Source: Bacteroidetes bacterium 43-16 (lineage in GTDB: Bacteria; Bacteroidota; Bacteroidia; Chitinophagales; Chitinophagaceae). Taken from it: a DNA stretch of 64,000 bases. Of this stretch, positions 1-64,000 are shown in pieces (positions within the stretch are counted from its first letter, which is position 1; each line of letters opens with the position of its first letter). The stretch covers positions 276,794-340,793 of the forward strand of contig MKTB01000010.1 of the NCBI GenBank assembly GCA_001897525.1, given 5' to 3'. The notes under the pieces are model-generated. The model saw nothing but the letters and a program-made list of their open reading frames with translations. It was not told where the DNA came from and searched no databases. A program made the position numbers and the translations under genes.

Positions 1-80
1 ATCTGATATGGATTGATGCGATTGAAAACGGAGCTCAATTTTATATCTTGGCGAACGAATGGAATCTAAAAAAATATTGA
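1..80 (+). CDS. 3' end of an unrecognised gene (partial)
   Basis: An open frame enters from the left edge (first full codon at base 3) and stops with TGA at 78-80. It gives about 25 C-terminal residues containing IDAIENGAQFY and ending NLKKY. The mixed composition and the following convergent gene make a real gene end plausible, but the piece is too short to name a family. The 51 bases between this stop and the next gene hold no clear hairpin. Confidence 0.4.
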   Translation, partial: LIWIDAIENGAQFYILANEWNLKKY

Positions 81-131
81 CTCAACTAAAAATCACCAGC
101 GTTTTAAGTATTTGGTCTCATTCAATGTAGC

Positions 132-1634
132 CTAATTTAAAGCTATATTATAGAGAGACCAGTGCCAGAATAGGTTATTGGTAAAAGCCTTAAGAGATAT
201 TTGGTATTGAAAATTATTTAATTCGACCCCACCAGCATTCAAATAAATGTTTTTAATTCGGGGATATGGAAATGGGTCATTTATGATAACGTATGGAATG
301 CCTTCTATTAATTTATATCCAATTAAAACAACTACATGTTCTGCTCCATAGTTATATATTCTATGATTTGGGGATAATCCACAAAGTATTGGTCGCTCAG
401 ACCGTATATTCGCCTTTATTGTCTCAAAATTTAGTTCTTTCCCTTCATTTGACTCAAATACCTTCTTACCTGCGATCCATGAATAATCCTTAAACATTTT
501 GACGGTCATCGCATTTGACCCAGACCCTCTTACACATTGAAAACAATCATAACTACAATTACTGCCTGGAAAAATAGATCCAATTATTCCACATTGGTAG
601 TTTCCCCTAGGATTGATTGACGGGATATTATAATGTTTTAATATCATTTCACCAGTAGCAAGCCAACACCAAACTTCTGTTTGTTGCATAACTGGCTGAA
701 TATTTAATGTCTTGTTTTCGTTACTGGAAGTATTTATAATCTCACGATCGTTTATGGACATTTGATTTCTAGATCGTAGAGTACTAGTTGGTCTTACAAG
801 AGTCGCACCGTAATAATCTATCCCATCTAAATAATATTGGTCTAGGTCAATCGGTATGAATCCTTCATCTGTTTTCTTATCCAAAAAATTTTGAAACTCA
901 ACTTCATTATATCCCCTTCTGCTTTCCCAGTCGTCTGTTGATTTAACCCATATAGCATTACACTTCAAAACTCCAAAATCATTAAAGTAATTTACGTCTA
1001 CAGGATAATAACCTTCTTCTGAAAATTGATTTGATTCACGCTGGTAATCTTGTTCTGGAAGATTATAACTTATTTTTTGAATTCCTTTGGCTTCACCATC
1101 AAATAAACAGGCATAAAATATTCCATTGATAGTCGCTATGCCATTAACATCTTTAAGGTAATAACCTTGCCTTGCGTATTCTGTTATCTTATTTGCAAGT
1201 AAGCTTGAGGGGATTTCTAACTCTAAAATCCATTTGTAATTCGTCTTCTGCCATATGGCAGCGTACTTTATTGTTCCTGATTCCTTATAAGCCGATATAT
1301 CAACGGGACACATCCCTACCTCCTTGAATTCGTTTGCTTTTCGAGCAAGGCCGTTTTTATCCATACCATACCAACAAGCCCAGTCATTTATATTCGCCTT
1401 TTTCCAAATGCTCGACACTTTAGTTTCGCCTGCAATAGCAATTAAATTAATATTTGTCGGTGCATAACCTCGCGATTTCATATCGTCCAAGTAAGTACTG
1501 AATTCTTCTATTGAACTATTACCTCTACAATCCCATTCCAACCATTGAGAGTTTGCAGTTTGTTCACACGCTACAAATAATATGAGTAAAAGAATTTTTA
1601 GACACTTGTTAGAATACGGCCTATAAGTCTTCAT
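132..1634 (-). CDS. Lipoprotein: tandem beta repeats plus papain-like cysteine protease
   Basis: The 500-residue product starts with a lipoprotein signal (hydrophobic LLLILFVAC, lipid Cys about residue 23). About five repeats of ~47 residues follow (roughly 30-285), each with a G-Y/F-x-P-x-D/N-x turn and a strand ending in IW or an equivalent. They resemble the bacterial tandem repeats seen beside serine hydrolases (BTRD1 type). The C-terminal ~190 residues resemble a papain-like/C39-type cysteine protease (AvrRpt2-like family): Cys323 in VWCWLATGEM, His433 in AEHVVVLIGY and Asn452-Asp453 in INDPFP would form the catalytic set. A cluster of extra cysteines (348-367) suggests disulfides. It is probably anchored outside the inner membrane. 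The substrate is unknown and no partner gene is evident. Confidence 0.72.
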   Translation of the reverse strand: MKTYRPYSNKCLKILLLILFVACEQTANSQWLEWDCRGNSSIEEFSTYLDDMKSRGYAPTNINLIAIAGETKVSSIWKKANINDWACWYGMDKNGLARKANEFKEVGMCPVDISAYKESGTIKYAAIWQKTNYKWILELEIPSSLLANKITEYARQGYYLKDVNGIATINGIFYACLFDGEAKGIQKISYNLPEQDYQRESNQFSEEGYYPVDVNYFNDFGVLKCNAIWVKSTDDWESRRGYNEVEFQNFLDKKTDEGFIPIDLDQYYLDGIDYYGATLVRPTSTLRSRNQMSINDREIINTSSNENKTLNIQPVMQQTEVWCWLATGEMILKHYNIPSINPRGNYQCGIIGSIFPGSNCSYDCFQCVRGSGSNAMTVKMFKDYSWIAGKKVFESNEGKELNFETIKANIRSERPILCGLSPNHRIYNYGAEHVVVLIGYKLIEGIPYVIINDPFPYPRIKNIYLNAGGVELNNFQYQISLKAFTNNLFWHWSLYNIALN

Positions 1635-1713
1635 AAGTAATTGATTTTTAAAAATCTAACTTAATAAATAATTATGTATAACAAAAGAATAATACATGAT
1701 TTTTATTTTAAGT

Positions 1714-2529
1714 TCAAAATTTGACTGGCCTTACACTAGTCGAATCTAAATTTACAAACATTCCGCGGCTGTAAGTCATTGCATTCCTAATCAAATTAAA
1801 CAATAACCCACAACCCATCTGCGCCAGCGTAGAATTTATAAACAAATCCTGTTTGCCGAGTGCTTCGGCTATAGAGCAAGATGGTGTATCGTCTACATCT
1901 TCTGATTGGATCAATAGATCTCCAAATTCTTCTACGATTGTTGGTAGGTATGCAACAGGGCGGTACAGTTCGGATGCTGGCTGTTGTATCTCCCCTATTG
2001 TAGACAAGATCACCTGACCGGTATCTTTACTGTTTCCAAAGTCCATCCAGTAAAGCGGCCTGTAGGTTTCATCCCTGTAGTTGTAACGGAGCTGCTTCAA
2101 TAGCTCATCTATCTCCAGACGTGATGCAACATTATCCACGCAGGTGATGTATATATTGGCTTCTTTCCGCTGATCGTGCGTAATAGCTTCTGTTTTCCGG
2201 CAGCGTTCGCTGATTGTCTTCCAATCTGTACCGTACTTGCGGTTACAGCGATGGATCAGTACATCAGCTTTATACAGTCCGATTTCTGATTCCGAAAAAT
2301 CCTGTCTCCCGATATTAAACTCTGTAACCTTGTCATCATCCCAGAGCCTTAGATCAAATCCAGCATGATCCAAGCTCCGTAATACATGATTCATGCGTGC
2401 CAGTCCCTGTAATACATGCGATCCAGTACCACCAGCGCCTATCAGGTTTATCGTGATCGGATTAGTCGGATTAAGTAGATATGGATCAGCAAAATGAACC
2501 GCCTTTCTGTGACTGTTATTCGTATTCAT
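1714..2529 (-). CDS. PRTRC system ThiF (E1-like) family protein
   Basis: The 271-residue protein has the nucleotide-binding loop of ThiF/MoeB/E1 enzymes, LIGAGGTGSHVL (residues 29-40), after the HFADPYLLNP leader common in PRTRC ThiF proteins. Such enzymes adenylate the C-terminal glycine of a ubiquitin-like partner. A Cys in TPSCSIAEA could be a thioester or structural residue, but this is inferred. It is the last gene of the PRTRC operon. Its ATG overlaps the stop of protein B by four bases, indicating translational coupling. The likely partner is the small ubiquitin-like protein C three genes upstream, which ends in Gly. Confidence 0.85.
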   Translation of the reverse strand: MNTNNSHRKAVHFADPYLLNPTNPITINLIGAGGTGSHVLQGLARMNHVLRSLDHAGFDLRLWDDDKVTEFNIGRQDFSESEIGLYKADVLIHRCNRKYGTDWKTISERCRKTEAITHDQRKEANIYITCVDNVASRLEIDELLKQLRYNYRDETYRPLYWMDFGNSKDTGQVILSTIGEIQQPASELYRPVAYLPTIVEEFGDLLIQSEDVDDTPSCSIAEALGKQDLFINSTLAQMGCGLLFNLIRNAMTYSRGMFVNLDSTSVRPVKF

Positions 2530-3239
2530 CCTATAATATTTTTGAGTTGTAGATTCGCCTTATTTAATACATTCATCGGGAATGGCTTGCCGGTCCCGGA
2601 TAGATCTTTCCAGAGGTTAACAATATTGGTCTTAACCGGAGATGCACCCAGCGCATGGCTGAAATAGCTGTTAAAAAAATACTTCATCCATTTGTGCATA
2701 AAGTCTTCCAGTCCTTTATCAGCCTGGCTATTTCGCTTTACCGTACCCATACATACTGAATTGTCGGAATAGATATTGAAGAAAGGCGCTTTGAATAAAT
2801 TCGTTTCGATGGTCGGCTTATCTGTCCCGCTCCAGGCATATACCCAAAGCTTGTCACGGCTCGCCTTCCAGATCATCGGCGGTATACAGCAGGTGCCTGA
2901 GGGAATGCCTAAAGACTCTGTGAAGTGTAAGGTATGCTCCATTTCTTGGGTATACCATACCGCAAATCCGCTTCTTGCCGGATCGAGATATAGCAAATTT
3001 TCAGGCATAAGCCCCTGTAGCTTCAGGAAACCATTACTGACACCTTCCACCTGGGAAAGTTGCTCGCCCAGGTCGGCGCATTCTTTTAAGGTTAGCGGCC
3101 TACCATTGGTCGGACATCCATGCTCATCTATATCGTAAGTTTCCATGTAGGTGTCGGCCTCTGGATTTCTACTCCGGTAAACCAATAGCGCTGTGAGGGG
3201 TACAAAGTACTGTCCTAGTCTTTCTGTTACGTTTTTCAT
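2526..3239 (-). CDS. PRTRC system protein B (E2-like)
   Basis: The 237-residue product matches my recollection of PRTRC protein B, a family placed among prokaryotic E2-like (UBC-fold) proteins. Visible marks are the N-terminal ALLVYRS strand, the central SGTCCIPPMIW segment with two adjacent Cys and a Pro-Pro turn, and the F-x-x-YFFNSYFSHALG helix near the end. One of the two Cys would be the obvious candidate for carrying an activated ubiquitin-like protein, but this is inference. The gene lies 11 bases after protein F and overlaps the ThiF gene by four bases, so all three are probably made from one mRNA. Confidence 0.8.
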   Translation of the reverse strand: MKNVTERLGQYFVPLTALLVYRSRNPEADTYMETYDIDEHGCPTNGRPLTLKECADLGEQLSQVEGVSNGFLKLQGLMPENLLYLDPARSGFAVWYTQEMEHTLHFTESLGIPSGTCCIPPMIWKASRDKLWVYAWSGTDKPTIETNLFKAPFFNIYSDNSVCMGTVKRNSQADKGLEDFMHKWMKYFFNSYFSHALGASPVKTNIVNLWKDLSGTGKPFPMNVLNKANLQLKNIIG

Positions 3240-3249
3240 ATTGGAATTT

Positions 3250-4329
3250 TTAAGGATTAAAATTTAAGAGAATGCAGAGCTGTCGTATCAGTTCAATGGT
3301 CCTGATCTGATAATCTATAGAGCTGATCTGCACATCGCTATGATCGAATACAGTAAGGGCTTCCGGCTCAGCGATGCAATCGTATTCACTTAACTGGCTG
3401 CTTACCGATTCAATGAGCGAATCGCCCGACCAGGTATCCGTATCGTACACGAAAGCAAAATACTCGTCGGGCTGTATACAGCCATCGTAATCGTCGCGAT
3501 CAAAAGGTGGTCTCATATGTTCAAAAAGACAACTATCAGGATACTGCTTCATCAAGCGTAATGTCATTTCCGCGAGTGAGCGGCATTTCTGCCCGAAGGG
3601 ATCGTCCGGTATCAGCTTACTAAGTTCTTCTAATCGACTTAACGGATATTTGCTGCATAGCTTTCTGCCCATAATGTCTCCTATGGTATTGGCCGCATTT
3701 AGATCATTGAGCTTATAATGTAGGGAATCTTCACCCCAGCTTTCTGGATCATCAGTAAGCCATTCGTATAGCATCTCATACTGATAATAGGCATAGGTAC
3801 TTCGATCACGGTAATAAGGGATACCGGCATGACGAATAAGATAGCAGGCCACGCCTAAGAGTAGCTCCCCAGATCTTCGATTCGTCCGCAATAGTGTATA
3901 TAAAGAGAGCACCGGAATATAGAACAATGTTCTTCCTGTGCAATAGTGCTGTCTCCACGCCACACTGTATTGGCCATTATCCTCTACAATCAGCAGTTCA
4001 TTGTCGGGGTTCAGCATCTTCATTCGCTGTTCCAATTGAGCAAATCGGATGACAATCTCATAATCCGATGTCACATCTACAGTATCAGCAGGAAACTGTA
4101 TACCGACCACATGGCCAGCAAAAGAAAGAGAGCGGAATAAATCCGCCCTCATCTTGTCACCAAATTGCACCGCCTTTCTCCTTAATGGCAGAAACCGGGA
4201 ATCTGCAAACCTTAGCCGCCCAAGAGCGCTATCGGTGTTTGCATAACTCTTCGGTCTTTTGCCTCGCCTGCATCTTTTCGCCTTTCCCAGCTTTCGCACA
4301 ACTCTCCTATTTTCTGATATCTTTTCCAT
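3250..4329 (-). CDS. PRTRC system protein F
   Basis: Up to 359 residues, assigned to PRTRC protein F from its place between C and B and its general sequence character. No catalytic motif is visible. The start is doubtful. The first ~59 residues are very Lys/Arg-rich and overlap a 59-codon frame (4212-4391) that begins two bases after the protein C stop. An alternative ATG at 4152 (protein starting MRADLFRSL) would avoid most of that overlap. The function of PRTRC F is not established. Conserved co-occurrence with E1-, E2- and ubiquitin-like proteins suggests it belongs to the same pathway. Confidence 0.72.
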   Translation of the reverse strand: MEKISENRRVVRKLGKAKRCRRGKRPKSYANTDSALGRLRFADSRFLPLRRKAVQFGDKMRADLFRSLSFAGHVVGIQFPADTVDVTSDYEIVIRFAQLEQRMKMLNPDNELLIVEDNGQYSVAWRQHYCTGRTLFYIPVLSLYTLLRTNRRSGELLLGVACYLIRHAGIPYYRDRSTYAYYQYEMLYEWLTDDPESWGEDSLHYKLNDLNAANTIGDIMGRKLCSKYPLSRLEELSKLIPDDPFGQKCRSLAEMTLRLMKQYPDSCLFEHMRPPFDRDDYDGCIQPDEYFAFVYDTDTWSGDSLIESVSSQLSEYDCIAEPEALTVFDHSDVQISSIDYQIRTIELIRQLCILLNFNP

Positions 4330-4391
4330 AATTCTGCATTTTTTATAGTCGGCATTACACCTTCTATTGCTTTATTTTTATTGTTCTTCAT
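4212..4391 (-). CDS. Possible 59-residue protein overlapping the start of PRTRC F
   Basis: A frame opens with ATG two bases downstream of the PRTRC C stop and runs 59 codons to TAA. The product is a charged, helix-like peptide (AELWKRYQKIGELCESWERR in the middle). It competes with the N-terminal extension of PRTRC F, which is read in another frame over the same DNA. The tight spacing after gene C supports it, while the lack of a recognised family argues for caution. Either this is a real small gene and F starts at 4152, or F starts at 4329 and this frame is chance. Confidence 0.3.
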   Translation of the reverse strand: MKNNKNKAIEGVMPTIKNAELWKRYQKIGELCESWERRKDAGEAKDRRVMQTPIALLGG

Positions 4392-4393
4392 TT

Positions 4394-4612
4394 CTATCCT
4401 TTAGTTCCCACCACACTTTCAAACCGGTACTGCATTTCGTCATTCTTGATTACCGGCCCTGTTAGCTTGGCCGTAGTTAGTATGTCGTAGGTTGCTGCAT
4501 AAAAGTCCATCACCGTTTCCGGGCTATAGTTACTGTTTGGATCAGGCAGCCTGACTTCGGTTTCTTTATCCTTGAACAGAAATACTCGCCTTAATTCATT
4601 TGCTATTAACAT
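4394..4612 (-). CDS. PRTRC system protein C (ubiquitin-like)
   Basis: The 72-residue protein fits PRTRC protein C, the Prok_Ub family of predicted ubiquitin-fold proteins. It has the LRRVFLFKDKE strand pair, the LPDPNSNYSPETVMDFYA segment and the short C-terminal tail VVGTKG. A tail ending in a single exposed Gly fits activation by the ThiF/E1-like protein of this operon without prior trimming. That would explain the absence of the JAB protease (protein A) here, although this link is an inference. The gene sits 19 bases downstream of protein E on the same strand. Confidence 0.85.
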   Translation of the reverse strand: MLIANELRRVFLFKDKETEVRLPDPNSNYSPETVMDFYAATYDILTTAKLTGPVIKNDEMQYRFESVVGTKG

Positions 4613-4631
4613 ATCTCTTCATTTAAATCGT

Positions 4632-5270
4632 TTACAATTCAGTTTCATTTGTCTGTTCTTCATCCAGACCATCTGCAGAAGCTGGCATATCTGATTCGGA
4701 TTCATCAGCGACCTCAGGTCTTTCCTCAACATTCTCGGTGACGGGAGAATCCGCAGTAGTTCCAAAAAGGTCAGGCGCAAAATGTCGCGATAAGGCTTCC
4801 CGTCGGCTTCTGAGAAAATCTGTATGCTCCGGATATTGCGATGGTTCAGGAACCTTCATCCATGCTTCCCGATACTTGCCCTGGCTCTCCAACTCGTCGA
4901 CAAGCTTTATGGCTTCTTCATACTTGCTGAGTTTCGGTACCGTAGATGTACCTGCTGCAGGCTTCTTCTGTTGTGCATTGGATGATTTACCGGCACGCTC
5001 TACTTCCTTTAAATAGTGTTCCATCGTACTGAGCACCTGGTCAGCTTTGGGAATAGCTAAGGAAAGGTCCTTGAAGAATAAGGTATCCAGTGTACCGGTA
5101 TCTTTGGCCGGAAAAATAAGCGGTGGAATTATCTTTGCCGCGTTGTCGCCACAGGTTTTCTTAAATAGAATAGACACCGTCAGCTTATCCGACTCGTCTG
5201 CTTTTATGTGCATTGTCCAGTCGCCTTTGCCACCAATAGCAGCGAGGACAGAGAAAAAGTTAGTTTCCAT
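4632..5270 (-). CDS. PRTRC system protein E
   Basis: The 212-residue protein has the typical PRTRC E beginning (NFFSVLAAIGGKGDWTMHI), a conserved N-terminal domain to about residue 95 and a long low-complexity acidic C-terminal half rich in Glu, Ala, Ser and Pro. A short degenerate segment (KYEEAIKLVDELESQGKYRE, about 125-145) looks helical. No enzyme motif is visible. The gene follows the 68-residue gene by three bases and precedes the ubiquitin-like gene by 19, so it is in one operon. Its molecular role is unknown. Confidence 0.8.
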   Translation of the reverse strand: METNFFSVLAAIGGKGDWTMHIKADESDKLTVSILFKKTCGDNAAKIIPPLIFPAKDTGTLDTLFFKDLSLAIPKADQVLSTMEHYLKEVERAGKSSNAQQKKPAAGTSTVPKLSKYEEAIKLVDELESQGKYREAWMKVPEPSQYPEHTDFLRSRREALSRHFAPDLFGTTADSPVTENVEERPEVADESESDMPASADGLDEEQTNETEL

Positions 5271-5273
5271 AAT

Positions 5274-5480
5274 TCATTCGTTTATTGTGTTATTTAATTG
5301 CTCCTTAAGCTGTAGCAGCTTTTCATAGAGATCCCTGTAGTAGACCTGACGAAATCTATCCTGTTCAGAGATAACCGGATCATCGTGCTGTAAATCTTTG
5401 AATTCATGCATCTGGGCAATTGCCTGTTCCAAGTCTGTCACTTGAAGACTGCAGCCGTTCATATCTATTACTGTCATCAT
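5274..5480 (-). CDS. Small operon protein of unknown function (68 aa)
   Basis: A 68-residue acidic, largely helical protein (MTVIDMNGCSLQV, then DLEQAIAQMHEFKDL and a Gln/Leu-rich C-terminus). Its start overlaps the stop of the preceding gene by four bases (ATGA) and it ends three bases before the PRTRC E start, so it is firmly inside the operon. I know similar small proteins as unnamed companions of PRTRC and DUF932 genes in Bacteroidota elements, but cannot attach a function. Confidence 0.65.
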   Translation of the reverse strand: MMTVIDMNGCSLQVTDLEQAIAQMHEFKDLQHDDPVISEQDRFRQVYYRDLYEKLLQLKEQLNNTINE

Positions 5481-5884
5481 GATCTATACATTTCGAGGTT
5501 AAATAGTTTCTGCTCACCGAACAGTAGATGAATAGCTTGTCTAAGCTGTGCTCCGCACTCCGGTGTACCAGCAAAAGTTATCAGGCAGTGCATGGAGAAT
5601 ATGGCATTGTATCCGTCATAAAGCTGATCCGAATATATCCGTTGGCTTTTAGGCAATGAAGATTTCATTTTCTGCATAATGTCTTCCGTGCGTTCCACCA
5701 GACCGAACCAGAAATCAGCGGTTACCAATGTGTCTGTCCATAATCCACGGATATATTGTTCATTTTTGCGATGCAACGCTGCTTCTCTGATCTGAAATTC
5801 AACCAGGTCTTTCAATCGCTCCGGGAATAGCTTTGCCAACAGGTAAGCCTTTTCTACATTAGTCATTTCATTTAATGCTCTCAT
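5477..5884 (-). CDS. Operon protein of unknown function (~135 aa)
   Basis: The product is all-helical in appearance, with the segment MTNVEKAYLLAKLFPERLKDL near the start and WTDTLVTADFWFGLV in the middle. Two in-frame ATGs two codons apart (5890 and 5884) can serve as start, and a third lies at MTNVEK. It lies between the DUF932 gene and the 68-residue gene, which it overlaps by four bases. No known domain is recognised. Its constant company is the PRTRC cluster, so it probably belongs to the element backbone rather than to a metabolic pathway. Confidence 0.6.
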   Translation of the reverse strand: MRALNEMTNVEKAYLLAKLFPERLKDLVEFQIREAALHRKNEQYIRGLWTDTLVTADFWFGLVERTEDIMQKMKSSLPKSQRIYSDQLYDGYNAIFSMHCLITFAGTPECGAQLRQAIHLLFGEQKLFNLEMYRS

Positions 5885-5938
5885 GATCATAAATTTTAGA
5901 AGGCAGGCAGCCCTATAGAGCTACCCCCCTTAAGTGAA

Positions 5939-7012
5939 TTAGTTGAATTGAAAAATTGCATTACCGTCAGCGGAAAAATCAGTACAGAGTTCGAACGCTT
6001 TCTGTGATCTCCTCTGGGCATGACCACCCATTACTATTGAGGTCAACTTTTTCTCCTCCGTCTTGAAGTTGCATACGTTCTGGTAATAACCGGTAACTGC
6101 ATTGTAGGCTCCGAACAGCGTACCTTTTGTCGTCTCCATCTGTTGCGTGTCACTCATCATCGCATAGGCAAATGCGTCATCCACCGTATTTCTGAAAATC
6201 GCAGAGGTCTGATCCACTGCTCCTTTTTTAATCAGGGAAAGCGTTTCATCGTTCGGGCATAATGCCATCTGGATCAGCTTCCTGACATCAGCATCGGTTA
6301 TTCTTATTTTTGTCCATTGATTGAACATTCCTTCCAGATTATCGCTCATGGTATTTGCAATTCCCATCAGCTTTTGCGCATCTGCAAAGCGCTGCTTAGC
6401 ACCGGAGGTATGTTTTATCCGTACAACATTGGACATATTTCTCAGGGAAGCATTCAAGGTGTTCTGACAGACTATCCTAATGGGTGTAAATGCTGCAGTT
6501 ATACTCCCCGATCCATCATGCGAAGTAGTCAGGAAGATATATTTCTCGGTAACATCATCACCATCACCAACCCTGATGTAACCAGGTAGTTTCGCTGTGA
6601 TAAATATGCGCTCACCGCTGCCCAATGCTCCAGCAGTCTCATAAAGGATACCATGCCCGCCGCCGACAATACCGTCGAAAAATTCAAAAGCTTCATTGTT
6701 CTGAAGTATCTGATAATCCTTACCAACAACACCAAGCACGGCATTATTGTCTGTACGTACGTTGGCAAAGTAATCCGGAACACAGAGCTCCGAGTCTCCA
6801 ACTTCGATACCTTCAGTGGTTTCCAAAAGTGCCGACCCTTTGGTGTAGAGTGGCGTCTTCACCACTTCATAGTCCAGTCCGGCATGTCTTATCGCTTCTG
6901 CGCTGGTCGGATGCTTGTCCACTATCTGGCCGAGATTATGCCATGCCTTTTCTTTAACAGAGAAAAATGAATATTTTCCAGTTCTAGTGTTTAAATTCAG
7001 ATTATGTCCCAT
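5939..7012 (-). CDS. DUF932 phage/plasmid-type protein
   Basis: The 357-residue protein has the marks of the DUF932 family of phage- and plasmid-associated proteins: MGHNLNLNTRTGKYSFFSV at the start, then KAWHNLGQIVDKHPTSAEAI, a central LGVVGKDYQILQNNEAF and a VCQNTLNASLR segment. Members are common next to ssb and PRTRC genes on mobile elements and are suspected to act in element DNA metabolism, but no activity is established. It lies 40 bases downstream of the broken ssb gene, on the same strand, and starts the long backbone operon with it. Confidence 0.82.
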   Translation of the reverse strand: MGHNLNLNTRTGKYSFFSVKEKAWHNLGQIVDKHPTSAEAIRHAGLDYEVVKTPLYTKGSALLETTEGIEVGDSELCVPDYFANVRTDNNAVLGVVGKDYQILQNNEAFEFFDGIVGGGHGILYETAGALGSGERIFITAKLPGYIRVGDGDDVTEKYIFLTTSHDGSGSITAAFTPIRIVCQNTLNASLRNMSNVVRIKHTSGAKQRFADAQKLMGIANTMSDNLEGMFNQWTKIRITDADVRKLIQMALCPNDETLSLIKKGAVDQTSAIFRNTVDDAFAYAMMSDTQQMETTKGTLFGAYNAVTGYYQNVCNFKTEEKKLTSIVMGGHAQRRSQKAFELCTDFSADGNAIFQFN

Positions 7013-7052
7013 AGTATAAAATATAAAAGTTTACAATGCGTTATTGAGGTGA

Positions 7053-7459
7053 TTAGAAAGGCAGGTCGTCATCCTGCTGCTGTTTAGCGTTTCGAGAACC
7101 TTTGCCTTTAGCCGTTACAGGATTATCTTGCTTTGGGTCTTCCGCAGGACGCTCTCCTCCACCATGTACCTTGATTGTTGCTGTGTTGAAATTCAAACCG
7201 GTACGGGTATTACCTTCGCTATCGCTCCAGGCACGCGCTTCCACCCTTCCGGTCAGTTCCACCATAGTACCTTTTGTAAGGATTTTGGCAACATTGGTAC
7301 TGATCCATAGGCACAGTCAAAATAGGTTGTGAGTTTTACGCGCTCTCCGCTTTTGCTCTTGTACGAGTCGTTCTCCGCAACAGTAAAACTTACCAGCTGT
7401 CTGTCATTTGCAGTTGTACGGATTTCTGCATTCCGTGTTAATCTTCCGATAATGTTCAT
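7053..7459 (-). pseudogene. ssb: Single-stranded DNA-binding protein gene with a frameshift
   Basis: Two minus-strand frames together encode one OB-fold SSB. The first begins MNIIGRLTRNAEIRTTAN and runs to YFDCAY. The second begins MVELTGRVEARAW and ends in the acidic tail DDDLPF typical of SSB. Inserting one A in the plus strand near 7306-7307 restores a continuous product through YWISTNVAKILTKGT, exactly what the family shows at this place. The gene is therefore complete except for one missing base. This is either a real inactivating mutation or a sequencing/assembly error. It is the first gene of the PRTRC/DUF932 operon. The start at 7459 was chosen because upstream residues are not SSB-like. 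Confidence 0.85.
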
Positions 7460-7574
7460 GTCGAATTGATCTAAAATGTTATACAATCTTGTTAAGCTTC
7501 CAATCCCCGCAATTCAGCATCAGCAAAACCGCATTTTTTCCAAAAGAAAAAGGGGAAAAAGAAAGCAAAGACAG

Positions 7575-7687
7575 AGTGTGGCACATCGGAAGACAAAAGG
7601 AAACGGAATAATTGGAGGGGACCCTATGGGGAGGCAGCCGTTTATGCCGTAGTCTTTTGGCATGGCCTACCGTCTGAGTGTCACACT
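7575..7687. other. Possible structured element between ssb and the nuclease gene
   Basis: The 317 bases between the two divergent genes (7460-7776) hold no gene. Inside lies a nested set of complementary arms: 7575-7584 with 7678-7687 (9 of 10 pairs), 7601-7606 with 7638-7643 (AAACGG/CCGTTT, exact) and 7644-7648 with 7659-7663 (ATGCC/GGCAT, exact). The interior contains runs of G (AGGGG, TGGGGAGG). The region is less AT-rich than other gaps here. It could be a structured RNA, a long leader or a DNA site such as a transfer origin. None of these can be proven by eye. Confidence 0.3.
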
Positions 7688-7776
7688 ACTTTAGCTGCTC
7701 TTTTGTCCCTTTTCGACTTAGGATAAAAAGAGAACACTCCACATCACAAACAAAACAATAACTTTACATTTGCAGC

Positions 7777-8244
7777 ATGAAGTACTTGTTGTTCCTACTT
7801 AGTCTATTCTACTCCATTACAATTCATGCGCAAACACTTTCGGGCAAAGTTGTGCGTATAGCTGACGGCGATTCCTTCACGCTGCTAACAACGGACAATA
7901 AACAGGTTCGCATAAGATTGTATGGTATAGACTGCCCTGAAAATGGACAGCCCTATAGTAAAGTAGCGAAAGAGTTTACAGGAAAATTTTTATCAAGCGG
8001 TAAAGTTGTCGTTCAGCGAAAAGATATCGACCGATATCAACGTATAGTCGGCATTGTTATTGTCGCCGACAGCTTCAATCTTAACGAAAGCCTACTCAAA
8101 GCGGGATTAGCCTGGCACTATAAATCGTTCGATAAAAACCCCATCTGGGCTGGATACGAAAATGAGGCTAAAATGAAAAAGCTTGGTCTTTGGCAAGAAC
8201 CCAATGTAATTGCTCCTTGGGATTGGAGGAAAGGTATTCGATAA
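7777..8244 (+). CDS. Secreted thermonuclease-like (SNase fold) endonuclease
   Basis: The 155-residue product has a signal peptide (MKYLLFLLSLFYSITIHAQ, cleavage after AQ) and a complete staphylococcal-nuclease domain: GKVVRIADGDSFTLL, IRLYGIDCPE with the metal-binding Asp, DRYQRIVGIV and GLAWHY. The key Arg/Glu/Arg region (RIRLYG, NESLLKAG, DRYQR) is largely kept. It should hydrolyse DNA or RNA in the periplasm or outside with calcium. Small secreted SNases are common on Bacteroidota integrative elements. The gene stands alone, divergent from the ssb operon. TACATTTG at 7765-7772 resembles a -7 box but sits too close to the ATG to be trusted. Confidence 0.85.
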   Translation: MKYLLFLLSLFYSITIHAQTLSGKVVRIADGDSFTLLTTDNKQVRIRLYGIDCPENGQPYSKVAKEFTGKFLSSGKVVVQRKDIDRYQRIVGIVIVADSFNLNESLLKAGLAWHYKSFDKNPIWAGYENEAKMKKLGLWQEPNVIAPWDWRKGIR

Positions 8245-8358
8245 AAATAAATGGCTTTAAATCTGCTAACAATGAAAAAGCCTAGCAGAAAAGTATCCGT
8301 TAGGCATATTTATATTAATGGCTTCTACAACTAAAACCTATGTATTATCTCAGCACAA

Positions 8359-8913
8359 TCAATATTCGAAGGGCATCACAAGCCTTAATAGACTCTCTTC
8401 AGGAATGCTTAAATTTAAATCTTTTAAATCTTGAAGCTCAACCTGTGAAATAATCGGCTTTGATAATCGGATTTTCTTTATTGCATCTGAGTCTACTTTC
8501 AATAATTCTTCAACCAAAATATATGCTTCATGGTAATTTTCATGAGCTCTAGTTGTTATAATTGCATAATCATCGTCAATAAAATATTTTTTGAAATATT
8601 CTATTGAGGAATAAGTTGAAAGCCCCTCTTCTAAAACATTTGTTCCATTCTTTCCTGTAGCGTATAAGAGATGACAACTCTCATGGGATACCTGCATTAC
8701 TAACTCTTTAGCAGAATCTCTAGCACAGTTATTTAGTAGAATTGTAACAACTCCACCAGTGGGATAATTCAAACAAGGATTATGAGTCCAGAAATCGTGT
8801 CCTCCATATTCATAATTTCCGTAACGAGGTCCAAATTTTTCTTCTGCAAATTTTAAAGAATCATAAACTAACCCCCTAACAGTATCACTGTCAATAATTT
8901 CAATATTTACCAT
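8359..8913 (-). CDS. HExxH-containing protein, possible metallopeptidase
   Basis: A 184-residue acidic protein without a signal peptide. The segment MQVSHESCHLLYATG contains HESCH, the HExxH zinc-peptidase pattern, followed by VLEEGLSTYSS with a Glu 16 residues downstream of the second His, as in gluzincin-type enzymes. No other domain is recognised. It stands at the left end of a run of minus-strand defence-like genes, so it could be an effector or an unrelated small peptidase. Confidence is high that the gene is real and moderate for the peptidase call. Confidence 0.6.
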   Translation of the reverse strand: MVNIEIIDSDTVRGLVYDSLKFAEEKFGPRYGNYEYGGHDFWTHNPCLNYPTGGVVTILLNNCARDSAKELVMQVSHESCHLLYATGKNGTNVLEEGLSTYSSIEYFKKYFIDDDYAIITTRAHENYHEAYILVEELLKVDSDAIKKIRLSKPIISQVELQDLKDLNLSIPEESLLRLVMPFEY

Positions 8914-9374
8914 GTTCTTTTTTTAGGCTATTAATAAATTATAGTAATTATCCATTTTTCAACATGTACAATTAATGACTTTTAGATTTGTTTAAACTGT
9001 TTAACCTAAGATCCGCTCTCTATTCTTATCATCCATCGTGTAAGGAAAAAACCGCTAAAGCTTCACACAAATAACACACAAATACCATTTCAAGAATAAA
9101 AAAACAAAGGCAAGTATCTTCTACCTGAACAAAACCGTCAGTCCAGGAATTAAAATGGCTATTAAGTAAATAACAAAAGCAATTTCCTTTATATTGCTCT
9201 ACAACACTGGAATATCTGTATTTTATGAACAAAATTTATTAAAAATACAGTAATCCATCCATAACTTTGAAGGCTTTTATATTGCCAGAATGCCGCTCAG
9301 TTTAAAGAATTCTTTGATCGGTTTAATGTAAGAGATATCAGTCGAGATCTTTACTACAATTAAATCTTTTTAAG
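8914..9374. other. Gene-poor gap
   Basis: AT-rich, with no convincing gene. A 67-codon minus-strand frame at 9029-9232 has Cys/Phe-rich composition and no recognisable domain. On the plus strand, codons from 9271 to the TAA at 9361-9363 encode an amphipathic piece (CQNAAQFKEFFDRFNVRDI) that looks coding but has no start, possibly the end of a lost gene. Confidence 0.4.
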
Positions 9375-10787
9375 TTACATTGAGCCGGGTCTATTTCTAA
9401 TATCCTGCTCCCAATGTGGATCATTTTTACTTTCAACGTCTGGAGTAAATAACATTAAGTTTTCTAAGGTAGGTGCATTGTCTTTTTGGAAATAACAATT
9501 TGTTTCAGCCCAATTAAAGTTTTCATATTCGGGCAGAAGCTGAAGTGCATGACAATATATAGCCTTCACCCGTTTGTCTTTAAAATCAAAATTTTGTACC
9601 GTCTTTTCAATCCTCTCAAATCTTCTTCTTTCGACTATTGGACCATCTAAGGTCTCGTATCCCACATGGATAATGCCATCTTTACTATTGGAAAGCTGTG
9701 TAAATGCTTTATGTATATGATGTTTGACATCCCTAGCTTTTTTATCAATTGAATACTCAGAAGTGGATTCCCATTTAAAGACATACGCTTTTGATATCTT
9801 CGAACAAAATACATTTAATACATCTAAGCCATCTTCGATACCTAATTTAGAACCTTCAACAAAATCCGTCGCAAAGCTACAGTTACTGCCGCTTTGATAT
9901 TTACCAATCAACGCTTGAACCATTTCAGGTGAAAACATCTTAATATCCTTCTTTGCTAGAATCTCATTAACTTTATGAATGTAGATTGGTTTAACCGCCA
10001 TATCAATTTGATCAGACAGAATTGTCCCCACTTTCCCCCCGCCGAACTTGGCTAAATACATATAAAACAATGTTATCAAAATTCTCTCATCTGTATCTTC
10101 TAATGGAACTTTAAAATTAAAATCGATATAACAAGAGTAATTTATATTTTTCAATAATGAGACCAAGTGTCTTGACCTATTCTGCCATAATATCCTTTCA
10201 TCCTCAGAATACTTAGGAACTTTCTGCATTCTTTTGCATTCAACTTCAAAAAAAGCATCGCCTTTCGAAATACTAAAATCAGGGGTTTTAAATCCTACGT
10301 TCTCAGGAATAAACTGTACATCCCATCCCTGTGTTTTATAGAGATTGGCGACAAGAATCTCAAAAAGAGAAGAATCTGGGTGATTATCTCTCTCACTTAA
10401 CAATTCATCAATCCTTTTATCTATACCAGTAATCTGCTTTATAGAATCTAGATCCTTGCCGATTCTAGAGAAAAAGGGAAAAATTCGAGCCCCCTGAACA
10501 GCATCACCACTAGAGGGTCGTTGAATTAGGCATTCAACTAAGAACATATACCAAGCAATCCAATCACTGTAAACGGCAATCGGAGAAAACATCATCTTCA
10601 TATCACCATTTAGTATATCTTTCTCCGTGAACCCAACTTTAGTCTGGTCCTGAAAATATTTGACGATTTTTTGTCGACGTTCAATCCAATTATCGCGCCC
10701 CATATGATCAACCAAATATTCATATGCAGTATAAGCGTCTTTTGCCCACGGTTCGTTTGAATAAGATAATTCCATAGTAGTAAGCAT
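9375..10787 (-). CDS. Predicted PD-(D/E)xK nuclease, third gene of a putative defence operon
   Basis: A 470-residue protein. Around residues 135-190 it has a restriction-endonuclease-like core: LFEILVANLYKTQGWDV (helix and strand), TPDFSI with Asp170, then FFEVECKRM with Glu183-x-Lys185. These are the metal and catalytic positions of the PD-(D/E)xK superfamily, so it probably cuts DNA or RNA. The remainder is helical and unassigned. Its ATG region abuts the stop of the PIN-domain gene (10787/10788), so it is translated with it. A third protein precedes both. The set resembles an antiphage or toxin module, but I do not recognise a named system. Confidence 0.72.
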   Translation of the reverse strand: MLTTMELSYSNEPWAKDAYTAYEYLVDHMGRDNWIERRQKIVKYFQDQTKVGFTEKDILNGDMKMMFSPIAVYSDWIAWYMFLVECLIQRPSSGDAVQGARIFPFFSRIGKDLDSIKQITGIDKRIDELLSERDNHPDSSLFEILVANLYKTQGWDVQFIPENVGFKTPDFSISKGDAFFEVECKRMQKVPKYSEDERILWQNRSRHLVSLLKNINYSCYIDFNFKVPLEDTDERILITLFYMYLAKFGGGKVGTILSDQIDMAVKPIYIHKVNEILAKKDIKMFSPEMVQALIGKYQSGSNCSFATDFVEGSKLGIEDGLDVLNVFCSKISKAYVFKWESTSEYSIDKKARDVKHHIHKAFTQLSNSKDGIIHVGYETLDGPIVERRRFERIEKTVQNFDFKDKRVKAIYCHALQLLPEYENFNWAETNCYFQKDNAPTLENLMLFTPDVESKNDPHWEQDIRNRPGSM

Positions 10788-11510
10788 TTACAATTTCGAA
10801 TCAACTTCCGAAAGAGTGCTACAGCAAACCAGATTCGACATTGCCGCCTCGGCGAGCAAATGATTGTAGAAGTGCATTGGCGTTCTCCCTTTATCAAAAA
10901 AGTCAGCAGTGTTAACCGTAAAAAATATTTGATTGTTCTGAGCGTCTATGGGGTTTATATCTCTTGACAACTTTAAGATTGTTTCCCATATAACACAATC
11001 CTTAAATTCATTCTTTTTGGATGCTGGAGGTAATTTATCAGCGATTCTATTCAGAGCCAAATTTGCCACCTCTGGGGTATCAATAAAATAAGTCTTGGAT
11101 AGAATAGTATCAGCTAAACCTTCGAAAACATTTACAAGACCCTTATTTCGACTTGGTTCTGAAATATATGTAGCACCATACACATCATTTGCGATATCAA
11201 TGCAAGTACTATGATACTGGTCTGTAAGCTCTAATGATTTCTGAGTTTCCGCAATAATTGTTCCTTCGTGCTCATTAAATTCCTTTATGGTCAATGAAGA
11301 TGCTACTGAAAAAAGCTCGTCGCTCTGAATCAAGACTCTTATCTTATTAAGGATTCTAAATGACTCTACTGAACCATTTCGATATGGCAGTCTAAGAATA
11401 TCCAATAGGGCACATGTATCCCAAAACAATAAAGCTTTTGGAACAGGCTGATAAATGGTTTGAACAAAATTTAAGATAGAAACTATGTGAGGATTATCTA
11501 CTTTGCTCAT
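10788..11510 (-). CDS. PIN-like domain ribonuclease, second gene of the putative defence operon
   Basis: A 240-residue protein with the acidic residues of a PIN domain in order: Asp31 in LLFWDTCALLDIL, Glu77 in SSLTIKEFNE, Asp171 in KDCVIWETIL and Asp203 in FFTVNTADFF. The spacing resembles the larger PIN-like proteins rather than VapC toxins (~130 residues). PIN enzymes cleave single-stranded RNA with magnesium. The gene overlaps the upstream 221-residue gene by 17 bases and abuts the downstream PD-ExK gene. This suggests that the two nucleases and the first protein are made together in fixed proportion. Confidence 0.72.
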   Translation of the reverse strand: MSKVDNPHIVSILNFVQTIYQPVPKALLFWDTCALLDILRLPYRNGSVESFRILNKIRVLIQSDELFSVASSLTIKEFNEHEGTIIAETQKSLELTDQYHSTCIDIANDVYGATYISEPSRNKGLVNVFEGLADTILSKTYFIDTPEVANLALNRIADKLPPASKKNEFKDCVIWETILKLSRDINPIDAQNNQIFFTVNTADFFDKGRTPMHFYNHLLAEAAMSNLVCCSTLSEVDSKL

Positions 11511-12159
11511 ATTTCCCTAATAATTCAATTGAATAATCAAATTCCAATGATAGTTTTAATGCCATTTCATCATCCCATCCATTTTCGATAAGCCATTTCT
11601 CCAGTTCGGTGGAGCTCAATGAAGTTTCAGTTCTGTAAATAATAAATATAAACTCGCACCACCTTTGAAAATCATAAGGATTTGTATTACCTGTTGTTTT
11701 ATTCGCTCCATCCGAAAATGACTTTAACGCAGCCAAACCATCTTCGCCTATAGTATCTTCAATTAGCTTAGAAGCATTAGTGAGATTAACCTTGGCTTCA
11801 AGATTATTGGGTACATTATCAATGAAATCGCGTTTGAATTCACCTAAGATATAATTATATTCATTAGTTTCTAAATTCCTGACACTACCCGATGGAATAA
11901 TGTTATTGACCTTAAAAACATTCTGATCATTCCATAACCAAACAACACCTCTAATAGTTCTATTTCCGAGCAAAAACTCATTACTCTCTGCAGTAATTAC
12001 ATACTTCGATTTAGTAAATGAATTCTTAATAAAGTTAGCCGCCAAGTCATTTCTTAAGCTCCAATCCTGTGAATTGTTTATCTTTTGGGATAAATAGTCA
12101 TAAAATAATTCTACCTTGTCTAAAGGTAGCTCTACTGTTAATTTTTGGAATGTTTCCAT
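11494..12159 (-). CDS. Unrecognised first protein of the PIN/PD-ExK operon (221 aa)
   Basis: No family is recognised. The N-terminus (VELPLDKVELFYDYLSQKI) looks like a helix-rich adaptor. The middle has beta-type segments (RTIRGVVWLWND). The C-terminal ~60 residues (NPYDFQRWCEFIFIIYRTE, then ELEKWLIENGWDDEMALKL) resemble a small helical interaction domain, possibly of the Effector-associated or Death-like kind, but that is only an impression. It is the first gene of a three-gene operon with 17-base and zero-base junctions. Candidate roles are sensor, specificity subunit or antitoxin. Confidence 0.6.
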   Translation of the reverse strand: METFQKLTVELPLDKVELFYDYLSQKINNSQDWSLRNDLAANFIKNSFTKSKYVITAESNEFLLGNRTIRGVVWLWNDQNVFKVNNIIPSGSVRNLETNEYNYILGEFKRDFIDNVPNNLEAKVNLTNASKLIEDTIGEDGLAALKSFSDGANKTTGNTNPYDFQRWCEFIFIIYRTETSLSSTELEKWLIENGWDDEMALKLSLEFDYSIELLGKYEQSR

Positions 12160-12281
12160 ATTTGATTATTGGTTTTCAATTTAAAAACACATGTAATTTA
12201 CAAAAGTTTAAATACATAACCTTTTTTGAATAAATTATTTAATTCAAATTCCATTCAAATTCACACTCTGATCAAACAATA

Positions 12282-14027
12282 TCAAGTATGCTGTCTTCTG
12301 AAAGCGGTAATTGTCTGAAAGATTAAAAATGTAGTCAGGGCTTTGTGAAGAATGTCAATTAAGTAAGTTCCAAATCCCAGCTTAACGGTACCGTTGCTAT
12401 TTTCTACAATTTCCTTTAAGGAATGTGTTGGATTGATTAATTGAACAAATAAGAATAACTGGTTATAAATTGACAATTCAACCTCATTAGAAAAAGAAAC
12501 TAATGAAAGTAATATCGAAGAAAAAAGGGATAAAATCAATAAACAGAGAATTGGCCTAAGCCAGTTATTTCCGAAGTCATTAGTCCATTTTAATAAAAGA
12601 CGAATAACCTCTGCCATGAGCTTTGATTTTAGTAATGATTTTGATGTCGACCTAAGTAATTCCTTCAAATGAAACTTTTCCTCCATTGAATGAAAATATA
12701 AGGCAGTATGCTTATCGTCATTTTTTTCTGCTGACTGCTTTAGCTGTTGGTATAGTTGTCGACTTTCAATTATATATTCCAGACTGCCCCTTTTAATATC
12801 CAAAAATTCGATCTGCTCATGTTTAAACCAAATTATATTATTGAGAACTGCATTACGAATCTGGGTCGATTTAAATATCACTTTTTTAAACTTTTCAAAA
12901 TCAATATTTGAAAAGATTGTTTTACTAAAATCTGAATTAATTAGGATCAATTCCGCACTTTCACTTGCCGTAGAAATGGTAGAAATTTTCGACTTTTCAT
13001 TGCCAATAAAGTTGCAAAATGCCAAACCTTTTAAAATCTTGATTCTATCAACATTTAAGTATGTGTTCGACCAATCTCCGTTCATCTCCAATGACCGCAA
13101 TTGTGCACCAATAATTTCATAAATAGCATTATTATCTTTTCTTGCTTGAATCGACACAGAATGCCTATCCCCAACTGTTAATCCCCCAATATAAATCGGT
13201 TGTTGGGAATTATTATTAGTAAACTGAAGATAGTAAGATAGCCTTCCCTGGTCTTCATTTTCGCCAAACCTTCTTAACGGCTCTGTCTTCGTATTAATTC
13301 TACACTGCCCAGAAAAAGTAATATGAGTAAATTCTAACCTTACTTTTTTGTTGTCTGGTTCAATAGTTATAAAGGAATCTCTAATTGTGCTATTTTGAAA
13401 AATCAAGTCATATGCTATGGTTGATGTTTCAAATAGCTTTTCAGAATTAAATAAGGAGTTAATTGAAAATTTTACATCTGAATCCATAATCTGAAATTCG
13501 TTGTAAAGATTGCCGCCAAAATGAAAATTGCTACAATTTAATTTATCAACTATAATCCTCTTCGTTCCAGAACTTATAAGTGCTAAGTTCCGAACTTTGG
13601 TTTGATGGATGTGGACACTATTTAAAGATTTATTCTCACTAAAGACCAAGGAATCCTTTTCACATGTCACACTGATATTAATTTCATTCTGTTTGCAGTT
13701 ATGGATATGAATATCTCCTCTGGAAGTGCAATTGTTAATTGTAATCGCACTACTGAAAATACTGTTCTTATAATAGATCTCTTTTAGATATAGCCCTGCA
13801 TTGAATACACAGTCAATAAATATCACGCCCTTCTCAAAACATTTATTGCTTATTACCACTTTTTTATTAAAAGTACAATTGTAAAAACTGAGCTGAACAG
13901 CGTCATATTGCATTGTATCTAAAGAACTGCAATCATAGAAATCCGAATTACGAAATTGTATTACTCCTCCGTTATGGGAATGGATTGCAAAGGATATTTC
14001 AGCATCTGACAAGTTGGTTTGAGACAT
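12282..14027 (-). CDS. Right-handed beta-helix (pentapeptide-like) protein with C-terminal membrane domain
   Basis: About 581 residues from the ATG at 14027. Longer starts exist, including TTG at 14123, but the extra residues look non-coding. Residues ~1-400 are irregular short beta repeats (for example IQFRNSDFYDC, LSFYNCTF, ITINNCTSRGDI), typical of pentapeptide or beta-helix stacks. A charged helical linker follows (ESRQLYQQLKQSAEKND), then a membrane segment (LRPILCLLILSLFSSILLSL). The C-terminus has a second hydrophobic stretch and FLIFQTITAFRR, the ending of many Bacteroidota pentapeptide membrane proteins. The role may be a membrane-bound sensor or effector. It sits between defence-like genes, 122 bases upstream of the PIN/PD-ExK operon. 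Confidence 0.65.
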   Translation of the reverse strand: MSQTNLSDAEISFAIHSHNGGVIQFRNSDFYDCSSLDTMQYDAVQLSFYNCTFNKKVVISNKCFEKGVIFIDCVFNAGLYLKEIYYKNSIFSSAITINNCTSRGDIHIHNCKQNEINISVTCEKDSLVFSENKSLNSVHIHQTKVRNLALISSGTKRIIVDKLNCSNFHFGGNLYNEFQIMDSDVKFSINSLFNSEKLFETSTIAYDLIFQNSTIRDSFITIEPDNKKVRLEFTHITFSGQCRINTKTEPLRRFGENEDQGRLSYYLQFTNNNSQQPIYIGGLTVGDRHSVSIQARKDNNAIYEIIGAQLRSLEMNGDWSNTYLNVDRIKILKGLAFCNFIGNEKSKISTISTASESAELILINSDFSKTIFSNIDFEKFKKVIFKSTQIRNAVLNNIIWFKHEQIEFLDIKRGSLEYIIESRQLYQQLKQSAEKNDDKHTALYFHSMEEKFHLKELLRSTSKSLLKSKLMAEVIRLLLKWTNDFGNNWLRPILCLLILSLFSSILLSLVSFSNEVELSIYNQLFLFVQLINPTHSLKEIVENSNGTVKLGFGTYLIDILHKALTTFLIFQTITAFRRQHT

Positions 14028-14451
14028 AGGACAAAACGATTTAAAATTAGGTCTGAATGCAAAAATAACGCTTATACGAATTAGAATAGGAAAACGATCG
14101 CTACATAAACGCATCATACACAAGACAATACATTCTTAAACCTATTCTTCATATCCCTCTGCTTGATATAAGAGCAAATTTTTAACGATTTGACTAACAC
14201 CTGTATCTTTAATCAAAAGAAACATGAAACTTAATGACAGATAAAGAACCTGTGAATCTTCCAGAAGAATGAGGATTCGCAGAACATATTTAATATTGAA
14301 ATACTCGACAGATCCAATGTCTGCTTCTATCTAAAATAGCAGACTATTGAAATCAGAACAATACCTATAAAATCTGAAGCATCGTTTATGCCCTTACAAT
14401 CTGGCATTAAGTATTTAAATGGGTAAACCTAGATTGTTAGCGTTACTCGAT
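14028..14451. other. Intergenic gap, nothing assigned
   Basis: No convincing gene. Arms at 14319-14325 and 14338-14344 (GTCTGCT/AGCAGAC) form a 7-bp hairpin with a 12-base loop and no T run. It could be a weak terminator for the large STAND gene that ends at 14452 on the minus strand, but it lies over 100 bases away. Confidence 0.35.
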
Positions 14452-17400
14452 CTAAAAGTTTAATTCTTTTGGAAACCATGGAACAAAACTCTTTGTAAAT
14501 TCAACTTCAAATTGAACATTCATATTAGAGGCATTGTTAATGAATGACATAAATAGATCTTCAACCCAGTTTATCTCATGATCCGGAAAATGATGATCAA
14601 CATAGCTCCTCAAATATTGAACTGTATTATAGTATCGAATGCCTTCATCGCTCGACTCAAGAACATGATGAACAAAATCCAAAATTTGTCCAGCAGTTAA
14701 GGCTTCCATTTCATTATCCAAAACCATCTGAATAGCATATTCATTTTTCAAAAATGGATAAACATACTTATTCAATAATTCTTTTGGGATTTTCATTTCT
14801 AGATAAGAAATAATCTCAATATTATCTAATAGAATAGACCCAACCTGGTCGGTAATACCCTCTGGTATACCATCGAATAATGCCTTAATAATTCTATAAA
14901 ATGACCTATTATTCTGTACGAAATTTACCAATATGCAAGTGGCTAAGTACTTACCTTGCTCCAAAGTGCATTGAGACAACAAATTGTTCACAGTAAGATC
15001 TGAAGGCCAATTTGAAATTTCAAAGCGATCACAAATTAATTTGGAATAAATATATGCATAGCTCGCAATATTGAATACGGGGCTTGACAGATCTGTTCCT
15101 AGTTGGATCAAAGCTTTATTCCAAAGAGGAAAATTTCCATATTCAATATCAGTACAGGTGGGGTGAATGTATAATACAGTTAAGCAATTCATCAATTTCT
15201 TTACATCAATGACAGTAAAGTCATTTTCGACTACCGAGCTCGTATGATTTGCCAGAAATAATTTAAAAAAAGCTTCAGGACAATTTTTACCCGTCAGTAT
15301 AATGGCTTGATTAAATTCTGAGGAATTTTTAAGAACAGAAAAATAATGCTCTCGTTCTTCTGATGAGAATGAAATCCAATTGTAAATTATTATCCTTGTT
15401 AGATTAGCATGAAATATTAAATTTGGAATTCGTAGTGCTTGTAAAATAACTTCTAACCGCTGGCTTTCCTTAAGCTTCTTTAAGTAGAAAGCAAGAGCGA
15501 ACAAAAATACATCAGACATTTTGGTGTCATGTATTTGATTGGGGCGTAGATGCTTTTCTAACCATTTGCACCAAGTAGTTAAAAAATCAAATATTTTGGC
15601 ATAATCAGAAACTATTGCATTTTCTAAAGCATTTTTAAATCTTTCGTAATGTATATTAACTCTTGAAGGTAAATTTTCAAAAATAATGGAACAAAGTTCT
15701 GGCCACAAATACCACATAGCTTCTACTGCAGATTCCTCAATTTCATACATCCAGTCAAAGGAGTAGCTTGTATGCCCTGAGTTAAACTGAGTTAAAAGGT
15801 CAATACTTCTAAGTGAAACAAATCTACTGTCAAGTAAAATTTTTATTTGATTGGCGACATCAACTTTGCATTTCTCGTCTGTAAAGTATGGATAAGCTCT
15901 CAACAAACCTCTCATTAACTCAAATCTAACAGCCGGCCTATCTTCAATTAAAATATATTTGTTCTGCCAGTAATTATTATCATTTAAGCTCGCTGCAAAT
16001 AAGTAAGATGCGGTTTCTACAATAAACTGTTCATTATACAATAAAAATGGTTTCAGGATCCTTAAATCCAAATCAATTCGCTTCTTCTCGGTTCTACTTT
16101 TATTTTCTAAATACTTGATTGCGTTCCAAGCTTGCGGAGCAGTCCACTGTTCCTGCCCCAATGTGTAATGTTTCCAAAGATTTTCACCAGTATTCCAATC
16201 ATCTATAGGCGATCCCCATGTCTTGAATCTGCCATTTTCAGGAATAACGGGAATTAACCCGAACCATATTATACTGGCTACGTCGTATGATCCTTGTCGA
16301 AGTTTATCATTCACCAATTTTTGAGATTCCTTATTTAATTCTGCATAGAATTTCACTAAGAATAGCAGAACTTCGCTTCTAACATTTATAAAAGTTGATT
16401 TAAGGCAGAAGACAGCAACCTCAATAAGACAGTTGCGTTCTTCTTTTTCAGTGAAATTATCCATCAGGATATACAAACTTCTAACAGAATTTATAGCACT
16501 TTGAATATTTAAACATCCTATTCCATTTTTTAAAAATTTAATTATTCTTCTTACAGTTTCCGAATTACCACTTTGAAGCCTTTCTTTGGCACCGCCCTCA
16601 AATATTGGGTGAGAAAATACGAATTGCCCACCCTGCTGTACAATGAATTTATTATCTAGGATTCTTTCCAGCGAACTTTGATTTTCTATTGAAAACTCAG
16701 CTTGATCTTTATAACTTTTGGGAATAAACACCTGTTCTTCAAAGTTAGTACCAATTGTAACCATCTCATTTTCATCAAAATTAATACCAGGAAAATCTTC
16801 TTCATTATTAAGTATAAAACGTAAATCAGGCATCGAAATTCCAGATATGCAAGTGGACGTTATTGCAAAAACATACATTAAGTTTTTCTCGTAAAAATTC
16901 ATTTCGACGATTCGCTCTTCTACAGCTTTTGTATTTACTGTAGCCAACTTTTCTATCTGAGCTTTATTAATAACTCTTAGTGTATTCCCAAAGTTTGCCA
17001 AATGTTCAAGTTGGCCAGGTTGAAACAATAGGTCAGACGCACTAGTATCTATAATGTCACGTACAGATTTGACAAAATGTGGATCTAATGTTTGTAGATT
17101 TTTTGTTTGTAAATGCCAAAGTTTAACCAAAAAACTGCGATCAGTTACTGTGAGATTTTTCCAATTCCTATTGATAACTTCTATATTTGTTACTCTTTTT
17201 AGAACGTTTAAATTACATGTAACCAATAAATTTTTATTGCTCTGGGTGGATACGTATTCAATTAAGTTCTCTAACTTTCTATAGTCATGATTAGTTTCTT
17301 TAGAAAATGGTTGCCCAAAAGGATCTTCTAAAAGACATACCCTTTGCTCTGTCGTATTTGCCAAAAGGTAGTTTTCAGCCTCGCCCAAGCTTGAAGTTAT

Positions 17401-18300
17401 TTTAAATGTAGCACCAGGATTTTGAAGACAATATTTCCTGGAAATAAACTTAGCTGTCTGCGTTTTTCCGGAGAAAGATTCCCCTGTCAACAGAAGATAT
17501 CTTTGTTTGCTGATAGTCAAAAACAGCAAATCCTCAATATGTCTTTCTTGATAGTTTTTATGTATTATTGGTAGCGTTCGTCTAACTTCTGATATAGTCT
17601 TTTCGAAATCTCCAATTACATCTGTATTATTTCCTCTGTGCATTTTAATTCTATCGTCCAAAATCCCAATAACTGTGGTATAATTTGAGGACGGAACTTC
17701 TAAAAGGCCTAACGTCTCTTTTAGTTTAAAATTAATCTTCTCCCCATATAAGTCTTCAATGATATTAACTTTGCTTAGTATCTTTTTAAGATCTGAATTA
17801 TTTAATTTAGATATTTGATTTTTAACGAAAGCTCCCCTTTTTTGCCCTAGATCCTTTTTTTCATTCTGGTAGCACTTTAATAGTTCAGATCTGAACTTTT
17901 TAACATCTTCTAGCTTATGAACTTTATGCTTGGAGTTATTCACATCGTTACGTAAAACGCCTAATATATTTACGTCATCGGTAATTCTTGAATTTGTACA
18001 GATATAAAACTTTGAAACACTTTCGTTATGTAACTTACTTAGGATATTAATGGAGGATGAACGGGGATCAAAATTCATTAAACATTCGCAAAAAAACGCG
18101 AGGTCGAAATCGTCCGAACGGCTTTTGAATTGAAATTCTACGGTCTCGTCATTTTCTAATTTTAACGTAAGGTCTTGGCCCTTTGATTTTTCGATGTATG
18201 CCTTTACATTTCCATTTTCATACAGGTAAGTAAGAATCAAGTATATGCTCGACAAATATTGATATTCGTAGCCTTGGGGGCCAGCTATAGATACACTCAT
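14452..18300 (-). CDS. Predicted nuclease-STAND NTPase, antiphage (Avs-like)
   Basis: A 1282-residue protein. The N-terminus (1-~110) looks like the dsDNA-nuclease domain found in Cap4/Avs proteins: GPQGYEYQYLSSIYLILTYL, Asp43 in GQDLTLKL, and Glu55-Phe-Gln57-Phe-Lys59 (E-x-Q-x-K). A P-loop NTPase follows with Walker A GESFSGKT (273-280) and Walker B LLEDPFG (323-329). The DPFG form is characteristic of the nSTAND3 group. From ~600 to the end are long helical repeats (HEAT/TPR-like), the usual sensor arm. By analogy with Avs proteins, the arm may bind a phage protein, the NTPase would oligomerise, and the nuclease would then degrade DNA. It is a single-gene unit at the right end of the left defence island. 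Confidence 0.75.
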   Translation of the reverse strand: MSVSIAGPQGYEYQYLSSIYLILTYLYENGNVKAYIEKSKGQDLTLKLENDETVEFQFKSRSDDFDLAFFCECLMNFDPRSSSINILSKLHNESVSKFYICTNSRITDDVNILGVLRNDVNNSKHKVHKLEDVKKFRSELLKCYQNEKKDLGQKRGAFVKNQISKLNNSDLKKILSKVNIIEDLYGEKINFKLKETLGLLEVPSSNYTTVIGILDDRIKMHRGNNTDVIGDFEKTISEVRRTLPIIHKNYQERHIEDLLFLTISKQRYLLLTGESFSGKTQTAKFISRKYCLQNPGATFKITSSLGEAENYLLANTTEQRVCLLEDPFGQPFSKETNHDYRKLENLIEYVSTQSNKNLLVTCNLNVLKRVTNIEVINRNWKNLTVTDRSFLVKLWHLQTKNLQTLDPHFVKSVRDIIDTSASDLLFQPGQLEHLANFGNTLRVINKAQIEKLATVNTKAVEERIVEMNFYEKNLMYVFAITSTCISGISMPDLRFILNNEEDFPGINFDENEMVTIGTNFEEQVFIPKSYKDQAEFSIENQSSLERILDNKFIVQQGGQFVFSHPIFEGGAKERLQSGNSETVRRIIKFLKNGIGCLNIQSAINSVRSLYILMDNFTEKEERNCLIEVAVFCLKSTFINVRSEVLLFLVKFYAELNKESQKLVNDKLRQGSYDVASIIWFGLIPVIPENGRFKTWGSPIDDWNTGENLWKHYTLGQEQWTAPQAWNAIKYLENKSRTEKKRIDLDLRILKPFLLYNEQFIVETASYLFAASLNDNNYWQNKYILIEDRPAVRFELMRGLLRAYPYFTDEKCKVDVANQIKILLDSRFVSLRSIDLLTQFNSGHTSYSFDWMYEIEESAVEAMWYLWPELCSIIFENLPSRVNIHYERFKNALENAIVSDYAKIFDFLTTWCKWLEKHLRPNQIHDTKMSDVFLFALAFYLKKLKESQRLEVILQALRIPNLIFHANLTRIIIYNWISFSSEEREHYFSVLKNSSEFNQAIILTGKNCPEAFFKLFLANHTSSVVENDFTVIDVKKLMNCLTVLYIHPTCTDIEYGNFPLWNKALIQLGTDLSSPVFNIASYAYIYSKLICDRFEISNWPSDLTVNNLLSQCTLEQGKYLATCILVNFVQNNRSFYRIIKALFDGIPEGITDQVGSILLDNIEIISYLEMKIPKELLNKYVYPFLKNEYAIQMVLDNEMEALTAGQILDFVHHVLESSDEGIRYYNTVQYLRSYVDHHFPDHEINWVEDLFMSFINNASNMNVQFEVEFTKSFVPWFPKELNF

Positions 18301-18325
18301 TTCGTAAGAGGTTAGAATATAATTA

Positions 18326-18333
18326 CAAACATA
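18326..18333 (-). promoter_or_regulatory. Candidate -7 box for the STAND gene
   Basis: Read on the minus strand this is TATGTTTG, which fits the Bacteroidota TAnnTTTG box. It lies 26 bases upstream of the ATG. A matching -33 TTG at the usual spacing is not seen. Confidence 0.35.
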
Positions 18334-18470
18334 ATATTATTTCAATAAAGCTTACACTACTACTAAAAAATAGAAGGATATAAAAGCTAGCCTAAAAATC
18401 ACTAGCTGTAGGGAATGCAATTCTTAGAATGCATTACTCTATTTATAAATGGGACTTTTAGATTCAGAAA

Positions 18471-18634
18471 TTACTTAAAATCCCTGGATGGGAATAATTC
18501 TCCCTGAATAGGTTTTGGGGTATCGGGATTCTTGGCTTCTTTCTTCGTTGGTTTGTCTACGGATCCGAAGTCCCGGACGCCGGAGTCTACGCATCAGGTG
18601 GTTCATGTTGTGCAGGGAATGTGAGATCACATGA
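18471..18634 (-). pseudogene. Decayed 3' end of a second dnaE2 gene
   Basis: This stretch is about 88% identical, by eye, to the last ~165 bases of the intact dnaE2 gene (25860-26025), in the same orientation. The match starts at the TAA stop and ends abruptly inside the gene. A two-base deletion relative to the intact copy, near 18585-18590, shifts the frame, so it is not functional. Sequence left of the stop shows no similarity between the two copies. Together with the alkB relic at 39260-39388, it appears to mark one end of an older SOS cassette. Confidence 0.88.
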
Positions 18635-18743
18635 AATGGTTACAAAGCCAGTTTCGCGGATACGGTCGGTTTGTTACTGCTAGCGGAAACGAGGGGCAAT
18701 ATGTCAAAAATGTATACCAAGGGGCTACAAAACCGCAGCGCCC

Positions 18744-18965
18744 ATGAGTCGTGAAGCGAGAGCCGGAATTGTTATCATGCTTCAAAATGCGGTTACCGAA
18801 ATTGAATTCAACAAAGGATACGTTGCCTACAAAACAAATAAATATACAGACGCTATGGAATGGCTTACCAGAGCAGTCAATAAAGGTCACGAGGAAGCCA
18901 AAACTGTAATGAGTATGGTTAAGGCAAAGCTGGCCACTGCAGCCTATAAAAACGGTCTAAAATAG
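18744..18965 (+). pseudogene. Sel1-repeat-like fragment
   Basis: The frame encodes 73 residues. The part from about residue 24 (GYVAYKTNKYTDAMEWL then RAVNKGHEEAKTVM) reads like one Sel1/TPR-type helical repeat. The first 20 residues do not fit. The DNA just upstream has other broken coding-like frames (for example GRFVTASGNEGQYVKN near 18665-18715). I read it as gene debris next to the recombination junction at 18634. A short real gene cannot be excluded. Confidence 0.35.
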
Positions 18966-19080
18966 AATGAGAAATGTGTGTGCGCAATACTTTAGAGCTC
19001 CCAAGTCATCTGGACGACGAAGGTTACCAAGCTTTAATTATGAGCCATGCTGAGATGCATATGTTTCACTAAAGCAGAGC

Positions 19081-19212
19081 ATGGATGAGCTAATCGGAGA
19101 TATCACATTTGTTTCTTTACGCGAAGACCATCCGCTTGCTATCATAGAAGCAATTGAACGCTTCGAAGAACTGCACCTAGCAGATGAAGAGGTTATAATC
19201 AGGCAGAATTAA
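19081..19212 (+). CDS. Short frame of unknown function (43 aa)
   Basis: ATG to TAA, encoding an acidic helical peptide (ITFVSLREDHPLAIIEAIER then an acidic tail). Composition is coding-like and it is followed 38 bases later by a good hairpin terminator at 19250-19269, which supports transcription from the left. It may be the remaining C-terminus of a larger, lost gene. Confidence 0.35.
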   Translation: MDELIGDITFVSLREDHPLAIIEAIERFEELHLADEEVIIRQN

Positions 19213-19249
19213 TGAATTCTTATCCCGAACACAAGATTTTAAAAACAAA

Positions 19250-19269
19250 AGCCATCCTCACGGATGGCT
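19250..19269 (+). terminator. Hairpin terminator
   Basis: AGCCATCC / GGATGGCT, an exact 8-bp stem with loop TCAC, followed by TTCTTATT. It could end transcription of the 43-codon frame. Confidence 0.6.
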
Positions 19270-19310
19270 TTCTTATTAGAAAGTATGTGCTTCCAAATAA
19301 TAAATTACCC

Positions 19311-19509
19311 GGTCGCTCCCTTAGTGTTAAAATCAGCAATACGCTTTTTCTAAACATCTATACGGACTTTCACCGATACGCCGGGAATGTCTGTAATAAA
19401 GGGATATACTCTTAATTAGATTGTTCATTTCTTTTTTTCTTTGAAGTAAAGATATATCAAGAAAAGCTAATAAAAATATAAATATATGCTTGGTCGCTCC
19501 CTTAGTGTT
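19311..19509. repeat. 18-bp direct repeat pair in a gene-free region
   Basis: GGTCGCTCCCTTAGTGTT occurs exactly at 19311-19328 and again at 19492-19509, 181 bases apart. Each copy is followed by unrelated AT-rich sequence, and no open frame of note lies between. It could be attachment-site remains, a small recombination footprint or a two-unit array. I saw no third copy in the window. Confidence 0.6.
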
Positions 19510-19993
19510 TATAACAGAAAACGTACTTGCAACGTCTCGCCAAGCACATATAAATAAATACGAGCATTTGGGATACATAGATTAAAAAGAACTGTTAAAT
19601 GCAAATAAGGCCCCAAACTTTTTAGACAATTCACACGAATTCCTATTTCGAGGCTACTATATGTTCAGCAATCAATAAGGAGGATTCACGTATATTTTAT
19701 CCATACTTTCTTATAGAAAGCGCGGACAAGGCAGAGTTCAACCATCGGATATTACATCTACAAGAAAACTGAATAGACCAAAATAGATCAAAAAGGACGA
19801 ATGATAGTCCATCACAAATTAGCTTAACTTTAAGCTGTAATAAAGAGCACAAATACATTTATGGGCATAACTTTATATACGTAAACTACCTGTTGCTAAC
19901 GGGCAATTCCGAACCAATCAGCAAGCGTTGGATTCTGAACCGTTGCAACTATTTCGGTGTATAAAATGTTCTTTATATGTAAACGAGAATACT
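19510..19993. other. Intergenic gap upstream of ligD
   Basis: AT-rich, without a convincing gene. A minus-strand frame at 19333-19578 covers part of it but has unnatural composition and spans one repeat copy. No clear promoter box with correct spacing was found before ligD. Confidence 0.4.
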
Positions 19994-22666
19994 ATGGCAC
20001 TTACTTTATACAAACAAAAGCGGTCGTTTAAAGACACTCCGGAACCCGTAGGTGGAAAACCTGAAACTGAGCAGCTTCGCTTTGTCGTTCAGAAGCACGA
20101 CGCTACGCGTCTACACTATGATTTCCGTCTTGAAATAAACGGTGTGCTGAAAAGCTGGGCTGTACCCAAAGGACCCTCACTCAATCCTGAAGATAAAAGG
20201 TTGGCGATGGAGGTCGAAGACCATCCGTACGACTATAAGGACTTTGAGGGTATTATACCTAAGGGGAATTATGGCGCTGGTACTGTGATTGTCTGGGACG
20301 AAGGTACATATGAGCCTCTTGGCGAATTTGCCAATAAAAAACTGGCGGAAAAGGATCTGTATAAGCAGTGGAAATCTGGCAGTATCAAAATTCTGCTTAA
20401 AGGCAAAAAGCTAAAAGGTGAGTTTGCTCTGGTTAAAATGAAAGGCCGTCAGGAAAACGCCTGGCTGTTGATCAAACATAAAGACCGGTACGCCTCCGAC
20501 AATGATATAACCACGAAGGACAAATCTGTAGTTTCAAAAAAGACGCTAGAGCAAATTGAAAAGGCTGGTGAAAAAAATGTGGCAAAAGAAGCTGTTGAGA
20601 AATCGGTAAAGAAGGCCGGTACTCCTAAAAAAGCTGTTGCCCCTAAAAAAACAGCATCTAAATCTGTCCGTAAGCCGGTTGCTAATAAGGCTGTGGATAA
20701 ACTCTTAGCTGATGCTCCAAAGGCAGCCTTTCCTAAATTTATCAAACCCATGTTGGCTACCTTAGTCGACGAACCGTTCGATGCTGATGATTGGGAATAT
20801 GAGGTAAAATGGGACGGTTACCGCGCACTAACCTTTAAGAACGAAAAGAAGACAATGCTATTATCGCGCAATGAAAAGTCCTTTTCTGATAAGTTCTTTC
20901 CCGTGATGGAAGCGCTGGAAGATTGGGATGACCAGATGGTCGTCGATGGTGAGGTGGTTGCTATGGATAAGGATGGTCTACCTAGTTTTAATATTCTCCA
21001 GAACTGGAAGAATGAGGAAGATGGGCAGCTGCAGTACTATGTTTTTGATATCCTATGGTATAAAGGTAAAAATCTGATGGGACTACCTTTGACAGAGCGC
21101 AAGACAATCCTTGAGGCAATAATCCCAAAAGATCACCCAACTATCAAGTTAAGCGATAGTCTGAACGTTGCCGGAACGACGCTATTTAAGCAGGTATCAA
21201 AGATGGGACTGGAAGGGATCATGGCCAAGCGATCAAATAGCACTTACGTTGCTGGCGACCGCTCGAAGGACTGGCTCAAGATTAAAGCACAAAAACGGCA
21301 GGAAGTCGTCATCGGTGGGTATACGCGAAACGAAGGCAGCTCTAAAGCATTCAGTTCTCTGCTGCTGGGTGTATTTGAAGGTAAGAAGTTTGTTTATGTA
21401 GGTAAGGCAGGAACAGGTTTTAAAGCTAAGGAGCAAAAGGAACTTCTCGAACTCTTCGAACCACTTATCCGCAAAACCAGTGCATTCAATGAGAAACCTA
21501 ACGTCGAAAAGCCATCCCGATTCCGTCCGAACCCTCCCAAAGCAGAGGTGGTCTGGTTAAAACCTGAGCTCGTTTGTGAAGTACACTATACCGAGATTAC
21601 ACCTGATGGTGTTTTCCGGCATCCTGCTTTTATCGCGATGAGGGATGATAAAGAGGCTTCTTCGGTTAAGGCAGAGCGCGAGGTTGAGACCGAGGAAATT
21701 GTTGAAGAAGAATCATCCAGTCCGCAAAAGAAAAGAAGTGCGCCGAAAAAAGTTGTTGTTCAGCATAAAAGTAAGCAGGCCGTTAAAGTTGGAGGAAAGG
21801 AGCTTGTGTTTTCCAATCAAGATAAGGTACTATGGCCTGATGACGGCTTTACGAAAGGCGAACTTATTGATTACTATTCCGAAATTTCTAAGTACATCCT
21901 ACCGCATTTAAAGGACCGCCCGATGTCTCTTCACCGTTTTCCTAACGGCATCGATAAGCAGAGCTTTTACCAGAAAGACATGACAGATAAGGTTCCGGAT
22001 TGGGTCGAATTGTTTCCTTATAAGTCAGAGGATGACGACGAGCAAAAGAATTACATGCTTTGCCAGAATAAGGCAGCACTTCTATATATGGCGAATCTGG
22101 GAGCGATTGACGTTAATCCCTGGAACAGCACTGTAGAACATCCCGATCATCCGACCTGGTGCGCATTGGATTTAGACCCTGATAAGAGTAATACATTCGA
22201 TCAGGTTATCGAAGTTGCACAGGCGATCCACGAGTTCCTGGAAGAAATAAAGGTGCGATCGTATCCTAAAACTTCCGGTTCGACCGGTATCCATATCTAT
22301 ATTCCACTTGGAAGCCAGTACACCTATGATCAGTCGCAGCTATTTGCGAAAGCTATCGCCAGTCAGATCAATCAGCAATTTGACTTCACGAGTATAGAGC
22401 GGATGACGAGCAAGCGGAAAGGAAAGATTTATATTGATTATCTCCAGAATCGACCGGGAGCCACACTGGCTGCTCCTTACAGCGTAAGGCCTAAGCCGGG
22501 AGCAACTGTATCCATGCCTCTACATTGGGATGAAGTAAGGAAGGGATTGAAGATGGATGACTTTACCATCGAGAATGCTCTGAAACGTGTCCAATCCGAA
22601 GGCGATATATTCAAGCCGGTTCTTGGCAGAGGAATTAATTTAAAAAGTATTTTAGCGAAGATGTAG
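19994..22666 (+). CDS. ligD: Multidomain ATP-dependent DNA ligase D
   Basis: About 890 residues from the ATG at 19994, chosen because MALTLYKQKRSF is the usual start (a longer in-frame start at 19928 adds 22 atypical residues). Domain order is phosphoesterase, ligase, polymerase. The first has VVQKHDATRLHYDFRLE and GIIPKGNYGAGTV. The ligase has EVKWDGYRA with the AMP-accepting Lys272. A Lys/Glu-rich linker follows, then a primase-like polymerase with ALDLDPDK and YPKTSGSTGIHIYIP. It repairs double-strand breaks by end joining, normally recruited by Ku. No ku gene is in this window. It ends against a convergent pyrophosphatase gene with a shared hairpin. Confidence 0.93.
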   Translation: MALTLYKQKRSFKDTPEPVGGKPETEQLRFVVQKHDATRLHYDFRLEINGVLKSWAVPKGPSLNPEDKRLAMEVEDHPYDYKDFEGIIPKGNYGAGTVIVWDEGTYEPLGEFANKKLAEKDLYKQWKSGSIKILLKGKKLKGEFALVKMKGRQENAWLLIKHKDRYASDNDITTKDKSVVSKKTLEQIEKAGEKNVAKEAVEKSVKKAGTPKKAVAPKKTASKSVRKPVANKAVDKLLADAPKAAFPKFIKPMLATLVDEPFDADDWEYEVKWDGYRALTFKNEKKTMLLSRNEKSFSDKFFPVMEALEDWDDQMVVDGEVVAMDKDGLPSFNILQNWKNEEDGQLQYYVFDILWYKGKNLMGLPLTERKTILEAIIPKDHPTIKLSDSLNVAGTTLFKQVSKMGLEGIMAKRSNSTYVAGDRSKDWLKIKAQKRQEVVIGGYTRNEGSSKAFSSLLLGVFEGKKFVYVGKAGTGFKAKEQKELLELFEPLIRKTSAFNEKPNVEKPSRFRPNPPKAEVVWLKPELVCEVHYTEITPDGVFRHPAFIAMRDDKEASSVKAEREVETEEIVEEESSSPQKKRSAPKKVVVQHKSKQAVKVGGKELVFSNQDKVLWPDDGFTKGELIDYYSEISKYILPHLKDRPMSLHRFPNGIDKQSFYQKDMTDKVPDWVELFPYKSEDDDEQKNYMLCQNKAALLYMANLGAIDVNPWNSTVEHPDHPTWCALDLDPDKSNTFDQVIEVAQAIHEFLEEIKVRSYPKTSGSTGIHIYIPLGSQYTYDQSQLFAKAIASQINQQFDFTSIERMTSKRKGKIYIDYLQNRPGATLAAPYSVRPKPGATVSMPLHWDEVRKGLKMDDFTIENALKRVQSEGDIFKPVLGRGINLKSILAKM

Positions 22667-22668
22667 CG

Positions 22669-22692
22669 TGGTATAACAAAAAAATTATACCA
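22669..22692. terminator. Bidirectional hairpin between ligD and the pyrophosphatase gene
   Basis: TGGTATAA / TTATACCA, an exact 8-bp stem with an A-rich loop. It starts right after the ligD stop and overlaps the last codons of the convergent gene. It could stop transcripts from both sides. Confidence 0.5.
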
Positions 22693-23491
22693 TGCTTATT
22701 CGTGATACCCGTATCAGGATTTCATCTTGTTGAAATCGCTTCTCAAGGTCAGATTTTAAGGTATTCCAAAACTCCTTTTCAGCAGTAACTGTCATCACCT
22801 CGAATATAATCAGTTTGTCCTCCTCAGCACTATCGTTATGGCCATGCCAAATACCCTTTACAGGTGATCTGTGATAAACCGTTACGCCTCCAAATTTATC
22901 CAGTAATAAGTCGCGTAACTTATCGAAATGGCTGTCGGGAAAACTTTTTCCATCTTGATTATGCAATGGTACAAAGATTTCAAAAAGAAGTTTCTTGGTA
23001 CCGATGTCTTTACACTTTTGGATTAGCTTAGTTGACTGGCTAGCGGATATGCGTCTTTCTACTGTAATACGTTTCCCTTCCAGCTGCATATAGTTAATAA
23101 AGAAAGCCTCCAATTCGGTAACAATTTGCTTAGGAAGATCTTTTATGGTATCCACTTTACTATAAATCTCAGATTCAACGGGAATCGCAATAAATCGGTC
23201 ATTGCGTATTGATTTACTGCTTTGGGCAGATTCTGTTTGACTGATAACAAAAGCTCCAATGATCCGGCACTCTACCGAGCAGCCAGGGAAAGTTGGAAAT
23301 TCAGAAATCACGATGACGTCCAACGGATCACCGTCTTCGCCTTTTGTACCCGGCAAGAAACCAAAGTCGTATGGGAATGCCATTCCCGCTGGTAACAGCT
23401 TCTTCAACATCATCTGTCCATTTAGTGGATCATAGGTGAATTTCTGCCTGCTGCCTGCAGGCGTTTCTATTGTTATCGAAAATGTATCCAT
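22685..23491 (-). CDS. Inorganic pyrophosphatase with an extra C-terminal domain
   Basis: 268 residues against ~175 for a normal class I pyrophosphatase. The N-terminal part has YDFGFLPGTKGEDGDPLDV, with the signature D-x-D-P-x-D at residues 53-58 that binds the catalytic metal ions. From about residue 167 a second unit begins (LFEIFVPLHN, then LLLDKFGGVTVYHRSP and KLIIFEVMTV). It resembles a free-standing family of small uncharacterised proteins. The enzyme should split pyrophosphate to phosphate. A link with the convergent ligD, whose ligase and polymerase reactions release pyrophosphate, is attractive but only inferred. It is transcribed singly, with a terminator just upstream ending the SDR gene. 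Confidence 0.78.
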   Translation of the reverse strand: MDTFSITIETPAGSRQKFTYDPLNGQMMLKKLLPAGMAFPYDFGFLPGTKGEDGDPLDVIVISEFPTFPGCSVECRIIGAFVISQTESAQSSKSIRNDRFIAIPVESEIYSKVDTIKDLPKQIVTELEAFFINYMQLEGKRITVERRISASQSTKLIQKCKDIGTKKLLFEIFVPLHNQDGKSFPDSHFDKLRDLLLDKFGGVTVYHRSPVKGIWHGHNDSAEEDKLIIFEVMTVTAEKEFWNTLKSDLEKRFQQDEILIRVSRISMV

Positions 23492-23548
23492 GTTAATTTA
23501 AAAAAAGTTACGCTCTCTACGTTCCGGATAATACAGCTGCTATTGAAA

Positions 23549-23579
23549 ATGCCCCAAGACTTACAATGTCCTGGGGCAT
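23549..23579 (-). terminator. Terminator after the SDR gene
   Basis: ATGCCCCAAGAC pairs with GTCCTGGGGCAT (11 of 12) around a 7-base loop, eight bases beyond the SDR stop on the minus strand. Confidence 0.65.
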
Positions 23580-23586
23580 ATATTCT

Positions 23587-24291
23587 TTATTTTGTTTTAG
23601 TCGGACGAACTTCAATTTTGCTCGGTAAGACGTTGGGATTCATTTTTAATAAGTCAACGATAAGCTGCCCAATATCGGCCGGCTGAATTTTCCAACCATC
23701 TTCTTCATTCGGTACATGATCATTGAAGTGTGATGTCACCGACCCCGGCATAATGGTGGTGCATTTTATATCGTAGTTACGCAGGTCAAGCATAGCAGCC
23801 TGTGTAAATCCTACCAACCCAAATTTAGACGCATTGTAACCCGCTCCATTCGCAAAAAAGTTTGTTCCGGCCAAGGATGCGATTGAAATGTAGTATCCCT
23901 TGTTTTGTTTCAATTGTTCTACAGTGGCTTTCAGTGTATGAAATGCACCAGTCAGGTTGGTGTCAATCATCGCATTCCAATCTTCAAGAGTCAATTCATC
24001 TACGGGTGCAAATTTCCCTAAACCTGCATTGGCAACGACTATATCCAGCTTTCCGAATTTTTGCAATATCTGATCAACGGCTTGCACCTCGTTTTCGAAG
24101 TTCTTTACATCAGCCTGAATGGCTAACACATTTTGGTTGCCCAGCTCTTGCGTAGCCTTTTCCACATCCTGTATGTTTCTTCCTGATATGGCCACCTTGA
24201 CACCTGCTTCGATTAGGGCTTTTGCTATTCCAAAACCTATACCTTTTGTTCCTCCGGTTATGTAAGCTACCTTATCCTGTATGTTCTGCAT
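23587..24291 (-). CDS. Short-chain dehydrogenase/reductase
   Basis: A 234-residue classical SDR: TGGTKGIGFGIA (NADP-binding glycine motif, residues ~14-25), NAGLG, a Ser in ISIASLAG and YNASKFG with the catalytic Tyr and Lys. It probably reduces or oxidises a carbonyl substrate with NAD(P)H in the cytoplasm. 3-oxoacyl-ACP-reductase-like annotation is common for such sequences, but the substrate cannot be read from sequence. It has its own terminator and no clear operon partner, so its presence among DNA repair genes may be incidental. Confidence 0.88.
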   Translation of the reverse strand: MQNIQDKVAYITGGTKGIGFGIAKALIEAGVKVAISGRNIQDVEKATQELGNQNVLAIQADVKNFENEVQAVDQILQKFGKLDIVVANAGLGKFAPVDELTLEDWNAMIDTNLTGAFHTLKATVEQLKQNKGYYISIASLAGTNFFANGAGYNASKFGLVGFTQAAMLDLRNYDIKCTTIMPGSVTSHFNDHVPNEEDGWKIQPADIGQLIVDLLKMNPNVLPSKIEVRPTKTK

Positions 24292-24428
24292 ATAAATTGT
24301 TGTGAAAGATTTTTTGATTATGCTTTATATCTAAAATGATACCGAATATATAAAGTTAACCAATAAAATTCGAGATAGTTCAATTGATTTTACGCCTATT
24401 TCTTGACCTAGGCATTTAAAAATAGGGC

Positions 24429-25796
24429 TTACAGACTATTTAAATGTACCTTGTTTGGATATTTTTGTGCATAGTTCAAAATTAATTGGTTCATATAGTA
24501 ATTTCCGGTGTATCGGTCCAAGCCTACTTTAATATCCGATATATCCTGGATCTGGCTATCCTGTTCGATGTAGCCCATTCCATAAAAGTTACCTTTTTCC
24601 ATCCATATGCAGCTCTTTTCTTCTCTTTCACGCCCTTTATCCATAATTGCGAATGTTGGTAGGCTGCTATCCAGCGCATATAGTGCTTCGTCCACTAAAT
24701 CATTGTGCTGATTAAGGGGTGGCAGTTGAGTTGTATCTATCGTTTGCAACATTTCCTGACGTGACTGTTTCGCTGTTGTGAATCTGCAAAGTCTGCGGTC
24801 GATACCGTACTTCTCCACAATACCATTGAGCATCTTTACAGCTTCATACTCCCGGTTTACCACGGTAAAGCAAGTTACATATTTAGAAACTTTACCTACT
24901 GCAATCCGCTTATATCCTGCCAGGTCTTCATACACAAACAGCCCAAACTTTGGCTCGAACTTTTTAAGTGCTCTGTTGTGTGCAGGCCAGTGCTGCTTTA
25001 TTTCGGCACATTCCAAAAGTAGTGCCATCAGCTCTGTTGCGCATATTACTGACGAGATGGAATGTATTTCCCGAAGAAAGTTCTGACGCTGGGGATTGAT
25101 ATTGTGACCGGAAAAGTGCTGGCCTACCCTTTTCTTAATATTCAATGCTTTGCCGATGTAAATAATCTTTCCTTTGGCATTGTGAAAATAATACACACCG
25201 GGCCGTTCCGGCAGTACTTCAAATTGCTCTTCAGGTAAATTGGGTGGCAGACGCTGATCTTTGGATGTAACTTTGATCATCTGCTTTATAATACCTTCAT
25301 CATCCCATTCCAAGAGTTTGGAAAAAAGTATAGTAGTTGCATCACAATCGCCTCCGGCACGGTGCCTGTTGGCAATCGGAATATCCAGATCATCACAAAG
25401 CCGACCTAAACTATAAGATTTGAAACCAGGTTTGATTTTCTTAGCGGTACGTACCGTACATAATTTTTTTGCTGTCCATTTATAGCCGCACTCGCTCAGC
25501 TGGTGTCGAATAAAGGAATAGTCAAAGTTTACGTTATGTGCAACAAAGATACGCCCCTCAAGTAATGTATATACCTGCTGTGCGATATCGCCAAATATTG
25601 GTGCGTCGCGCACCATGTTGTTGTCAATTCCGGTCAGTCCAAAAATGGCAAGTGGGATATCCTTCTCTGGATTGATCAGTGTATCAAATCTGTCAATAAC
25701 CTCCGTGCCATTGTGTATACGGATTGCTATTTCTGTCATGCGGCTTCCACGCGCATTCCCACCTGTAGTTTCAATATCAACGATAGCGTATTCCAT
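24429..25796 (-). CDS. DnaQ-type exonuclease fused to a GIY-YIG (UvrC-like) nuclease domain
   Basis: 455 residues. Residues 1-~165 form a 3'-5' exonuclease of the DEDDh type: AIVDIETTGG (Asp7, Glu9), FVAHNVNFDY and HRAGGDCDAT with the His/Asp. At ~195-280 is a GIY-YIG domain with RPGVYYFHNAKGKIIYIGKA and VGQHF. The remaining ~170 residues are unassigned. Such fusions resemble E. coli Cho plus DnaQ and are taken to act in repair or proofreading. It follows dnaE2 by 63 bases on the same strand, so it is probably the fourth gene of the SOS mutasome operon and could supply proofreading or incision. Confidence 0.87.
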   Translation of the reverse strand: MEYAIVDIETTGGNARGSRMTEIAIRIHNGTEVIDRFDTLINPEKDIPLAIFGLTGIDNNMVRDAPIFGDIAQQVYTLLEGRIFVAHNVNFDYSFIRHQLSECGYKWTAKKLCTVRTAKKIKPGFKSYSLGRLCDDLDIPIANRHRAGGDCDATTILFSKLLEWDDEGIIKQMIKVTSKDQRLPPNLPEEQFEVLPERPGVYYFHNAKGKIIYIGKALNIKKRVGQHFSGHNINPQRQNFLREIHSISSVICATELMALLLECAEIKQHWPAHNRALKKFEPKFGLFVYEDLAGYKRIAVGKVSKYVTCFTVVNREYEAVKMLNGIVEKYGIDRRLCRFTTAKQSRQEMLQTIDTTQLPPLNQHNDLVDEALYALDSSLPTFAIMDKGREREEKSCIWMEKGNFYGMGYIEQDSQIQDISDIKVGLDRYTGNYYMNQLILNYAQKYPNKVHLNSL

Positions 25797-25859
25797 GCTA
25801 TATTTTTTCAGTTATCAATCTGTACTTGCGAATCTCCATGCATACGCAGCACATTTTAT

Positions 25860-28800
25860 TTATTTAAAATCCCTGGATGGGAATAGTTCTCCCTGTATGG
25901 ATTTCGGGCTATCTGGGTTCTTTGTTTCTTTCTTCGTTGGTTTGTCTACGGACCCGAAGTCCCGGACGCCAGATTCTATACGCATCAGGTGGTTCATGTT
26001 GTGTAGGGAATGTGAAATCACATGGATCACCTCACCCTCGATCTGCACCTGGCCAGTAACCAACAGCAAGCGTGATTGCAGGATAACTTTGCGAAAATGT
26101 TCAAAGGTCTTGCCAAATACGACCAGATTTGCAAAGCCGGTTTCGTCTTCTATTGTAATAAAAAGCACGCCTTTGGCTGTTCCGGGTCGTTGCCTGACCG
26201 TGACCAATCCACAGACTTTCACCAGTGCGCCATCCTGTAAGGTATTCAACCTACCGGCCGGCATTACATTTAAGGCATCCAGCTTTGGTCTGGCGAAGCT
26301 AACGGGATGTGCTTTCAGCGATAAGGTCGTCGCTGCGTAATCCTGCATTACGTGCTCCATTGCGGTTAACACTGGAAGCTCAACTTTCTCTTCGTGCTCT
26401 GTATCCGATGGCTGTCCATGAAACATTCCTGTCGGGTGATCTGCCAAGGCTGACACATGCCATAGTGCTTCCCTCCGATCCAGCATAATGGAACGAAAAG
26501 CATCGGCATCAGCCAAGCGCTCCAATGCTGCCGGGCTCACCTGTGCATTCAATAGTTCGTTGATTGTCTGGTATGACTTTGTCCTGCCTGCCATCAGTGA
26601 CTGTATATCTTCCTCACGCATTCCTTTTACCTGTCTAAAGCCCAGACGTAACGCAAAATAGTTACCTGACTTTTCCTCCAGTGTGTTGTCCCAACTGGAG
26701 TAATTGATATCGACCGGCCTGACCTCAACCCCATGCCGACGTGCATCGATCACAATCTGTGCCGGCGAATAGAAGCCCATGGGCTGGCTGTTGAGCAACG
26801 AAGCGGCAAATACATCGGGATAGTAGCATTTGATCCAGGAAGATATATAGACCAGCAGTGCAAAGCTTGCGGCGTGGCTTTCGGGAAAGCCGTAGCTACC
26901 GAATCCTTCCAGTTGCTTGAACACCCGTTCTGCAAAATCCTGCTCATATCCCCTGTTTACCATGCCGTCCACCAACTTCTTGCGCCAGGTTGTAACCTGC
27001 CCTTTGGGTGCTTTAAAGGTTGCCATACTCCTACGCAGTCCATCTGCTTCCGTAGGTGTGAAGCCAGCTGCCACGATAGCGATCTCCATCGCTTGCTCTT
27101 GGAACAGGGGTACTCCCAGCGTCCTGCCCAAGATATCTTCCAGCTCCTGTGAAGGGTACTCGACCGGTTCCTCGTTGTTGCGACGTCGAAGATAGGGATG
27201 GACCATATCCCCTTGAATTGGGCCGGGCCTTACAATGGCTACTTCAATTACCAGATCGTAGAAATTCCGAGGCTTCAGTCGGGGCAGCATAGACATCTGT
27301 GCGCGGCTTTCGATCTGGAAGACACCTAATGTATCCGCATGGCTGATCATATCATACACCTTCGAATCATCCTGCGGAATAGTTGCCAATGTGAGGTTCC
27401 GGTTATAATGTTGTTTGATCAAGTCAAAACCCTTGCGGATGCATGTCAACATGCCCAATGCCAGTACATCGACCTTTAGAAATCCTAACGTTTCCACGTC
27501 ATCCTTGTTCCACTCAATATTGGTGCGATCCTGCATCCGTGCGTTGATGATCGGACATAGGTCGTACAGTTTATTCTGCGTAATCACAAAACCTCCGGTG
27601 TGCTGCCCGAGCTGGCGGGGAAAGGAAATATATTCGTGCGTCAGCTCTAGAACCTTTCTCAGATAGGGATCATTGGCATCGAAGCCTGCCGATGTAGGTG
27701 CTCCTTTGCCGGAATACCAGTCTTCAGTAAACTCGTATGCCGACTTGGCCAGCTTATCGACCGCATCAACAGAAAGACCCATTGCCTTCCCGACGTCGCG
27801 GACGGCGCCCTTCCAGTGCACCTGTGTAACTGTTGCTACAATACCGGCCCGATCACGCCCGTACTTACTGTAGATATACTGCATTACCTCTTCCCGTCGT
27901 TCGTGCTCGAAATCGACATCAATATCCGGTGGCTCATTCCGTGCATCTGACATAAAGCGTGCAAAGAGTAGTTTGAATTTAGAAGGATTGACCGAAGTAA
28001 TACCCAGGCAGAAACAGACAACTGAATTGGCTGCAGAGCCGCGGCCCTGGCAGAGGATATCACGCTGCCTGGCAAAACGAACCAGATCGTACACGGTCAG
28101 AAAATAGGATGCATAATTTCTTCGCTCGATAAAGGCCAGTTCCATTTCAATGGTCTCCTTTATCTTCCGGTCCAATTCATCGCCGAACATTTCGCGCGCG
28201 CCTTTCCATGTCAGGTAAACCAGCTCTTCCATTGGCGTGCGCCCTTCGGATACAATTTCTTCGGGATAAATGTATTTCAGTTCATCCAATGAAAAGGTAC
28301 AGGCGTCTACGATCGACAGTGTATTCGTAATTGCATGCGGGTATTGGCGGAACAGACGGTGCATCTCGTCAATCGGCTTTAGGTAGCGCTCGGCATTGGC
28401 ATGAATGCGAAAGCCGGCAGTGCTAATCGTACATTTTTCGCGAATGCAGGTGAGTACATCCTGTAAGGGCCTCCGCTCCGGACTGTGGTAATGAACATCG
28501 TTTACCGCCACCATAGGAACACGGAACTGCTCTTCCAGCTGTGCCAGTCGATATAGCTTCTTCTGGTCATCACCGCTGTACAGAAAAGAAGCTGCTAAGT
28601 ATAGGTTGTTTCCAAAAGCTGCTTTATACTCTTCCAGGGCTTTTATGAATGTGATATCAAATTCAAAATTACGGTCGAGCACAGCGGGCGGTATAATGAC
28701 AAATTTGATGTCTTTAGCATGATTGTACACATCGGACTTATAAAGATGACAGTCGCCTTTTTCTGCACGCAGATTGCCTTTGGTCAGCAGTGCTGAAAGC

Positions 28801-29066
28801 CTACTGTAGGCCTCCCTGTTGGTCGGATAGGCCAATAGCGGATATCCATCCAGCAAATCTAGCCTGCATGCCGGAATAAAACGGATATCTTTTCCTCTTG
28901 CGGTCTTGTGTGCCCGTACGATACCCGCCAGGGTATTATAGTCTGCTATTGCGATAGCTTTATACCCGAGTTCAATAGCTGACTCTACGATCTCTTCAGG
29001 ATGCGAACCGCCCCGAAGAAACGAAAAATTGCTGGTCACCTGTAATTCTGCATATTCCATCATCAC
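25860..29066 (-). CDS. dnaE2: Error-prone DNA polymerase DnaE2
   Basis: A 1068-residue C-family polymerase. It has an N-terminal PHP domain (YAELQVTSNFSFLRGGSHPEE), a palm with PPDIDVDFEH (catalytic aspartates) and GRGSAANSVVCF, fingers and helix-hairpin-helix regions, an OB fold near 950-1030 and a short tail. The length and RGGSHPEE opening fit DnaE2 rather than replicative DnaE1. It performs mutagenic bypass synthesis with ImuA and ImuB, encoded just upstream (15-base gap to imuB). Three Met codons open the frame, so the exact start is uncertain by two residues. The last ~165 bases recur, decayed, at 18471-18634. Confidence 0.95.
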   Translation of the reverse strand: MMMEYAELQVTSNFSFLRGGSHPEEIVESAIELGYKAIAIADYNTLAGIVRAHKTARGKDIRFIPACRLDLLDGYPLLAYPTNREAYSRLSALLTKGNLRAEKGDCHLYKSDVYNHAKDIKFVIIPPAVLDRNFEFDITFIKALEEYKAAFGNNLYLAASFLYSGDDQKKLYRLAQLEEQFRVPMVAVNDVHYHSPERRPLQDVLTCIREKCTISTAGFRIHANAERYLKPIDEMHRLFRQYPHAITNTLSIVDACTFSLDELKYIYPEEIVSEGRTPMEELVYLTWKGAREMFGDELDRKIKETIEMELAFIERRNYASYFLTVYDLVRFARQRDILCQGRGSAANSVVCFCLGITSVNPSKFKLLFARFMSDARNEPPDIDVDFEHERREEVMQYIYSKYGRDRAGIVATVTQVHWKGAVRDVGKAMGLSVDAVDKLAKSAYEFTEDWYSGKGAPTSAGFDANDPYLRKVLELTHEYISFPRQLGQHTGGFVITQNKLYDLCPIINARMQDRTNIEWNKDDVETLGFLKVDVLALGMLTCIRKGFDLIKQHYNRNLTLATIPQDDSKVYDMISHADTLGVFQIESRAQMSMLPRLKPRNFYDLVIEVAIVRPGPIQGDMVHPYLRRRNNEEPVEYPSQELEDILGRTLGVPLFQEQAMEIAIVAAGFTPTEADGLRRSMATFKAPKGQVTTWRKKLVDGMVNRGYEQDFAERVFKQLEGFGSYGFPESHAASFALLVYISSWIKCYYPDVFAASLLNSQPMGFYSPAQIVIDARRHGVEVRPVDINYSSWDNTLEEKSGNYFALRLGFRQVKGMREEDIQSLMAGRTKSYQTINELLNAQVSPAALERLADADAFRSIMLDRREALWHVSALADHPTGMFHGQPSDTEHEEKVELPVLTAMEHVMQDYAATTLSLKAHPVSFARPKLDALNVMPAGRLNTLQDGALVKVCGLVTVRQRPGTAKGVLFITIEDETGFANLVVFGKTFEHFRKVILQSRLLLVTGQVQIEGEVIHVISHSLHNMNHLMRIESGVRDFGSVDKPTKKETKNPDSPKSIQGELFPSRDFK

Positions 29067-29080
29067 TATTCATTTTATTG

Positions 29081-30574
29081 TTAAGCAAAAAAGCCATGTA
29101 AAAACCACTGCACGTCGCCATCGGCATAATGCCCTGCGCGGAAAAGCCAGTAGCGTGCACCTTTCGCATCTTCAACCCTGTAGTAATCCCTGGGCTGCCC
29201 ATCAGCTGCCCACCACTCCTGCTCTATCCTTTCCGGCCCATCGGCTTTGGTCAGATTAAATACCTTCCCCTTATGCGTAAACAATATGGGTGGATAATCC
29301 GGCAAAGGCACCATCACATCAATCGGCTCGGGCTTCTCCAAGAGGTGCAATGGTCTCCATTTATCCTGAGGCCACGGAGTTGCCGGCATCTGATCGAGCG
29401 AACCTGTTTCTATTATGGACCGCTCCGGCCAATGCTGCTCTGCCGGTAGGTAACGATGGATGGCCTGCATACCTACCTTACCAGCTATGTTATCCAACAG
29501 CTCCGCTACTTTACTCTGATCACCTTTGGTATCCCAGAGCTTATCCTGTAGATCACCCAGTTCCTCGACCAATGGTGCTTCCAGCACAAAAAGCTCTATA
29601 CCCAGGGCCGGCTCGATCGTTGCGATCTTCAATTCAAACAAGCGGAACAGATGTCTTTCCGAGCCTGATGCCCTGCTCGTACCGATACTGATCTGCTGCA
29701 CATTGCCGTCAATACGGTAACCCTTGAAAACAGCAGTACGAATCCCCTTGCCTTCCTGTTCCAGTCTTTTGCAAAGCTGTTCCAGTAGATGGCGTAACGC
29801 AATTTCGATACCGGTAGCTGTACAGATCGGCTCTAAACAAACTAGCCTTTCCAGATAGGGTTCAATAGGACATACCGGCTTCAGGATTTCGGGGTGCGAA
29901 CCGAGCGCCTGACCTAAGCGCTGTATCAGCGAATCTCCAAATCGTCGCCTCAGCGTTGACTTCGGCATATTCATGAACTGGCCGATGGTCCGAAAGCCAA
30001 GTTTCTGCATACGCTGTACTACAGCAGACTCTAATCGCAAGGCTTCGGGCGGCAAGACCGTTAAAGCCTCACTGTGCTTGCCTATTTCTACGATAGCCGG
30101 TTCAGCACTATAACGCGCCACGGCCCAAGCCGTTCCAATGGTGTCTGCTATTGCAGCCTTTATATGATAACCACCCTGCGCCATACGTGCTGTTATGGCT
30201 TGCAAATACGGCTCTTCCCCACCCCAAAGGTGCGGACAGCCGGAGACATCCAATATAATCCCGTCAGTACCATCTACAGCAGCAATCGGCGAAAACCGCA
30301 TACACCATTCTGCCAAAGCTTCCAATACGGAGGAAAGAACCTCCGGTTCGTAATCAAACTCCTGTAATGCGGGCATTATCGCACGGGCATCTGCAAGTAC
30401 CTTTCCGACAGCAATACCCTCCTGCATAGCTTTGGGGCTTGATGCCTTAATGACCATACGCCCCTTCTCTGTTGCAGCTAATACAAACGGCTTGTCCTTT
30501 AGATCGGGATCAATCTTTATCAATCTATCTGTAGCTAGGTAAGGCAACCATATCGCTAAGTAACGCCTAGGCAT
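29081..30574 (-). CDS. imuB: Y-family-like polymerase subunit ImuB
   Basis: 497 residues with the Y-family layout: RYLAIWLPYLATDRL at the start, a palm with ILDVSGCPHLWGGE, a thumb with GFRTIGQFMNMPKSTLRRRFG and a little-finger region. ImuB proteins are usually catalytically inactive and act as the hub linking DnaE2, ImuA and the sliding clamp. The catalytic carboxylates are not complete here, in line with that. Its start overlaps the end of imuA by eight bases, and dnaE2 follows after 15 bases, forming the classic imuA-imuB-dnaE2 operon. Confidence 0.92.
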   Translation of the reverse strand: MPRRYLAIWLPYLATDRLIKIDPDLKDKPFVLAATEKGRMVIKASSPKAMQEGIAVGKVLADARAIMPALQEFDYEPEVLSSVLEALAEWCMRFSPIAAVDGTDGIILDVSGCPHLWGGEEPYLQAITARMAQGGYHIKAAIADTIGTAWAVARYSAEPAIVEIGKHSEALTVLPPEALRLESAVVQRMQKLGFRTIGQFMNMPKSTLRRRFGDSLIQRLGQALGSHPEILKPVCPIEPYLERLVCLEPICTATGIEIALRHLLEQLCKRLEQEGKGIRTAVFKGYRIDGNVQQISIGTSRASGSERHLFRLFELKIATIEPALGIELFVLEAPLVEELGDLQDKLWDTKGDQSKVAELLDNIAGKVGMQAIHRYLPAEQHWPERSIIETGSLDQMPATPWPQDKWRPLHLLEKPEPIDVMVPLPDYPPILFTHKGKVFNLTKADGPERIEQEWWAADGQPRDYYRVEDAKGARYWLFRAGHYADGDVQWFLHGFFA

Positions 30575-31316
30575 AACGCTCGATTTTAGGTACTTTAATT
30601 ACTGTTGCATCCTGAGGTTTGATGGAAATAAAAGCTCCATCCTTCCAACCAAAATACCAGGTACCCGGCTTACCGTTCCTGATCTTCTCCAAACGGACCT
30701 CCCATACCGGTATACCCACACCCGGCATATTGCCGGCGGTATGGCTTGCTATCGGTCTGATCTTCCAGCGGGATACACAAGCCAGCGTATTTTCTCTTCT
30801 CGGTCTTTTTCTATGCAGAAAACCGGTAACCTTACTATCTTCTACAGCCAATTGCAGGCGCTGGGACTGTGCAAAGGATAGTTCGCCCAGTTCAGCTACT
30901 ACCGCAACCAGCGCATTGCACTTCAATGCCTGTTCCATCACCCATAGGGCTTCTCTATCAGTTCTGACATCTATAAAAACTATTCTATGCGGCTGGATAC
31001 CGAAATAAGTTAAACCTGCAGGAAACAGACTCCGCTTCGTGCTCACCCAGAGACAGGACATATCATTTGTCATCAATGTAGATAGCAAGCCGGCCACAAA
31101 TCCATTTGCTGCGGTTGCACATGCCGACGTCGGACTAATGAACTCATGCACCGCTCCCAGCGGCAATACTCCAAAGGGAAATGCCGGTGCCATAGCATTC
31201 AATCCAAAATCCGGTACATCCTGACCTATGACGCTGCGTTTGAATCCCTGTATCGCCAGAAGCTGCTCCCGTAGCTCCCTGACAATATCTTTTTTATCTA
31301 ACCCCAGCATAATCAA
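30567..31316 (-). CDS. imuA: ImuA-like RecA-related mutasome protein
   Basis: A 249-residue protein with a degenerate RecA-like core: FPFGVLPLGAVHEFISP near the start, LWVSTKRSLFPAGL in the middle and LLLAVEDSKVTGFLHRKRP-type segments later. A proper Walker A is missing, as usual for ImuA/SulA-like proteins. It is thought to tune mutasome assembly with RecA and ImuB. It is the first gene of the operon and diverges from the S24 repressor gene. The 65 bases between them contain the inverted repeat that probably controls both. Starts at 31316 and 31310 are both possible. Confidence 0.87.
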   Translation of the reverse strand: MIMLGLDKKDIVRELREQLLAIQGFKRSVIGQDVPDFGLNAMAPAFPFGVLPLGAVHEFISPTSACATAANGFVAGLLSTLMTNDMSCLWVSTKRSLFPAGLTYFGIQPHRIVFIDVRTDREALWVMEQALKCNALVAVVAELGELSFAQSQRLQLAVEDSKVTGFLHRKRPRRENTLACVSRWKIRPIASHTAGNMPGVGIPVWEVRLEKIRNGKPGTWYFGWKDGAFISIKPQDATVIKVPKIERYA

Positions 31317-31332
31317 AACATTTTATGTACTT

Positions 31333-31374
31333 TTGATACAATTTGTATCAATTACTTGTTTATTAAAGTATCAA
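31333..31374. promoter_or_regulatory. Operator between imuA and the S24 repressor gene
   Basis: TTGATAC-AATTT-GTATCAA at 31333-31351 is a perfect 7-bp inverted repeat with a 5-base spacer. A further GTATCAA half-site lies at 31368-31374. The site sits midway between the divergent starts (31316 and 31381), where a LexA-like repressor would shut both promoters. Binding by the adjacent S24 protein is inferred from position and symmetry. Confidence 0.75.
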
Positions 31375-31380
31375 TATAAA

Positions 31381-32184
31381 ATGAAGGAGCAAAATATTTT
31401 TTTCGCTGCAAACCTTAAATTCCTTCGGGAACGCAATAAAATGAGCCAGGAAGAGCTTTCAAAAAAAATAAATTTATCAAGGCCAAAAGTAGCTGCACTG
31501 GAATCGGGTCACACCAAATCGCCGCAGCCGGAGGATTATATTAATCTCTCCAATTACTTTAAGATCAGCATTGATAGTTTACTGAAAGTAGACCTGAGTA
31601 AATTAGGTGAGCTTAAATTGCGGGAACTGCAATCGGGCAATGATGTTTATCTGAAAGGAGGCAATCTTCGTGTGTTGGCCATAAGTGTAGATGCAACGAA
31701 TACGGAGCAAACGCAGTATGTACCGGTCAAAGCAAAGGCCGGCTATTCTGATGGTGGTTACTCCGATCCCGAATATATTGCCGAGCTGCCTAAATACAGG
31801 CTACCCCATATTCCCAAACAGGGTACCTTCCGGATTTTTCCGATCAGCGGGGAATCTATGCTCCCTATTCCGGATGGATCGGATATTACAGGTCAATTCG
31901 TAGAAGACTGGACCAGTCTCAAAGCAGGCACACCGGCTATTGTTATATTGAAAGGTCAGGATTTCGTATTTAAGCTGATGACATTTCAGGATGATGGCAA
32001 CGTACTGCTGGAATCTCTGAATACAGACTATGCAGCCTATACTGTCGAAGCTGCCGATGTGATAGAGGTCTGGAAATTCTATGCTTATACCAGTAAAGAA
32101 ATGCCGGAAGCGGTAACCGATCTTTCTGTAATCCTCCGGGAGATCAGGGGATTAAAAGGAAGTTCTGCAGGGTTTAAAAGTTAA
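31381..32184 (+). CDS. LexA/CI-type repressor: HTH plus S24 self-cleaving domain
   Basis: 267 residues from the ATG at 31381. The open frame extends upstream, but that part would cross the operator and read antisense to imuA. It has an N-terminal XRE helix-turn-helix (FLRERNKMSQEELSKKI, NLSRPKVAALESG) and a C-terminal S24 domain with the nucleophile Ser159 in ISGESMLP and general base Lys198 in FVFKLM. The likely self-cleavage site is Ala120-Gly121 in VKAKAGYS. After DNA damage, RecA filaments should trigger cleavage and release imuA-imuB-dnaE2 and this gene with alkB (nine-base gap). It is thus the local SOS switch of the cassette. Confidence 0.88.
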   Translation: MKEQNIFFAANLKFLRERNKMSQEELSKKINLSRPKVAALESGHTKSPQPEDYINLSNYFKISIDSLLKVDLSKLGELKLRELQSGNDVYLKGGNLRVLAISVDATNTEQTQYVPVKAKAGYSDGGYSDPEYIAELPKYRLPHIPKQGTFRIFPISGESMLPIPDGSDITGQFVEDWTSLKAGTPAIVILKGQDFVFKLMTFQDDGNVLLESLNTDYAAYTVEAADVIEVWKFYAYTSKEMPEAVTDLSVILREIRGLKGSSAGFKS

Positions 32185-32193
32185 TTGTGAGCT

Positions 32194-32784
32194 ATGGAGC
32201 AAATGAAGCTGTTTGAGGATGCGGAATTATATAAACTGCCTGTTGAGCTAATGGATTATCACCCGTACTTTTTCAGCAGGGCAGAAAGTGATGCTTACTA
32301 TCAGATTCTGATGAATACAGTACCCTGGGAACAGCGGGAAATGAAGATGTATGATAAGATGGTGATCCGCCCACGGCTATCGGCGTGGTATGGTAAAGGG
32401 AAGGAAGAGTCTGAAAGCGTTGCACTGGAGTGGACACCTGAACTTCTGGCCATCAAATCTTGTGTGGAGGCGAAAACGGGTGTGCAATTCAGCAGTGTAC
32501 TGCTAAACTACTACCGTGATGGGAATGACTCTGTAGCCTGGCATAGTGATAAGGATACGGTACCGGGACTGAAAACAGAGATTGCTTCAGTCAGTTTCGG
32601 CCAGGTCCGTGCTTTTGATTTTCGCCATAAAAACAATCATCAGATCAAGCACAGTCTGGAGCTGGGGCATGGTTCGCTGCTCCTTATGAAAGGTGATCTT
32701 CAGCGATACTGGGAGCATCGGATAGCTAAGTCGGCAATGCCTATGACAGGTCGTATTAATCTGACGTTTAGGATTGTTGTATAA
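32194..32784 (+). CDS. alkB: AlkB-like DNA repair dioxygenase
   Basis: A 196-residue Fe(II)/2-oxoglutarate dioxygenase. The iron ligands are His117 and Asp119 in AWHSDKD and His175 in YWEHRIAK. The 2-oxoglutarate-binding arginines lie in RINLTFR (187-193), and PRLSAWYG is the nucleotide-lid motif typical of AlkB/ALKBH2-like enzymes. It removes alkyl lesions from DNA bases oxidatively. It follows the repressor gene by nine bases and should be co-induced. Its last 129 bases, to just past the stop, recur in decayed form at 39260-39388. Confidence 0.92.
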   Translation: MEQMKLFEDAELYKLPVELMDYHPYFFSRAESDAYYQILMNTVPWEQREMKMYDKMVIRPRLSAWYGKGKEESESVALEWTPELLAIKSCVEAKTGVQFSSVLLNYYRDGNDSVAWHSDKDTVPGLKTEIASVSFGQVRAFDFRHKNNHQIKHSLELGHGSLLLMKGDLQRYWEHRIAKSAMPMTGRINLTFRIVV

Positions 32785-32856
32785 TACGCCCGTATAATAC
32801 TGATGATCAATGCCTAATAAATATATTCCCACAAATAAATAACTCATTAAATCGTC

Positions 32857-32864
32857 TATATTTG
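32857..32864 (+). promoter_or_regulatory. Candidate -7 box for the KAP gene
   Basis: TATATTTG fits TAnnTTTG and lies 15 bases before the ATG at 32880, which would give a very short leader. No matching -33 TTG is seen, so it is tentative. Confidence 0.35.
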
Positions 32865-32879
32865 TAGAAAACCAAATAT

Positions 32880-34814
32880 ATGAATGAGAATATTACAGGC
32901 CGGATTATTCAATATCTACAAGTCAAATCCAACTATGCAATTATACTTAGTGGCGAGTATGGCATAGGAAAAACACATTTTCTAAAAACAGTAGTTTTTC
33001 CTAAAATAGAGGAAATTCCTATCCAAGGATCTGACAAAGAGGAAAATAAAAGTGACACAAAACCCAAAAACTATAAAACCATACACGTCTCCCTATTTGG
33101 CGTTAAAAGTATTGAAGACATCCAGAGAGCGCTCTTTCTTGAGATTTACCCATGGTTTAAAAGTAAGACTGCAAAGGTCTCCAAAGGAATTTTAAAAAGT
33201 GTTGGGCAATTCTTTAGTGTAAATATTGAGGACTTTATTGATACACTAGAAGTAGATTCAAAAAAAAGTGGGTTTGAAAATCTTCTAATCTGTATAGATG
33301 ATATTGACCGAAAAAACAAGTCGCTAGACCTTAGCGAGGTTTACGGCTACATTAACAACCTGGTTGAAAATCTTGGAGCCAAAATTATCATGATAGCAAA
33401 TGAAGATTTATTAAGGAAAGAAGTTAATGAAAAAGGTGAAGATTTGTATTCGACATTAAGGGAAAAAGTTATTGGAATAACAATTCCTTTTTTGCCAGAC
33501 ACTAACCGAGCCTTCGATCAAATCGTGGATACGAACTACAAATTAGTAGAACCTGCGTATTCTGAATTTCTAAAAGCTCATCAGCAGGAAATAGTAAATG
33601 CCATTGATTATGCTGACTATAATTTGAGGAATCTACTATTTTTTCTTGAGCATTTTAAAGTCGTCTTCAAGACAGCTTCTGAATACTTTGAGGAAAATCC
33701 AGAAGTCAGTTCCTATGTCGACAAATTAAAAAAGCAGCTACTAAGCTTTACGCTACCTATATCAATTGAATATAAATTGGGAAATCTTACTGAACATAAC
33801 ATTGCCGAAATACAAGAGTTGTACACAAATGATTTTGGATCCAATCTCAATTCTATGATTTTTGATGACGAGGAAACGAAAGACAAATCATACGGAGAGG
33901 TGTTTAGTAATAAGTATTTTAAGAATGTCCAGATAGAAAAAAATTTCATCTTTTCCGTACTAGTCTATATCCTTGGTAAAGATGAATTTACAAAGGAAAA
34001 TTATGCATATGATATAGAAGGTTACTTGAGAATAACAAATAATCAAGTTCCCGCATCTCAACAATTAATAATGGACCTTAGTTACTGGAGCTGTGTTAAC
34101 TACAGCGAAGTCGAATATAGAGAAAAGACTGAAAATTTGATAGAATATATTAAAAATGGTGATGTTCAATTGGATCAGTACATAACAGCTTTTCATTATG
34201 CCACAAGATTTGAAAATCTACTCGAATTTGACCTTGAAACTTTGAAAGAGGATTTCATTAATAGTATACATGCTAACATTGACAAATTTGTAGAATATCC
34301 AAATGCTGAATTAAGATTGGGAATACCTTATGATACTGAATTTAAAAATTTTCTCATTGATATTAAAAATGAGATTCTTTCAGTCAATGATAAGTTGCAC
34401 GAAAAAAACATTATGAAGCACTGGCAGGATGAATTTTTAGATTTTAAGGAGCATTATGATCGCTTTTTAGAGGAAAGCAAGGTTATGAATAGTAGTACGA
34501 GCTTTATACCATATCTATCTTATTTCCCAGAAGAAGAAACTGCTGATTTCATTTTGAAATTACCGAATTCACAGATTGTCTCATTTTCTTATTATATAAG
34601 GCATCGTTATAAACCACACAGTGCTGAATCTCTATTTCAAGATAGTTCCTTTTTATCGTTGTTAAAATCAAAAGTAAATCTGGAACTGGAAAATTCGCAA
34701 AAGGATAAGATTGACAAGAAAGTATTAAATATGATTAATCAAGAAATTGATAATGCCCTAATTATTTTAGCGAAATATCAAAATGAAGATAATAATCTGC
34801 AGGATGACGAATAG
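32880..34814 (+). CDS. KAP-family P-loop NTPase, putative defence protein
   Basis: A 644-residue protein. Walker A is GEYGIGKT (25-32), and Walker B is LLICIDDIDR (about 135-144) followed by ANEDLL, the KAP NTPase arrangement. There are no clear transmembrane helices of the classic KAP insert. The C-terminal 400 residues are helical and charged, likely sensing or oligomerisation surfaces. KAP ATPases recur in antiphage systems, often beside a nuclease, and here an HNH gene follows after 347 bases on the same strand. The gene starts 95 bases after alkB with its own possible promoter. The role is inferred from family and setting. Confidence 0.78.
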   Translation: MNENITGRIIQYLQVKSNYAIILSGEYGIGKTHFLKTVVFPKIEEIPIQGSDKEENKSDTKPKNYKTIHVSLFGVKSIEDIQRALFLEIYPWFKSKTAKVSKGILKSVGQFFSVNIEDFIDTLEVDSKKSGFENLLICIDDIDRKNKSLDLSEVYGYINNLVENLGAKIIMIANEDLLRKEVNEKGEDLYSTLREKVIGITIPFLPDTNRAFDQIVDTNYKLVEPAYSEFLKAHQQEIVNAIDYADYNLRNLLFFLEHFKVVFKTASEYFEENPEVSSYVDKLKKQLLSFTLPISIEYKLGNLTEHNIAEIQELYTNDFGSNLNSMIFDDEETKDKSYGEVFSNKYFKNVQIEKNFIFSVLVYILGKDEFTKENYAYDIEGYLRITNNQVPASQQLIMDLSYWSCVNYSEVEYREKTENLIEYIKNGDVQLDQYITAFHYATRFENLLEFDLETLKEDFINSIHANIDKFVEYPNAELRLGIPYDTEFKNFLIDIKNEILSVNDKLHEKNIMKHWQDEFLDFKEHYDRFLEESKVMNSSTSFIPYLSYFPEEETADFILKLPNSQIVSFSYYIRHRYKPHSAESLFQDSSFLSLLKSKVNLELENSQKDKIDKKVLNMINQEIDNALIILAKYQNEDNNLQDDE

Positions 34815-35161
34815 ATAAATTTTTACAATACAAGGTACCGAAACATTTCTCAAATTTGCGTAATAGTTTGATAATATTGATTTAGCTCCAATCTGAAAAT
34901 TGTCACTTTATTGTTTGTTACAAAATACTATTAAACCAACTCTAAGTCATATTTATATAACCAACATATGAAACTCACAATGATATAAAAATCAACACTA
35001 TACACATACGTTTATTATAACACACAAAACAATCACATTATCTTTTTCAACAATACAAATAGAAAAATTAGCAATAATAATCGTGAAAAAAATATGTTAA
35101 AATTTTCACAATGAATCAACTTTTAACTCATCAATTTATATAATCATAAAAACATAAATAA
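34815..35161. other. Gap between KAP and HNH genes
   Basis: Very AT-rich, with no gene and no strong hairpin. Such a long gap suggests that the HNH gene has its own promoter, although no well-spaced box was identified. Confidence 0.4.
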
Positions 35162-36619
35162 ATGAGAAACGAATTAGAAAATGTGTGCTTACTGTGCGGC
35201 AAACAAATGATTGACAGAACTGGAAGCCTGAACATGTCCAATAATGGAGGAAATGACTTCAAAATCAGACATAAGGAGCACATTATACAAAATGCTATAG
35301 GTGGAAGACTGAAAAGTGACACAATTCTCTGTGAATCATGTGGCAGCGATCTAAATGTGGCTATCGATGTGGATTTCCTAAATATCTTGTCTTCGTTTAC
35401 TGAAAAAATGAAGCCAGTAATTAATAAGGAAAGAAACGGTAAATCAAAAAATCGTATTAATGGTTTACACATTCCTTCAAATCAAAAAATTCTATATACC
35501 CATAATAAAGTTATACCCAAAAAGCCAGACCACAAGATTTGTGATCGGCTAAAAACTATTACTTTGTATGCCAGAGTCGAAGCAATGAAAGGATTTCGAA
35601 AGGCTAAAATTAAGGAATTAATAACTAAAAATTCAGACTACGAAAATTATAAAATACAAGAGGTGACGGAATTTGATTACGACGATTTAGTATCACTAAA
35701 TTTTAGTGAGGGCGTTTCAGATTTCAATCAGAAATGGTCACTTGGCTTTATTAAAATTGCAACAGAATTTGCATATCTAAATGGGGTTTCTCGAGTAGAT
35801 CTCGTAAGAACGCTCGACCTACAGAATAACAAGCTAATTGATACTGGCAATGTATTCCCATATTTTCCAATTGGGGTATTTGATCTTGCATATGAAAATA
35901 GTAGACATCTTATAGAAGATACTTTTCCATCCCATACCTTAATCCTATTTACCTCAGCTAATGAAACTGGAACTTTCTCATTATTCTGTTATGTAGAACT
36001 ATTTAGCACGTTTCAATTTTATGTTTTGCTTAATGATAATTACGGAAGCGAAATTCATGAAATATATTCTCAGAAGGCGACAAAAAATGAGAAGACTGAA
36101 TTAAACATTGAAACATACGATTATAAAGAGTTGATAAGCCTTGCGTCAGACTTAGAAATTAATCCTAGTGAATTCACAATAGATCAAATTGATGAATTCC
36201 GTCATCAATTAATTTTAGCTTTCGAAAATAAACAGTCCAACTATAAGGTCGACAAGGGAGCTACTCTCGAAAAATATATTTCTATTTTATCAAAGAACAT
36301 TGCCATGCGCGATTGTAATAAAATAGACAGTACAAATACTTTTTCAGAATTACTCCCTGCAAAGTATATTTTGGAATTTGATGAAGAAACAACTATATGT
36401 CTGTTACTTGAGAGTAAGGAATATCTAAACGATGAGGGATCAATAAACATAAAACGCTATCGCACAAAATTTGTAGAATCGGATGGTGGACATGGGTATA
36501 AAACCATGTCGACACCAATAGAGATAATGAAATGCTTAAAACGCTACGATGCTCATATTAGGCAATACTGTCATTATAAGTTCGATATTTTCGCGAAGTA
36601 TACAAATGAGCTATTATAA
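35162..36619 (+). CDS. HNH endonuclease-domain protein
   Basis: 485 residues. The N-terminal ~70 form an HNH-type zinc-bound nuclease domain: Cys9 and Cys12 in CLLCGK, RHKEHIIQNAIGGR (His37, His40 and Asn44) and ILCESCGSDLN (Cys57, Cys60, Asn65). This is the layout of the HNH_5-like group, where His40 would activate water. The remaining 400 residues are unrecognised and could hold recognition or sensing functions. It follows the KAP NTPase gene and precedes a broken membrane gene, within the block bounded by the alkB repeat. Its target, DNA or RNA, cannot be read. Confidence 0.75.
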   Translation: MRNELENVCLLCGKQMIDRTGSLNMSNNGGNDFKIRHKEHIIQNAIGGRLKSDTILCESCGSDLNVAIDVDFLNILSSFTEKMKPVINKERNGKSKNRINGLHIPSNQKILYTHNKVIPKKPDHKICDRLKTITLYARVEAMKGFRKAKIKELITKNSDYENYKIQEVTEFDYDDLVSLNFSEGVSDFNQKWSLGFIKIATEFAYLNGVSRVDLVRTLDLQNNKLIDTGNVFPYFPIGVFDLAYENSRHLIEDTFPSHTLILFTSANETGTFSLFCYVELFSTFQFYVLLNDNYGSEIHEIYSQKATKNEKTELNIETYDYKELISLASDLEINPSEFTIDQIDEFRHQLILAFENKQSNYKVDKGATLEKYISILSKNIAMRDCNKIDSTNTFSELLPAKYILEFDEETTICLLLESKEYLNDEGSINIKRYRTKFVESDGGHGYKTMSTPIEIMKCLKRYDAHIRQYCHYKFDIFAKYTNELL

Positions 36620-36696
36620 ATTCTTAGTCGGGTGTGAGGTAAAAAATGCCTCTTTATCGACTAATAAATTTTATCTTTTGCCTAATAGAATAACCC

Positions 36697-37138
36697 ATGA
36701 AAAAGAAAGCACTTACTCAATTTGGGATATTGATTTTACTACTGGTGAATGGGCTATCTTCAATTGTTTCAGGTTTGCTTTTCATTAAAAATCCGATAGG
36801 CCTGTCCATGGGACTACATACATCAATCCTGAAGCAGAGGCCATTTGACACCTTTCTGGTACCTGGTATTATCTTGGTACTATTTAATGGTATCTCTAGC
36901 TTGTTTGTGCTGTGGAAGGTTGCAAGAACTAGCCGAGATGCCGGGTACTGGCTCATTCTGCAAGGCATGTTCCAGTGGATGGATTATTGTTCAGTTGATT
37001 ATGTTGAGATCATTTAACCTGCTTCATTTTATTTTCGGTATGATCGGTATGTTATTCCTATTCGTGGGTTTCCAATATTTTAAAAAAAACACCCATAAGC
37101 TAATAAGCGAGATTTGCAGAGGTATATCTGCAACATGA
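36697..37138 (+). pseudogene. Frameshifted small membrane protein gene
   Basis: Two frames together make one hydrophobic protein of ~147 residues with four likely membrane helices. The first runs from ATG 36697 (LTQFGILILLLVNGLSSIV) to about YWLILQGMF. The second continues SGWIIVQLIMLRSFNLLHFI to the TGA at 37136-37138. The switch lies near 36969-36975 and needs a one-base deletion or two-base insertion. It is either an inactivated gene or a sequence error. No function is assigned, though the composite resembles small four-helix membrane proteins of Bacteroidota. Confidence 0.65.
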
Positions 37139-39066
37139 ATTTCAATAAAATAGATTACATGGCGAAAAGAATAAGAAACCATATGCTAGAAGACGAATCA
37201 AGATTGTTTTTCAAAAAGTCTCTACCTGAATTTTGGGTATGTCGAGATAAAACAGATGATTACGGAATCGATTGTGAAGTTGAAATCTTTAATGATAATG
37301 GAACTACTACAGGTTTAGTATTCTGGGTGCAACTAAAAGGTACCGATGAGACCGACGAAGAATTAATTAAAAAAATCAATTTCAAAAAGGATAAAATCCG
37401 TCAGTTTATAGATTATGATATTCCTGTCTTAATTGTCAGATATTCATCTTTGAGGCAGGCTCAATTTGTAAAATGGGCAAAAAGCATCCGAATTAATGGA
37501 AAGTCTACAAAAAGTTTGGGCGTACAATTCCATGAGAGTGAATTATGGAATGAAGATACAAATCTGATTATAAGATCTTATTTAGAAAGCCAGAATTTCA
37601 TCAAAAGAGGGATGGTGAAATTTCCAATACGAACGTCAATACTTCGACTAGAATATGACAACATTGAAGAAATCCCTTATTCTAATGTTTCCATAGTAAA
37701 GCAATGCCTAAGTTCCCAATCAAAATATTTCATTCTAAAATCGGATCCTAAGGAGTCATCGTTACACATAAAAGTTGGTGATAATTTTGTGCTAACAAGT
37801 TTTGTGGATTTAGCATTAGCATCAATGTCTTTAACATTTGATGATATTGAAGCAGAACACATTGAAAAACTTACAAAATATATTCTAATTACCGTCTGTC
37901 ATACACTGTATGATATTGGGAAAAACAATATGGGAGAGCAGATCATTTTTGAGAATGGTCTTCTTTCTATTATTATGTGTTACAAAGAATTTTTAATTGG
38001 CCTTTTACCACATCTCCTTGCTGGCGACAGATCGTCAGAAGTCCTGGAAATATTAAATGAATACTCTAGAAAAAACACAGATGACAATATCATAGAAATT
38101 ACTACACAAATATTGTTATTGGTAAATAAAAGGACAAATCAACATGCTGATGCAATTGAAGAATTTTTAAAAATTCAACTGGACATCGCACGAGGGAGAA
38201 AATATAACATTTGGATTGCTACAGGACTCTACAATCTGGGTAATTTTTATCGCAATGAAAATAGAATGGAGCAAGCCTTAGAAAATTATCTTGAAGCACG
38301 GAAATACAACAGTAATTACAAAAACAAAGCTTATTATTATTACGAATTAGCTGGCGTTTTATTCTTGCTTCAGAAATATTACTTCGCCAGCAAATTTTAT
38401 GAAAAGGCTATTCAATTGAATACCGACTATCCTTATGCTAAAGCACTATGGGCGCACTCTCTTTTGTATTTAGGGAAGTATGATACTTCATTAAATTTGA
38501 TCGACACTTTCTTAAAAGAACAAGTTAATAATGATGATGTTGATATAGAAGAGTGGCAGCTTTGGCATTCTTGCCTACAATCATTATTTGACGCTGGATA
38601 TCCGCAAAATCAAGTACGAGATACGTGTGCCTCTAATCAATGCGTGCAAGAAAAAAACTTTAGTGAGGCTATAGAGCTTGATTTATTGAACGATTTAGCA
38701 TGGTACAATTTAGGAGTTCAACAAGCTGACAATAAAGATAATCATTCTGCATTTTTAGCATTTACATTTGCAGCTCTCCTATCTAATGATGATATACAAG
38801 CTTGGGTAAATGCAACACTCTTAGGACTGAGTTTGATAAGTAAAGAAGTATATGCAGCTCTACTGATTTCCATAGTTAGAACTGCTTATCATTATGATGG
38901 TTTCGACTATGTGAATCTTTTACAGGAGAACATTAGGAGACAATCTCCAAGAGATGCATCTGTGGTAATGGAACTAATCGATAGTACAATTATAGAAAGA
39001 AAAAGGGAGCCAACAATCATAAGAATTTTCAATGATAACGACGATTTTGAACAAATTGTAATTTAG
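37135..39066 (+). CDS. DUF4365 nuclease-like domain plus TPR repeats
   Basis: About 643 residues from the ATG at 37135, overlapping the end of the broken membrane gene by four bases (an upstream start at 37114 is also open). The N-terminal ~150 residues match DUF4365, a PD-(D/E)xK-like domain: RLFFKKSLPEFWVC, DYGIDCEVEIF and FWVQLKGTD, where Asp, Glu and the Q-x-K pair are the core residues. From ~320 a series of TPR-like helices follows (ATGLYNLGNFYRNENRMEQAL, KAYYYYELAGVLFLLQKYY). DUF4365-repeat proteins occur in defence islands as putative sensor-effectors. It is the last gene of the right-hand cargo. Confidence 0.75.
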   Translation: MNFNKIDYMAKRIRNHMLEDESRLFFKKSLPEFWVCRDKTDDYGIDCEVEIFNDNGTTTGLVFWVQLKGTDETDEELIKKINFKKDKIRQFIDYDIPVLIVRYSSLRQAQFVKWAKSIRINGKSTKSLGVQFHESELWNEDTNLIIRSYLESQNFIKRGMVKFPIRTSILRLEYDNIEEIPYSNVSIVKQCLSSQSKYFILKSDPKESSLHIKVGDNFVLTSFVDLALASMSLTFDDIEAEHIEKLTKYILITVCHTLYDIGKNNMGEQIIFENGLLSIIMCYKEFLIGLLPHLLAGDRSSEVLEILNEYSRKNTDDNIIEITTQILLLVNKRTNQHADAIEEFLKIQLDIARGRKYNIWIATGLYNLGNFYRNENRMEQALENYLEARKYNSNYKNKAYYYYELAGVLFLLQKYYFASKFYEKAIQLNTDYPYAKALWAHSLLYLGKYDTSLNLIDTFLKEQVNNDDVDIEEWQLWHSCLQSLFDAGYPQNQVRDTCASNQCVQEKNFSEAIELDLLNDLAWYNLGVQQADNKDNHSAFLAFTFAALLSNDDIQAWVNATLLGLSLISKEVYAALLISIVRTAYHYDGFDYVNLLQENIRRQSPRDASVVMELIDSTIIERKREPTIIRIFNDNDDFEQIVI

Positions 39067-39259
39067 GCTTTATTGGAGAGAAAAGACGCAAATTTTTTTG
39101 CCCAACTGATCTTAAATACTAAATATAGATGGATACTTTTGTCAAAGTAATTCATTTTTTAGCGAGCCATTTTTGGTAATCCATATTACTTGTAATGGCG
39201 CTGTTTATATTACAGATCTTTATTTCGGAATAAAGAGGATCATAAGCTAAAGCGCGCCC
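39067..39259. other. Junction region between cargo and the alkB relic
   Basis: No gene. A perfect 7-bp hairpin with a TCGG loop (CTTTATT/AATAAAG, 39218-39235) lacks a T run. The bases at 39259/39260 mark where alkB-like sequence begins. No terminal inverted repeat matches the left junction at 18634/18635. Confidence 0.45.
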
Positions 39260-39388
39260 GGAACTGGGTCATGGTTCGCTACTCCTTATGAAGGGTGATC
39301 TTCAGCTATACTGGGAGTATCGGATGGCATAGTCAGTGTTGCATATGAAAGGCAGGAATAATCTAACGTTTAGGATTATTGTACAATA
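39260..39388 (+). pseudogene. Decayed 3' end of a second alkB gene
   Basis: 129 bases align without gaps to 32658-32786, the end of the intact alkB, at roughly 83% identity by eye. The match ends at the stop codon of alkB. The relic reads GHGSLLLMKGDLQ then WEYRMA and an early stop, so even the iron ligand His is Tyr. It cannot work. A GC-rich hairpin terminator follows at 39445, absent after the intact alkB copy. This fits the relic being the original end of the older cassette. Confidence 0.88.
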
Positions 39389-39444
39389 TCTCTAAGCGAT
39401 TAGTTAAACATAGTAGCCAATAGATATATAAATAGTTCATACTA

Positions 39445-39492
39445 CCCTCCCTCAATTTTTCTATTCTTAGATTAACTGTCGGGAGGGCTTTT
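39445..39492 (+). terminator. Terminator downstream of the alkB relic
   Basis: CCCTCCC (39445-39451) pairs with GGGAGGG (39481-39487) around a 29-base loop and is followed by CTTTTTG. The long loop is unusual, but the GC stem and T run are good. It is placed to end the old alkB transcript. Confidence 0.55.
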
Positions 39493-39560
39493 TGTATTAG
39501 TGATCTAATATTCTATTTGTCTAATATCTGTCTCCGCTATTACGGAAAGCAATCCAAATG

Positions 39561-39926
39561 CTATTTACCTTCCGGTGTCTTCGAATAATCTGTTAATCCC
39601 AGTTTATTGCCGAAAGGGTCATTAAACTCTACTGCGAGACCTGTCATTATCTCAAAAGGCTCACTTAGAAAAGTAACTCCTTTTTGCATCAGGGTGTGAT
39701 AGGCATCCAGTACACGATCTACCTTGAACCATATGGTCGGCGTGGCCTGTGGCATATTGCTCAGGATAATGGCGGGTTCATTATCTCCGACTTTAAAGGC
39801 AGTCATACCTTTATCTGAAAAGTCGAACTTTGTTTCTAATCCAAGTTTCTTCTGGTAAAATTCCTTGGCCTTATCCAGGTTGTCAGCCGGCAGAAAAAAA
39901 TTGTCATAATCTACGATCAGTTGCAT
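39561..39926 (-). CDS. VOC/glyoxalase-family protein
   Basis: A 121-residue single VOC module: NFFLPADNLDKAKEFYQKKLG at the start, then IWFKVDRVLDAYHTLMQKGV and a C-terminal FNDPFGNKLGL. These beta-alpha-beta-beta-beta units bind a metal and small molecules (glyoxalases, dioxygenases, fosfomycin or bleomycin resistance proteins). The exact reaction cannot be told. It stands alone, just outside the cassette boundary, and may represent the ancestral flanking DNA. Confidence 0.82.
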   Translation of the reverse strand: MQLIVDYDNFFLPADNLDKAKEFYQKKLGLETKFDFSDKGMTAFKVGDNEPAIILSNMPQATPTIWFKVDRVLDAYHTLMQKGVTFLSEPFEIMTGLAVEFNDPFGNKLGLTDYSKTPEGK

Positions 39927-40377
39927 AATGTAAAGTCATTTCTATTGCTTCCCCTATTTAATCTTCTTCACAGCGTCTCAGCCCCGACATGTAACAAAAT
40001 TACTAACGATTTGAAAAAATTAAAATGATATAAATCACTTTTTATGGGCATAATTGCCTGACCTATACCCGGTTTTTTTAAAAAAATTCTGCTAGCGGAT
40101 TTTTCATAAAGTATTGAACGTGTAAGATTTGGGATTTGTATGTAAAAGATGCAGATTAAGTAATTACTCTTAAAATTATTATTGATTCATAGGTAAAACA
40201 AAACAGCAGTTCCCGTGGCGCTTTGCCGTGCTTCGAGTCTTGCGCTCTGGAAATATGCTGCCGCCAATCTTAAAAATAGGGTTCGAACGCAATTGGCAGT
40301 GAAATATTATTCGGTAGAATTTTGAAATTGGTGTTTCAGGTGCTATGACGCAGTAAAAGGAGTTTCTGAATAATATA
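39927..40377. other. Gene-free gap with a possible small fold
   Basis: No convincing gene. A minus-strand frame at 40179-40388 overlaps a terminator and has unlikely composition. GCCAAT (near 40263) and ATTGGC (near 40291) pair across a 22-base loop containing the palindrome GTTCGAAC. This might be a small structured RNA or site but is weak. Confidence 0.35.
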
Positions 40378-40405
40378 AAAGGCATCACTAATCAGCGATG
40401 CCTTT
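40378..40405 (-). terminator. Terminator after radC
   Basis: AAAGGCATC / GATGCCTTT, an exact 9-bp stem with a 10-base loop. Read on the minus strand, the second arm runs into TTTTATATTATT. It lies 28 bases beyond the radC stop. Confidence 0.7.
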
Positions 40406-40432
40406 TATTCACGGCGTAATTATCTGAAATCA

Positions 40433-40912
40433 TTATATAAAATTTAGACTGATGCCGTTATCGGTAAAAGAATAATAACCTTCCCTGGTCACTATAAGGT
40501 GGTCTTCTATTTTTATATCAAGGGTTTTTGCTCCCAATACCAGCGCCTTCGTCAATGTTACATCAGCGACACTTGGCACTAATCCTCCAGCAGGGTGATT
40601 ATGCGCAAGAATGATTTTGCTTGCATTAGATTTCAATATCGTCGCGAATAATAGTTTCTTGTCTATCACAGTCGACTCCATTCCACCTTCTGACAATGTA
40701 AATATGCCCAGCACCCTGCAGGCTCTGTTCAACAGCAGTACTTTAAAATGTTCCTGCAATTCGATTTTACCTTGATCCCAGCTTGTCATAAATAGATCGT
40801 ATGCAGCTTTCGAACTTTTCACGACCGGTCTCTGCGAAGGCTTAACAGGGCTTCTATAGATTAACTCCACCTCCGAAACGTGATTCACATCAAACTCATT
40901 GCTCTTTTCCAT
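40433..40912 (-). CDS. radC: RadC-family JAB domain protein
   Basis: About 159 residues (start at 40912, with an alternative two codons upstream). The JAMM/JAB zinc motif is complete: a Glu in the N-terminal helix region (ELQEHFKVLLLN), His106-x-His108 in ILAHNHPAGG and Ser/Asp in PSVADVTLT (numbered from the upstream start). Short RadC proteins such as this are common on Bacteroidota mobile elements next to DUF932 and PRTRC genes. A role in DNA repair was proposed historically but is not firm. It might stand in for the missing PRTRC JAB protease, but that is speculation. Confidence 0.88.
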   Translation of the reverse strand: MEKSNEFDVNHVSEVELIYRSPVKPSQRPVVKSSKAAYDLFMTSWDQGKIELQEHFKVLLLNRACRVLGIFTLSEGGMESTVIDKKLLFATILKSNASKIILAHNHPAGGLVPSVADVTLTKALVLGAKTLDIKIEDHLIVTREGYYSFTDNGISLNFI

Positions 40913-40918
40913 AATCAT

Positions 40919-41210
40919 CGATTAAAAAATTAAAAATTGAATTATGGAGCCATCACCGCCAGTTGAAAGGGCTAAGGCAAAAAGCAACGCAATAATGGAT
41001 TTCGCTGCAAGCGGGATGCGTTTATGGGGGAATTTTTTGCTGTGCCAGGGCGACTGGCGAAAATTGCGTAATAAAAGTGGCTTTTAATTTTTAGATGATA
41101 TGAAAAGTAGTGGATTGGTTTTCATCATGTATTCCTAATAAGCTACTCAAATGGTCCAATAATTTTAGCTAATCAAACGTCAGATTTGGTGTAATTTGCA
41201 GCCTAAAAAG
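40919..41210. other. Gap upstream of radC
   Basis: No gene seen. It includes a small hairpin, GCCAG-GGCGA-CTGGC, near 41048-41062 and several TTGCGT-like words. Its composition is less AT-rich than most gaps, much like the gap upstream of ssb, and both may be element-backbone regulatory regions. Confidence 0.3.
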
Positions 41211-41423
41211 ATGAGTGAAAGACTGACCGCCAAGAAGGATAATATGGAGTTCTTTTTTAGCCTCCTGAGCAAAAGCCCGAATGAAATAGCTATAGTTATG
41301 TATAACACCGAATATCGTCTGGTAAAGAACGCTGATGATATTTGGGTAAATAAACATGACAATAAGATGTCGATGTCCGGTGATCTGGCGGCTGCCATTG
41401 TGAAGACAGTATTTCCTGAATAA
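41211..41423 (+). CDS. Small protein of unknown function (70 aa)
   Basis: Starts at the ATG encoding MSERLTAKKDNMEFFFSLL. It continues with IAIVMYNTEYRLVKNADD and ends in AAAIVKTVFPE. The order of helices and strands looks like a compact domain. A strong terminator begins eight bases after the stop, which supports the plus-strand reading over the overlapping minus-strand frames. I do not recognise a family. Confidence 0.55.
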   Translation: MSERLTAKKDNMEFFFSLLSKSPNEIAIVMYNTEYRLVKNADDIWVNKHDNKMSMSGDLAAAIVKTVFPE

Positions 41424-41430
41424 TATAAGA

Positions 41431-41454
41431 AAAGCCCTCCAGTCAGAGGGCTTT
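41431..41454. terminator. Hairpin terminator
   Basis: AAAGCCCTC / GAGGGCTTT, an exact 9-bp stem with loop CAGTCA. It serves the 70-residue gene on the left and, read the other way, the H1-like gene that ends 21 bases to the right. Confidence 0.75.
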
Positions 41455-41474
41455 AGTATGCTGGGTTAGTAATA

Positions 41475-41651
41475 CTATTTTTTGCTTTCTTCTAAAGAGA
41501 CTTTTCTGTATAACTTTAATAGTTTTTCCAAGGCCAGTGTGCTTTTGCGCGCTCTAGTGCCCGCTGCTTTGTTACCTTTTCCTACCTGTAGTTCTGCATC
41601 TTCTTTGAATGCATCGAACTCTTCGCTGATTTGTTTCAATAGTTCTTCCAT
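41475..41651 (-). CDS. Histone H1-like small DNA-binding protein
   Basis: ATG at 41651 to TAG at 41475 gives 58 residues: acidic-helical at the start (MEELLKQISEEFDAF), then GNKAAGTRARKSTLALEKL and a Lys-rich end. GNKAAGTRARK-[AS]-[ST]-L-x-[IL]-E-K is the signature of the Hc1/H1-like proteins carried by most Bacteroidota. They are thought to bind and condense DNA. It is too short for many gene finders but convincing. It has a convergent terminator at 41431-41454. Confidence 0.88.
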   Translation of the reverse strand: MEELLKQISEEFDAFKEDAELQVGKGNKAAGTRARKSTLALEKLLKLYRKVSLEESKK

Positions 41652-41696
41652 ATTTTCCTTTTGTTGTAAACAAAAATAGAATTTCTTTCGATAGCA

Positions 41697-42857
41697 TTAC
41701 CATGAGGCTGCTAAATAAATTCCTCCCCAATAGTGCGCCCTGGCCAGATCTGTGTTGATCTCTGACGTTCTACCCGCATTTATTATCCAAGATACATCCA
41801 GCGCACAATTTCTATCGTTTAATGGTATGTGTGTAGCAATTCCAGTATTCCATTCCATAATGAAATGCCTCGTTTCTTTCCACGAAAGTGTATGGATTGA
41901 GTTACCCAATATTGTTCCGTTCAACATGGCATTGTATGCCATAAATGTGGGTCTTCCTGCTGCAAACATGTAAATCTCAAATTGTTGCTTTTGACTTTGG
42001 CTTGCAAGTAAGTTTCTATTTTTCCTACCAAGTCCTTTATTCATGTTGCCTAAGGGATTGAAGTCTCGTACCCAGTTCCGTGAATCTAGTAAGCCAAACC
42101 TGAAAGATGCCGCAGCCTGTAGTTGCGTATAATATCCCATAGATCCCGCACCACCAAGTTTCATGTCAAAATATGATCTGTTCGATCTTGCATTAATAGA
42201 TTGTGATTCGATTAATTTATCTATTCCTAAAGCATACAGAAAAGTCGGTGCAAATCCTTTCCCTATCTGGTTATGCCAACCTTCAGGATTGTATGGATTT
42301 TTAGTATTATTGTCATTCATACTTTTGTGAATACCCGTCTGAACCCACTTTCCAATGTCAAGACCAAATGCACCAATATTAAGTTCTGTTTTGTAAACAA
42401 TATCTCTATCATTATCAATGTATCCCCTCTTGGTTGACAAAGCCAATAAGAAGGCATAGGGTCGGTCGTTTGGAACTGGATCGACCGCCCTTAAACTATC
42501 CGGCGTAAATGCCGCTCCATTAATAGATATGGAAGGTGCCAATTCTGTGGTGCTAAATCCTCTTGTTATTTTTTTGCCTATAATTAAATTGTCTAAGGTC
42601 GTTATGGGTTTGAATACAAACCAAGACTTGAACTTCAAACTTGAAAATCCAAAGCCTAAACCCATCGTATAGTTTTGATCGCTCGCTTTTGGAAATAATA
42701 ATAGCGGGTTAAAGTCTTCATCGGTGTAGAATTCAAAAGTTGTAATGGTGTCAGTCTGGAACGGGCCAGGGTTTTCATCGTAGAGGTTTTCAATTTTCTG
42801 GGCACTCAGGGCCAGATATTGCAGACTAAAAGTTAATACAAAGAATAGCTTTTTCAT
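41697..42857 (-). CDS. LpxR-family outer membrane lipid A deacylase-like protein
   Basis: 386 residues with a signal peptide (MKKLFFVLTFSLQYLALSAQ). The rest is beta-barrel-like, ending in an aromatic residue (YLAASW). Features of the LpxR/DUF2219 family include NDRPYAFLLALS, GLDIGKWVQTG and the WHNQIGKGFAP segment with the probable catalytic His. The usual early Asn-Asp pair appears as DEDFNP, so activity is uncertain. LpxR enzymes remove the 3'-acyloxyacyl chain from lipid A at the outer leaflet. The gene stands alone. Confidence 0.78.
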   Translation of the reverse strand: MKKLFFVLTFSLQYLALSAQKIENLYDENPGPFQTDTITTFEFYTDEDFNPLLLFPKASDQNYTMGLGFGFSSLKFKSWFVFKPITTLDNLIIGKKITRGFSTTELAPSISINGAAFTPDSLRAVDPVPNDRPYAFLLALSTKRGYIDNDRDIVYKTELNIGAFGLDIGKWVQTGIHKSMNDNNTKNPYNPEGWHNQIGKGFAPTFLYALGIDKLIESQSINARSNRSYFDMKLGGAGSMGYYTQLQAAASFRFGLLDSRNWVRDFNPLGNMNKGLGRKNRNLLASQSQKQQFEIYMFAAGRPTFMAYNAMLNGTILGNSIHTLSWKETRHFIMEWNTGIATHIPLNDRNCALDVSWIINAGRTSEINTDLARAHYWGGIYLAASW

Positions 42858-43170
42858 ATTTTACGTTATTTAAGGGTATAAATTTTAATGATTTGCCTGA
42901 GAAAATGGCTGGAAAATTGGGTCCTCAATAATTGTAATCAATAATAAAAATAATTATATTTTTCATTAATTCTAATATGCGTATACAATTATGATACAAT
43001 TGATTATGATTCTTTGACGTCTTTATTGAGCGTCAGGTATTTGTGCTGATAACTTTTGTTTTAGAACCTATAATTTGACAATTTAATATATTACATTTGC
43101 CCCTCTACCCATTAGGCAACCCAGAAACAGTTGCTTCAAAAACCAAAAGTCAACCCATAAAAACACAAGT
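42858..43170. promoter_or_regulatory. Divergent promoter region
   Basis: A 313-base AT-rich gap between divergent genes. On the plus strand, TTTG at 43074-43077 and TACATTTG at 43092-43099 resemble -33 and -7 boxes, but the spacing (14 bases) is short. The leader to the ATG at 43171 would be about 65 bases. No other structure is seen. Confidence 0.35.
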
Positions 43171-44382
43171 ATGAACACAAGATTTACCTCTTTTATTTTC
43201 GCACTCATGGCCTTGCCATCACTACATTACGCGCAGTCTACGGCTGTGGTCCCTCCTGCTTACGACACCACAGTTGTAAACACAGCCAACTTCACAGGAC
43301 CGTTAGCCAACGCAGGAAGATCTTGTCAATTGCTGATAGATTCAACACTGATCAGTAATATGTTGAACCAAAATATAACAGGTATTGCATTCAGATCCAG
43401 TGCCACAGTAACGGAGCCATGGCCTACAGCTACGACCATTTACCCTAATTATGATATTTATATGGGTAAATCTGTACTCGTGCAGAATTCTACCAATTTT
43501 TATGCAGAGAATGAATCCGGGGCACAGACACAAGTCCGTTCGGGAAGCCTTACTATAAATGTAAATGATTATCCCGCAGGTGGAGCTAGCAGTTGGGGGC
43601 CACCAATCCAATTCAGCACCGGTTATAATTATACAGGGGGCAATCTTGCCATTTTAATTCGTCATGATGCTTCAAACGGAACTACAAAAGCCAATAATGC
43701 ACTGGGAGTTTCTACTGGGGGATATAATAGCCTTTTTAAAGCTTGCTGGCAGGGAACATATGCCGGTCCTGGGGGCACTCAAGGTAATTTTAGTGTGATC
43801 AGACTATCCTCCGGTTCTATTTCTTTGCCCGTCGCTCTTACTAATTTCAATTGCTCCTCCTTTGGTTACCATGCACGCATTGATTGGGAAACTGCGTCTG
43901 AGAAGAACATGAAATCTTATATAATTGAGACAAGCTTTGATGGCATTCAATTTGAAGCAATACACACCTTACCGGTTAAAACTGAAAGCATAACTGCAAA
44001 AAAATATAGTTACACCGATTATAATATTTTCCTTAGGACTGAAACTGTTTTTTACAGATTGAAAATGGTTGAAGCTGACGGTAGTTTTAAACATTCTAAT
44101 GTGAACAAGTTAAACTTTGGTAAGGCACGTTCTGGAAATCTTGTAGTTTATCCTAATCCGGTAACAAGCATTGCCAATATAAGCTATACCGTATCATTCG
44201 ACGCAGACGTAAGTTTTCGAATTTACGATATAACAGGTAAGGAGGTTTATAGCGATATTTTAAAAAGCGTTAAAGGCAATAATTCGATTCTCACCGACTT
44301 AGGCCATCTCGAAAAAGGATACTATATATTGAAGCTTACCGGCGATGGCCTAGAGGATTCTTATAAATTTCTAAAGAATTAA
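43171..44382 (+). CDS. Secreted protein with type IX secretion sorting domain
   Basis: 403 residues with a signal peptide (SFIFALMALPSLHYAQS). A ~210-residue beta-rich domain of unknown function follows (Gly/Asn/Thr-rich). Then comes a fibronectin-like segment typical of T9SS cargo (VALTNFNCSSFGYHARIDWET, then FYRLKMVEADGSFKHS). The C-terminal ~75 residues are a type A sorting domain (VVYPNPVTSIANISY, FRIYDITGKEVY, GYYILKLTG). It is exported by the T9SS and anchored or released at the surface. No neighbour suggests a substrate. Confidence 0.82.
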   Translation: MNTRFTSFIFALMALPSLHYAQSTAVVPPAYDTTVVNTANFTGPLANAGRSCQLLIDSTLISNMLNQNITGIAFRSSATVTEPWPTATTIYPNYDIYMGKSVLVQNSTNFYAENESGAQTQVRSGSLTINVNDYPAGGASSWGPPIQFSTGYNYTGGNLAILIRHDASNGTTKANNALGVSTGGYNSLFKACWQGTYAGPGGTQGNFSVIRLSSGSISLPVALTNFNCSSFGYHARIDWETASEKNMKSYIIETSFDGIQFEAIHTLPVKTESITAKKYSYTDYNIFLRTETVFYRLKMVEADGSFKHSNVNKLNFGKARSGNLVVYPNPVTSIANISYTVSFDADVSFRIYDITGKEVYSDILKSVKGNNSILTDLGHLEKGYYILKLTGDGLEDSYKFLKN

Positions 44383-44410
44383 TCTTAAGACTGTTGTTGC
44401 CCTTGATATT

Positions 44411-44947
44411 TTAATCACTAAAGTCCGTTGCACCGAATCCCATGAAAGCTGAAAGGAGCATGGAGGCGGCTATTCGGGCTTTTGTGTCTGCAGGAACAAG
44501 CTTCAGGCCCGTATCGCTATTTGTAAGGAATCCATCTGGTCCCCAGGTCATTTCTGGTTCTGAACCCACAGCAATGGCACCGTCGTCTCTTATTGTAAAC
44601 CACACTTTGTTGTCACTGGTCATGAACTTATTGTCTTTTAGGTGCGCAACTAATTCGCCTTCTTCTGAATAGATTTCGGCGGCTGATGTCATGGTGCCTA
44701 TAAAGTCCCTATATAGATAAAATCTACCATCATGGTTCATCCGCAATAATACCTTGTCGGAATCACCATCTACAATCTGAAATGGTTCTATGACTAAGGT
44801 GTCCTTATTAGCCTGGATCTTAGGATCTTGCTGCTCTGTGGATGAAGTGTATACAGTATGCAGCAAGGTATCCATATCCTGGCTACCATTTGACTGAAAT
44901 GACATCGCAAGAGCCGAAATTATTAAGGGAAGGGTCAATGTTTTCAT
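44411..44947 (-). CDS. Exported protein of unknown function
   Basis: About 178 residues with a likely signal peptide (MKTLTLPLIISALAMSFQSNG). The mature part is acidic with repeated beta-strand-like units such as VLLRMNHDGRFYLYRD, WFTIRDDGAIAVG and WGPDGFLTN, suggesting a small beta structure. It has no Cys lipobox. It ends in a helix-like ARIAASMLLSAFMGFG. It lies between a T9SS cargo gene (convergent) and a LytTR regulator (same strand, 57-base gap), so it might be co-regulated with the latter. Function unknown. Confidence 0.6.
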   Translation of the reverse strand: MKTLTLPLIISALAMSFQSNGSQDMDTLLHTVYTSSTEQQDPKIQANKDTLVIEPFQIVDGDSDKVLLRMNHDGRFYLYRDFIGTMTSAAEIYSEEGELVAHLKDNKFMTSDNKVWFTIRDDGAIAVGSEPEMTWGPDGFLTNSDTGLKLVPADTKARIAASMLLSAFMGFGATDFSD

Positions 44948-45006
44948 CATGGACGTTTTACGTATCGCTTAAGACAGCACCTCTATGGTCTTTTATATAA
45001 AAGTAG

Positions 45007-45852
45007 TCAATTCTCGATCCAATCTTTGAAGCTTTTTGCTTTTAATTGACTAACGACTGTATTGACCGGTACACTGACAGACAGCTTTACTTCAAGCTTT
45101 CCGAAGTCTAAAGGATCGTATGCTCGGCACACAGTACTGGAAGCTATGAGCTGCCTGTTGATGCGAAAGAAGTTATCCTTAGGTAGATACTCTTTTTCCA
45201 ATTCATCCAAAGTCAGATCGGTAAGGTATTCTTTCTCACTGTTATCCTTGACGATAACCCTACCTCCGACGATGTAGGTTGCTGCTATATCCTGCGGTTG
45301 AAACAAGAGCACGCTAGTTCCATCCAACACTTTCACCCTACCCCACTTCTGTTCTTCGTTAAAGGCATTCAATGGTTCCTGTTCGCCGAGGAGTGTTGGT
45401 TCCTCCCGAGCTTTCATCTGCTGGATTCCGATCAAGCAGTACGGTGTCATCACCAATATGACGTTCAGCGATAGAATTAATATTACTACAAACGGAAAGC
45501 CGTAGTATAAATAATCTGTACGGAAAATATCAACTCCATAAACAAAAAAGTAGAGTGCTGCCAGGCCAAAGACCAAGAATAACGGGGTAATCCAGTTCAG
45601 CATTACCTGTAACAGCAATCGTGTTAAAAGATGTCCGTGCCAGGGCACCTTAGTATCTAATCGCTTGTTTATATAAAATACCAGTTCAACGATACATAAG
45701 CTTATGAGAACTGTTGCTGCATACTCTTTGTAGAAATCCACCGTGCGCAAACGGGTAACCATTGTATCCAGGCTACCTAACTCCGTCACGTACAAGGCGA
45801 CGATCACCACTAAACCTAACCTGAACCAGAAGCTTTCCAAATAATTTTTCAT
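45007..45852 (-). CDS. Membrane-bound LytTR transcription regulator (module 1)
   Basis: 281 residues. The N-terminal half has four hydrophobic helices (for example FRLGLVVIVALYVTEL and VILILSLNVILVMTPYCLI). The C-terminal ~100 residues form a LytTR DNA-binding domain: ATYIVGGRVIVKD, KEYLTDLTLDELEKEYL, FFRINRQLIAS and KLEVKLSVSVPVNTV. It probably senses a membrane signal directly and regulates neighbouring genes. It diverges from the 126-residue gene at 45940, with an 87-base region holding a 19-bp palindrome. A similar pair lies immediately downstream, indicating duplication. Confidence 0.8.
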   Translation of the reverse strand: MKNYLESFWFRLGLVVIVALYVTELGSLDTMVTRLRTVDFYKEYAATVLISLCIVELVFYINKRLDTKVPWHGHLLTRLLLQVMLNWITPLFLVFGLAALYFFVYGVDIFRTDYLYYGFPFVVILILSLNVILVMTPYCLIGIQQMKAREEPTLLGEQEPLNAFNEEQKWGRVKVLDGTSVLLFQPQDIAATYIVGGRVIVKDNSEKEYLTDLTLDELEKEYLPKDNFFRINRQLIASSTVCRAYDPLDFGKLEVKLSVSVPVNTVVSQLKAKSFKDWIEN

Positions 45853-45905
45853 AACATGACGAATTGAATATTTCTCTTTTATTCCGCTACAATAATTATT
45901 AAATT

Positions 45906-45924
45906 AGGGATTTACGTAAACCCT
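45906..45924. promoter_or_regulatory. Palindrome between module-1 genes
   Basis: AGGGATTTACGTAAACCCT is a nearly perfect inverted repeat (one mismatched pair) centred on ACGT, 16 bases before the 126-residue gene. It is a candidate binding site for the adjacent LytTR protein. No copy was found in the second module's intergenic region. Confidence 0.45.
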
Positions 45925-45939
45925 ATAAACTAAAACACT

Positions 45940-46320
45940 ATGTCAAAAACACTAACACCTGAGGATGTTGAAGCAGAAATTACGACTCTCTATGCTCTAT
46001 CCGACAGTGCGCTATTACTTGAAGCCGATGCTGTCGCCTTAGATTTTCCCGCGTGGCTGAAGGGCAAGTTTGACCTTACCTCTGATCAAATCGATTATCT
46101 GGATACTTACTCAGAAGGCGTAAAGAAATTCTATGGTCATATCTTCGCGGCTGCATTTATTACACGCTCACCTATAATCTTTCCCGCGATACCAGATAGA
46201 TCCACTCCGAGGAGAATCAAAGAAACCCGTGCGAATTTATTTGGCAGTGTCAGCTATGATGACGGTAGCCAGGAACTGACCGGAACCGTTGAGGTCAACA
46301 TCGAGTTTGCCCTTCTATAA
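45940..46320 (+). CDS. Small protein of unknown function, paired with LytTR module 1
   Basis: A 126-residue acidic protein. Its first half (TLYALSDSALLLEADAVALD, then FDLTSDQIDYLDTYSEG) is clearly related to the 130-residue protein at 47549, while the second half differs except for a short terminal strand (TGTVEVNIEFAL). No signal peptide or Cys is present. The pattern of a Leu-rich helix, an acidic loop and a variable tail recalls a leader followed by a cargo portion, but no modification enzyme is adjacent. It is divergent from its LytTR gene. Function unknown. Confidence 0.65.
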   Translation: MSKTLTPEDVEAEITTLYALSDSALLLEADAVALDFPAWLKGKFDLTSDQIDYLDTYSEGVKKFYGHIFAAAFITRSPIIFPAIPDRSTPRRIKETRANLFGSVSYDDGSQELTGTVEVNIEFALL

Positions 46321-46357
46321 TATTTCAAACAGCAGTAAGGTTTACTCCGCCTTACTG

Positions 46358-47380
46358 CTAACGATCTATCCAATTTTTAAAGTCCTGCACCCTGTGTACT
46401 GATACCGTCCTAATTTTGGTCCACTCCTTAGCCGTCAACGTATCTATCCTGGAATACTCCTGCCTCAGTGTAACCAGCAGATTCCTGTCTGAATAGTTCT
46501 GATACGAACCGACAACATCAATACTCAGAATACACTGTCTATTTATCCTAAAAAATTTTGAAGGATCCAATATGAGGATTAGATCCTCCAGCTTGATATC
46601 ATACATATAACATTCGTTGAGCGTATCAACTCCTTTCATCCTTAAGAACACAGTCCGCTGGTAAATAAAGATCATCGCCACATCGTCTTTCCTTACCGGT
46701 ATACTCAGCTTTGCAGATTTTACGAGCAGCATTTCCCTGGGCTCAACTCTATGCGATGTTCCTGTTGCTTTAACAATCCTTAATCTATCCACCTCAGCCC
46801 CTGTGCTATTATCGTTGATGCCCAACTGGGCCATTGTACTCTCTGCAGTTGCCAAATTACCGGCAGTAAGGTCTGATTCCACATCGGGAAACAACTCCTC
46901 CCCGTTGTCGGATATCGTAATCGGCATACGCGGATTGCTGTAGAAATAATATGCCGCGTAATATAAATTCAAGATGGCGAACAGCGCTATTGAAAACGGT
47001 AACTCGTAATCAAGGTATCCGGAAGCAACAAGATCCTGTCCAAAAGAAACGAAATACAGGAATACCAGAAAGAAGGTAAGGATGGAGACGCCCAATACAC
47101 CAAACGTAAACTGCAGTAACGCTCTTCGCCAAATATCGCTGTACCAGCTATGTCTATTATCCAAGGCAATAGAGATCCGCTTGATGGCAAGCGCCGCGAT
47201 CAGCGCTATTACGTAATTGATAAGTAACGTAGGGTAATAGGTCCAATCCAGAAAAGCCTGAAAAGTTTTTATGTCCGGGTTACCCATCATCACGATGAAA
47301 TGCGAAGCCAGCAGACAGGCTATGCCGCGGAACAGTGAATCTTTGTATACAATTGGTGTACTTCCCTTTTTGCTCTTCAT
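46358..47380 (-). CDS. Membrane-bound LytTR transcription regulator (module 2)
   Basis: 340 residues, with the same plan as the product at 45007. Four N-terminal membrane segments (for example IACLLASHFIVMMG, ALIAALAIKRISIAL, LTFFLVFLYFVSFG) are followed by a linker of ~100 residues. The C-terminal LytTR domain has VAMIFIYQRTVFLRMKG, LEDLILILDPSKFFRINRQ and YSDRNLLVTLRQEYS. The shared FFRINRQ and paired divergent small gene show that the modules are paralogous. Its N-terminus faces the gene at 47549, with a 168-base AT-rich promoter region between them. Confidence 0.8.
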   Translation of the reverse strand: MKSKKGSTPIVYKDSLFRGIACLLASHFIVMMGNPDIKTFQAFLDWTYYPTLLINYVIALIAALAIKRISIALDNRHSWYSDIWRRALLQFTFGVLGVSILTFFLVFLYFVSFGQDLVASGYLDYELPFSIALFAILNLYYAAYYFYSNPRMPITISDNGEELFPDVESDLTAGNLATAESTMAQLGINDNSTGAEVDRLRIVKATGTSHRVEPREMLLVKSAKLSIPVRKDDVAMIFIYQRTVFLRMKGVDTLNECYMYDIKLEDLILILDPSKFFRINRQCILSIDVVGSYQNYSDRNLLVTLRQEYSRIDTLTAKEWTKIRTVSVHRVQDFKNWIDR

Positions 47381-47548
47381 TAATCCTCCTAAAAAGAATA
47401 ATTAAATAGACATTATAAATATATAATATATTTCTCTTATATTAGAATTGTTTTTGAGTTTTAATCCAATATTCGAGTGCAAGTGTTTTCATTTTCAGTT
47501 TGGCACAGGAGTATTATCAATTATTAAATCACTAAAACAAAACAGATT

Positions 47549-47941
47549 ATGGAAAAGGTTGCATTTAGCCCTGCGGGCTTTAAACAATTGGAAACCCAAT
47601 TATACACACTAGATGACACTGCATTACTTGTAGAAGCCAATGCCGTATTATCAGATTATGTTGACTGGGCCAGTAATCACATTATTTTAAGCTTAGATCA
47701 GGTTGCCTATCTGGAAGGTCTGGACCCGCTGTTTATATCTTCGCTTGCCAACAATGCTTCGATTGCATTTCGAAACCGACTACCTCTGAATCTGATTCTG
47801 CCTGAGAACTACAGTGTAGCAGAAAAAGACAAACGTGGTAAATGGTTTCTGGATGCGAGCACCATTGCTGCCAGCAATATACCGGGGAGTTCGATTCAAG
47901 CGACGGGCGAGCTCATCTATGAGTTTGAAATAGAAGCGTAA
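47549..47941 (+). CDS. Small protein of unknown function, paired with LytTR module 2
   Basis: A 130-residue paralogue of the protein at 45940. Shared positions include QLYTLDDTALLVEANAVLSDY, LSLDQVAYLEGL and the terminal GELIYEFEIEA. The middle (SLANNASIAFRNRLPLNLILP) differs. The sigma factor gene starts 13 bases after its stop, so the two may be co-transcribed, which could tie the LytTR signal to expression of the SusCD operon. No domain is recognised. Confidence 0.65.
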   Translation: MEKVAFSPAGFKQLETQLYTLDDTALLVEANAVLSDYVDWASNHIILSLDQVAYLEGLDPLFISSLANNASIAFRNRLPLNLILPENYSVAEKDKRGKWFLDASTIAASNIPGSSIQATGELIYEFEIEA

Positions 47942-47953
47942 AATTGCAATGAG

Positions 47954-48538
47954 ATGGTGCGGAACAGAAAAGAAAAATACGACGAGATTGAAATGCTCTT
48001 TAAGTTACAGGAGGGAGACAAAAAAGCTTATGGCCAACTGTTTCTATCCCACTACTCCAGTCTGTGTCTTTTCGCAGAACCTTATGTAGGTGAAGAGAGT
48101 GCTGAGGACGTGGTTGAGGATGTATTTTTAAAATTATTACAGTCTGATTTTTCCTTTAACGATTCTGCCCATCTCAAAGCTTTTCTTTACCGTTCGGTAA
48201 AGAATGGCTGCCTTGACCTGATTAAAACTACCGTTCGGCAGAGTGAGCGGCAATTTGCCTATGCCCATGAAGCCGACGAGCATGAACCTGGCTACGTCAC
48301 TCACATTATCCAGACCGAAGCCATACGCCTATTGCATCAGGCCGTAAATAGTCTGCCCAGCCAAACAGCGGAGGTGCTAAAGCTCACCTACCTCGAAGGT
48401 ATGAGCAATCAGGAAGCAGCCGATGAATTGCATGTTTCCATCAATACGATCAAAACACAAAAGCAGCGTGGGCTGAGTAAGCTCCGGCAGATCCTTCCAA
48501 AGGATCAACTTCAAGTCCTGCTATTATTATTTTTCTAA
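47954..48538 (+). CDS. ECF RNA polymerase sigma factor (sigma-70 family)
   Basis: 194 residues. Region 2 is visible as AYGQLFLSHYSSLCLFAEPYVG and VVEDVFLKLL. Region 4 carries a helix-turn-helix: TAEVLKLTYLEGMSNQEAADEL followed by VSINTIKTQKQRGLSKLR. This is the Bacteroidota SusCD-linked type. It is normally held inactive by the FecR-like anti-sigma factor encoded 68 bases downstream. It should direct transcription of the SusC/SusD/TlpA genes when the receptor is occupied. Confidence 0.92.
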   Translation: MVRNRKEKYDEIEMLFKLQEGDKKAYGQLFLSHYSSLCLFAEPYVGEESAEDVVEDVFLKLLQSDFSFNDSAHLKAFLYRSVKNGCLDLIKTTVRQSERQFAYAHEADEHEPGYVTHIIQTEAIRLLHQAVNSLPSQTAEVLKLTYLEGMSNQEAADELHVSINTIKTQKQRGLSKLRQILPKDQLQVLLLLFF

Positions 48539-48605
48539 TTTTTTACAATCCTTGTCACCCGTTTCTCATTCGGCGTCGTTTTATCCATAACTAGAACGCC
48601 AATTT

Positions 48606-49751
48606 ATGGAGTACAACCAAGAAAAGAATGCCATACAGGTAGGAGAACTTGTTGCTAAAGAAATACAAGGCCTGCTATCGGAGGAGGAGTCTGCGATTTT
48701 AAACAATTGGAAAAACCAATCCGTGGAGAATCAGGAAGCCTATGCATCTCTATACACACAAAAAGAAAAGCTGCTTGCACGCCTCAACCGGTACGATGCT
48801 CCAAAAGCATTGGAAAGGGTACTTGCTAGGCACAGAAAAAATACAGGCGCAAAACGTATACGAACCTATTGGTATGCGGCAGCCTCTATCCTCGTTCTAT
48901 TCACTACCGGTCTATTCTATTACTTAAACACGACCAAAACGATCCCGACGGAACTCGTTTCCGCGTATGGAGATGATGTACAACCCGGAGGGAACAATGC
49001 CTACATCACGCTGTCAGACGGTCAACGCATTGAGCTTGACAGTATGCAGTCCGGTGTAATAACTCTGGACGGTAAACATACCTATGCTGATGGAACCGAG
49101 ATTCATTCTAGTTCAGGCTCCGAAAATGCAACAATTCACACACCGGTCGGTGGAGAATACCAGCTCCAATTACCTGACGGTACCAAAGCCTGGCTAAATG
49201 CCGCCTCTTCCCTATCCTATCCGGTAAGGTTCACTGGAAACGAAAGGAAGATTGCAATCACGGGAGAAGTTTACCTGGAAGTATCTCCCAACAAAGCCAA
49301 ACCGTTTATTGTAGAATCTGAGGGACAGCAGATCGAAGTCCTCGGAACCGAATTTAATGTACGTCATTATGGTACACAAACCATTACGACGTTACTTCAA
49401 GGAAAGATAGCATTGACGAATGAAAAGGCAAATAAGCGATCCGTACTTATTCCAGGTCAACAAGCTATGGTCAGTGTGGAAGCTACTAAAATACAAACCG
49501 TAGATCCACACAATTACATCGCCTGGAAAGACGGTTTTATTCTGGTACAGAATGCAAACCTCGATCAGGTGTGCGAAGAGCTGGAGCGCTGGTATGGCGT
49601 TAAGTTCTTCCAGTCCGATGGTTTCCATAACAAAGAGCGTGCATTCATCAGTTTTGACCGCAACGTCCTTCTATCTACCGTACTGCTATCACTAGAGAAA
49701 ACTTACGGGGTACAGTTTTCCGTCAAGGGAAAGGAGGTCTATGTAAAGTAA
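48606..49751 (+). CDS. FecR-family anti-sigma regulator
   Basis: 381 residues. The cytoplasmic N-terminal ~80 (ELVAKEIQGLLSEEESAILNNW) would bind the sigma factor. One membrane helix is near 88-105 (YWYAAASILVLFTTGLFYYL). The periplasmic FecR domain has TIHTPVGGEYQLQLPDGTKAWL and GEVYLEVSPNKAKPF, and a C-terminal STN-like domain lies near 290-381. It passes a signal from the SusC plug/STN region at the outer membrane to the cytoplasmic sigma factor. The gene lies between the sigma and SusC genes, as in classic Fec-type systems. Confidence 0.92.
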   Translation: MEYNQEKNAIQVGELVAKEIQGLLSEEESAILNNWKNQSVENQEAYASLYTQKEKLLARLNRYDAPKALERVLARHRKNTGAKRIRTYWYAAASILVLFTTGLFYYLNTTKTIPTELVSAYGDDVQPGGNNAYITLSDGQRIELDSMQSGVITLDGKHTYADGTEIHSSSGSENATIHTPVGGEYQLQLPDGTKAWLNAASSLSYPVRFTGNERKIAITGEVYLEVSPNKAKPFIVESEGQQIEVLGTEFNVRHYGTQTITTLLQGKIALTNEKANKRSVLIPGQQAMVSVEATKIQTVDPHNYIAWKDGFILVQNANLDQVCEELERWYGVKFFQSDGFHNKERAFISFDRNVLLSTVLLSLEKTYGVQFSVKGKEVYVK

Positions 49752-49788
49752 GCAGATTTTTATCGTTGTTTATTCCGGCAAATAAGAA

Positions 49789-49816
49789 GCCGCCGCTATT
49801 ACCAGATAGCGACGGC
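49789..49816 (+). promoter_or_regulatory. Hairpin between fecR and susC
   Basis: GCCGCCGCTA pairs with TAGCGACGGC (9 of 10, the exception a possible G-U in RNA) around an 8-base loop. No T run follows. It may be an attenuator or an mRNA-processing/stability hairpin that sets FecR to SusC ratios. Confidence 0.4.
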
Positions 49817-49873
49817 CGATGTCGGATAACAAAATATTGATTGACAAATTAACTAACCGACAAAACAAATGTA

Positions 49874-52800
49874 ATGAAATACAGCATTTATAACAATGGT
49901 ATCGATAAAATACCAATCAGGTGCCATATCATGCGATTATTAGCCTTTTATCTGTTTATGATCAGCACCGGCACATTTGCAACCTTTAAAGGGCAGCAGG
50001 TCACTTTAAATTTTACCAATGCGTCCTTTCAGCAAGTTGCCCTGTCCATACAAAAGCAGACACGATACTCCTTTGCCATTAATAACCGATTTCTCGAAAT
50101 TGCTAAGCCGGTAACTGTAAAAGTGAAGGATGCAGAACTGGAAGCCGTATTGCAGGATATCTTCCAAAACCAACCGTTTACCTATACCGTAAAAGATAGG
50201 GTAATTACTTTAGTAGAAAAGCCTAAACACACAACAACAGCCTCCACATCACCCGTAAGGCAACAGTCCATTACGGGCCGAGTTATTGATAGCCTGGGCA
50301 ACCCTATACAAAACACTTCCGTTACTGTGAAAGGTACATCCATAAGATCTTTGACGAATAAGGAAGGATACTTTAGTATTGCGGCTTCCCAGGGTGAGCT
50401 TCTGGAGCTAAAGATTCTTGGTTATCAACCACAAGAAGTTGTTGTATCCAGTCCATTGCCAGATATCAAGCTTCAAATTAACCAACATGGAATAAGTGAA
50501 GTTTTGGTTGTCAATACGGGCTTTCAGTCGGTACCTAAAGAAAGAGCTACAGGATCCTTTTCCATTGTCAGTAATGAATTATTTAATCAGCAGGTCGGGA
50601 CGGACATCATATCACGTTTACCGAATGTTGCTAACAGTTTAGTCGTGGATCAGAGTAAGCGTGGCGGCCAACTTATGGTTAGAGGGCTTAGCACGATCAG
50701 TGGACCTAAAGATCCTCTGATAATTCTGGATAATTTCCCCTATGAAGGTGATCTTGAAAATATTAATCCGAACATTGTTGAGAATATAACTATCTTAAAG
50801 GATGCCTCAGCATCAAGTATATGGGGTGCAAGAGCTGCCAATGGGGTAATCGTTATTACTACCAAAAAGGGAGTGTTTAACCAAACTACAAGATTAGAAT
50901 TCAATTCCAATTTGACGATAAGCGAAGTTCCAGATTTAAGTTATATCCGCCAGATGTCTGCATCAGATTTTATAGATATTGAGCAAGAATTATTTAAAAA
51001 AGGTTTCTACAGAAGTAGGTTAACTTCGAGAAACAGACTTGTTGTAAGTCCAGTGGTAAACTATCTTGATAGAGTAAGCAAAGGTTTAATGACACAGGAA
51101 GAGGGAGACCTTGCTATTGATGCACTACGCAATATTGATGTGAGGACACAGCTTGAACAATATATGTACAAACCAGCTGTGAAACAGCAATATTTTCTAA
51201 GTGCACAAGGAGGAAGTGAGACATTTTCATGGTTATCATCGATTGGATACGATCATAATAAAGAAACTCTCGGCGAAGGTTATGATCGTTTCAATGCGAG
51301 ATTTCAGAATACCTACAAACCAATTCGCAACCTTTCTGTGCTAACAAATCTTTATTATACGCAAACAGGCAGTTCCTCTGGAAGGCTTGGTTATAGTAAT
51401 ATTGCTCCTCTATTCCCATACACGCAAATTGCTGATGAAGAAGGAAATGCCATGGCGGTACCAAAAAACTTTAACCAAAGTTATTTAGAGACTCTTGGTA
51501 ATGGCAAATTGTTGGATTGGAAGTATTACCCACTTACTGACTGGAAACATCAAACCTCCAAATCAACAACTTCAAATTTTCTATCAAATATTATACTGAA
51601 GTACAAAATTATAGAAGGTTTCGGTGCATCTGTCGACTACCAGTTTGAAAGGCAAAGCGAAACATCAACCGGGCTAGCGGATGAAAATAGCTTTACAGCT
51701 CGTGATTACGTAAACCGTTTTTCGCAGATAGTCAATGGGAATGTGGTATATATTGTGCCAAATGGCGGCATTCTTGACAAAAGTTCAAACATTATGAATG
51801 TCAATAATTTACGAGGCCAACTCAGCTTTGATAGGACTTACGGCTTGCATAATATAAATGCTATTGCTGGCGCTGAAATGCGATCAACGAAAGTTGATGG
51901 TAACAATGTTAGATATTACGGCTATAACAGCAATAATTTAACCACCGGATTGGTAGACTTCACTAAACCATATCCTAGCATCATTAATGGCGGCAATCAG
52001 ACAGTTTTTAATGGAAATTCTTTACGGCAAACTGACAGGCGCTTCTTATCACAATACGCGAATGCAGCCTATACCTTCGACAATAAATATATTATTTCAG
52101 GCAGTTTAAGAAGGGATGGCAGCAACCTTTTTGGATTAAAGACAAATGACCAGTGGAATCCATTTTGGTCAGCAGGAGTTTCGTGGAAACTCTTTAATGA
52201 AGAATTTTACAAATCACAGCTCATTCCCTATCTGAATGTTCGTGCTACTTACGGATTTAGCGGAAATGTGGACCCCGCTATGGTGGCTGTCAATACCATT
52301 AGATATTTACCGTTGATCTCCCCATACACCAATAATAGGATTGCTCTATTTAATAATTATTACAATCCAGAATTACAATGGGAGACATCAAAGATGTTAA
52401 ACATTGCATTCGATTTTAATACTAAAAATGATCGCCTGTCCGGTACATTTGAATACTTTAGAAAGCATGGGATCAATCTCTTCGGCATGTCGCAAATAGA
52501 TTATACTGCCGGTGTCGACCCTTGGATCGTTCGAAATGTTGCCAGTATGAAAGGTGATGGCTTTGACATTGAACTCAAAAGTTTAAATATCAATCAATTA
52601 TTTAAATGGAATACTATCCTTAACCTTTCTTTTTATAAAGATAAAATTCAAGAGTATAACGTTGAGCGAAGCATGGCCAATGCCTACATAAGCAACAATG
52701 TACCTCCCATATCTGGTGTAAAAGATCATGCAGTATATTCCATATATGGATACAAGTGGGCTGGATTAGATCCTGAAACCGGTGAAGCGCGGGGTTACTT

Positions 52801-53362
52801 AAATGGGGAAGTAAGCAACGACTATACAACTATAATAGGTACCGGAACCCGCGTAGAGGACCTTCAATATTTTGGATCGGCGATACCTACCAAGTTCGGG
52901 TCAATGATCAACACATTTTCCTACAAAAATCTAAGCCTGAATATTGGCTTAACATATAAGTTCGGCTATGCGTTTAGAAGGAATACACTTAATTACACAA
53001 ATCTATTCAATAGTTGGCAAGGACATTCAGACTATGCGTTGAGGTGGCAGACCCCAGGTGATGAACGGACAACAAATGTTCCAGCCAATACTTATACTAC
53101 AAATGCTAATAGAGATTTATTTTATGAGGGTACGGAAATAATGGTCGAAAAAGGTGATCATATTAGGTTACAGTATATTAACATGACATACACTCTACGG
53201 CACGTCCGTTACCTTAAGGCGCTTCAAGTATATCTTAATGCAAGCAATTTAGGAGTAGTATGGCGCGCCAATAAGTTAGGCATAGATCCGGACTTTAATT
53301 ATCCTCTGAATAGTTTCATAGTGCCGAAAAATTATGCATTGGGAATAAAAGCACAGTTTTAA
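49874..53362 (+). CDS. SusC/RagA-family TonB-dependent receptor with STN signalling domain
   Basis: 1162 residues. The N-terminal region has an STN secretin-like domain (~45-115: VTLNFTNASFQQVALSIQKQ). A carboxypeptidase-regulatory-like domain follows (~128-195: SITGRVIDSLGNPIQNTSV). The plug contains QLMVRGLSTISGPKDPLIIL, ILKDASASSIWGARAANGV and IVITTKKG. The ~900-residue C-terminus is a 22-strand barrel ending in ALGIKAQF. The STN domain plus the upstream sigma/FecR genes show a surface-signalling receptor. With the downstream SusD it imports a glycan, peptide or other large solute in a TonB-dependent way. The substrate is unknown because no degradative enzyme is adjacent. Confidence 0.94.
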   Translation: MKYSIYNNGIDKIPIRCHIMRLLAFYLFMISTGTFATFKGQQVTLNFTNASFQQVALSIQKQTRYSFAINNRFLEIAKPVTVKVKDAELEAVLQDIFQNQPFTYTVKDRVITLVEKPKHTTTASTSPVRQQSITGRVIDSLGNPIQNTSVTVKGTSIRSLTNKEGYFSIAASQGELLELKILGYQPQEVVVSSPLPDIKLQINQHGISEVLVVNTGFQSVPKERATGSFSIVSNELFNQQVGTDIISRLPNVANSLVVDQSKRGGQLMVRGLSTISGPKDPLIILDNFPYEGDLENINPNIVENITILKDASASSIWGARAANGVIVITTKKGVFNQTTRLEFNSNLTISEVPDLSYIRQMSASDFIDIEQELFKKGFYRSRLTSRNRLVVSPVVNYLDRVSKGLMTQEEGDLAIDALRNIDVRTQLEQYMYKPAVKQQYFLSAQGGSETFSWLSSIGYDHNKETLGEGYDRFNARFQNTYKPIRNLSVLTNLYYTQTGSSSGRLGYSNIAPLFPYTQIADEEGNAMAVPKNFNQSYLETLGNGKLLDWKYYPLTDWKHQTSKSTTSNFLSNIILKYKIIEGFGASVDYQFERQSETSTGLADENSFTARDYVNRFSQIVNGNVVYIVPNGGILDKSSNIMNVNNLRGQLSFDRTYGLHNINAIAGAEMRSTKVDGNNVRYYGYNSNNLTTGLVDFTKPYPSIINGGNQTVFNGNSLRQTDRRFLSQYANAAYTFDNKYIISGSLRRDGSNLFGLKTNDQWNPFWSAGVSWKLFNEEFYKSQLIPYLNVRATYGFSGNVDPAMVAVNTIRYLPLISPYTNNRIALFNNYYNPELQWETSKMLNIAFDFNTKNDRLSGTFEYFRKHGINLFGMSQIDYTAGVDPWIVRNVASMKGDGFDIELKSLNINQLFKWNTILNLSFYKDKIQEYNVERSMANAYISNNVPPISGVKDHAVYSIYGYKWAGLDPETGEARGYLNGEVSNDYTTIIGTGTRVEDLQYFGSAIPTKFGSMINTFSYKNLSLNIGLTYKFGYAFRRNTLNYTNLFNSWQGHSDYALRWQTPGDERTTNVPANTYTTNANRDLFYEGTEIMVEKGDHIRLQYINMTYTLRHVRYLKALQVYLNASNLGVVWRANKLGIDPDFNYPLNSFIVPKNYALGIKAQF

Positions 53363-53373
53363 AAACTACAATT

Positions 53374-54741
53374 ATGAAAAAAACTATAATCACTATTTCA
53401 ATTCTATTGAGCAGTTATTTGATAATCGGATGCGAAGATTTTCTAGATGAGAAAGCCGACAAGCAGCTAGCTGTACCCAATACTATTCAAGACCTCAAAG
53501 CACTCTTATATAATGACGACATGTATTCTACCTATGCCTCTTCTGGAGAAATCAGTAGTGACGATCTATATCTAACAGATGAAGATCTTAACAGCATTTA
53601 TTTTGAGAGTGATAAAAGGCTCTACACTTGGCAACCTGATTTTGTGTCGAAAGATATTTCCGAGCAAGGTAATAATTGGCTGGATTGCTATAAAGCAATT
53701 TATGTTTGTAATTCTATACTCGAATCGATTGATAACTTCAACTTGTCCGGCATAGAAGCTAACGAACTTAAAGGACAAGCTTTAGTTATGAGAGCAGCAA
53801 GGTATCTCGACGGTTTACAAATTTGGGCGCCGGTGTACAACGCAACAACTGCAGAATCGGATATGGGTATGGTCATTAGGCTAGACCCGGATTTAAATAT
53901 TCCATCAATAAGATCATCCGTTAAGCAAACTTATGATCAAATCTTCAATGACATAACAACAGCAATACCATTATTATCTTCAACCAGTGCAGGTCCCAAT
54001 ATACCGACGAAGGCTTCAGCCTATGGTTTACTTGCCCGTGCATATCTTATCATAGGTGAATATGAAAAAGCTTTGCTTATGGCGAAGTCTGCTCTAGAAA
54101 TTAAATCTGCGCTTATCGATTTTAATACACTTAATCCGGAAGACGATTTCCCTATTCGAGGTACAAAGTTCTACGCTCCAGAAGAATTAATTTTCCTAAC
54201 ATCAACATTTCCACATGGCTTCAACATATCTCCTGAAATGCTGAAAGTAACCCCATCTTTGTATAATAGCTTTGAAGAAGGTGATCTCCGTAAATCGATT
54301 TATTTTAAAGAAAACTCAGATGGAACATTCTTGTTTCGAGGTTATCATAACGACTGGGGATTTTTAACCGGAATTACGACAGCTGAAATGCACTTAATCG
54401 TTTCAGAATGCTATGCTCGATTAGATGATTTAGAGAGTTCTGCCGGTGCATATAATACATTGGCTGAAAAAAGGTGGAACGCTGACATTTTTACCCCAAT
54501 TGCTTTTGGCAACAAAACACAAGCCTTGAATGCTATAGTAAAGGAGAGACGGAGAGAATTGGCTTTTAGAGGGCTTCGCTGGACCGATATTAAACGCCTT
54601 AATAGGGATGGTTGGAATATTATCCAAACAAGGACAGTTAATGGCTATGAATTTAACCTCCCACCTAATGATAAAAAATATGCTATAGCTCTTCCTGAAG
54701 ATATCATAGCAATATCTCGAATTAAACAAAACCCAAGATAG
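53374..54741 (+). CDS. SusD/RagB-family nutrient-binding lipoprotein
   Basis: 455 residues with a lipoprotein signal (LLSSYLIIGC, lipid Cys about residue 20) followed by EDFLDEK, the usual SusD opening. TPR-like helices (LKGQALVMRAARYLDGLQIW, ASAYGLLARAYLIIGEYEKAL) and the C-terminal ERRRELAFRGLRWTDIKRL segment are characteristic. It caps the SusC barrel at the cell surface and binds the ligand. It follows susC by 12 bases and precedes the thioredoxin-like gene by three. Confidence 0.93.
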   Translation: MKKTIITISILLSSYLIIGCEDFLDEKADKQLAVPNTIQDLKALLYNDDMYSTYASSGEISSDDLYLTDEDLNSIYFESDKRLYTWQPDFVSKDISEQGNNWLDCYKAIYVCNSILESIDNFNLSGIEANELKGQALVMRAARYLDGLQIWAPVYNATTAESDMGMVIRLDPDLNIPSIRSSVKQTYDQIFNDITTAIPLLSSTSAGPNIPTKASAYGLLARAYLIIGEYEKALLMAKSALEIKSALIDFNTLNPEDDFPIRGTKFYAPEELIFLTSTFPHGFNISPEMLKVTPSLYNSFEEGDLRKSIYFKENSDGTFLFRGYHNDWGFLTGITTAEMHLIVSECYARLDDLESSAGAYNTLAEKRWNADIFTPIAFGNKTQALNAIVKERRRELAFRGLRWTDIKRLNRDGWNIIQTRTVNGYEFNLPPNDKKYAIALPEDIIAISRIKQNPR

Positions 54742-54743
54742 AG

Positions 54744-56084
54744 ATGAAAAGTAAATTGATAAAGACATCCACTATTTTAATACTCTTGGCTGTATTAGCT
54801 ACTACTAATTTTTTACCTAATTTATCACTTGCTCAAAATTCCAATGAAGATAATATCTACATGCCTATTGAATTTGGAGCAGAGATACCCGAAGATTTAT
54901 GGAATCTAGACTTCTCTGTATTAAACGACTCTAGAGGTGTAGAGACTATAAAGCTTGCTGATTATAAAGGGAAATTAATCCTTTTAGACTTTTGGGCAAC
55001 ATACTGTTCTAGTTGCATTTTGAACTTTCCCAAATTACGTGAGATTCAAGAAAAATATCCTGACGAATTAAAACTATTAGCAGTTACGATTCAGAATAAA
55101 TCCGAAATTGAGAAGTTTTTCAATTCCAACTTAGGAAGGGAATATAATTACTTGAGCACTATTGTCGATGGTGATATGTTCAAGAATTTCTTTCCTCACA
55201 ATGGCATTCCTCACGTAGTATGGATTTTACCAGATGGGAAATACTTAGCTGCAACTGGAGCAGAAGACGTTACAGCGGCTAACATTCAATCGACTTTAGC
55301 TGATCAAGAAGCAAAATTCAGAATCAAAATTGATCTCGACCGAAGTAAACCACTATTTATCTCTGATGATTTTTATCTGAATGAAGGAATGAAAGTTGAG
55401 TTTTCATCTTTCTTTAGTAAAGGACAATATCCTGGCTACCCGTCAGGGCATAAGATAAAATTAAATGCAGAAAAGAAAGTTTTTGGTCGACAGATGACAA
55501 ACATCTCTTTGTTCGAAATTCTTCGAACACTTGCAGACCATTTATTTGAACAGAAAGGGATTAAATTTACGGATAAGCAATTTTTAATGCAGTCTAAAAA
55601 TCCAATGTTAGTTAATGGAGGAAATTATAAAGAAGATAATTATAGTGATTTATATTGTTACGAATTAATTGTTCCATATAACGTCTCTGACTCATTGTAT
55701 AGCTACATGCTTCAAGACTTAAATAGGTATCTTGATTTTCAATTATCAATGGAGGAAGTGGAAACTGACTGCTATTCATTAATACGTACATCTAGTGTTG
55801 ACAATATCAAAACAAGGGGAGGGAAGTCGGAACAAAATTACAATGAAAAGGATAAGCAATTGACAATTGTCAATGGTAGTTTGGAATCCTTCGTTAGTAT
55901 TTTAAATGAACTTCCCATATCTGATAAAATAATTATAGATGAAACTGGATATAACGGAAGGATCGATTTAAAAGTGGATGGAATGAACTCATTAGACGCA
56001 TTGCGCATGGAGTTAAGAAATCTGGATCTTGATCTTATCGCATTAAAAAGAAATATGCTTTTGTTCGTAGTTAAAGACAAATAG
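54744..56084 (+). CDS. Exported TlpA-like thioredoxin protein with DUF3738/TIGR03435-like C-terminus
   Basis: 446 residues with a signal peptide (STILILLAVLATTNFLPN). Residues ~55-190 are a TlpA/AhpC-type thioredoxin fold with the redox motif Cys-Ser-Ser-Cys in LLDFWATYCSSCILNFPKL and the cis-Pro loop NGIPHVVW. The remaining ~250 residues carry IIIDETGYNGRIDLKV near the end, the pattern of the TIGR03435/DUF3738 family first noted in Acidobacteria. It is probably periplasmic, reducing or reshaping disulfides. As the last gene of the SusCD operon it may act on the imported substrate. It ends in a strong terminator. Confidence 0.8.
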   Translation: MKSKLIKTSTILILLAVLATTNFLPNLSLAQNSNEDNIYMPIEFGAEIPEDLWNLDFSVLNDSRGVETIKLADYKGKLILLDFWATYCSSCILNFPKLREIQEKYPDELKLLAVTIQNKSEIEKFFNSNLGREYNYLSTIVDGDMFKNFFPHNGIPHVVWILPDGKYLAATGAEDVTAANIQSTLADQEAKFRIKIDLDRSKPLFISDDFYLNEGMKVEFSSFFSKGQYPGYPSGHKIKLNAEKKVFGRQMTNISLFEILRTLADHLFEQKGIKFTDKQFLMQSKNPMLVNGGNYKEDNYSDLYCYELIVPYNVSDSLYSYMLQDLNRYLDFQLSMEEVETDCYSLIRTSSVDNIKTRGGKSEQNYNEKDKQLTIVNGSLESFVSILNELPISDKIIIDETGYNGRIDLKVDGMNSLDALRMELRNLDLDLIALKRNMLLFVVKDK

Positions 56085-56119
56085 ATTTGGAAGGGAGAAG
56101 ATTTCTCCCTTCCAAATCT
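56083..56119 (+). terminator. Strong terminator of the SusCD operon
   Basis: AGATTTGGAAGGGAGAA / TTCTCCCTTCCAAATCT, a perfect 17-bp stem with a three-base loop. It overlaps the stop codon of the TlpA-like gene. Being symmetrical, it also lies at the end of the convergent 107-residue gene. Confidence 0.8.
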
Positions 56120-56137
56120 AATTTGATCAAATGCTGA

Positions 56138-56461
56138 TTAGTTTCTTCTGCTATCAGCAATAGTTAAGACGGATGTATTACTTCTACCGCTTAGCATTGC
56201 CTGAAGCTCCGTTTGGTCTTCGGCAGTAATTTCGCACGGTTTATCTCCGGTTGTACCACAGTTATTACTTGGGGCAGGGCCTTCCGCCCAGTTCGCAGGA
56301 TTTGCAAATGCACCAGGAGATGTACTGTTCCCAACATAGTGGAACACGCCAGTGGAACTTACTTGGTTAGAGGTTCTTGAATCTTTAGAATCAGGAGTAC
56401 CGGCGAATGCGCTTAAAGATAATGCCAGGATGGCTGCTACGGAAAAAAATACTTTTTTCAT
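56138..56461 (-). CDS. Small secreted protein (DUF6520-like)
   Basis: 107 residues with a clean signal peptide (MKKVFFSVAAILALSLSAFA). The mature peptide of ~87 residues is Ser/Thr/Asn-rich with two Cys in CGTTGDKPCEI, likely a disulfide, and an aromatic VFHYVGNSTSPGAF segment. This matches the plan of the small Bacteroidota family DUF6520, whose genes are often found beside SusCD or RiPP loci. No activity is known. It lies convergent to the SusCD operon and upstream (by direction of transcription) is the RiPP precursor gene on the same strand. Confidence 0.65.
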   Translation of the reverse strand: MKKVFFSVAAILALSLSAFAGTPDSKDSRTSNQVSSTGVFHYVGNSTSPGAFANPANWAEGPAPSNNCGTTGDKPCEITAEDQTELQAMLSGRSNTSVLTIADSRRN

Positions 56462-56799
56462 GTTTTTGAAATTTTGTGCTGTTTGAAAAAAAGGATGAGA
56501 AATCCGGCCAACTACAATGCAATTGGTTTGTCGGGTGAGGAATATTTGCCTACTCTCTTTTACAGGTTTTCGGCTCGGCCTAGAATATTATAGCTAACTG
56601 TTTATCAGTATTATGTAGTTTAAAAATTATTATCTTTGTGGTTATTAACCTTAAAAAAGACCAATTACGTCTTAAAGAATAACCCAGAAGAATAATTTAT
56701 CCCTATCTCCTGATAACAGATCGAAACAAGTATTTATCAAAAGCTATATCCAATATCTGATTAGATAATTAGAAAGGTATTGTTGGAAGGTTTTGCTTA
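56462..56799. other. Gap between the DUF6520-like gene and the precursor terminator
   Basis: No gene seen. TATCTTTG at 56631-56638 fits a plus-strand TAnnTTTG box. A transcript from it would run antisense across the precursor gene into the histidine kinase gene. There is no clear -33 element. Confidence 0.35.
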
Positions 56800-56825
56800 G
56801 GAGCAGTCAAATATTTTGCTGCTCC
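56800..56825 (-). terminator. Hairpin downstream of the candidate RiPP precursor
   Basis: GGAGCAG / CTGCTCC, an exact 7-bp stem with a 12-base loop, 17 bases past the precursor stop on the minus strand. The T run is weak, so it may be a stability hairpin. Confidence 0.5.
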
Positions 56826-56841
56826 ATGAAGCTTTGAGTTT

Positions 56842-56991
56842 CTACTTGAAACAAGTAAAAATGTAAGTACTATTTGAAGTGCCGGATGTTGTTGGATGCG
56901 TTGAACTTTTACCGCCATCACTAGCTTTTACACCATCAAATGTAAATACTGTTCTACTGTTAAGATTAACCGTGGATTTTAGATTTTTCAT
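56842..56991 (-). CDS. Candidate class I lanthipeptide (RiPP) precursor peptide
   Basis: ATG at 56991 to TAG at 56842 gives 49 residues. A leader-like N-terminus (MKNLKSTVNLNSRTVFTFDG) is followed by Asp-Gly-Gly-Lys and a core of about 22 residues with 11 Ser/Thr and a single Cys near the end (SSTHPTTSGTSNSTYIFTCF). The FTFD segment recalls the F-x-L-D motif used by LanB-type dehydratases to hold leaders. A full-length LanB homologue is encoded 1.8 kb away on the same strand, with regulatory genes between. The product would be dehydrated at Ser/Thr and could form at most one thioether ring. The gene is too short for standard gene finders. Confidence 0.68.
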   Translation of the reverse strand: MKNLKSTVNLNSRTVFTFDGVKASDGGKSSTHPTTSGTSNSTYIFTCFK

Positions 56992-57052
56992 AATCGTATG
57001 ATTTAATTTCTTGATTAAAATTACTACTCAGAAAACCTTGAAATTATTTAGA

Positions 57053-58138
57053 ATGACGAATAGCCTATTTAAACTGACGAAGCCGGCACTTACGGAAACG
57101 AATGTGAAAACAAGCAAGCAACTTCATTTGCTCCGAACTATATTATGGCGGCATGTTTTGCCAATTCTAGTATTTATAAGTGTTGAAATGCTTACTCAAG
57201 GCCCAAATCTTAAGCGATTTGATGCTGGTATCTATGTGCTGTATTATCTGTTCGACATCTGTTATTTTTATATAATCACTTACGGATATGTTCCAGGCAT
57301 CTTCCGGTTTTTCAAGCGTAGAAATGGGCTTCAAGAGATTGTTGCAGCAACAGCAATTCCTATTTATGGTATTCTGTTGATACTTTACAATGGATTTGTA
57401 TGCCTTCTAACGAATGGAAGATTCGAAATACCCTTTGACATCCACACACTACAGAAAAGCTGTATAAGAGGCGTTATGATCTGTGCATTAGCTTACGCTG
57501 TAGCCTATGCGCGATATGCGATCAGAGCAGAAAAAATGGTAAGCCAACAAAAGTTACATGCGCTTAGGCTAGAGAACAATTTATTGTCCGTTCAAACTAA
57601 TCCGCATCTGATAAACAATGTACTGAACTATGTCTATGAGCGTGTCCATGATTATTCAATCCAAGATGCAAAAGCTATAGCGTTGCTATGTGAGATAACG
57701 TCAGATGCATTGACCGAGACAGATGGATTAGGAAGGATCAGTCTAAAACAAGAAGTTACCTATATCGAAAAATACTTACAGCTGAATGCCCTCTATAAAG
57801 AAAGCGATGCCTTTAAGAATATAAGATTGTCCTTTGACGGTTATGAATCCATCAAATTGCCTCCTAAAATCCTGCTTGAGCCAATTGTCAATCTATTTAA
57901 ATATGGAGACCTTAACAATGAAGCTGTGCAAGCTCAGGTGATACTTGAGGTCAAAGATTGCACATTACAATTAGTCACAAGGAATGCTAAGAAGGCAAAC
58001 CATAAGGCGCCGAGCCATAAAATAGGACTGAAAAATCTGAGACAACGATTAGAACTGAATTATCCAGATCACCATTTGCTCGTTATACATGATACTGACC
58101 ACTTCTTTGAACTTACATTAACTATTAAGCTATGCTAA
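57053..58138 (+). CDS. LytS-type membrane sensor histidine kinase
   Basis: About 361 residues from the ATG at 57053 (a TTG start at 57011 is also open). Four membrane helices occupy the N-terminal ~150 residues (ILVFISVEMLTQG, VLYYLFDICYFYIITYGYV, IPIYGILLILYNGFV, VMICALAYAVAYA). The kinase core has the phospho-acceptor His185 in TNPHLINNVLNYVY and an ATP-binding glycine segment, HKIGLKNLRQRLELNYP. A canonical second glycine box is not obvious, so catalytic strength is uncertain. It overlaps its response regulator gene by seven bases. Its position within the RiPP locus suggests it senses the peptide or the stress that calls for it. Confidence 0.85.
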   Translation: MTNSLFKLTKPALTETNVKTSKQLHLLRTILWRHVLPILVFISVEMLTQGPNLKRFDAGIYVLYYLFDICYFYIITYGYVPGIFRFFKRRNGLQEIVAATAIPIYGILLILYNGFVCLLTNGRFEIPFDIHTLQKSCIRGVMICALAYAVAYARYAIRAEKMVSQQKLHALRLENNLLSVQTNPHLINNVLNYVYERVHDYSIQDAKAIALLCEITSDALTETDGLGRISLKQEVTYIEKYLQLNALYKESDAFKNIRLSFDGYESIKLPPKILLEPIVNLFKYGDLNNEAVQAQVILEVKDCTLQLVTRNAKKANHKAPSHKIGLKNLRQRLELNYPDHHLLVIHDTDHFFELTLTIKLC

Positions 58139-58854
58139 ACTGTTACATCGTGGACGATAGTCCATCCTGCATCCGATTGCTAACTAAGTATATAAATGAA
58201 ACGAAAGGATTACAACTTTCTGGAACTACCGACAGTGGCCAGGAAGCCTTACTTTATTTACAGCGAAGCGATACAGGTGTGGATATTGTTTTCTTAGATA
58301 TTAATATTGGTGATCTATCTGGCTTAGACATCCTTGATAAAATTAGTCACTTTTATTCTGTTGTCCTTGTCAGCGGTCACCGGCATTATGCACAAGAGGC
58401 ATTTGTAAAAGGAGCGTCCGGCTACTTGTATAAGCCGCTAGAGTATGACCGCTTTTTCGCGGCCATACAGAAGATAAAAGAAACACCCGCAAGACGACCA
58501 GAAAGGCCAGAGCCTCCGCCAGCGCACATTTTTGTGCCCGCAGAGGGACGAGAGGTAAGAGTACGAATAGAAACAGCGGATATTGAATACATCCAATCTG
58601 CTAAAAACTTCTCTAGTATATTCCTTTCGGATGGTACCGCCATATTCTGTTCGCTAAGTCTGAAGCAAATAGAAGGGGTACTGGCGGCACCGCATTTTTT
58701 AAGAGTAAATAGATCCACTATAGTTAATGTTGATAAGATCATACGCTATGATGCTTATGATGTTTTTCTCAAAGGTAAAAAGGAGTTTAGTTTCGGTGAA
58801 AATTACCGAACTGCCTGTATGCAGATTTTAAAGTCCAACAGTGCTAGCTTTTGA
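58132..58854 (+). CDS. LytTR response regulator
   Basis: 240 residues. The receiver domain has the acidic pair in YIVDDSPSC, phospho-acceptor Asp56 in IVFLDINIGDLSG and Lys in YLYKPLEYD. A Pro-rich linker (ERPEPPPAH) leads to a LytTR domain with VRIETADIEYIQSAKNFSSI, LKQIEGVLAAPHFLRVNRS and TIVNVDKIIRY. It probably activates the precursor and dehydratase genes. Its 3' end overlaps the convergent dehydratase gene by 27 bases, so their transcripts are complementary there. Confidence 0.9.
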   Translation: MLNCYIVDDSPSCIRLLTKYINETKGLQLSGTTDSGQEALLYLQRSDTGVDIVFLDINIGDLSGLDILDKISHFYSVVLVSGHRHYAQEAFVKGASGYLYKPLEYDRFFAAIQKIKETPARRPERPEPPPAHIFVPAEGREVRVRIETADIEYIQSAKNFSSIFLSDGTAIFCSLSLKQIEGVLAAPHFLRVNRSTIVNVDKIIRYDAYDVFLKGKKEFSFGENYRTACMQILKSNSASF

Positions 58855-61578
58855 TATTTTTTGCGCAGTCCGGATAAAGCTTGTGAGCATGGTCAATATT
58901 AGCAACTCGTGTGTTCGCTGATAATCCGGGAATAGTCGGTTAATGTGCATATGCATAAGATCCGTCAACATTGGTGCTCTCCGTCTGTTGGGACAGGCCT
59001 GTAGTAAATTATGTATAGAGATTGCTAAGAGCTGCTCCTGCTTTGTATAGCTGTTGCTCGGTTCCAACATCTCTGACCGCTGCTGCTGGATATATCTGTT
59101 GACTTCCCGGAATTGTTCGATCTGCAGGTGATGCTCTCTCTCAAACATTTCTTTGATGTGGCTGGTCCATTTTGCGTAACGTTGGGGGCCAATGCTACCA
59201 AAAGAAGCAACTAATTGAAAGATCCGAACACAGTGGGTGTACTTTTGTAGATCGCTAGAAACTTCTTTTATCATTTCCACTACAATTTTACTATCCATGT
59301 GAAAATGATTTTCAACCATTTCTATGTTAGCGACCCCGTAACGCTCCATCTCTCTGTTGTATATCTTTATAGTGATATCATGGATTATGTTCGAACTGTA
59401 CATCGGTCGTAGGCGATCCGTTACTGCTCTAAAGAATTGGAGCTGGAAGTCTTCGTTGAATAGAATTCGAAATCGTATATGCGGACCGTTTTCATTATAG
59501 CGGATAAAGAACCATTTGTTAATTCTCGTAGCGTATTCATTTATTAATTCGCTTATCTGTAGCAATATAGAATCACCGTATGCCGGCGAGCTGTAGACTT
59601 CGAAATATAGCCATTGATCCAATGGCAGGAAGCTGCGCTGCTCCATGTAGTTGCCGTCCACGGGTGAACTTGCTTTATAAACTTCATTGCGATGGACCAA
59701 TGGGATGACCATTTCATTATTGTAACCTTGCCCTCGCGAATCTTCAAACGCATTTATCTGCGGTAAAGGTAGCTGCTCGATCCATGCCTCACCGCTTTTC
59801 CGTATTTCCTGAACCAATAGATTGATCTGGATATCTGAATCCAGATTGAATACCGTATCTTCTTCTCCTTTGTGTATTCTTACTACCGGATAAATGTTGG
59901 CATCTTTGAGCGTCTTGATTATTGTCTCTACCGGATCTATTGTTTGCAGATCGTGCTTTGTAAGCTTTATCTTCCGCTGACTTAAGACAATGTTCCTAAA
60001 CTGGACTGTGGGGTAGAACTTTCGGCCTTTGACAATATCAGTTGGGTCAAAGGATAGGTCGGCTATTATGTTGTGAAATGACATATCGTATAAAAAACGG
60101 AAAACAGGTAATTTCGACCTGCGGTAGTTATACGCCGATGCCATACGTGGCACAAGCCGCCTACCCAAAGTCTTTGAACGTAGAATTACTCGTTCGCCGG
60201 AGACCGAAAGTACAATATCATCAACAGTCAATATCTGAGACGTACCGGGATAATTGAGCAGGTTTAGCTCATAGTCGTATATTGCTCTTCTCCTGCTCAC
60301 ATTATCTACGGTTAGCTCCGCATTGTAGCTGATGTCGAAGAATATAATATCCGGGTTTGACTCGGCCTCCAGGGCAGCAATCTCACGGGACAACTGTTCA
60401 AACTTTTCTGACGCCAGGGTAAACCTGCCGGCCAATTGATTGGCTGAATTTCCTCCAATTCGCTTTACATATAATTGGCCGTCATGTAGTGAACAGATCA
60501 TGGAAAGGCTGTTCGGCAGCTGGAGGCCTGCCTGCTTTTCTTCTGTCTCTTTCAATAGTTCATCTAAACGAATTGTATCCTGGTTGTATCCCTCATTTAG
60601 GTGATTGTTGAGGTGCTGCGCCAGGCCATCCGATTCTTCCTTTTTGTCCACTTGTAGGTTACGTATGATGCTGCTGATGCCAGCGGTGTGAAAATCCCCA
60701 TAACCAACTCCGATATCTGGATCAATAGCTATCATGAGCGGAATATCCTGTCGGTCAAATTTCTGGGTGTATCGGGCAGTGAAGTCTGTTAGATCTGTCT
60801 TAGACTGTCCTGTTTGGGTGTGGACCGAAAGTAGCTTGATTAGCGCGGAAATATTCTTGAAGTAATGTTTCGGAATGGTGGAACCGCTGCTCGTCACTTC
60901 GCTGATCACATATTTTTTACTATTGTCCAGGTACTCGGGGGCGATTCTGGTAAAATAATCCTCCCCTATCATATTGGGCTCATTCTCGGTAATTATAAGC
61001 CCGCATTCTACCAGAGGCTGTATATATGGCTCACTACCGGGGATGTCTTCAATAAGGTCAACGTAGGGTTTCGGTTCTTTTAAGTACTTGAGGATCTCTA
61101 CGACCATTGGTAGCGTGCTTATCGATGCCATTTCAAACTTTTCACCGATCCGCTTTACATACCGGATTTCATCAGCTATCTGATAATAGGTACTGTTTGC
61201 GAATAGTTTCAGTTTTTCAACAGTTGTGTCGGGAGTGATAGTATTGATCTGCGGCCAATCAATAAACTGATGGACTATTCTTTCCTGATCAATAGTAATT
61301 CTTTCGTCATTAGTAATGCCAGCATTCATTACGCCAACAGATGCAAAGGTACCTAATGGGGTACAGCGGTATTTTGCCCTATTGAAATATTTGTGGATTG
61401 TTTCCTGGACGGCCTTCGGCTGATTCTCTAAGTCCTGATATTTTACGTCTTTTATCTGTTGATAGAAATTGGGGGAGGCATAGCGAATAGATTCGAGCAG
61501 CGGCTCCCATCCATCCACCAATGTTGTTGATAAGGGTAACTGTGGTATGCGTACAATGAATTTGGAATAAGGTATCAT
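58828..61578 (-). CDS. Lantibiotic dehydratase (LanB), full length
   Basis: About 916 residues from the ATG at 61578 (a TTG at 61593 adds five). The large N-terminal glutamylation domain shows NRAKYRCTPLGTFASVGVM, RRSKLPVFRFLYDM and WPQINTITPD. From ~650 the C-terminal elimination domain (SpaB_C/thiopeptide type) begins with DQWLYFEVYSSPAYGDSILL and FIRYNENGPHIRFRI. Having both domains in one chain fits class I enzymes that glutamylate Ser/Thr with Glu-tRNA and then eliminate to dehydro residues. No LanC cyclase is visible in the window. Ring closure may be spontaneous, performed elsewhere, or absent. Confidence 0.87.
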   Translation of the reverse strand: MIPYSKFIVRIPQLPLSTTLVDGWEPLLESIRYASPNFYQQIKDVKYQDLENQPKAVQETIHKYFNRAKYRCTPLGTFASVGVMNAGITNDERITIDQERIVHQFIDWPQINTITPDTTVEKLKLFANSTYYQIADEIRYVKRIGEKFEMASISTLPMVVEILKYLKEPKPYVDLIEDIPGSEPYIQPLVECGLIITENEPNMIGEDYFTRIAPEYLDNSKKYVISEVTSSGSTIPKHYFKNISALIKLLSVHTQTGQSKTDLTDFTARYTQKFDRQDIPLMIAIDPDIGVGYGDFHTAGISSIIRNLQVDKKEESDGLAQHLNNHLNEGYNQDTIRLDELLKETEEKQAGLQLPNSLSMICSLHDGQLYVKRIGGNSANQLAGRFTLASEKFEQLSREIAALEAESNPDIIFFDISYNAELTVDNVSRRRAIYDYELNLLNYPGTSQILTVDDIVLSVSGERVILRSKTLGRRLVPRMASAYNYRRSKLPVFRFLYDMSFHNIIADLSFDPTDIVKGRKFYPTVQFRNIVLSQRKIKLTKHDLQTIDPVETIIKTLKDANIYPVVRIHKGEEDTVFNLDSDIQINLLVQEIRKSGEAWIEQLPLPQINAFEDSRGQGYNNEMVIPLVHRNEVYKASSPVDGNYMEQRSFLPLDQWLYFEVYSSPAYGDSILLQISELINEYATRINKWFFIRYNENGPHIRFRILFNEDFQLQFFRAVTDRLRPMYSSNIIHDITIKIYNREMERYGVANIEMVENHFHMDSKIVVEMIKEVSSDLQKYTHCVRIFQLVASFGSIGPQRYAKWTSHIKEMFEREHHLQIEQFREVNRYIQQQRSEMLEPSNSYTKQEQLLAISIHNLLQACPNRRRAPMLTDLMHMHINRLFPDYQRTHELLILTMLTSFIRTAQKISKASTVGL

Positions 61579-61772
61579 TAGTTTTTGCAACAATCATAAT
61601 CATCTGAAACCTTGATCTGGCTTTAATCAGCTGTAAGGGCCGGATAGTAAGTTGAAGGTTGCTTATAGCCGGACGAAGTGGTTGTGTGTTTGTGATCACA
61701 TCGCTTCTATACCCATAGTTGAATTGTCTCTGCGATCCATGAATAGACATCTTTAATAGTAATTATAAACCA

Positions 61773-61856
61773 CTAGTATTCCCTCAGATTTTTAATTGTT
61801 TCAATAGACAAACTTTTCTGTTTCCTTACCGACTTAATTTGTTTTTTTGGGTTCAT
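61773..61856 (-). CDS. Leader-like short frame upstream of lanB, possible decayed precursor
   Basis: ATG to TAG encodes 27 residues: MNPKKQIKSVRKQK then SLSIETIKNLREY. The second part strongly resembles leaders of Bacteroidota RiPP precursors (K-x-S-L-x-x-E-T-I-x-x-L). After the stop, the same frame continues with two further stops between Ser/Thr-rich pieces (CDHKHTTTSSGYKQPSTYY, about 61700-61640) and ends IKVSDDYDCCKN just before lanB. I read this as a precursor gene broken by stop codons, but the pieces may be chance. Confidence 0.35.
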   Translation of the reverse strand: MNPKKQIKSVRKQKSLSIETIKNLREY

Positions 61857-62294
61857 AATTCTGTGTTTTACGGTTTACTCAGAAAAGTATAAGGAGTTCT
61901 GTTTTATCAGCAAAATTTGTTTGCAGCTATTTATCCCTATTACTCTTGTTTCTGCAGAATTTTACTGCATGTCTTCATCTAAAACAATGCAGTGCCCCTT
62001 TAGAGGCACTGTATTGTTTTTATAAATAAAAAAGCTTAAAGGAGAATATTAGAACGGAATAGGCGGTACGGTGTAATTCGCCTTCAATATGTATCAATTA
62101 TTATTGAATTAAATAAATAAATGCTACTCAAACAATTTATTTACAAATTATTATGAAATTATAAAATTTAATATTATTTTTCGAATTCTAACAATATTCC
62201 TCACTTTTAAACTAGTAGGTTTCGCCTGCTATCTCCCTTTTTTTAGTATAACAATCTGAATTTCAAATTACATTTCACCTTTTAAATTCAAATT
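61857..62294. other. Long gap before the T9SS gene, with an orphan hairpin
   Basis: AT-rich and without a convincing gene. A minus-strand piece ending NYTVPPIPF just inside 62050-62090 may be the last residues of a lost gene, for which the hairpin at 61981-62020 would be the terminator. No promoter with correct spacing is evident upstream of 62295. Confidence 0.35.
61981..62020. terminator. Orphan terminator-like hairpin
   Basis: AAAACAATGCAGTGCC pairs with GGCACTGTATTGTTTT (15 of 16, the exception a G-U) around an 8-base loop, with A and T runs on both sides. No gene ends next to it on either strand. Confidence 0.65.
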
Positions 62295-63401
62295 ATGAAA
62301 AAGATTAGTTTGCTTATTATGTTAGCCTGCTTTGCGAGTATTGCATTTGCAGGCGGAGACGCGAATATTCGTAAAAATTGTACTTTCTGGAAGAAGAGAT
62401 ATAAGTCTTCTGCTCGCATTTCTATCGGGATACCCATATGTTATTCTTCAAATGCTAGCTGTAATGGTAATTTCCGAGAGTATCTTCATCCGATGTGTGA
62501 CAAAGACTGTGGTTTCCAGGAGGCATGGGCCGGTCCTGGCGGACTTGGTTCTCCACCATCAGGCACCTATGGTTATATCAAAAAGCGGATCTGCTCTCGT
62601 GGAGAAGTAATTGACGACCTAGGCATGCTGCTGTTGCCTGAAGCAAGCAGTAATGCTGCAGCGAATGCCGACAATATCGAAGAATCGTTACTGACGGTTG
62701 ACGCCATAGAATTCATTGACGGGAGCCGTACGGTACAACTCCAAAACCTTTCAGGTTATGCCACTCTTCAGAAAAACAATGGTTTTAAATCTGAACTGAC
62801 CGTATCTATCTGGTTACCGACAGATGATGAGGTCAATCAGATTGAAGATACCACTATGGATGCGAACGAAGTTATCCGACAACTGAAAATACAGGTTACG
62901 GACAACGGTGTTGTTATCAATGGTAATTTATATAACGCAGACCTGCAACAGTTCTTTATTATCAGCGAATCCGCCTCGCAAGTTAAGGTTGCGTTTACTG
63001 GTCTTAATCTGAATGTACCTATCCCAGCGTCAATACCTTTTGACAATATTGCGGTTAGGCTGTCAGGTGATGGTCTACCGGACAATCAGACTAACATGCA
63101 GACTATGTCGGCTAACACGCAACTTGCTATTGATAATAAGGATGTTGTTTTTAACGCTTATCCTAATCCGACAAGTAACCAACTGAACATTGAATTTTCA
63201 AACTCCAATGAAGGCGGTAAAACAAGTATTATGCTATTTGATGTTACGGGTAGAAAAATACAGGATATCTTTAATGGCGATTTAGCTAAAAATGAGAAGC
63301 GTATATTTACTGCTGATCTTAGCCGTTATCCGGATCAAACTTACTTTATCTACATCGAAAGTGGCGGAACGAAATTAATTCGTAAGGTCATGAAAAATTA
63401 G
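62295..63401 (+). CDS. Secreted T9SS-tailed protein of unknown function
   Basis: 368 residues with a signal peptide (MKKISLLIMLACFASIAFAG). Residues ~22-110 form a Cys- and aromatic-rich domain (eight Cys, for example CTFWKKRYK, SCNGNFREYLHPMCDKDCGF, RICSRGE), likely disulfide-bonded. A beta-rich middle follows. The C-terminal ~75 residues are a type A sorting domain (FNAYPNPTSNQLNIEF, IMLFDVTGRKIQ, TYFIYIESGGTKLIRKVMK). It is exported through the T9SS. Its location beside the RiPP genes raises the possibility of a role in peptide handling or immunity, but nothing in the sequence proves this. Confidence 0.78.
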   Translation: MKKISLLIMLACFASIAFAGGDANIRKNCTFWKKRYKSSARISIGIPICYSSNASCNGNFREYLHPMCDKDCGFQEAWAGPGGLGSPPSGTYGYIKKRICSRGEVIDDLGMLLLPEASSNAAANADNIEESLLTVDAIEFIDGSRTVQLQNLSGYATLQKNNGFKSELTVSIWLPTDDEVNQIEDTTMDANEVIRQLKIQVTDNGVVINGNLYNADLQQFFIISESASQVKVAFTGLNLNVPIPASIPFDNIAVRLSGDGLPDNQTNMQTMSANTQLAIDNKDVVFNAYPNPTSNQLNIEFSNSNEGGKTSIMLFDVTGRKIQDIFNGDLAKNEKRIFTADLSRYPDQTYFIYIESGGTKLIRKVMKN

Positions 63402-63413
63402 TATAAATAATGG

Positions 63414-63439
63414 AAAAGCGCTGTGTTGACAGCGCTTTT
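63414..63439 (+). terminator. Terminator after the T9SS gene
   Basis: AAAAGCGCTGT / ACAGCGCTTTT, an exact 11-bp stem with loop GTTG, followed by TTTTA. It is 12 bases past the stop codon and well placed. Confidence 0.85.
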
Positions 63440-63472
63440 TTTATGGGTTAATGACATTGTGAGTTAGTGTAT

Positions 63473-64000
63473 TTAGAAAGGATTCCAAAGATAGTTCGGT
63501 AGATCATATTCCTTTCTAACCTCCTCCATACGTCTTTCCAAATTTTTGAAGAAATCAGGATCGGTAAAACTTTCCGTGCGAAGTATAAAATGGACATAGT
63601 TAGTTTTTTCCATTCGGCCTTCCCTAACTGCTTTTTCTAAAAGATCCTTGAAGAAGGTTTGCCTCAGCTCAATATTGTCGTAATGACTTAAAATAATTGG
63701 TTGATACCAACTTACTGCTTCACCTACTTCTTTAACACCAAAGTATTTTTGGTGTTTTCTATAGAAGGCTAAAACATTCGCATTTTGGATGCTATCCTGG
63801 AATTTAAACAGCTGGTATCTTTTCTCCTGGTTGATTCTATCGTCCTCCTTGTAGGCGTATTTTAGTTTTCGGTATAACTGATCGTTGATATAAAATCTAA
63901 TGATCTGTTCTCCTGCTACTTTATCCGTAGCTTTTACATTTTTCTTATAGTCATTAATTGCTTTTGTTATTATCGGCTCCCGCTTCTCTTTGACAGTGAA
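63473..64000 (-). CDS. Unrecognised gene, C-terminal 175 residues (start beyond window)
   Basis: An open minus-strand frame from the right edge to TAA at 63473-63475. The product is charged and helical (KREPIITKAINDYKKNV, QLYRKLKYAYKEDDRINQ, KYFGVKEVGEAVSW, ending NYLWNPF). A segment like KHQKYFGVKE is reminiscent of the linker repeats in large peptidyl-prolyl-isomerase-like secreted proteins, but this is too weak to name it. No membrane segments occur in the part seen. It converges on the T9SS gene and shares its terminator region. Confidence 0.6.
   Translation of the reverse strand, partial: FTVKEKREPIITKAINDYKKNVKATDKVAGEQIIRFYINDQLYRKLKYAYKEDDRINQEKRYQLFKFQDSIQNANVLAFYRKHQKYFGVKEVGEAVSWYQPIILSHYDNIELRQTFFKDLLEKAVREGRMEKTNYVHFILRTESFTDPDFFKNLERRMEEVRKEYDLPNYLWNPF

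Follow-up and report, generated by a model that had tools for sequence, protein, structure and literature searches.

How does a complete SOS mutagenesis cassette come to lie between decayed copies of the ends of two of its genes? The question is raised by a 64,000-nucleotide stretch of Bacteroidetes bacterium 43-16, the whole of which is called the window here. The initial annotation had described a decayed dnaE2 3′ end of about 162 bp at the left (~88% identical, with a two-base deletion) and a decayed 129-bp alkB 3′ end at the right (83%, with an early stop), flanking a block and facing outward. Alignment bears this out: each relic is oriented like its intact gene, and both tails, each of about 165 bp, point away from the block.

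The window contains a complete divergent SOS cassette, with dnaE2-imuB-imuA running one way and a LexA-like repressor gene and alkB the other. On the minus strand, the intact dnaE2 (25860..29066), a 1,068-aa ORF for an error-prone polymerase with up to 76% identity to dnaE2 of named genomes, is preceded by an ORF that we take to be imuB (29081..30574), adjoining dnaE2 in nearly all fetched loci of sufficient length, and by a presumably imuA-like ORF (30567..31316), located upstream of imuB in most fetched loci and without a match in a Pfam scan. The three genes are adjacent and codirectional (25860-31316), an order common to most fetched loci. The plus strand carries an HTH/S24 LexA-like repressor gene (31228..32184; Pfam HTH_3 above the cutoff and Peptidase_S24 slightly below it) and an intact alkB (32194..32784), the product of which is 42 to 63% identical to 10 AlkB proteins from fetched loci. 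LexA-type control is predicted from the sequence: the repressor gene diverges from the imuA side and the two units are separated by a perfect palindrome, TTGATAC-N5-GTATCAA (31333..31351), the sole perfect match within the window and probably the SOS operator. A dyad-N5-dyad operator form has been described for Bacteroidetes LexA-like repressors in the accessible text of PMC8565304. A search for operators at the cargo genes gave, beyond the perfect site, three sites with three mismatches in the window versus about five expected by chance.

The left relic (18471..18633, minus strand) corresponds to the last 55 codons of dnaE2, with a breakpoint at about residue 1015. It aligns with 25860-26024 at 89% identity with one 2-nt deletion (self-BLAST E 1.5e-55), the alignment running to the stop codon, retained in the relic, in both copies. 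Twelve of its 16 substitutions fall at third codon positions (binomial p 0.0008), and over the 53 codons compared there are 10 synonymous and 4 residue-changing changes; among the dnaE2 genes of 130 loci, the nearest to the relic is the window's own. The right relic (39223..39388, plus strand) has a core of 129 bp (39260-39388) with 83% identity to 32658-32786 and, when a gap is allowed, extends to 39223 and matches 32620-32786 at 79.6% (E 6.2e-35). It contains a 1-nt deletion and an in-frame stop (AAG to TAG), and the original stop codon, to which the initial annotation had the relic run, now reads CAA. Third positions account for 15 of its 33 substitutions, which is not a significant bias (p 0.10); at two sites its residue is that seen in 6 of 10 homologues, and the residue of the intact alkB is seen in 1 of 10. 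Between relics, third-position divergence is alike (12/55 for dnaE2, 15/55 for alkB; p=0.66), first- and second-position changes differ (4 versus 18 of ~110; p=0.003), and plainly degenerative changes, by our own count, number 1 versus 6, a nonsignificant difference (p=0.06).

With 11% and 20% divergence from the intact genes, the relics are not assembly duplicates. The third-position bias of the dnaE2 relic, and the agreement of the alkB relic with most homologues at two sites where the intact gene departs from them, speak against duplication and decay and support the source proposed in the initial annotation: an older, diverged cassette at this chromosomal place, of which the relics form the outermost tails.

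Between the relics and the cassette lie two blocks of cargo. On the left, a stretch without any long ORF in the ORF list (18634..19927), including an interspersed repeat copy (about 19239-19599; 76% copies on two other contigs), is followed by ligD (19928..22666, plus strand), encoding a multidomain ATP-dependent NHEJ ligase with Pfam LigD_N, ligase, and Prim-Pol domains. Three minus-strand genes come next: an inorganic pyrophosphatase-like gene (22685..23491; Pfam), an ORF that from its sequence we take to be short-chain dehydrogenase-like (23587..24291; tblastn matches of 27 to 33% in other loci), upstream of which one of the three-mismatch operator-like sites is located (24336-24354), and, directly downstream of dnaE2, a gene for an exonuclease plus GIY-YIG nuclease (24429..25796; Pfam RNase_T and GIY-YIG), a protein that also adjoins dnaE2 in locus L092 (61% identity). 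The right cargo, all on the plus strand, comprises a KAP P-loop NTPase (32880..34814; Pfam), assigned by PADLOC to the candidate defense family PDC-S49 (E 1.9e-53), an HNH_5 protein (35162..36619; Pfam), a 106-aa hypothetical protein without a Pfam match (36697..37017), and a DUF4365-TPR protein (37114..39066; Pfam); the HNH_5 and DUF4365-TPR proteins had no match in the PADLOC scan. The G+C contents of the two blocks are 42% and 32%. A Pfam scan of 18 window proteins, covering 7 of the 8 cargo ORFs (all but 23587-24291; small ORFs excluded), revealed no integrase, in agreement with the initial annotation, and a search of the window for tRNA genes and Rfam families gave none.

Comparison with the genus shows an SOS cassette at the site in 3 of 5 genomes, and outer right-flank genes adjoin an SOS cassette in 2 of 4 relatives. 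The outer flanks of the window's block are marked by an nSTAND3 gene at 14452 on the left and glyoxalase/radC genes at 39561-40918 on the right. In G001 and G004 a different cassette, dinB-dnaE, lies near the same right-flank genes; no relic of it was detected in the window at E 0.1, except for its DnaE matching the intact dnaE2. On the left, a shared site is backed by a single homologue, in G004 only, because the left-flank DNA search met mainly a multicopy gene. Within the genus relatives, the imuA-imuB-dnaE2/alkB type occurs only in G003, where the 34 kb of surroundings lack the window's flank genes apart from one weak 28% match. A genome with a single cassette of this type between these flanks, the test set by the initial annotation, was absent from the genus genomes, and neither a donor nor the preinsertion resident sequence of the locus was found in the five.

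A further case of relic plus intact gene was provided by Sphingobacterium arenae (locus L101), which has the left half of the same anatomy: an intact dnaE2, 9.4 kb of cargo, and a 196-bp dnaE2 tail with 89% identity over 188 bp. Such pairs are present in 2 of the 84 loci of a self-repeat survey, a set in which the window is one locus and G003 is represented by two views that overlap, four 3′-end rows in L084 being set aside as a repeat array. The same survey gave two 5′-end copies without an ORF (81 and 96 bp, in L100 and L099, respectively) at noncassette genes. Among 72,556 plasmid records, 785 had a dnaE2 relative at E 1e-100; because only one exceeded 60% identity (Dyadobacter, 65%), they do not document a recent plasmid transfer of the cassette.

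Leftovers of dnaE2 are biased toward the 3′ end. In two families, C-terminal matches outnumbered N-terminal matches in 16 genomes and the reverse held in 2 (p 0.0013; some genomes unchecked or contig-end); counting leftovers at one threshold gave 14 versus 2 (p 0.004), and the window's own family alone 6 versus 1 (p 0.125). C-terminal profile matches were counted at E 1e-3 and N-terminal ones at 1e-10 in the S. arenae family and, in the own family, by eye, considering only matches stronger than 1e-10; about the best 14 candidates per genome were scored, the sign tests assume independence between genomes, and the relic of the window itself falls below these profiles and is not part of the count. 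The C-terminal excess was seen in G031, G036, G065, G155, G180, and G244 (first group) and in G294, G387, G456, G486, G489, G494, G530, G556, G572, and G594 (second group), and the N-terminal excess was seen in G131 and G430. These include genomes at contig ends (G036, G387, G131), others counted without DNA inspection (G456, G489, G556, G594, G430), and two weak C-terminal cases lost at 1e-10 (G387, G530); the N-terminal match in overlapping pieces in G123 and G222 was each time counted as one gene. Nine contig-internal 3′ leftovers were located by tblastn (G031 C3, G155, G244, G180, G065, G294, G486, G494, and G572), a second G031 C-terminal match not being recovered at 1e-4. Their breakpoints range from about residue 581 to 988, a scatter that indicates no fixed insertion site. 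Most 3′ leftovers have no intact cassette close by, and hence plain loss also leaves 3′ tails. The bias could stem from the way recombination proceeds, or from selection against an expressed truncated polymerase; the two are distinguishable, and the bias itself is a simple count that can be tested on any large set of genomes.

The reading that we favor, at a probability of roughly 0.48, is that the older cassette was displaced by homology-facilitated illegitimate recombination (HFIR), once per side. Incoming DNA consisting of a cassette and neighboring cargo would pair with the resident cassette by homology and cross over there, while the cargo end would join illegitimately inside the resident terminal gene, the 5′ part of which would be lost and the last 160 to 200 bp shifted outward; one such event on each side would produce the nested anatomy. 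HFIR is known in Acinetobacter baylyi ADP1, a transformable laboratory strain. The cargo is present and the older dnaE2 and alkB both lack their 5′ parts, and insertion and loss would have been coupled in a single step. In favor of this reading are the diverged ancestry of the relics, the S. arenae case, the dinB-dnaE cassettes near the right-flank genes in G001 and G004, the 3′ bias of dnaE2 leftovers with its scattered breakpoints, and the absence of an integrase from the 7 of 8 cargo ORFs scanned. What we infer is a homologous crossover within the cassette, the sequence of events, and their number, two; the crossover is not seen because neither donor nor preinsertion resident was found. Counted against HFIR are cargo sizes of 6 to 9 kb, the unclear junction microhomology (none obvious at the left, the right boundary blurred by decay, no clear case at either), the lack of an alkB third-position bias, the rarity of relic-plus-intact pairs, and the absence of a nearby intact cassette at most 3′ leftovers.

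Alternatively, one incoming segment of 20.6 kb, bringing a cassette of its own with cargo to its left and right, could have replaced the middle of the resident cassette, as the initial annotation preferred; the resident alkB may then have been dead beforehand. The nested symmetry, similar tail lengths, similar third-position divergence, and nonsignificant difference in degenerative changes would all suit this account, which we nonetheless regard as doubtful: it requires two illegitimate junctions, and the relics differ in first- and second-position changes, the cargo blocks in G+C, and S. arenae is a one-sided case. What stands of that account is the displacement of an older diverged cassette; a single event is not established, and two one-sided events seem somewhat likelier, without the evidence being decisive. 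That the locus once held tandem cassettes, with cargo between related neighbors, and that deletion from the promoter side reduced the outer ones to tails, would accord with the two intact dnaE2 copies of many genomes and with 3′ tails left by simple loss, but a self-scan of 74 loci with up to 10 kb of fetched flank showed no second intact dnaE2 and three cassettes would be needed here, which makes it improbable.

Insertions of integrase-type elements at gene 3′ ends leave a displaced tail that ends at the stop codon, at the far side of the element, and the present tails finish likewise. We reject this explanation as very improbable, given the 7 of 8 cargo ORFs without an integrase and the lack of a fixed crossover point in the target gene, breakpoints scattering from about residue 581 to 1015 and tails measuring 165 bp in the window versus 196 bp in S. 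arenae. Equally improbable is that the gene tails were duplicated locally and then decayed: the proximity of the dnaE2 relic to the window's own dnaE2 and the near-neutral pattern of the alkB relic taken alone speak for it, but the codon-position test largely rejects it for the dnaE2 relic, with its third-position bias and nearly unchanged protein sequence, and the alkB relic matches homologues where the intact alkB is derived. Also discarded was a circle that integrated through a single crossover with the resident cassette, as by its topology the cargo would be expected between two cassettes, not outside one.

The suggestion in the initial annotation that SOS cassettes are landing pads that gather defense genes found no general support. 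PADLOC at 1e-15 detected 31 families (25 shown) among 141 flank ORFs of 12 intact cassettes, and 12 control stretches with 117 ORFs gave 23, counts of families in which one protein may match many models; the sample is the first 12 of 20 cassette loci and of 20 control stretches (141/233 and 117/189 ORFs). In this coarse test, defense genes were not visibly commoner around the cassettes.

The scars on both sides of the cluster point to recombination as the way in which clusters of this kind are displaced, with the tails of genes left behind. A broader proposition, which we put forward only as a tentative and rather unlikely one, is that SOS mutagenesis cassettes are integrase-free growth points that capture flanking DNA on either side, cassette after cassette, the outward tails recording the displacements. 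Such cassettes have widespread relatives and come with a repressor and operator of their own, and so might serve as portable homology anchors for the capture of whatever DNA lies next to an incoming one. How nonmobile genes are gathered into islands without an integrase is an open question, and with a cassette that brings its own homology anchor and leaves scars, sequence alone would suffice to count past acquisitions and put them in order.

The cassette resembles the Bacteroidetes imuA-imuB-dnaE2 cassette of PMC8565304 in gene content, HTH/S24 repressor, and dyad-N5-dyad palindrome, TTGATAC-N5-GTATCAA being a variant of the motifs published there; the accessible text of that paper concerns regulation, not displacement. 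With HFIR, as described in the available part of PMC3240628, the locus would share insertion coupled with deletion and one homologous plus one illegitimate end; laboratory HFIR insertions average ~1 kb and their junctions mostly have 3 to 10 bp of microhomology, compared with far larger cargo and none seen here. A parallel comes from Vibrio cholerae, in which T6SS effector modules are displaced one after another, as reported by Kirchberger et al. in 2017 (PMC5361080), who, in the portion of the article at hand, suggest HFIR and point to Rhs loci as a similar case. There, a homology anchor on one side and illegitimate joining on the other shift older gene ends outward, but what is shifted are immunity genes and an effector 3′ end, on one side only, whereas the window has a divergent DNA repair cassette with tails displaced on both sides and cargo of repair and possible defense genes. 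A displacement process already known from Vibrio T6SS and Rhs loci would here act on both sides of a repair cassette.

Both decayed gene ends that the initial annotation placed on either side of the divergent SOS cassette (dnaE2-imuB-imuA in one direction, a LexA-like repressor gene and alkB in the other; 25860-32784) were found at those positions in the sequence. The left relic (18471-18633) matches the final stretch of dnaE2 (25860-26024) at 89% identity and has lost 2 nt. For the right relic, the alignment with the final stretch of alkB, at 79.6% identity, covers 39223-39388 and is longer than the 129 bp originally proposed. Both reach the stop-codon position of the parent gene, occupied in the alkB relic by CAA. 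In the dnaE2 relic, third codon positions hold 12 of the 16 substitutions (binomial P = 0.0008), and the 53 codons that could be compared include 10 with synonymous and 4 with residue-changing differences. This copy had diverged as a still functional gene and decayed only late. By far its closest dnaE2 among 130 loci compared is the window's own copy. The alkB relic shows heavier wear: of 55 codons, 10 have synonymous and 18 residue-changing differences. It also has a frameshift, an internal stop, and loss of the stop codon, and it lacks a histidine, present in 10/10 homologues, that is an iron ligand of AlkB enzymes. Third positions account for 15 of its 33 differences (P = 0.10), and at two sites it carries the residue of 6/10 homologues, the intact alkB residue there occurring in 1/10. 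Codon positions in dnaE2 and homologue residues in alkB, where codon positions alone are no proof, together point to descent of both relics from a related yet distinct cassette.

The genus was represented by five genomes in the collection. In two relatives, G004 and G001, the window's right-flank genes adjoin a different SOS cassette, consisting of a dinB-like Y-family polymerase gene and a 987-aa DnaE-like gene in the syntenic place (locus L156, 2611-6727, in G004; L160, 7818-11910, in G001). The two genes show 80% and 73% identity, respectively, between these genomes; the cassette also includes an SRAP gene in G004, and in G001 a gene for a LexA-like repressor. Because the left-flank DNA search met mainly a multi-copy gene, left-side synteny rests on a 45% homologue of window gene 12282-14123 that adjoins the G004 cassette. 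The flank locations were looked for and not found in the relatives G002 and G003. SOS cassettes of at least two kinds have occupied the site. Pairs related to the dinB-like/DnaE-like cassette also occur elsewhere in the window's own genome (G000) and in G001, as well as in G002, and contig 6 of G004 starts with a DnaE-like gene plus a repressor.

Comparison of each of 74 dnaE2 loci (≥12 kb) with itself detected an additional dnaE2 tail in one, L101 from Sphingobacterium arenae, the remaining rows being scattered weak matches. Here, intact dnaE2 is followed by a 9.4-kb cluster (presumably sigma factor-FecR-SusC-SusD-protease, named from ORFs) and then a 196-bp dnaE2 tail, 89% identical across 188 bp, with differences also biased to third positions (15/25; P = 0.006). 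Past the tail lie an endonuclease-like gene and a gene pair assigned to candidate family PDC-M62, which also gives weaker matches to Septu-like models. Surveying 84 loci (1304 ORFs) gave, the L084 repeat array aside, three ORF-less 3'-end copies, namely, the window's two relics and the L101 tail, and two ORF-less 5'-end copies from other genes (L099 and L100); the survey is weak as a test since two of its three 3'-end copies are the finding itself. Profiles of the C-terminal and N-terminal 125 residues of dnaE2 were both run on 294 genomes of the window's own family and 301 of the S. arenae family, with weaker matches listed for 37 chosen genomes. C-terminal matches exceeded N-terminal ones in 16 genomes, the reverse occurring in 2 (P = 0.0013), some being at contig ends or not seen as DNA; the figures were 14 versus 2 at one common threshold (P = 0.004) and 6 versus 1 in the own family alone (P = 0.125). 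Conservation is higher in the N-terminal profile (mean column identity, 78% versus 50%), so that detection runs counter to this 3' bias. Nine 3' leftovers were seen as DNA inside contigs, with breakpoints from about residue 581 to 988 (window relic, about 1015). In L169 (9484-11858; G494), a decayed dnaE2 tail adjoins a Ku gene in a genome without an intact dnaE2 match.

The proposal that SOS cassettes act as landing pads gathering defense genes found no support for intact cassettes in this sample: no clear excess was seen around 12 of them from the own family, with 31 PADLOC families at 1e-15 (family matches, not distinct proteins) versus 23 in 12 control stretches 100 kb off. In the window, a KAP NTPase assigned to candidate family PDC-S49 is encoded between the relics; outside them, adjoining the left relic, lies the gene of a 1282-aa nSTAND3 protein (14452-18300) that is probably a defense STAND NTPase (PADLOC match weak). 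Among the relic neighborhoods, in which selected neighboring genes were scanned (none in L171, L173, and L177), three have clear defense genes: G294, a PDC-M62 pair plus endonuclease; G065 (L183, 4468-16190), a dnaE2 tail flanked by a paired IetS-like subtilase and AAA ATPase and, opposite, by GmrSD and type I restriction genes; and G572, PD-Lambda-4. A weaker endonuclease match was found in G486.

Other features of the window include a short ORF with a weak, below-cut-off TPR match between the left relic and ligD (18744-18965), and a ~360-bp interspersed repeat (19239-19599) with two GGTCGCTCCCTTAGTGTT blocks spaced 181 bp apart and a terminator-like hairpin at its start; 76% copies lie at G000:C7:59651-59982 and G000:C9:134498-134803. 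Between imuA and the repressor gene, the perfect palindrome TTGATAC-N5-GTATCAA (31333-31351) resembles, in variant form, the SOS operators of Bacteroidetes; the exact pattern recurred among 223 fetched loci only in L061 (Dyadobacter). In Pedobacter sp. MC2016-24 (L075, 2828-5539), ligD (54%) is near an SOS cassette, as in the window.

Overall, the data support the central idea of the initial annotation, displacement of an older cassette by a newer one; neither its occurrence as a single event nor a rule that such cassettes gather defense genes is established. As the displacement mechanism we favor, at a probability just short of one-half, cassette-anchored homology-facilitated illegitimate recombination (HFIR), because it accounts for the inner intact gene, the outer diverged tail, the missing 5' parts, the lack of an integrase among the 7 of 8 cargo ORFs scanned, and the one-sided cases. 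Short tails would perhaps be the sole survivors, since longer repeats would recombine and delete the cargo. Two one-sided events are mechanically simpler than a double-sided one and agree with the unequal wear of the two relics (P = 0.003) and with the contrast in G+C between the cargo blocks. A single double-sided event giving both relics at once seems somewhat less likely; in its favor, their third-position divergence is alike (P = 0.66) and their plainly degenerative changes differ insignificantly (P = 0.06; numbers small). The majority of 3' leftovers lie in loci without an intact cassette nearby, for which reason we grade HFIR slightly lower, and slightly higher the loss of former tandem cassettes with only tails remaining, which we still regard as improbable. 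Given this distribution, the 3' bias could also have arisen through cassette loss and subsequent selection against truncated genes that are expressed.

HFIR has been described for transformable bacteria (PMC3240628), and for Vibrio it was put forward to explain the displacement of T6SS modules (PMC5361080). Two features argue against HFIR in the form known from the laboratory: no clear microhomology is seen at the junctions, and the inserts are much larger. The proposed mechanism belongs to a known type and would act here in a new context.
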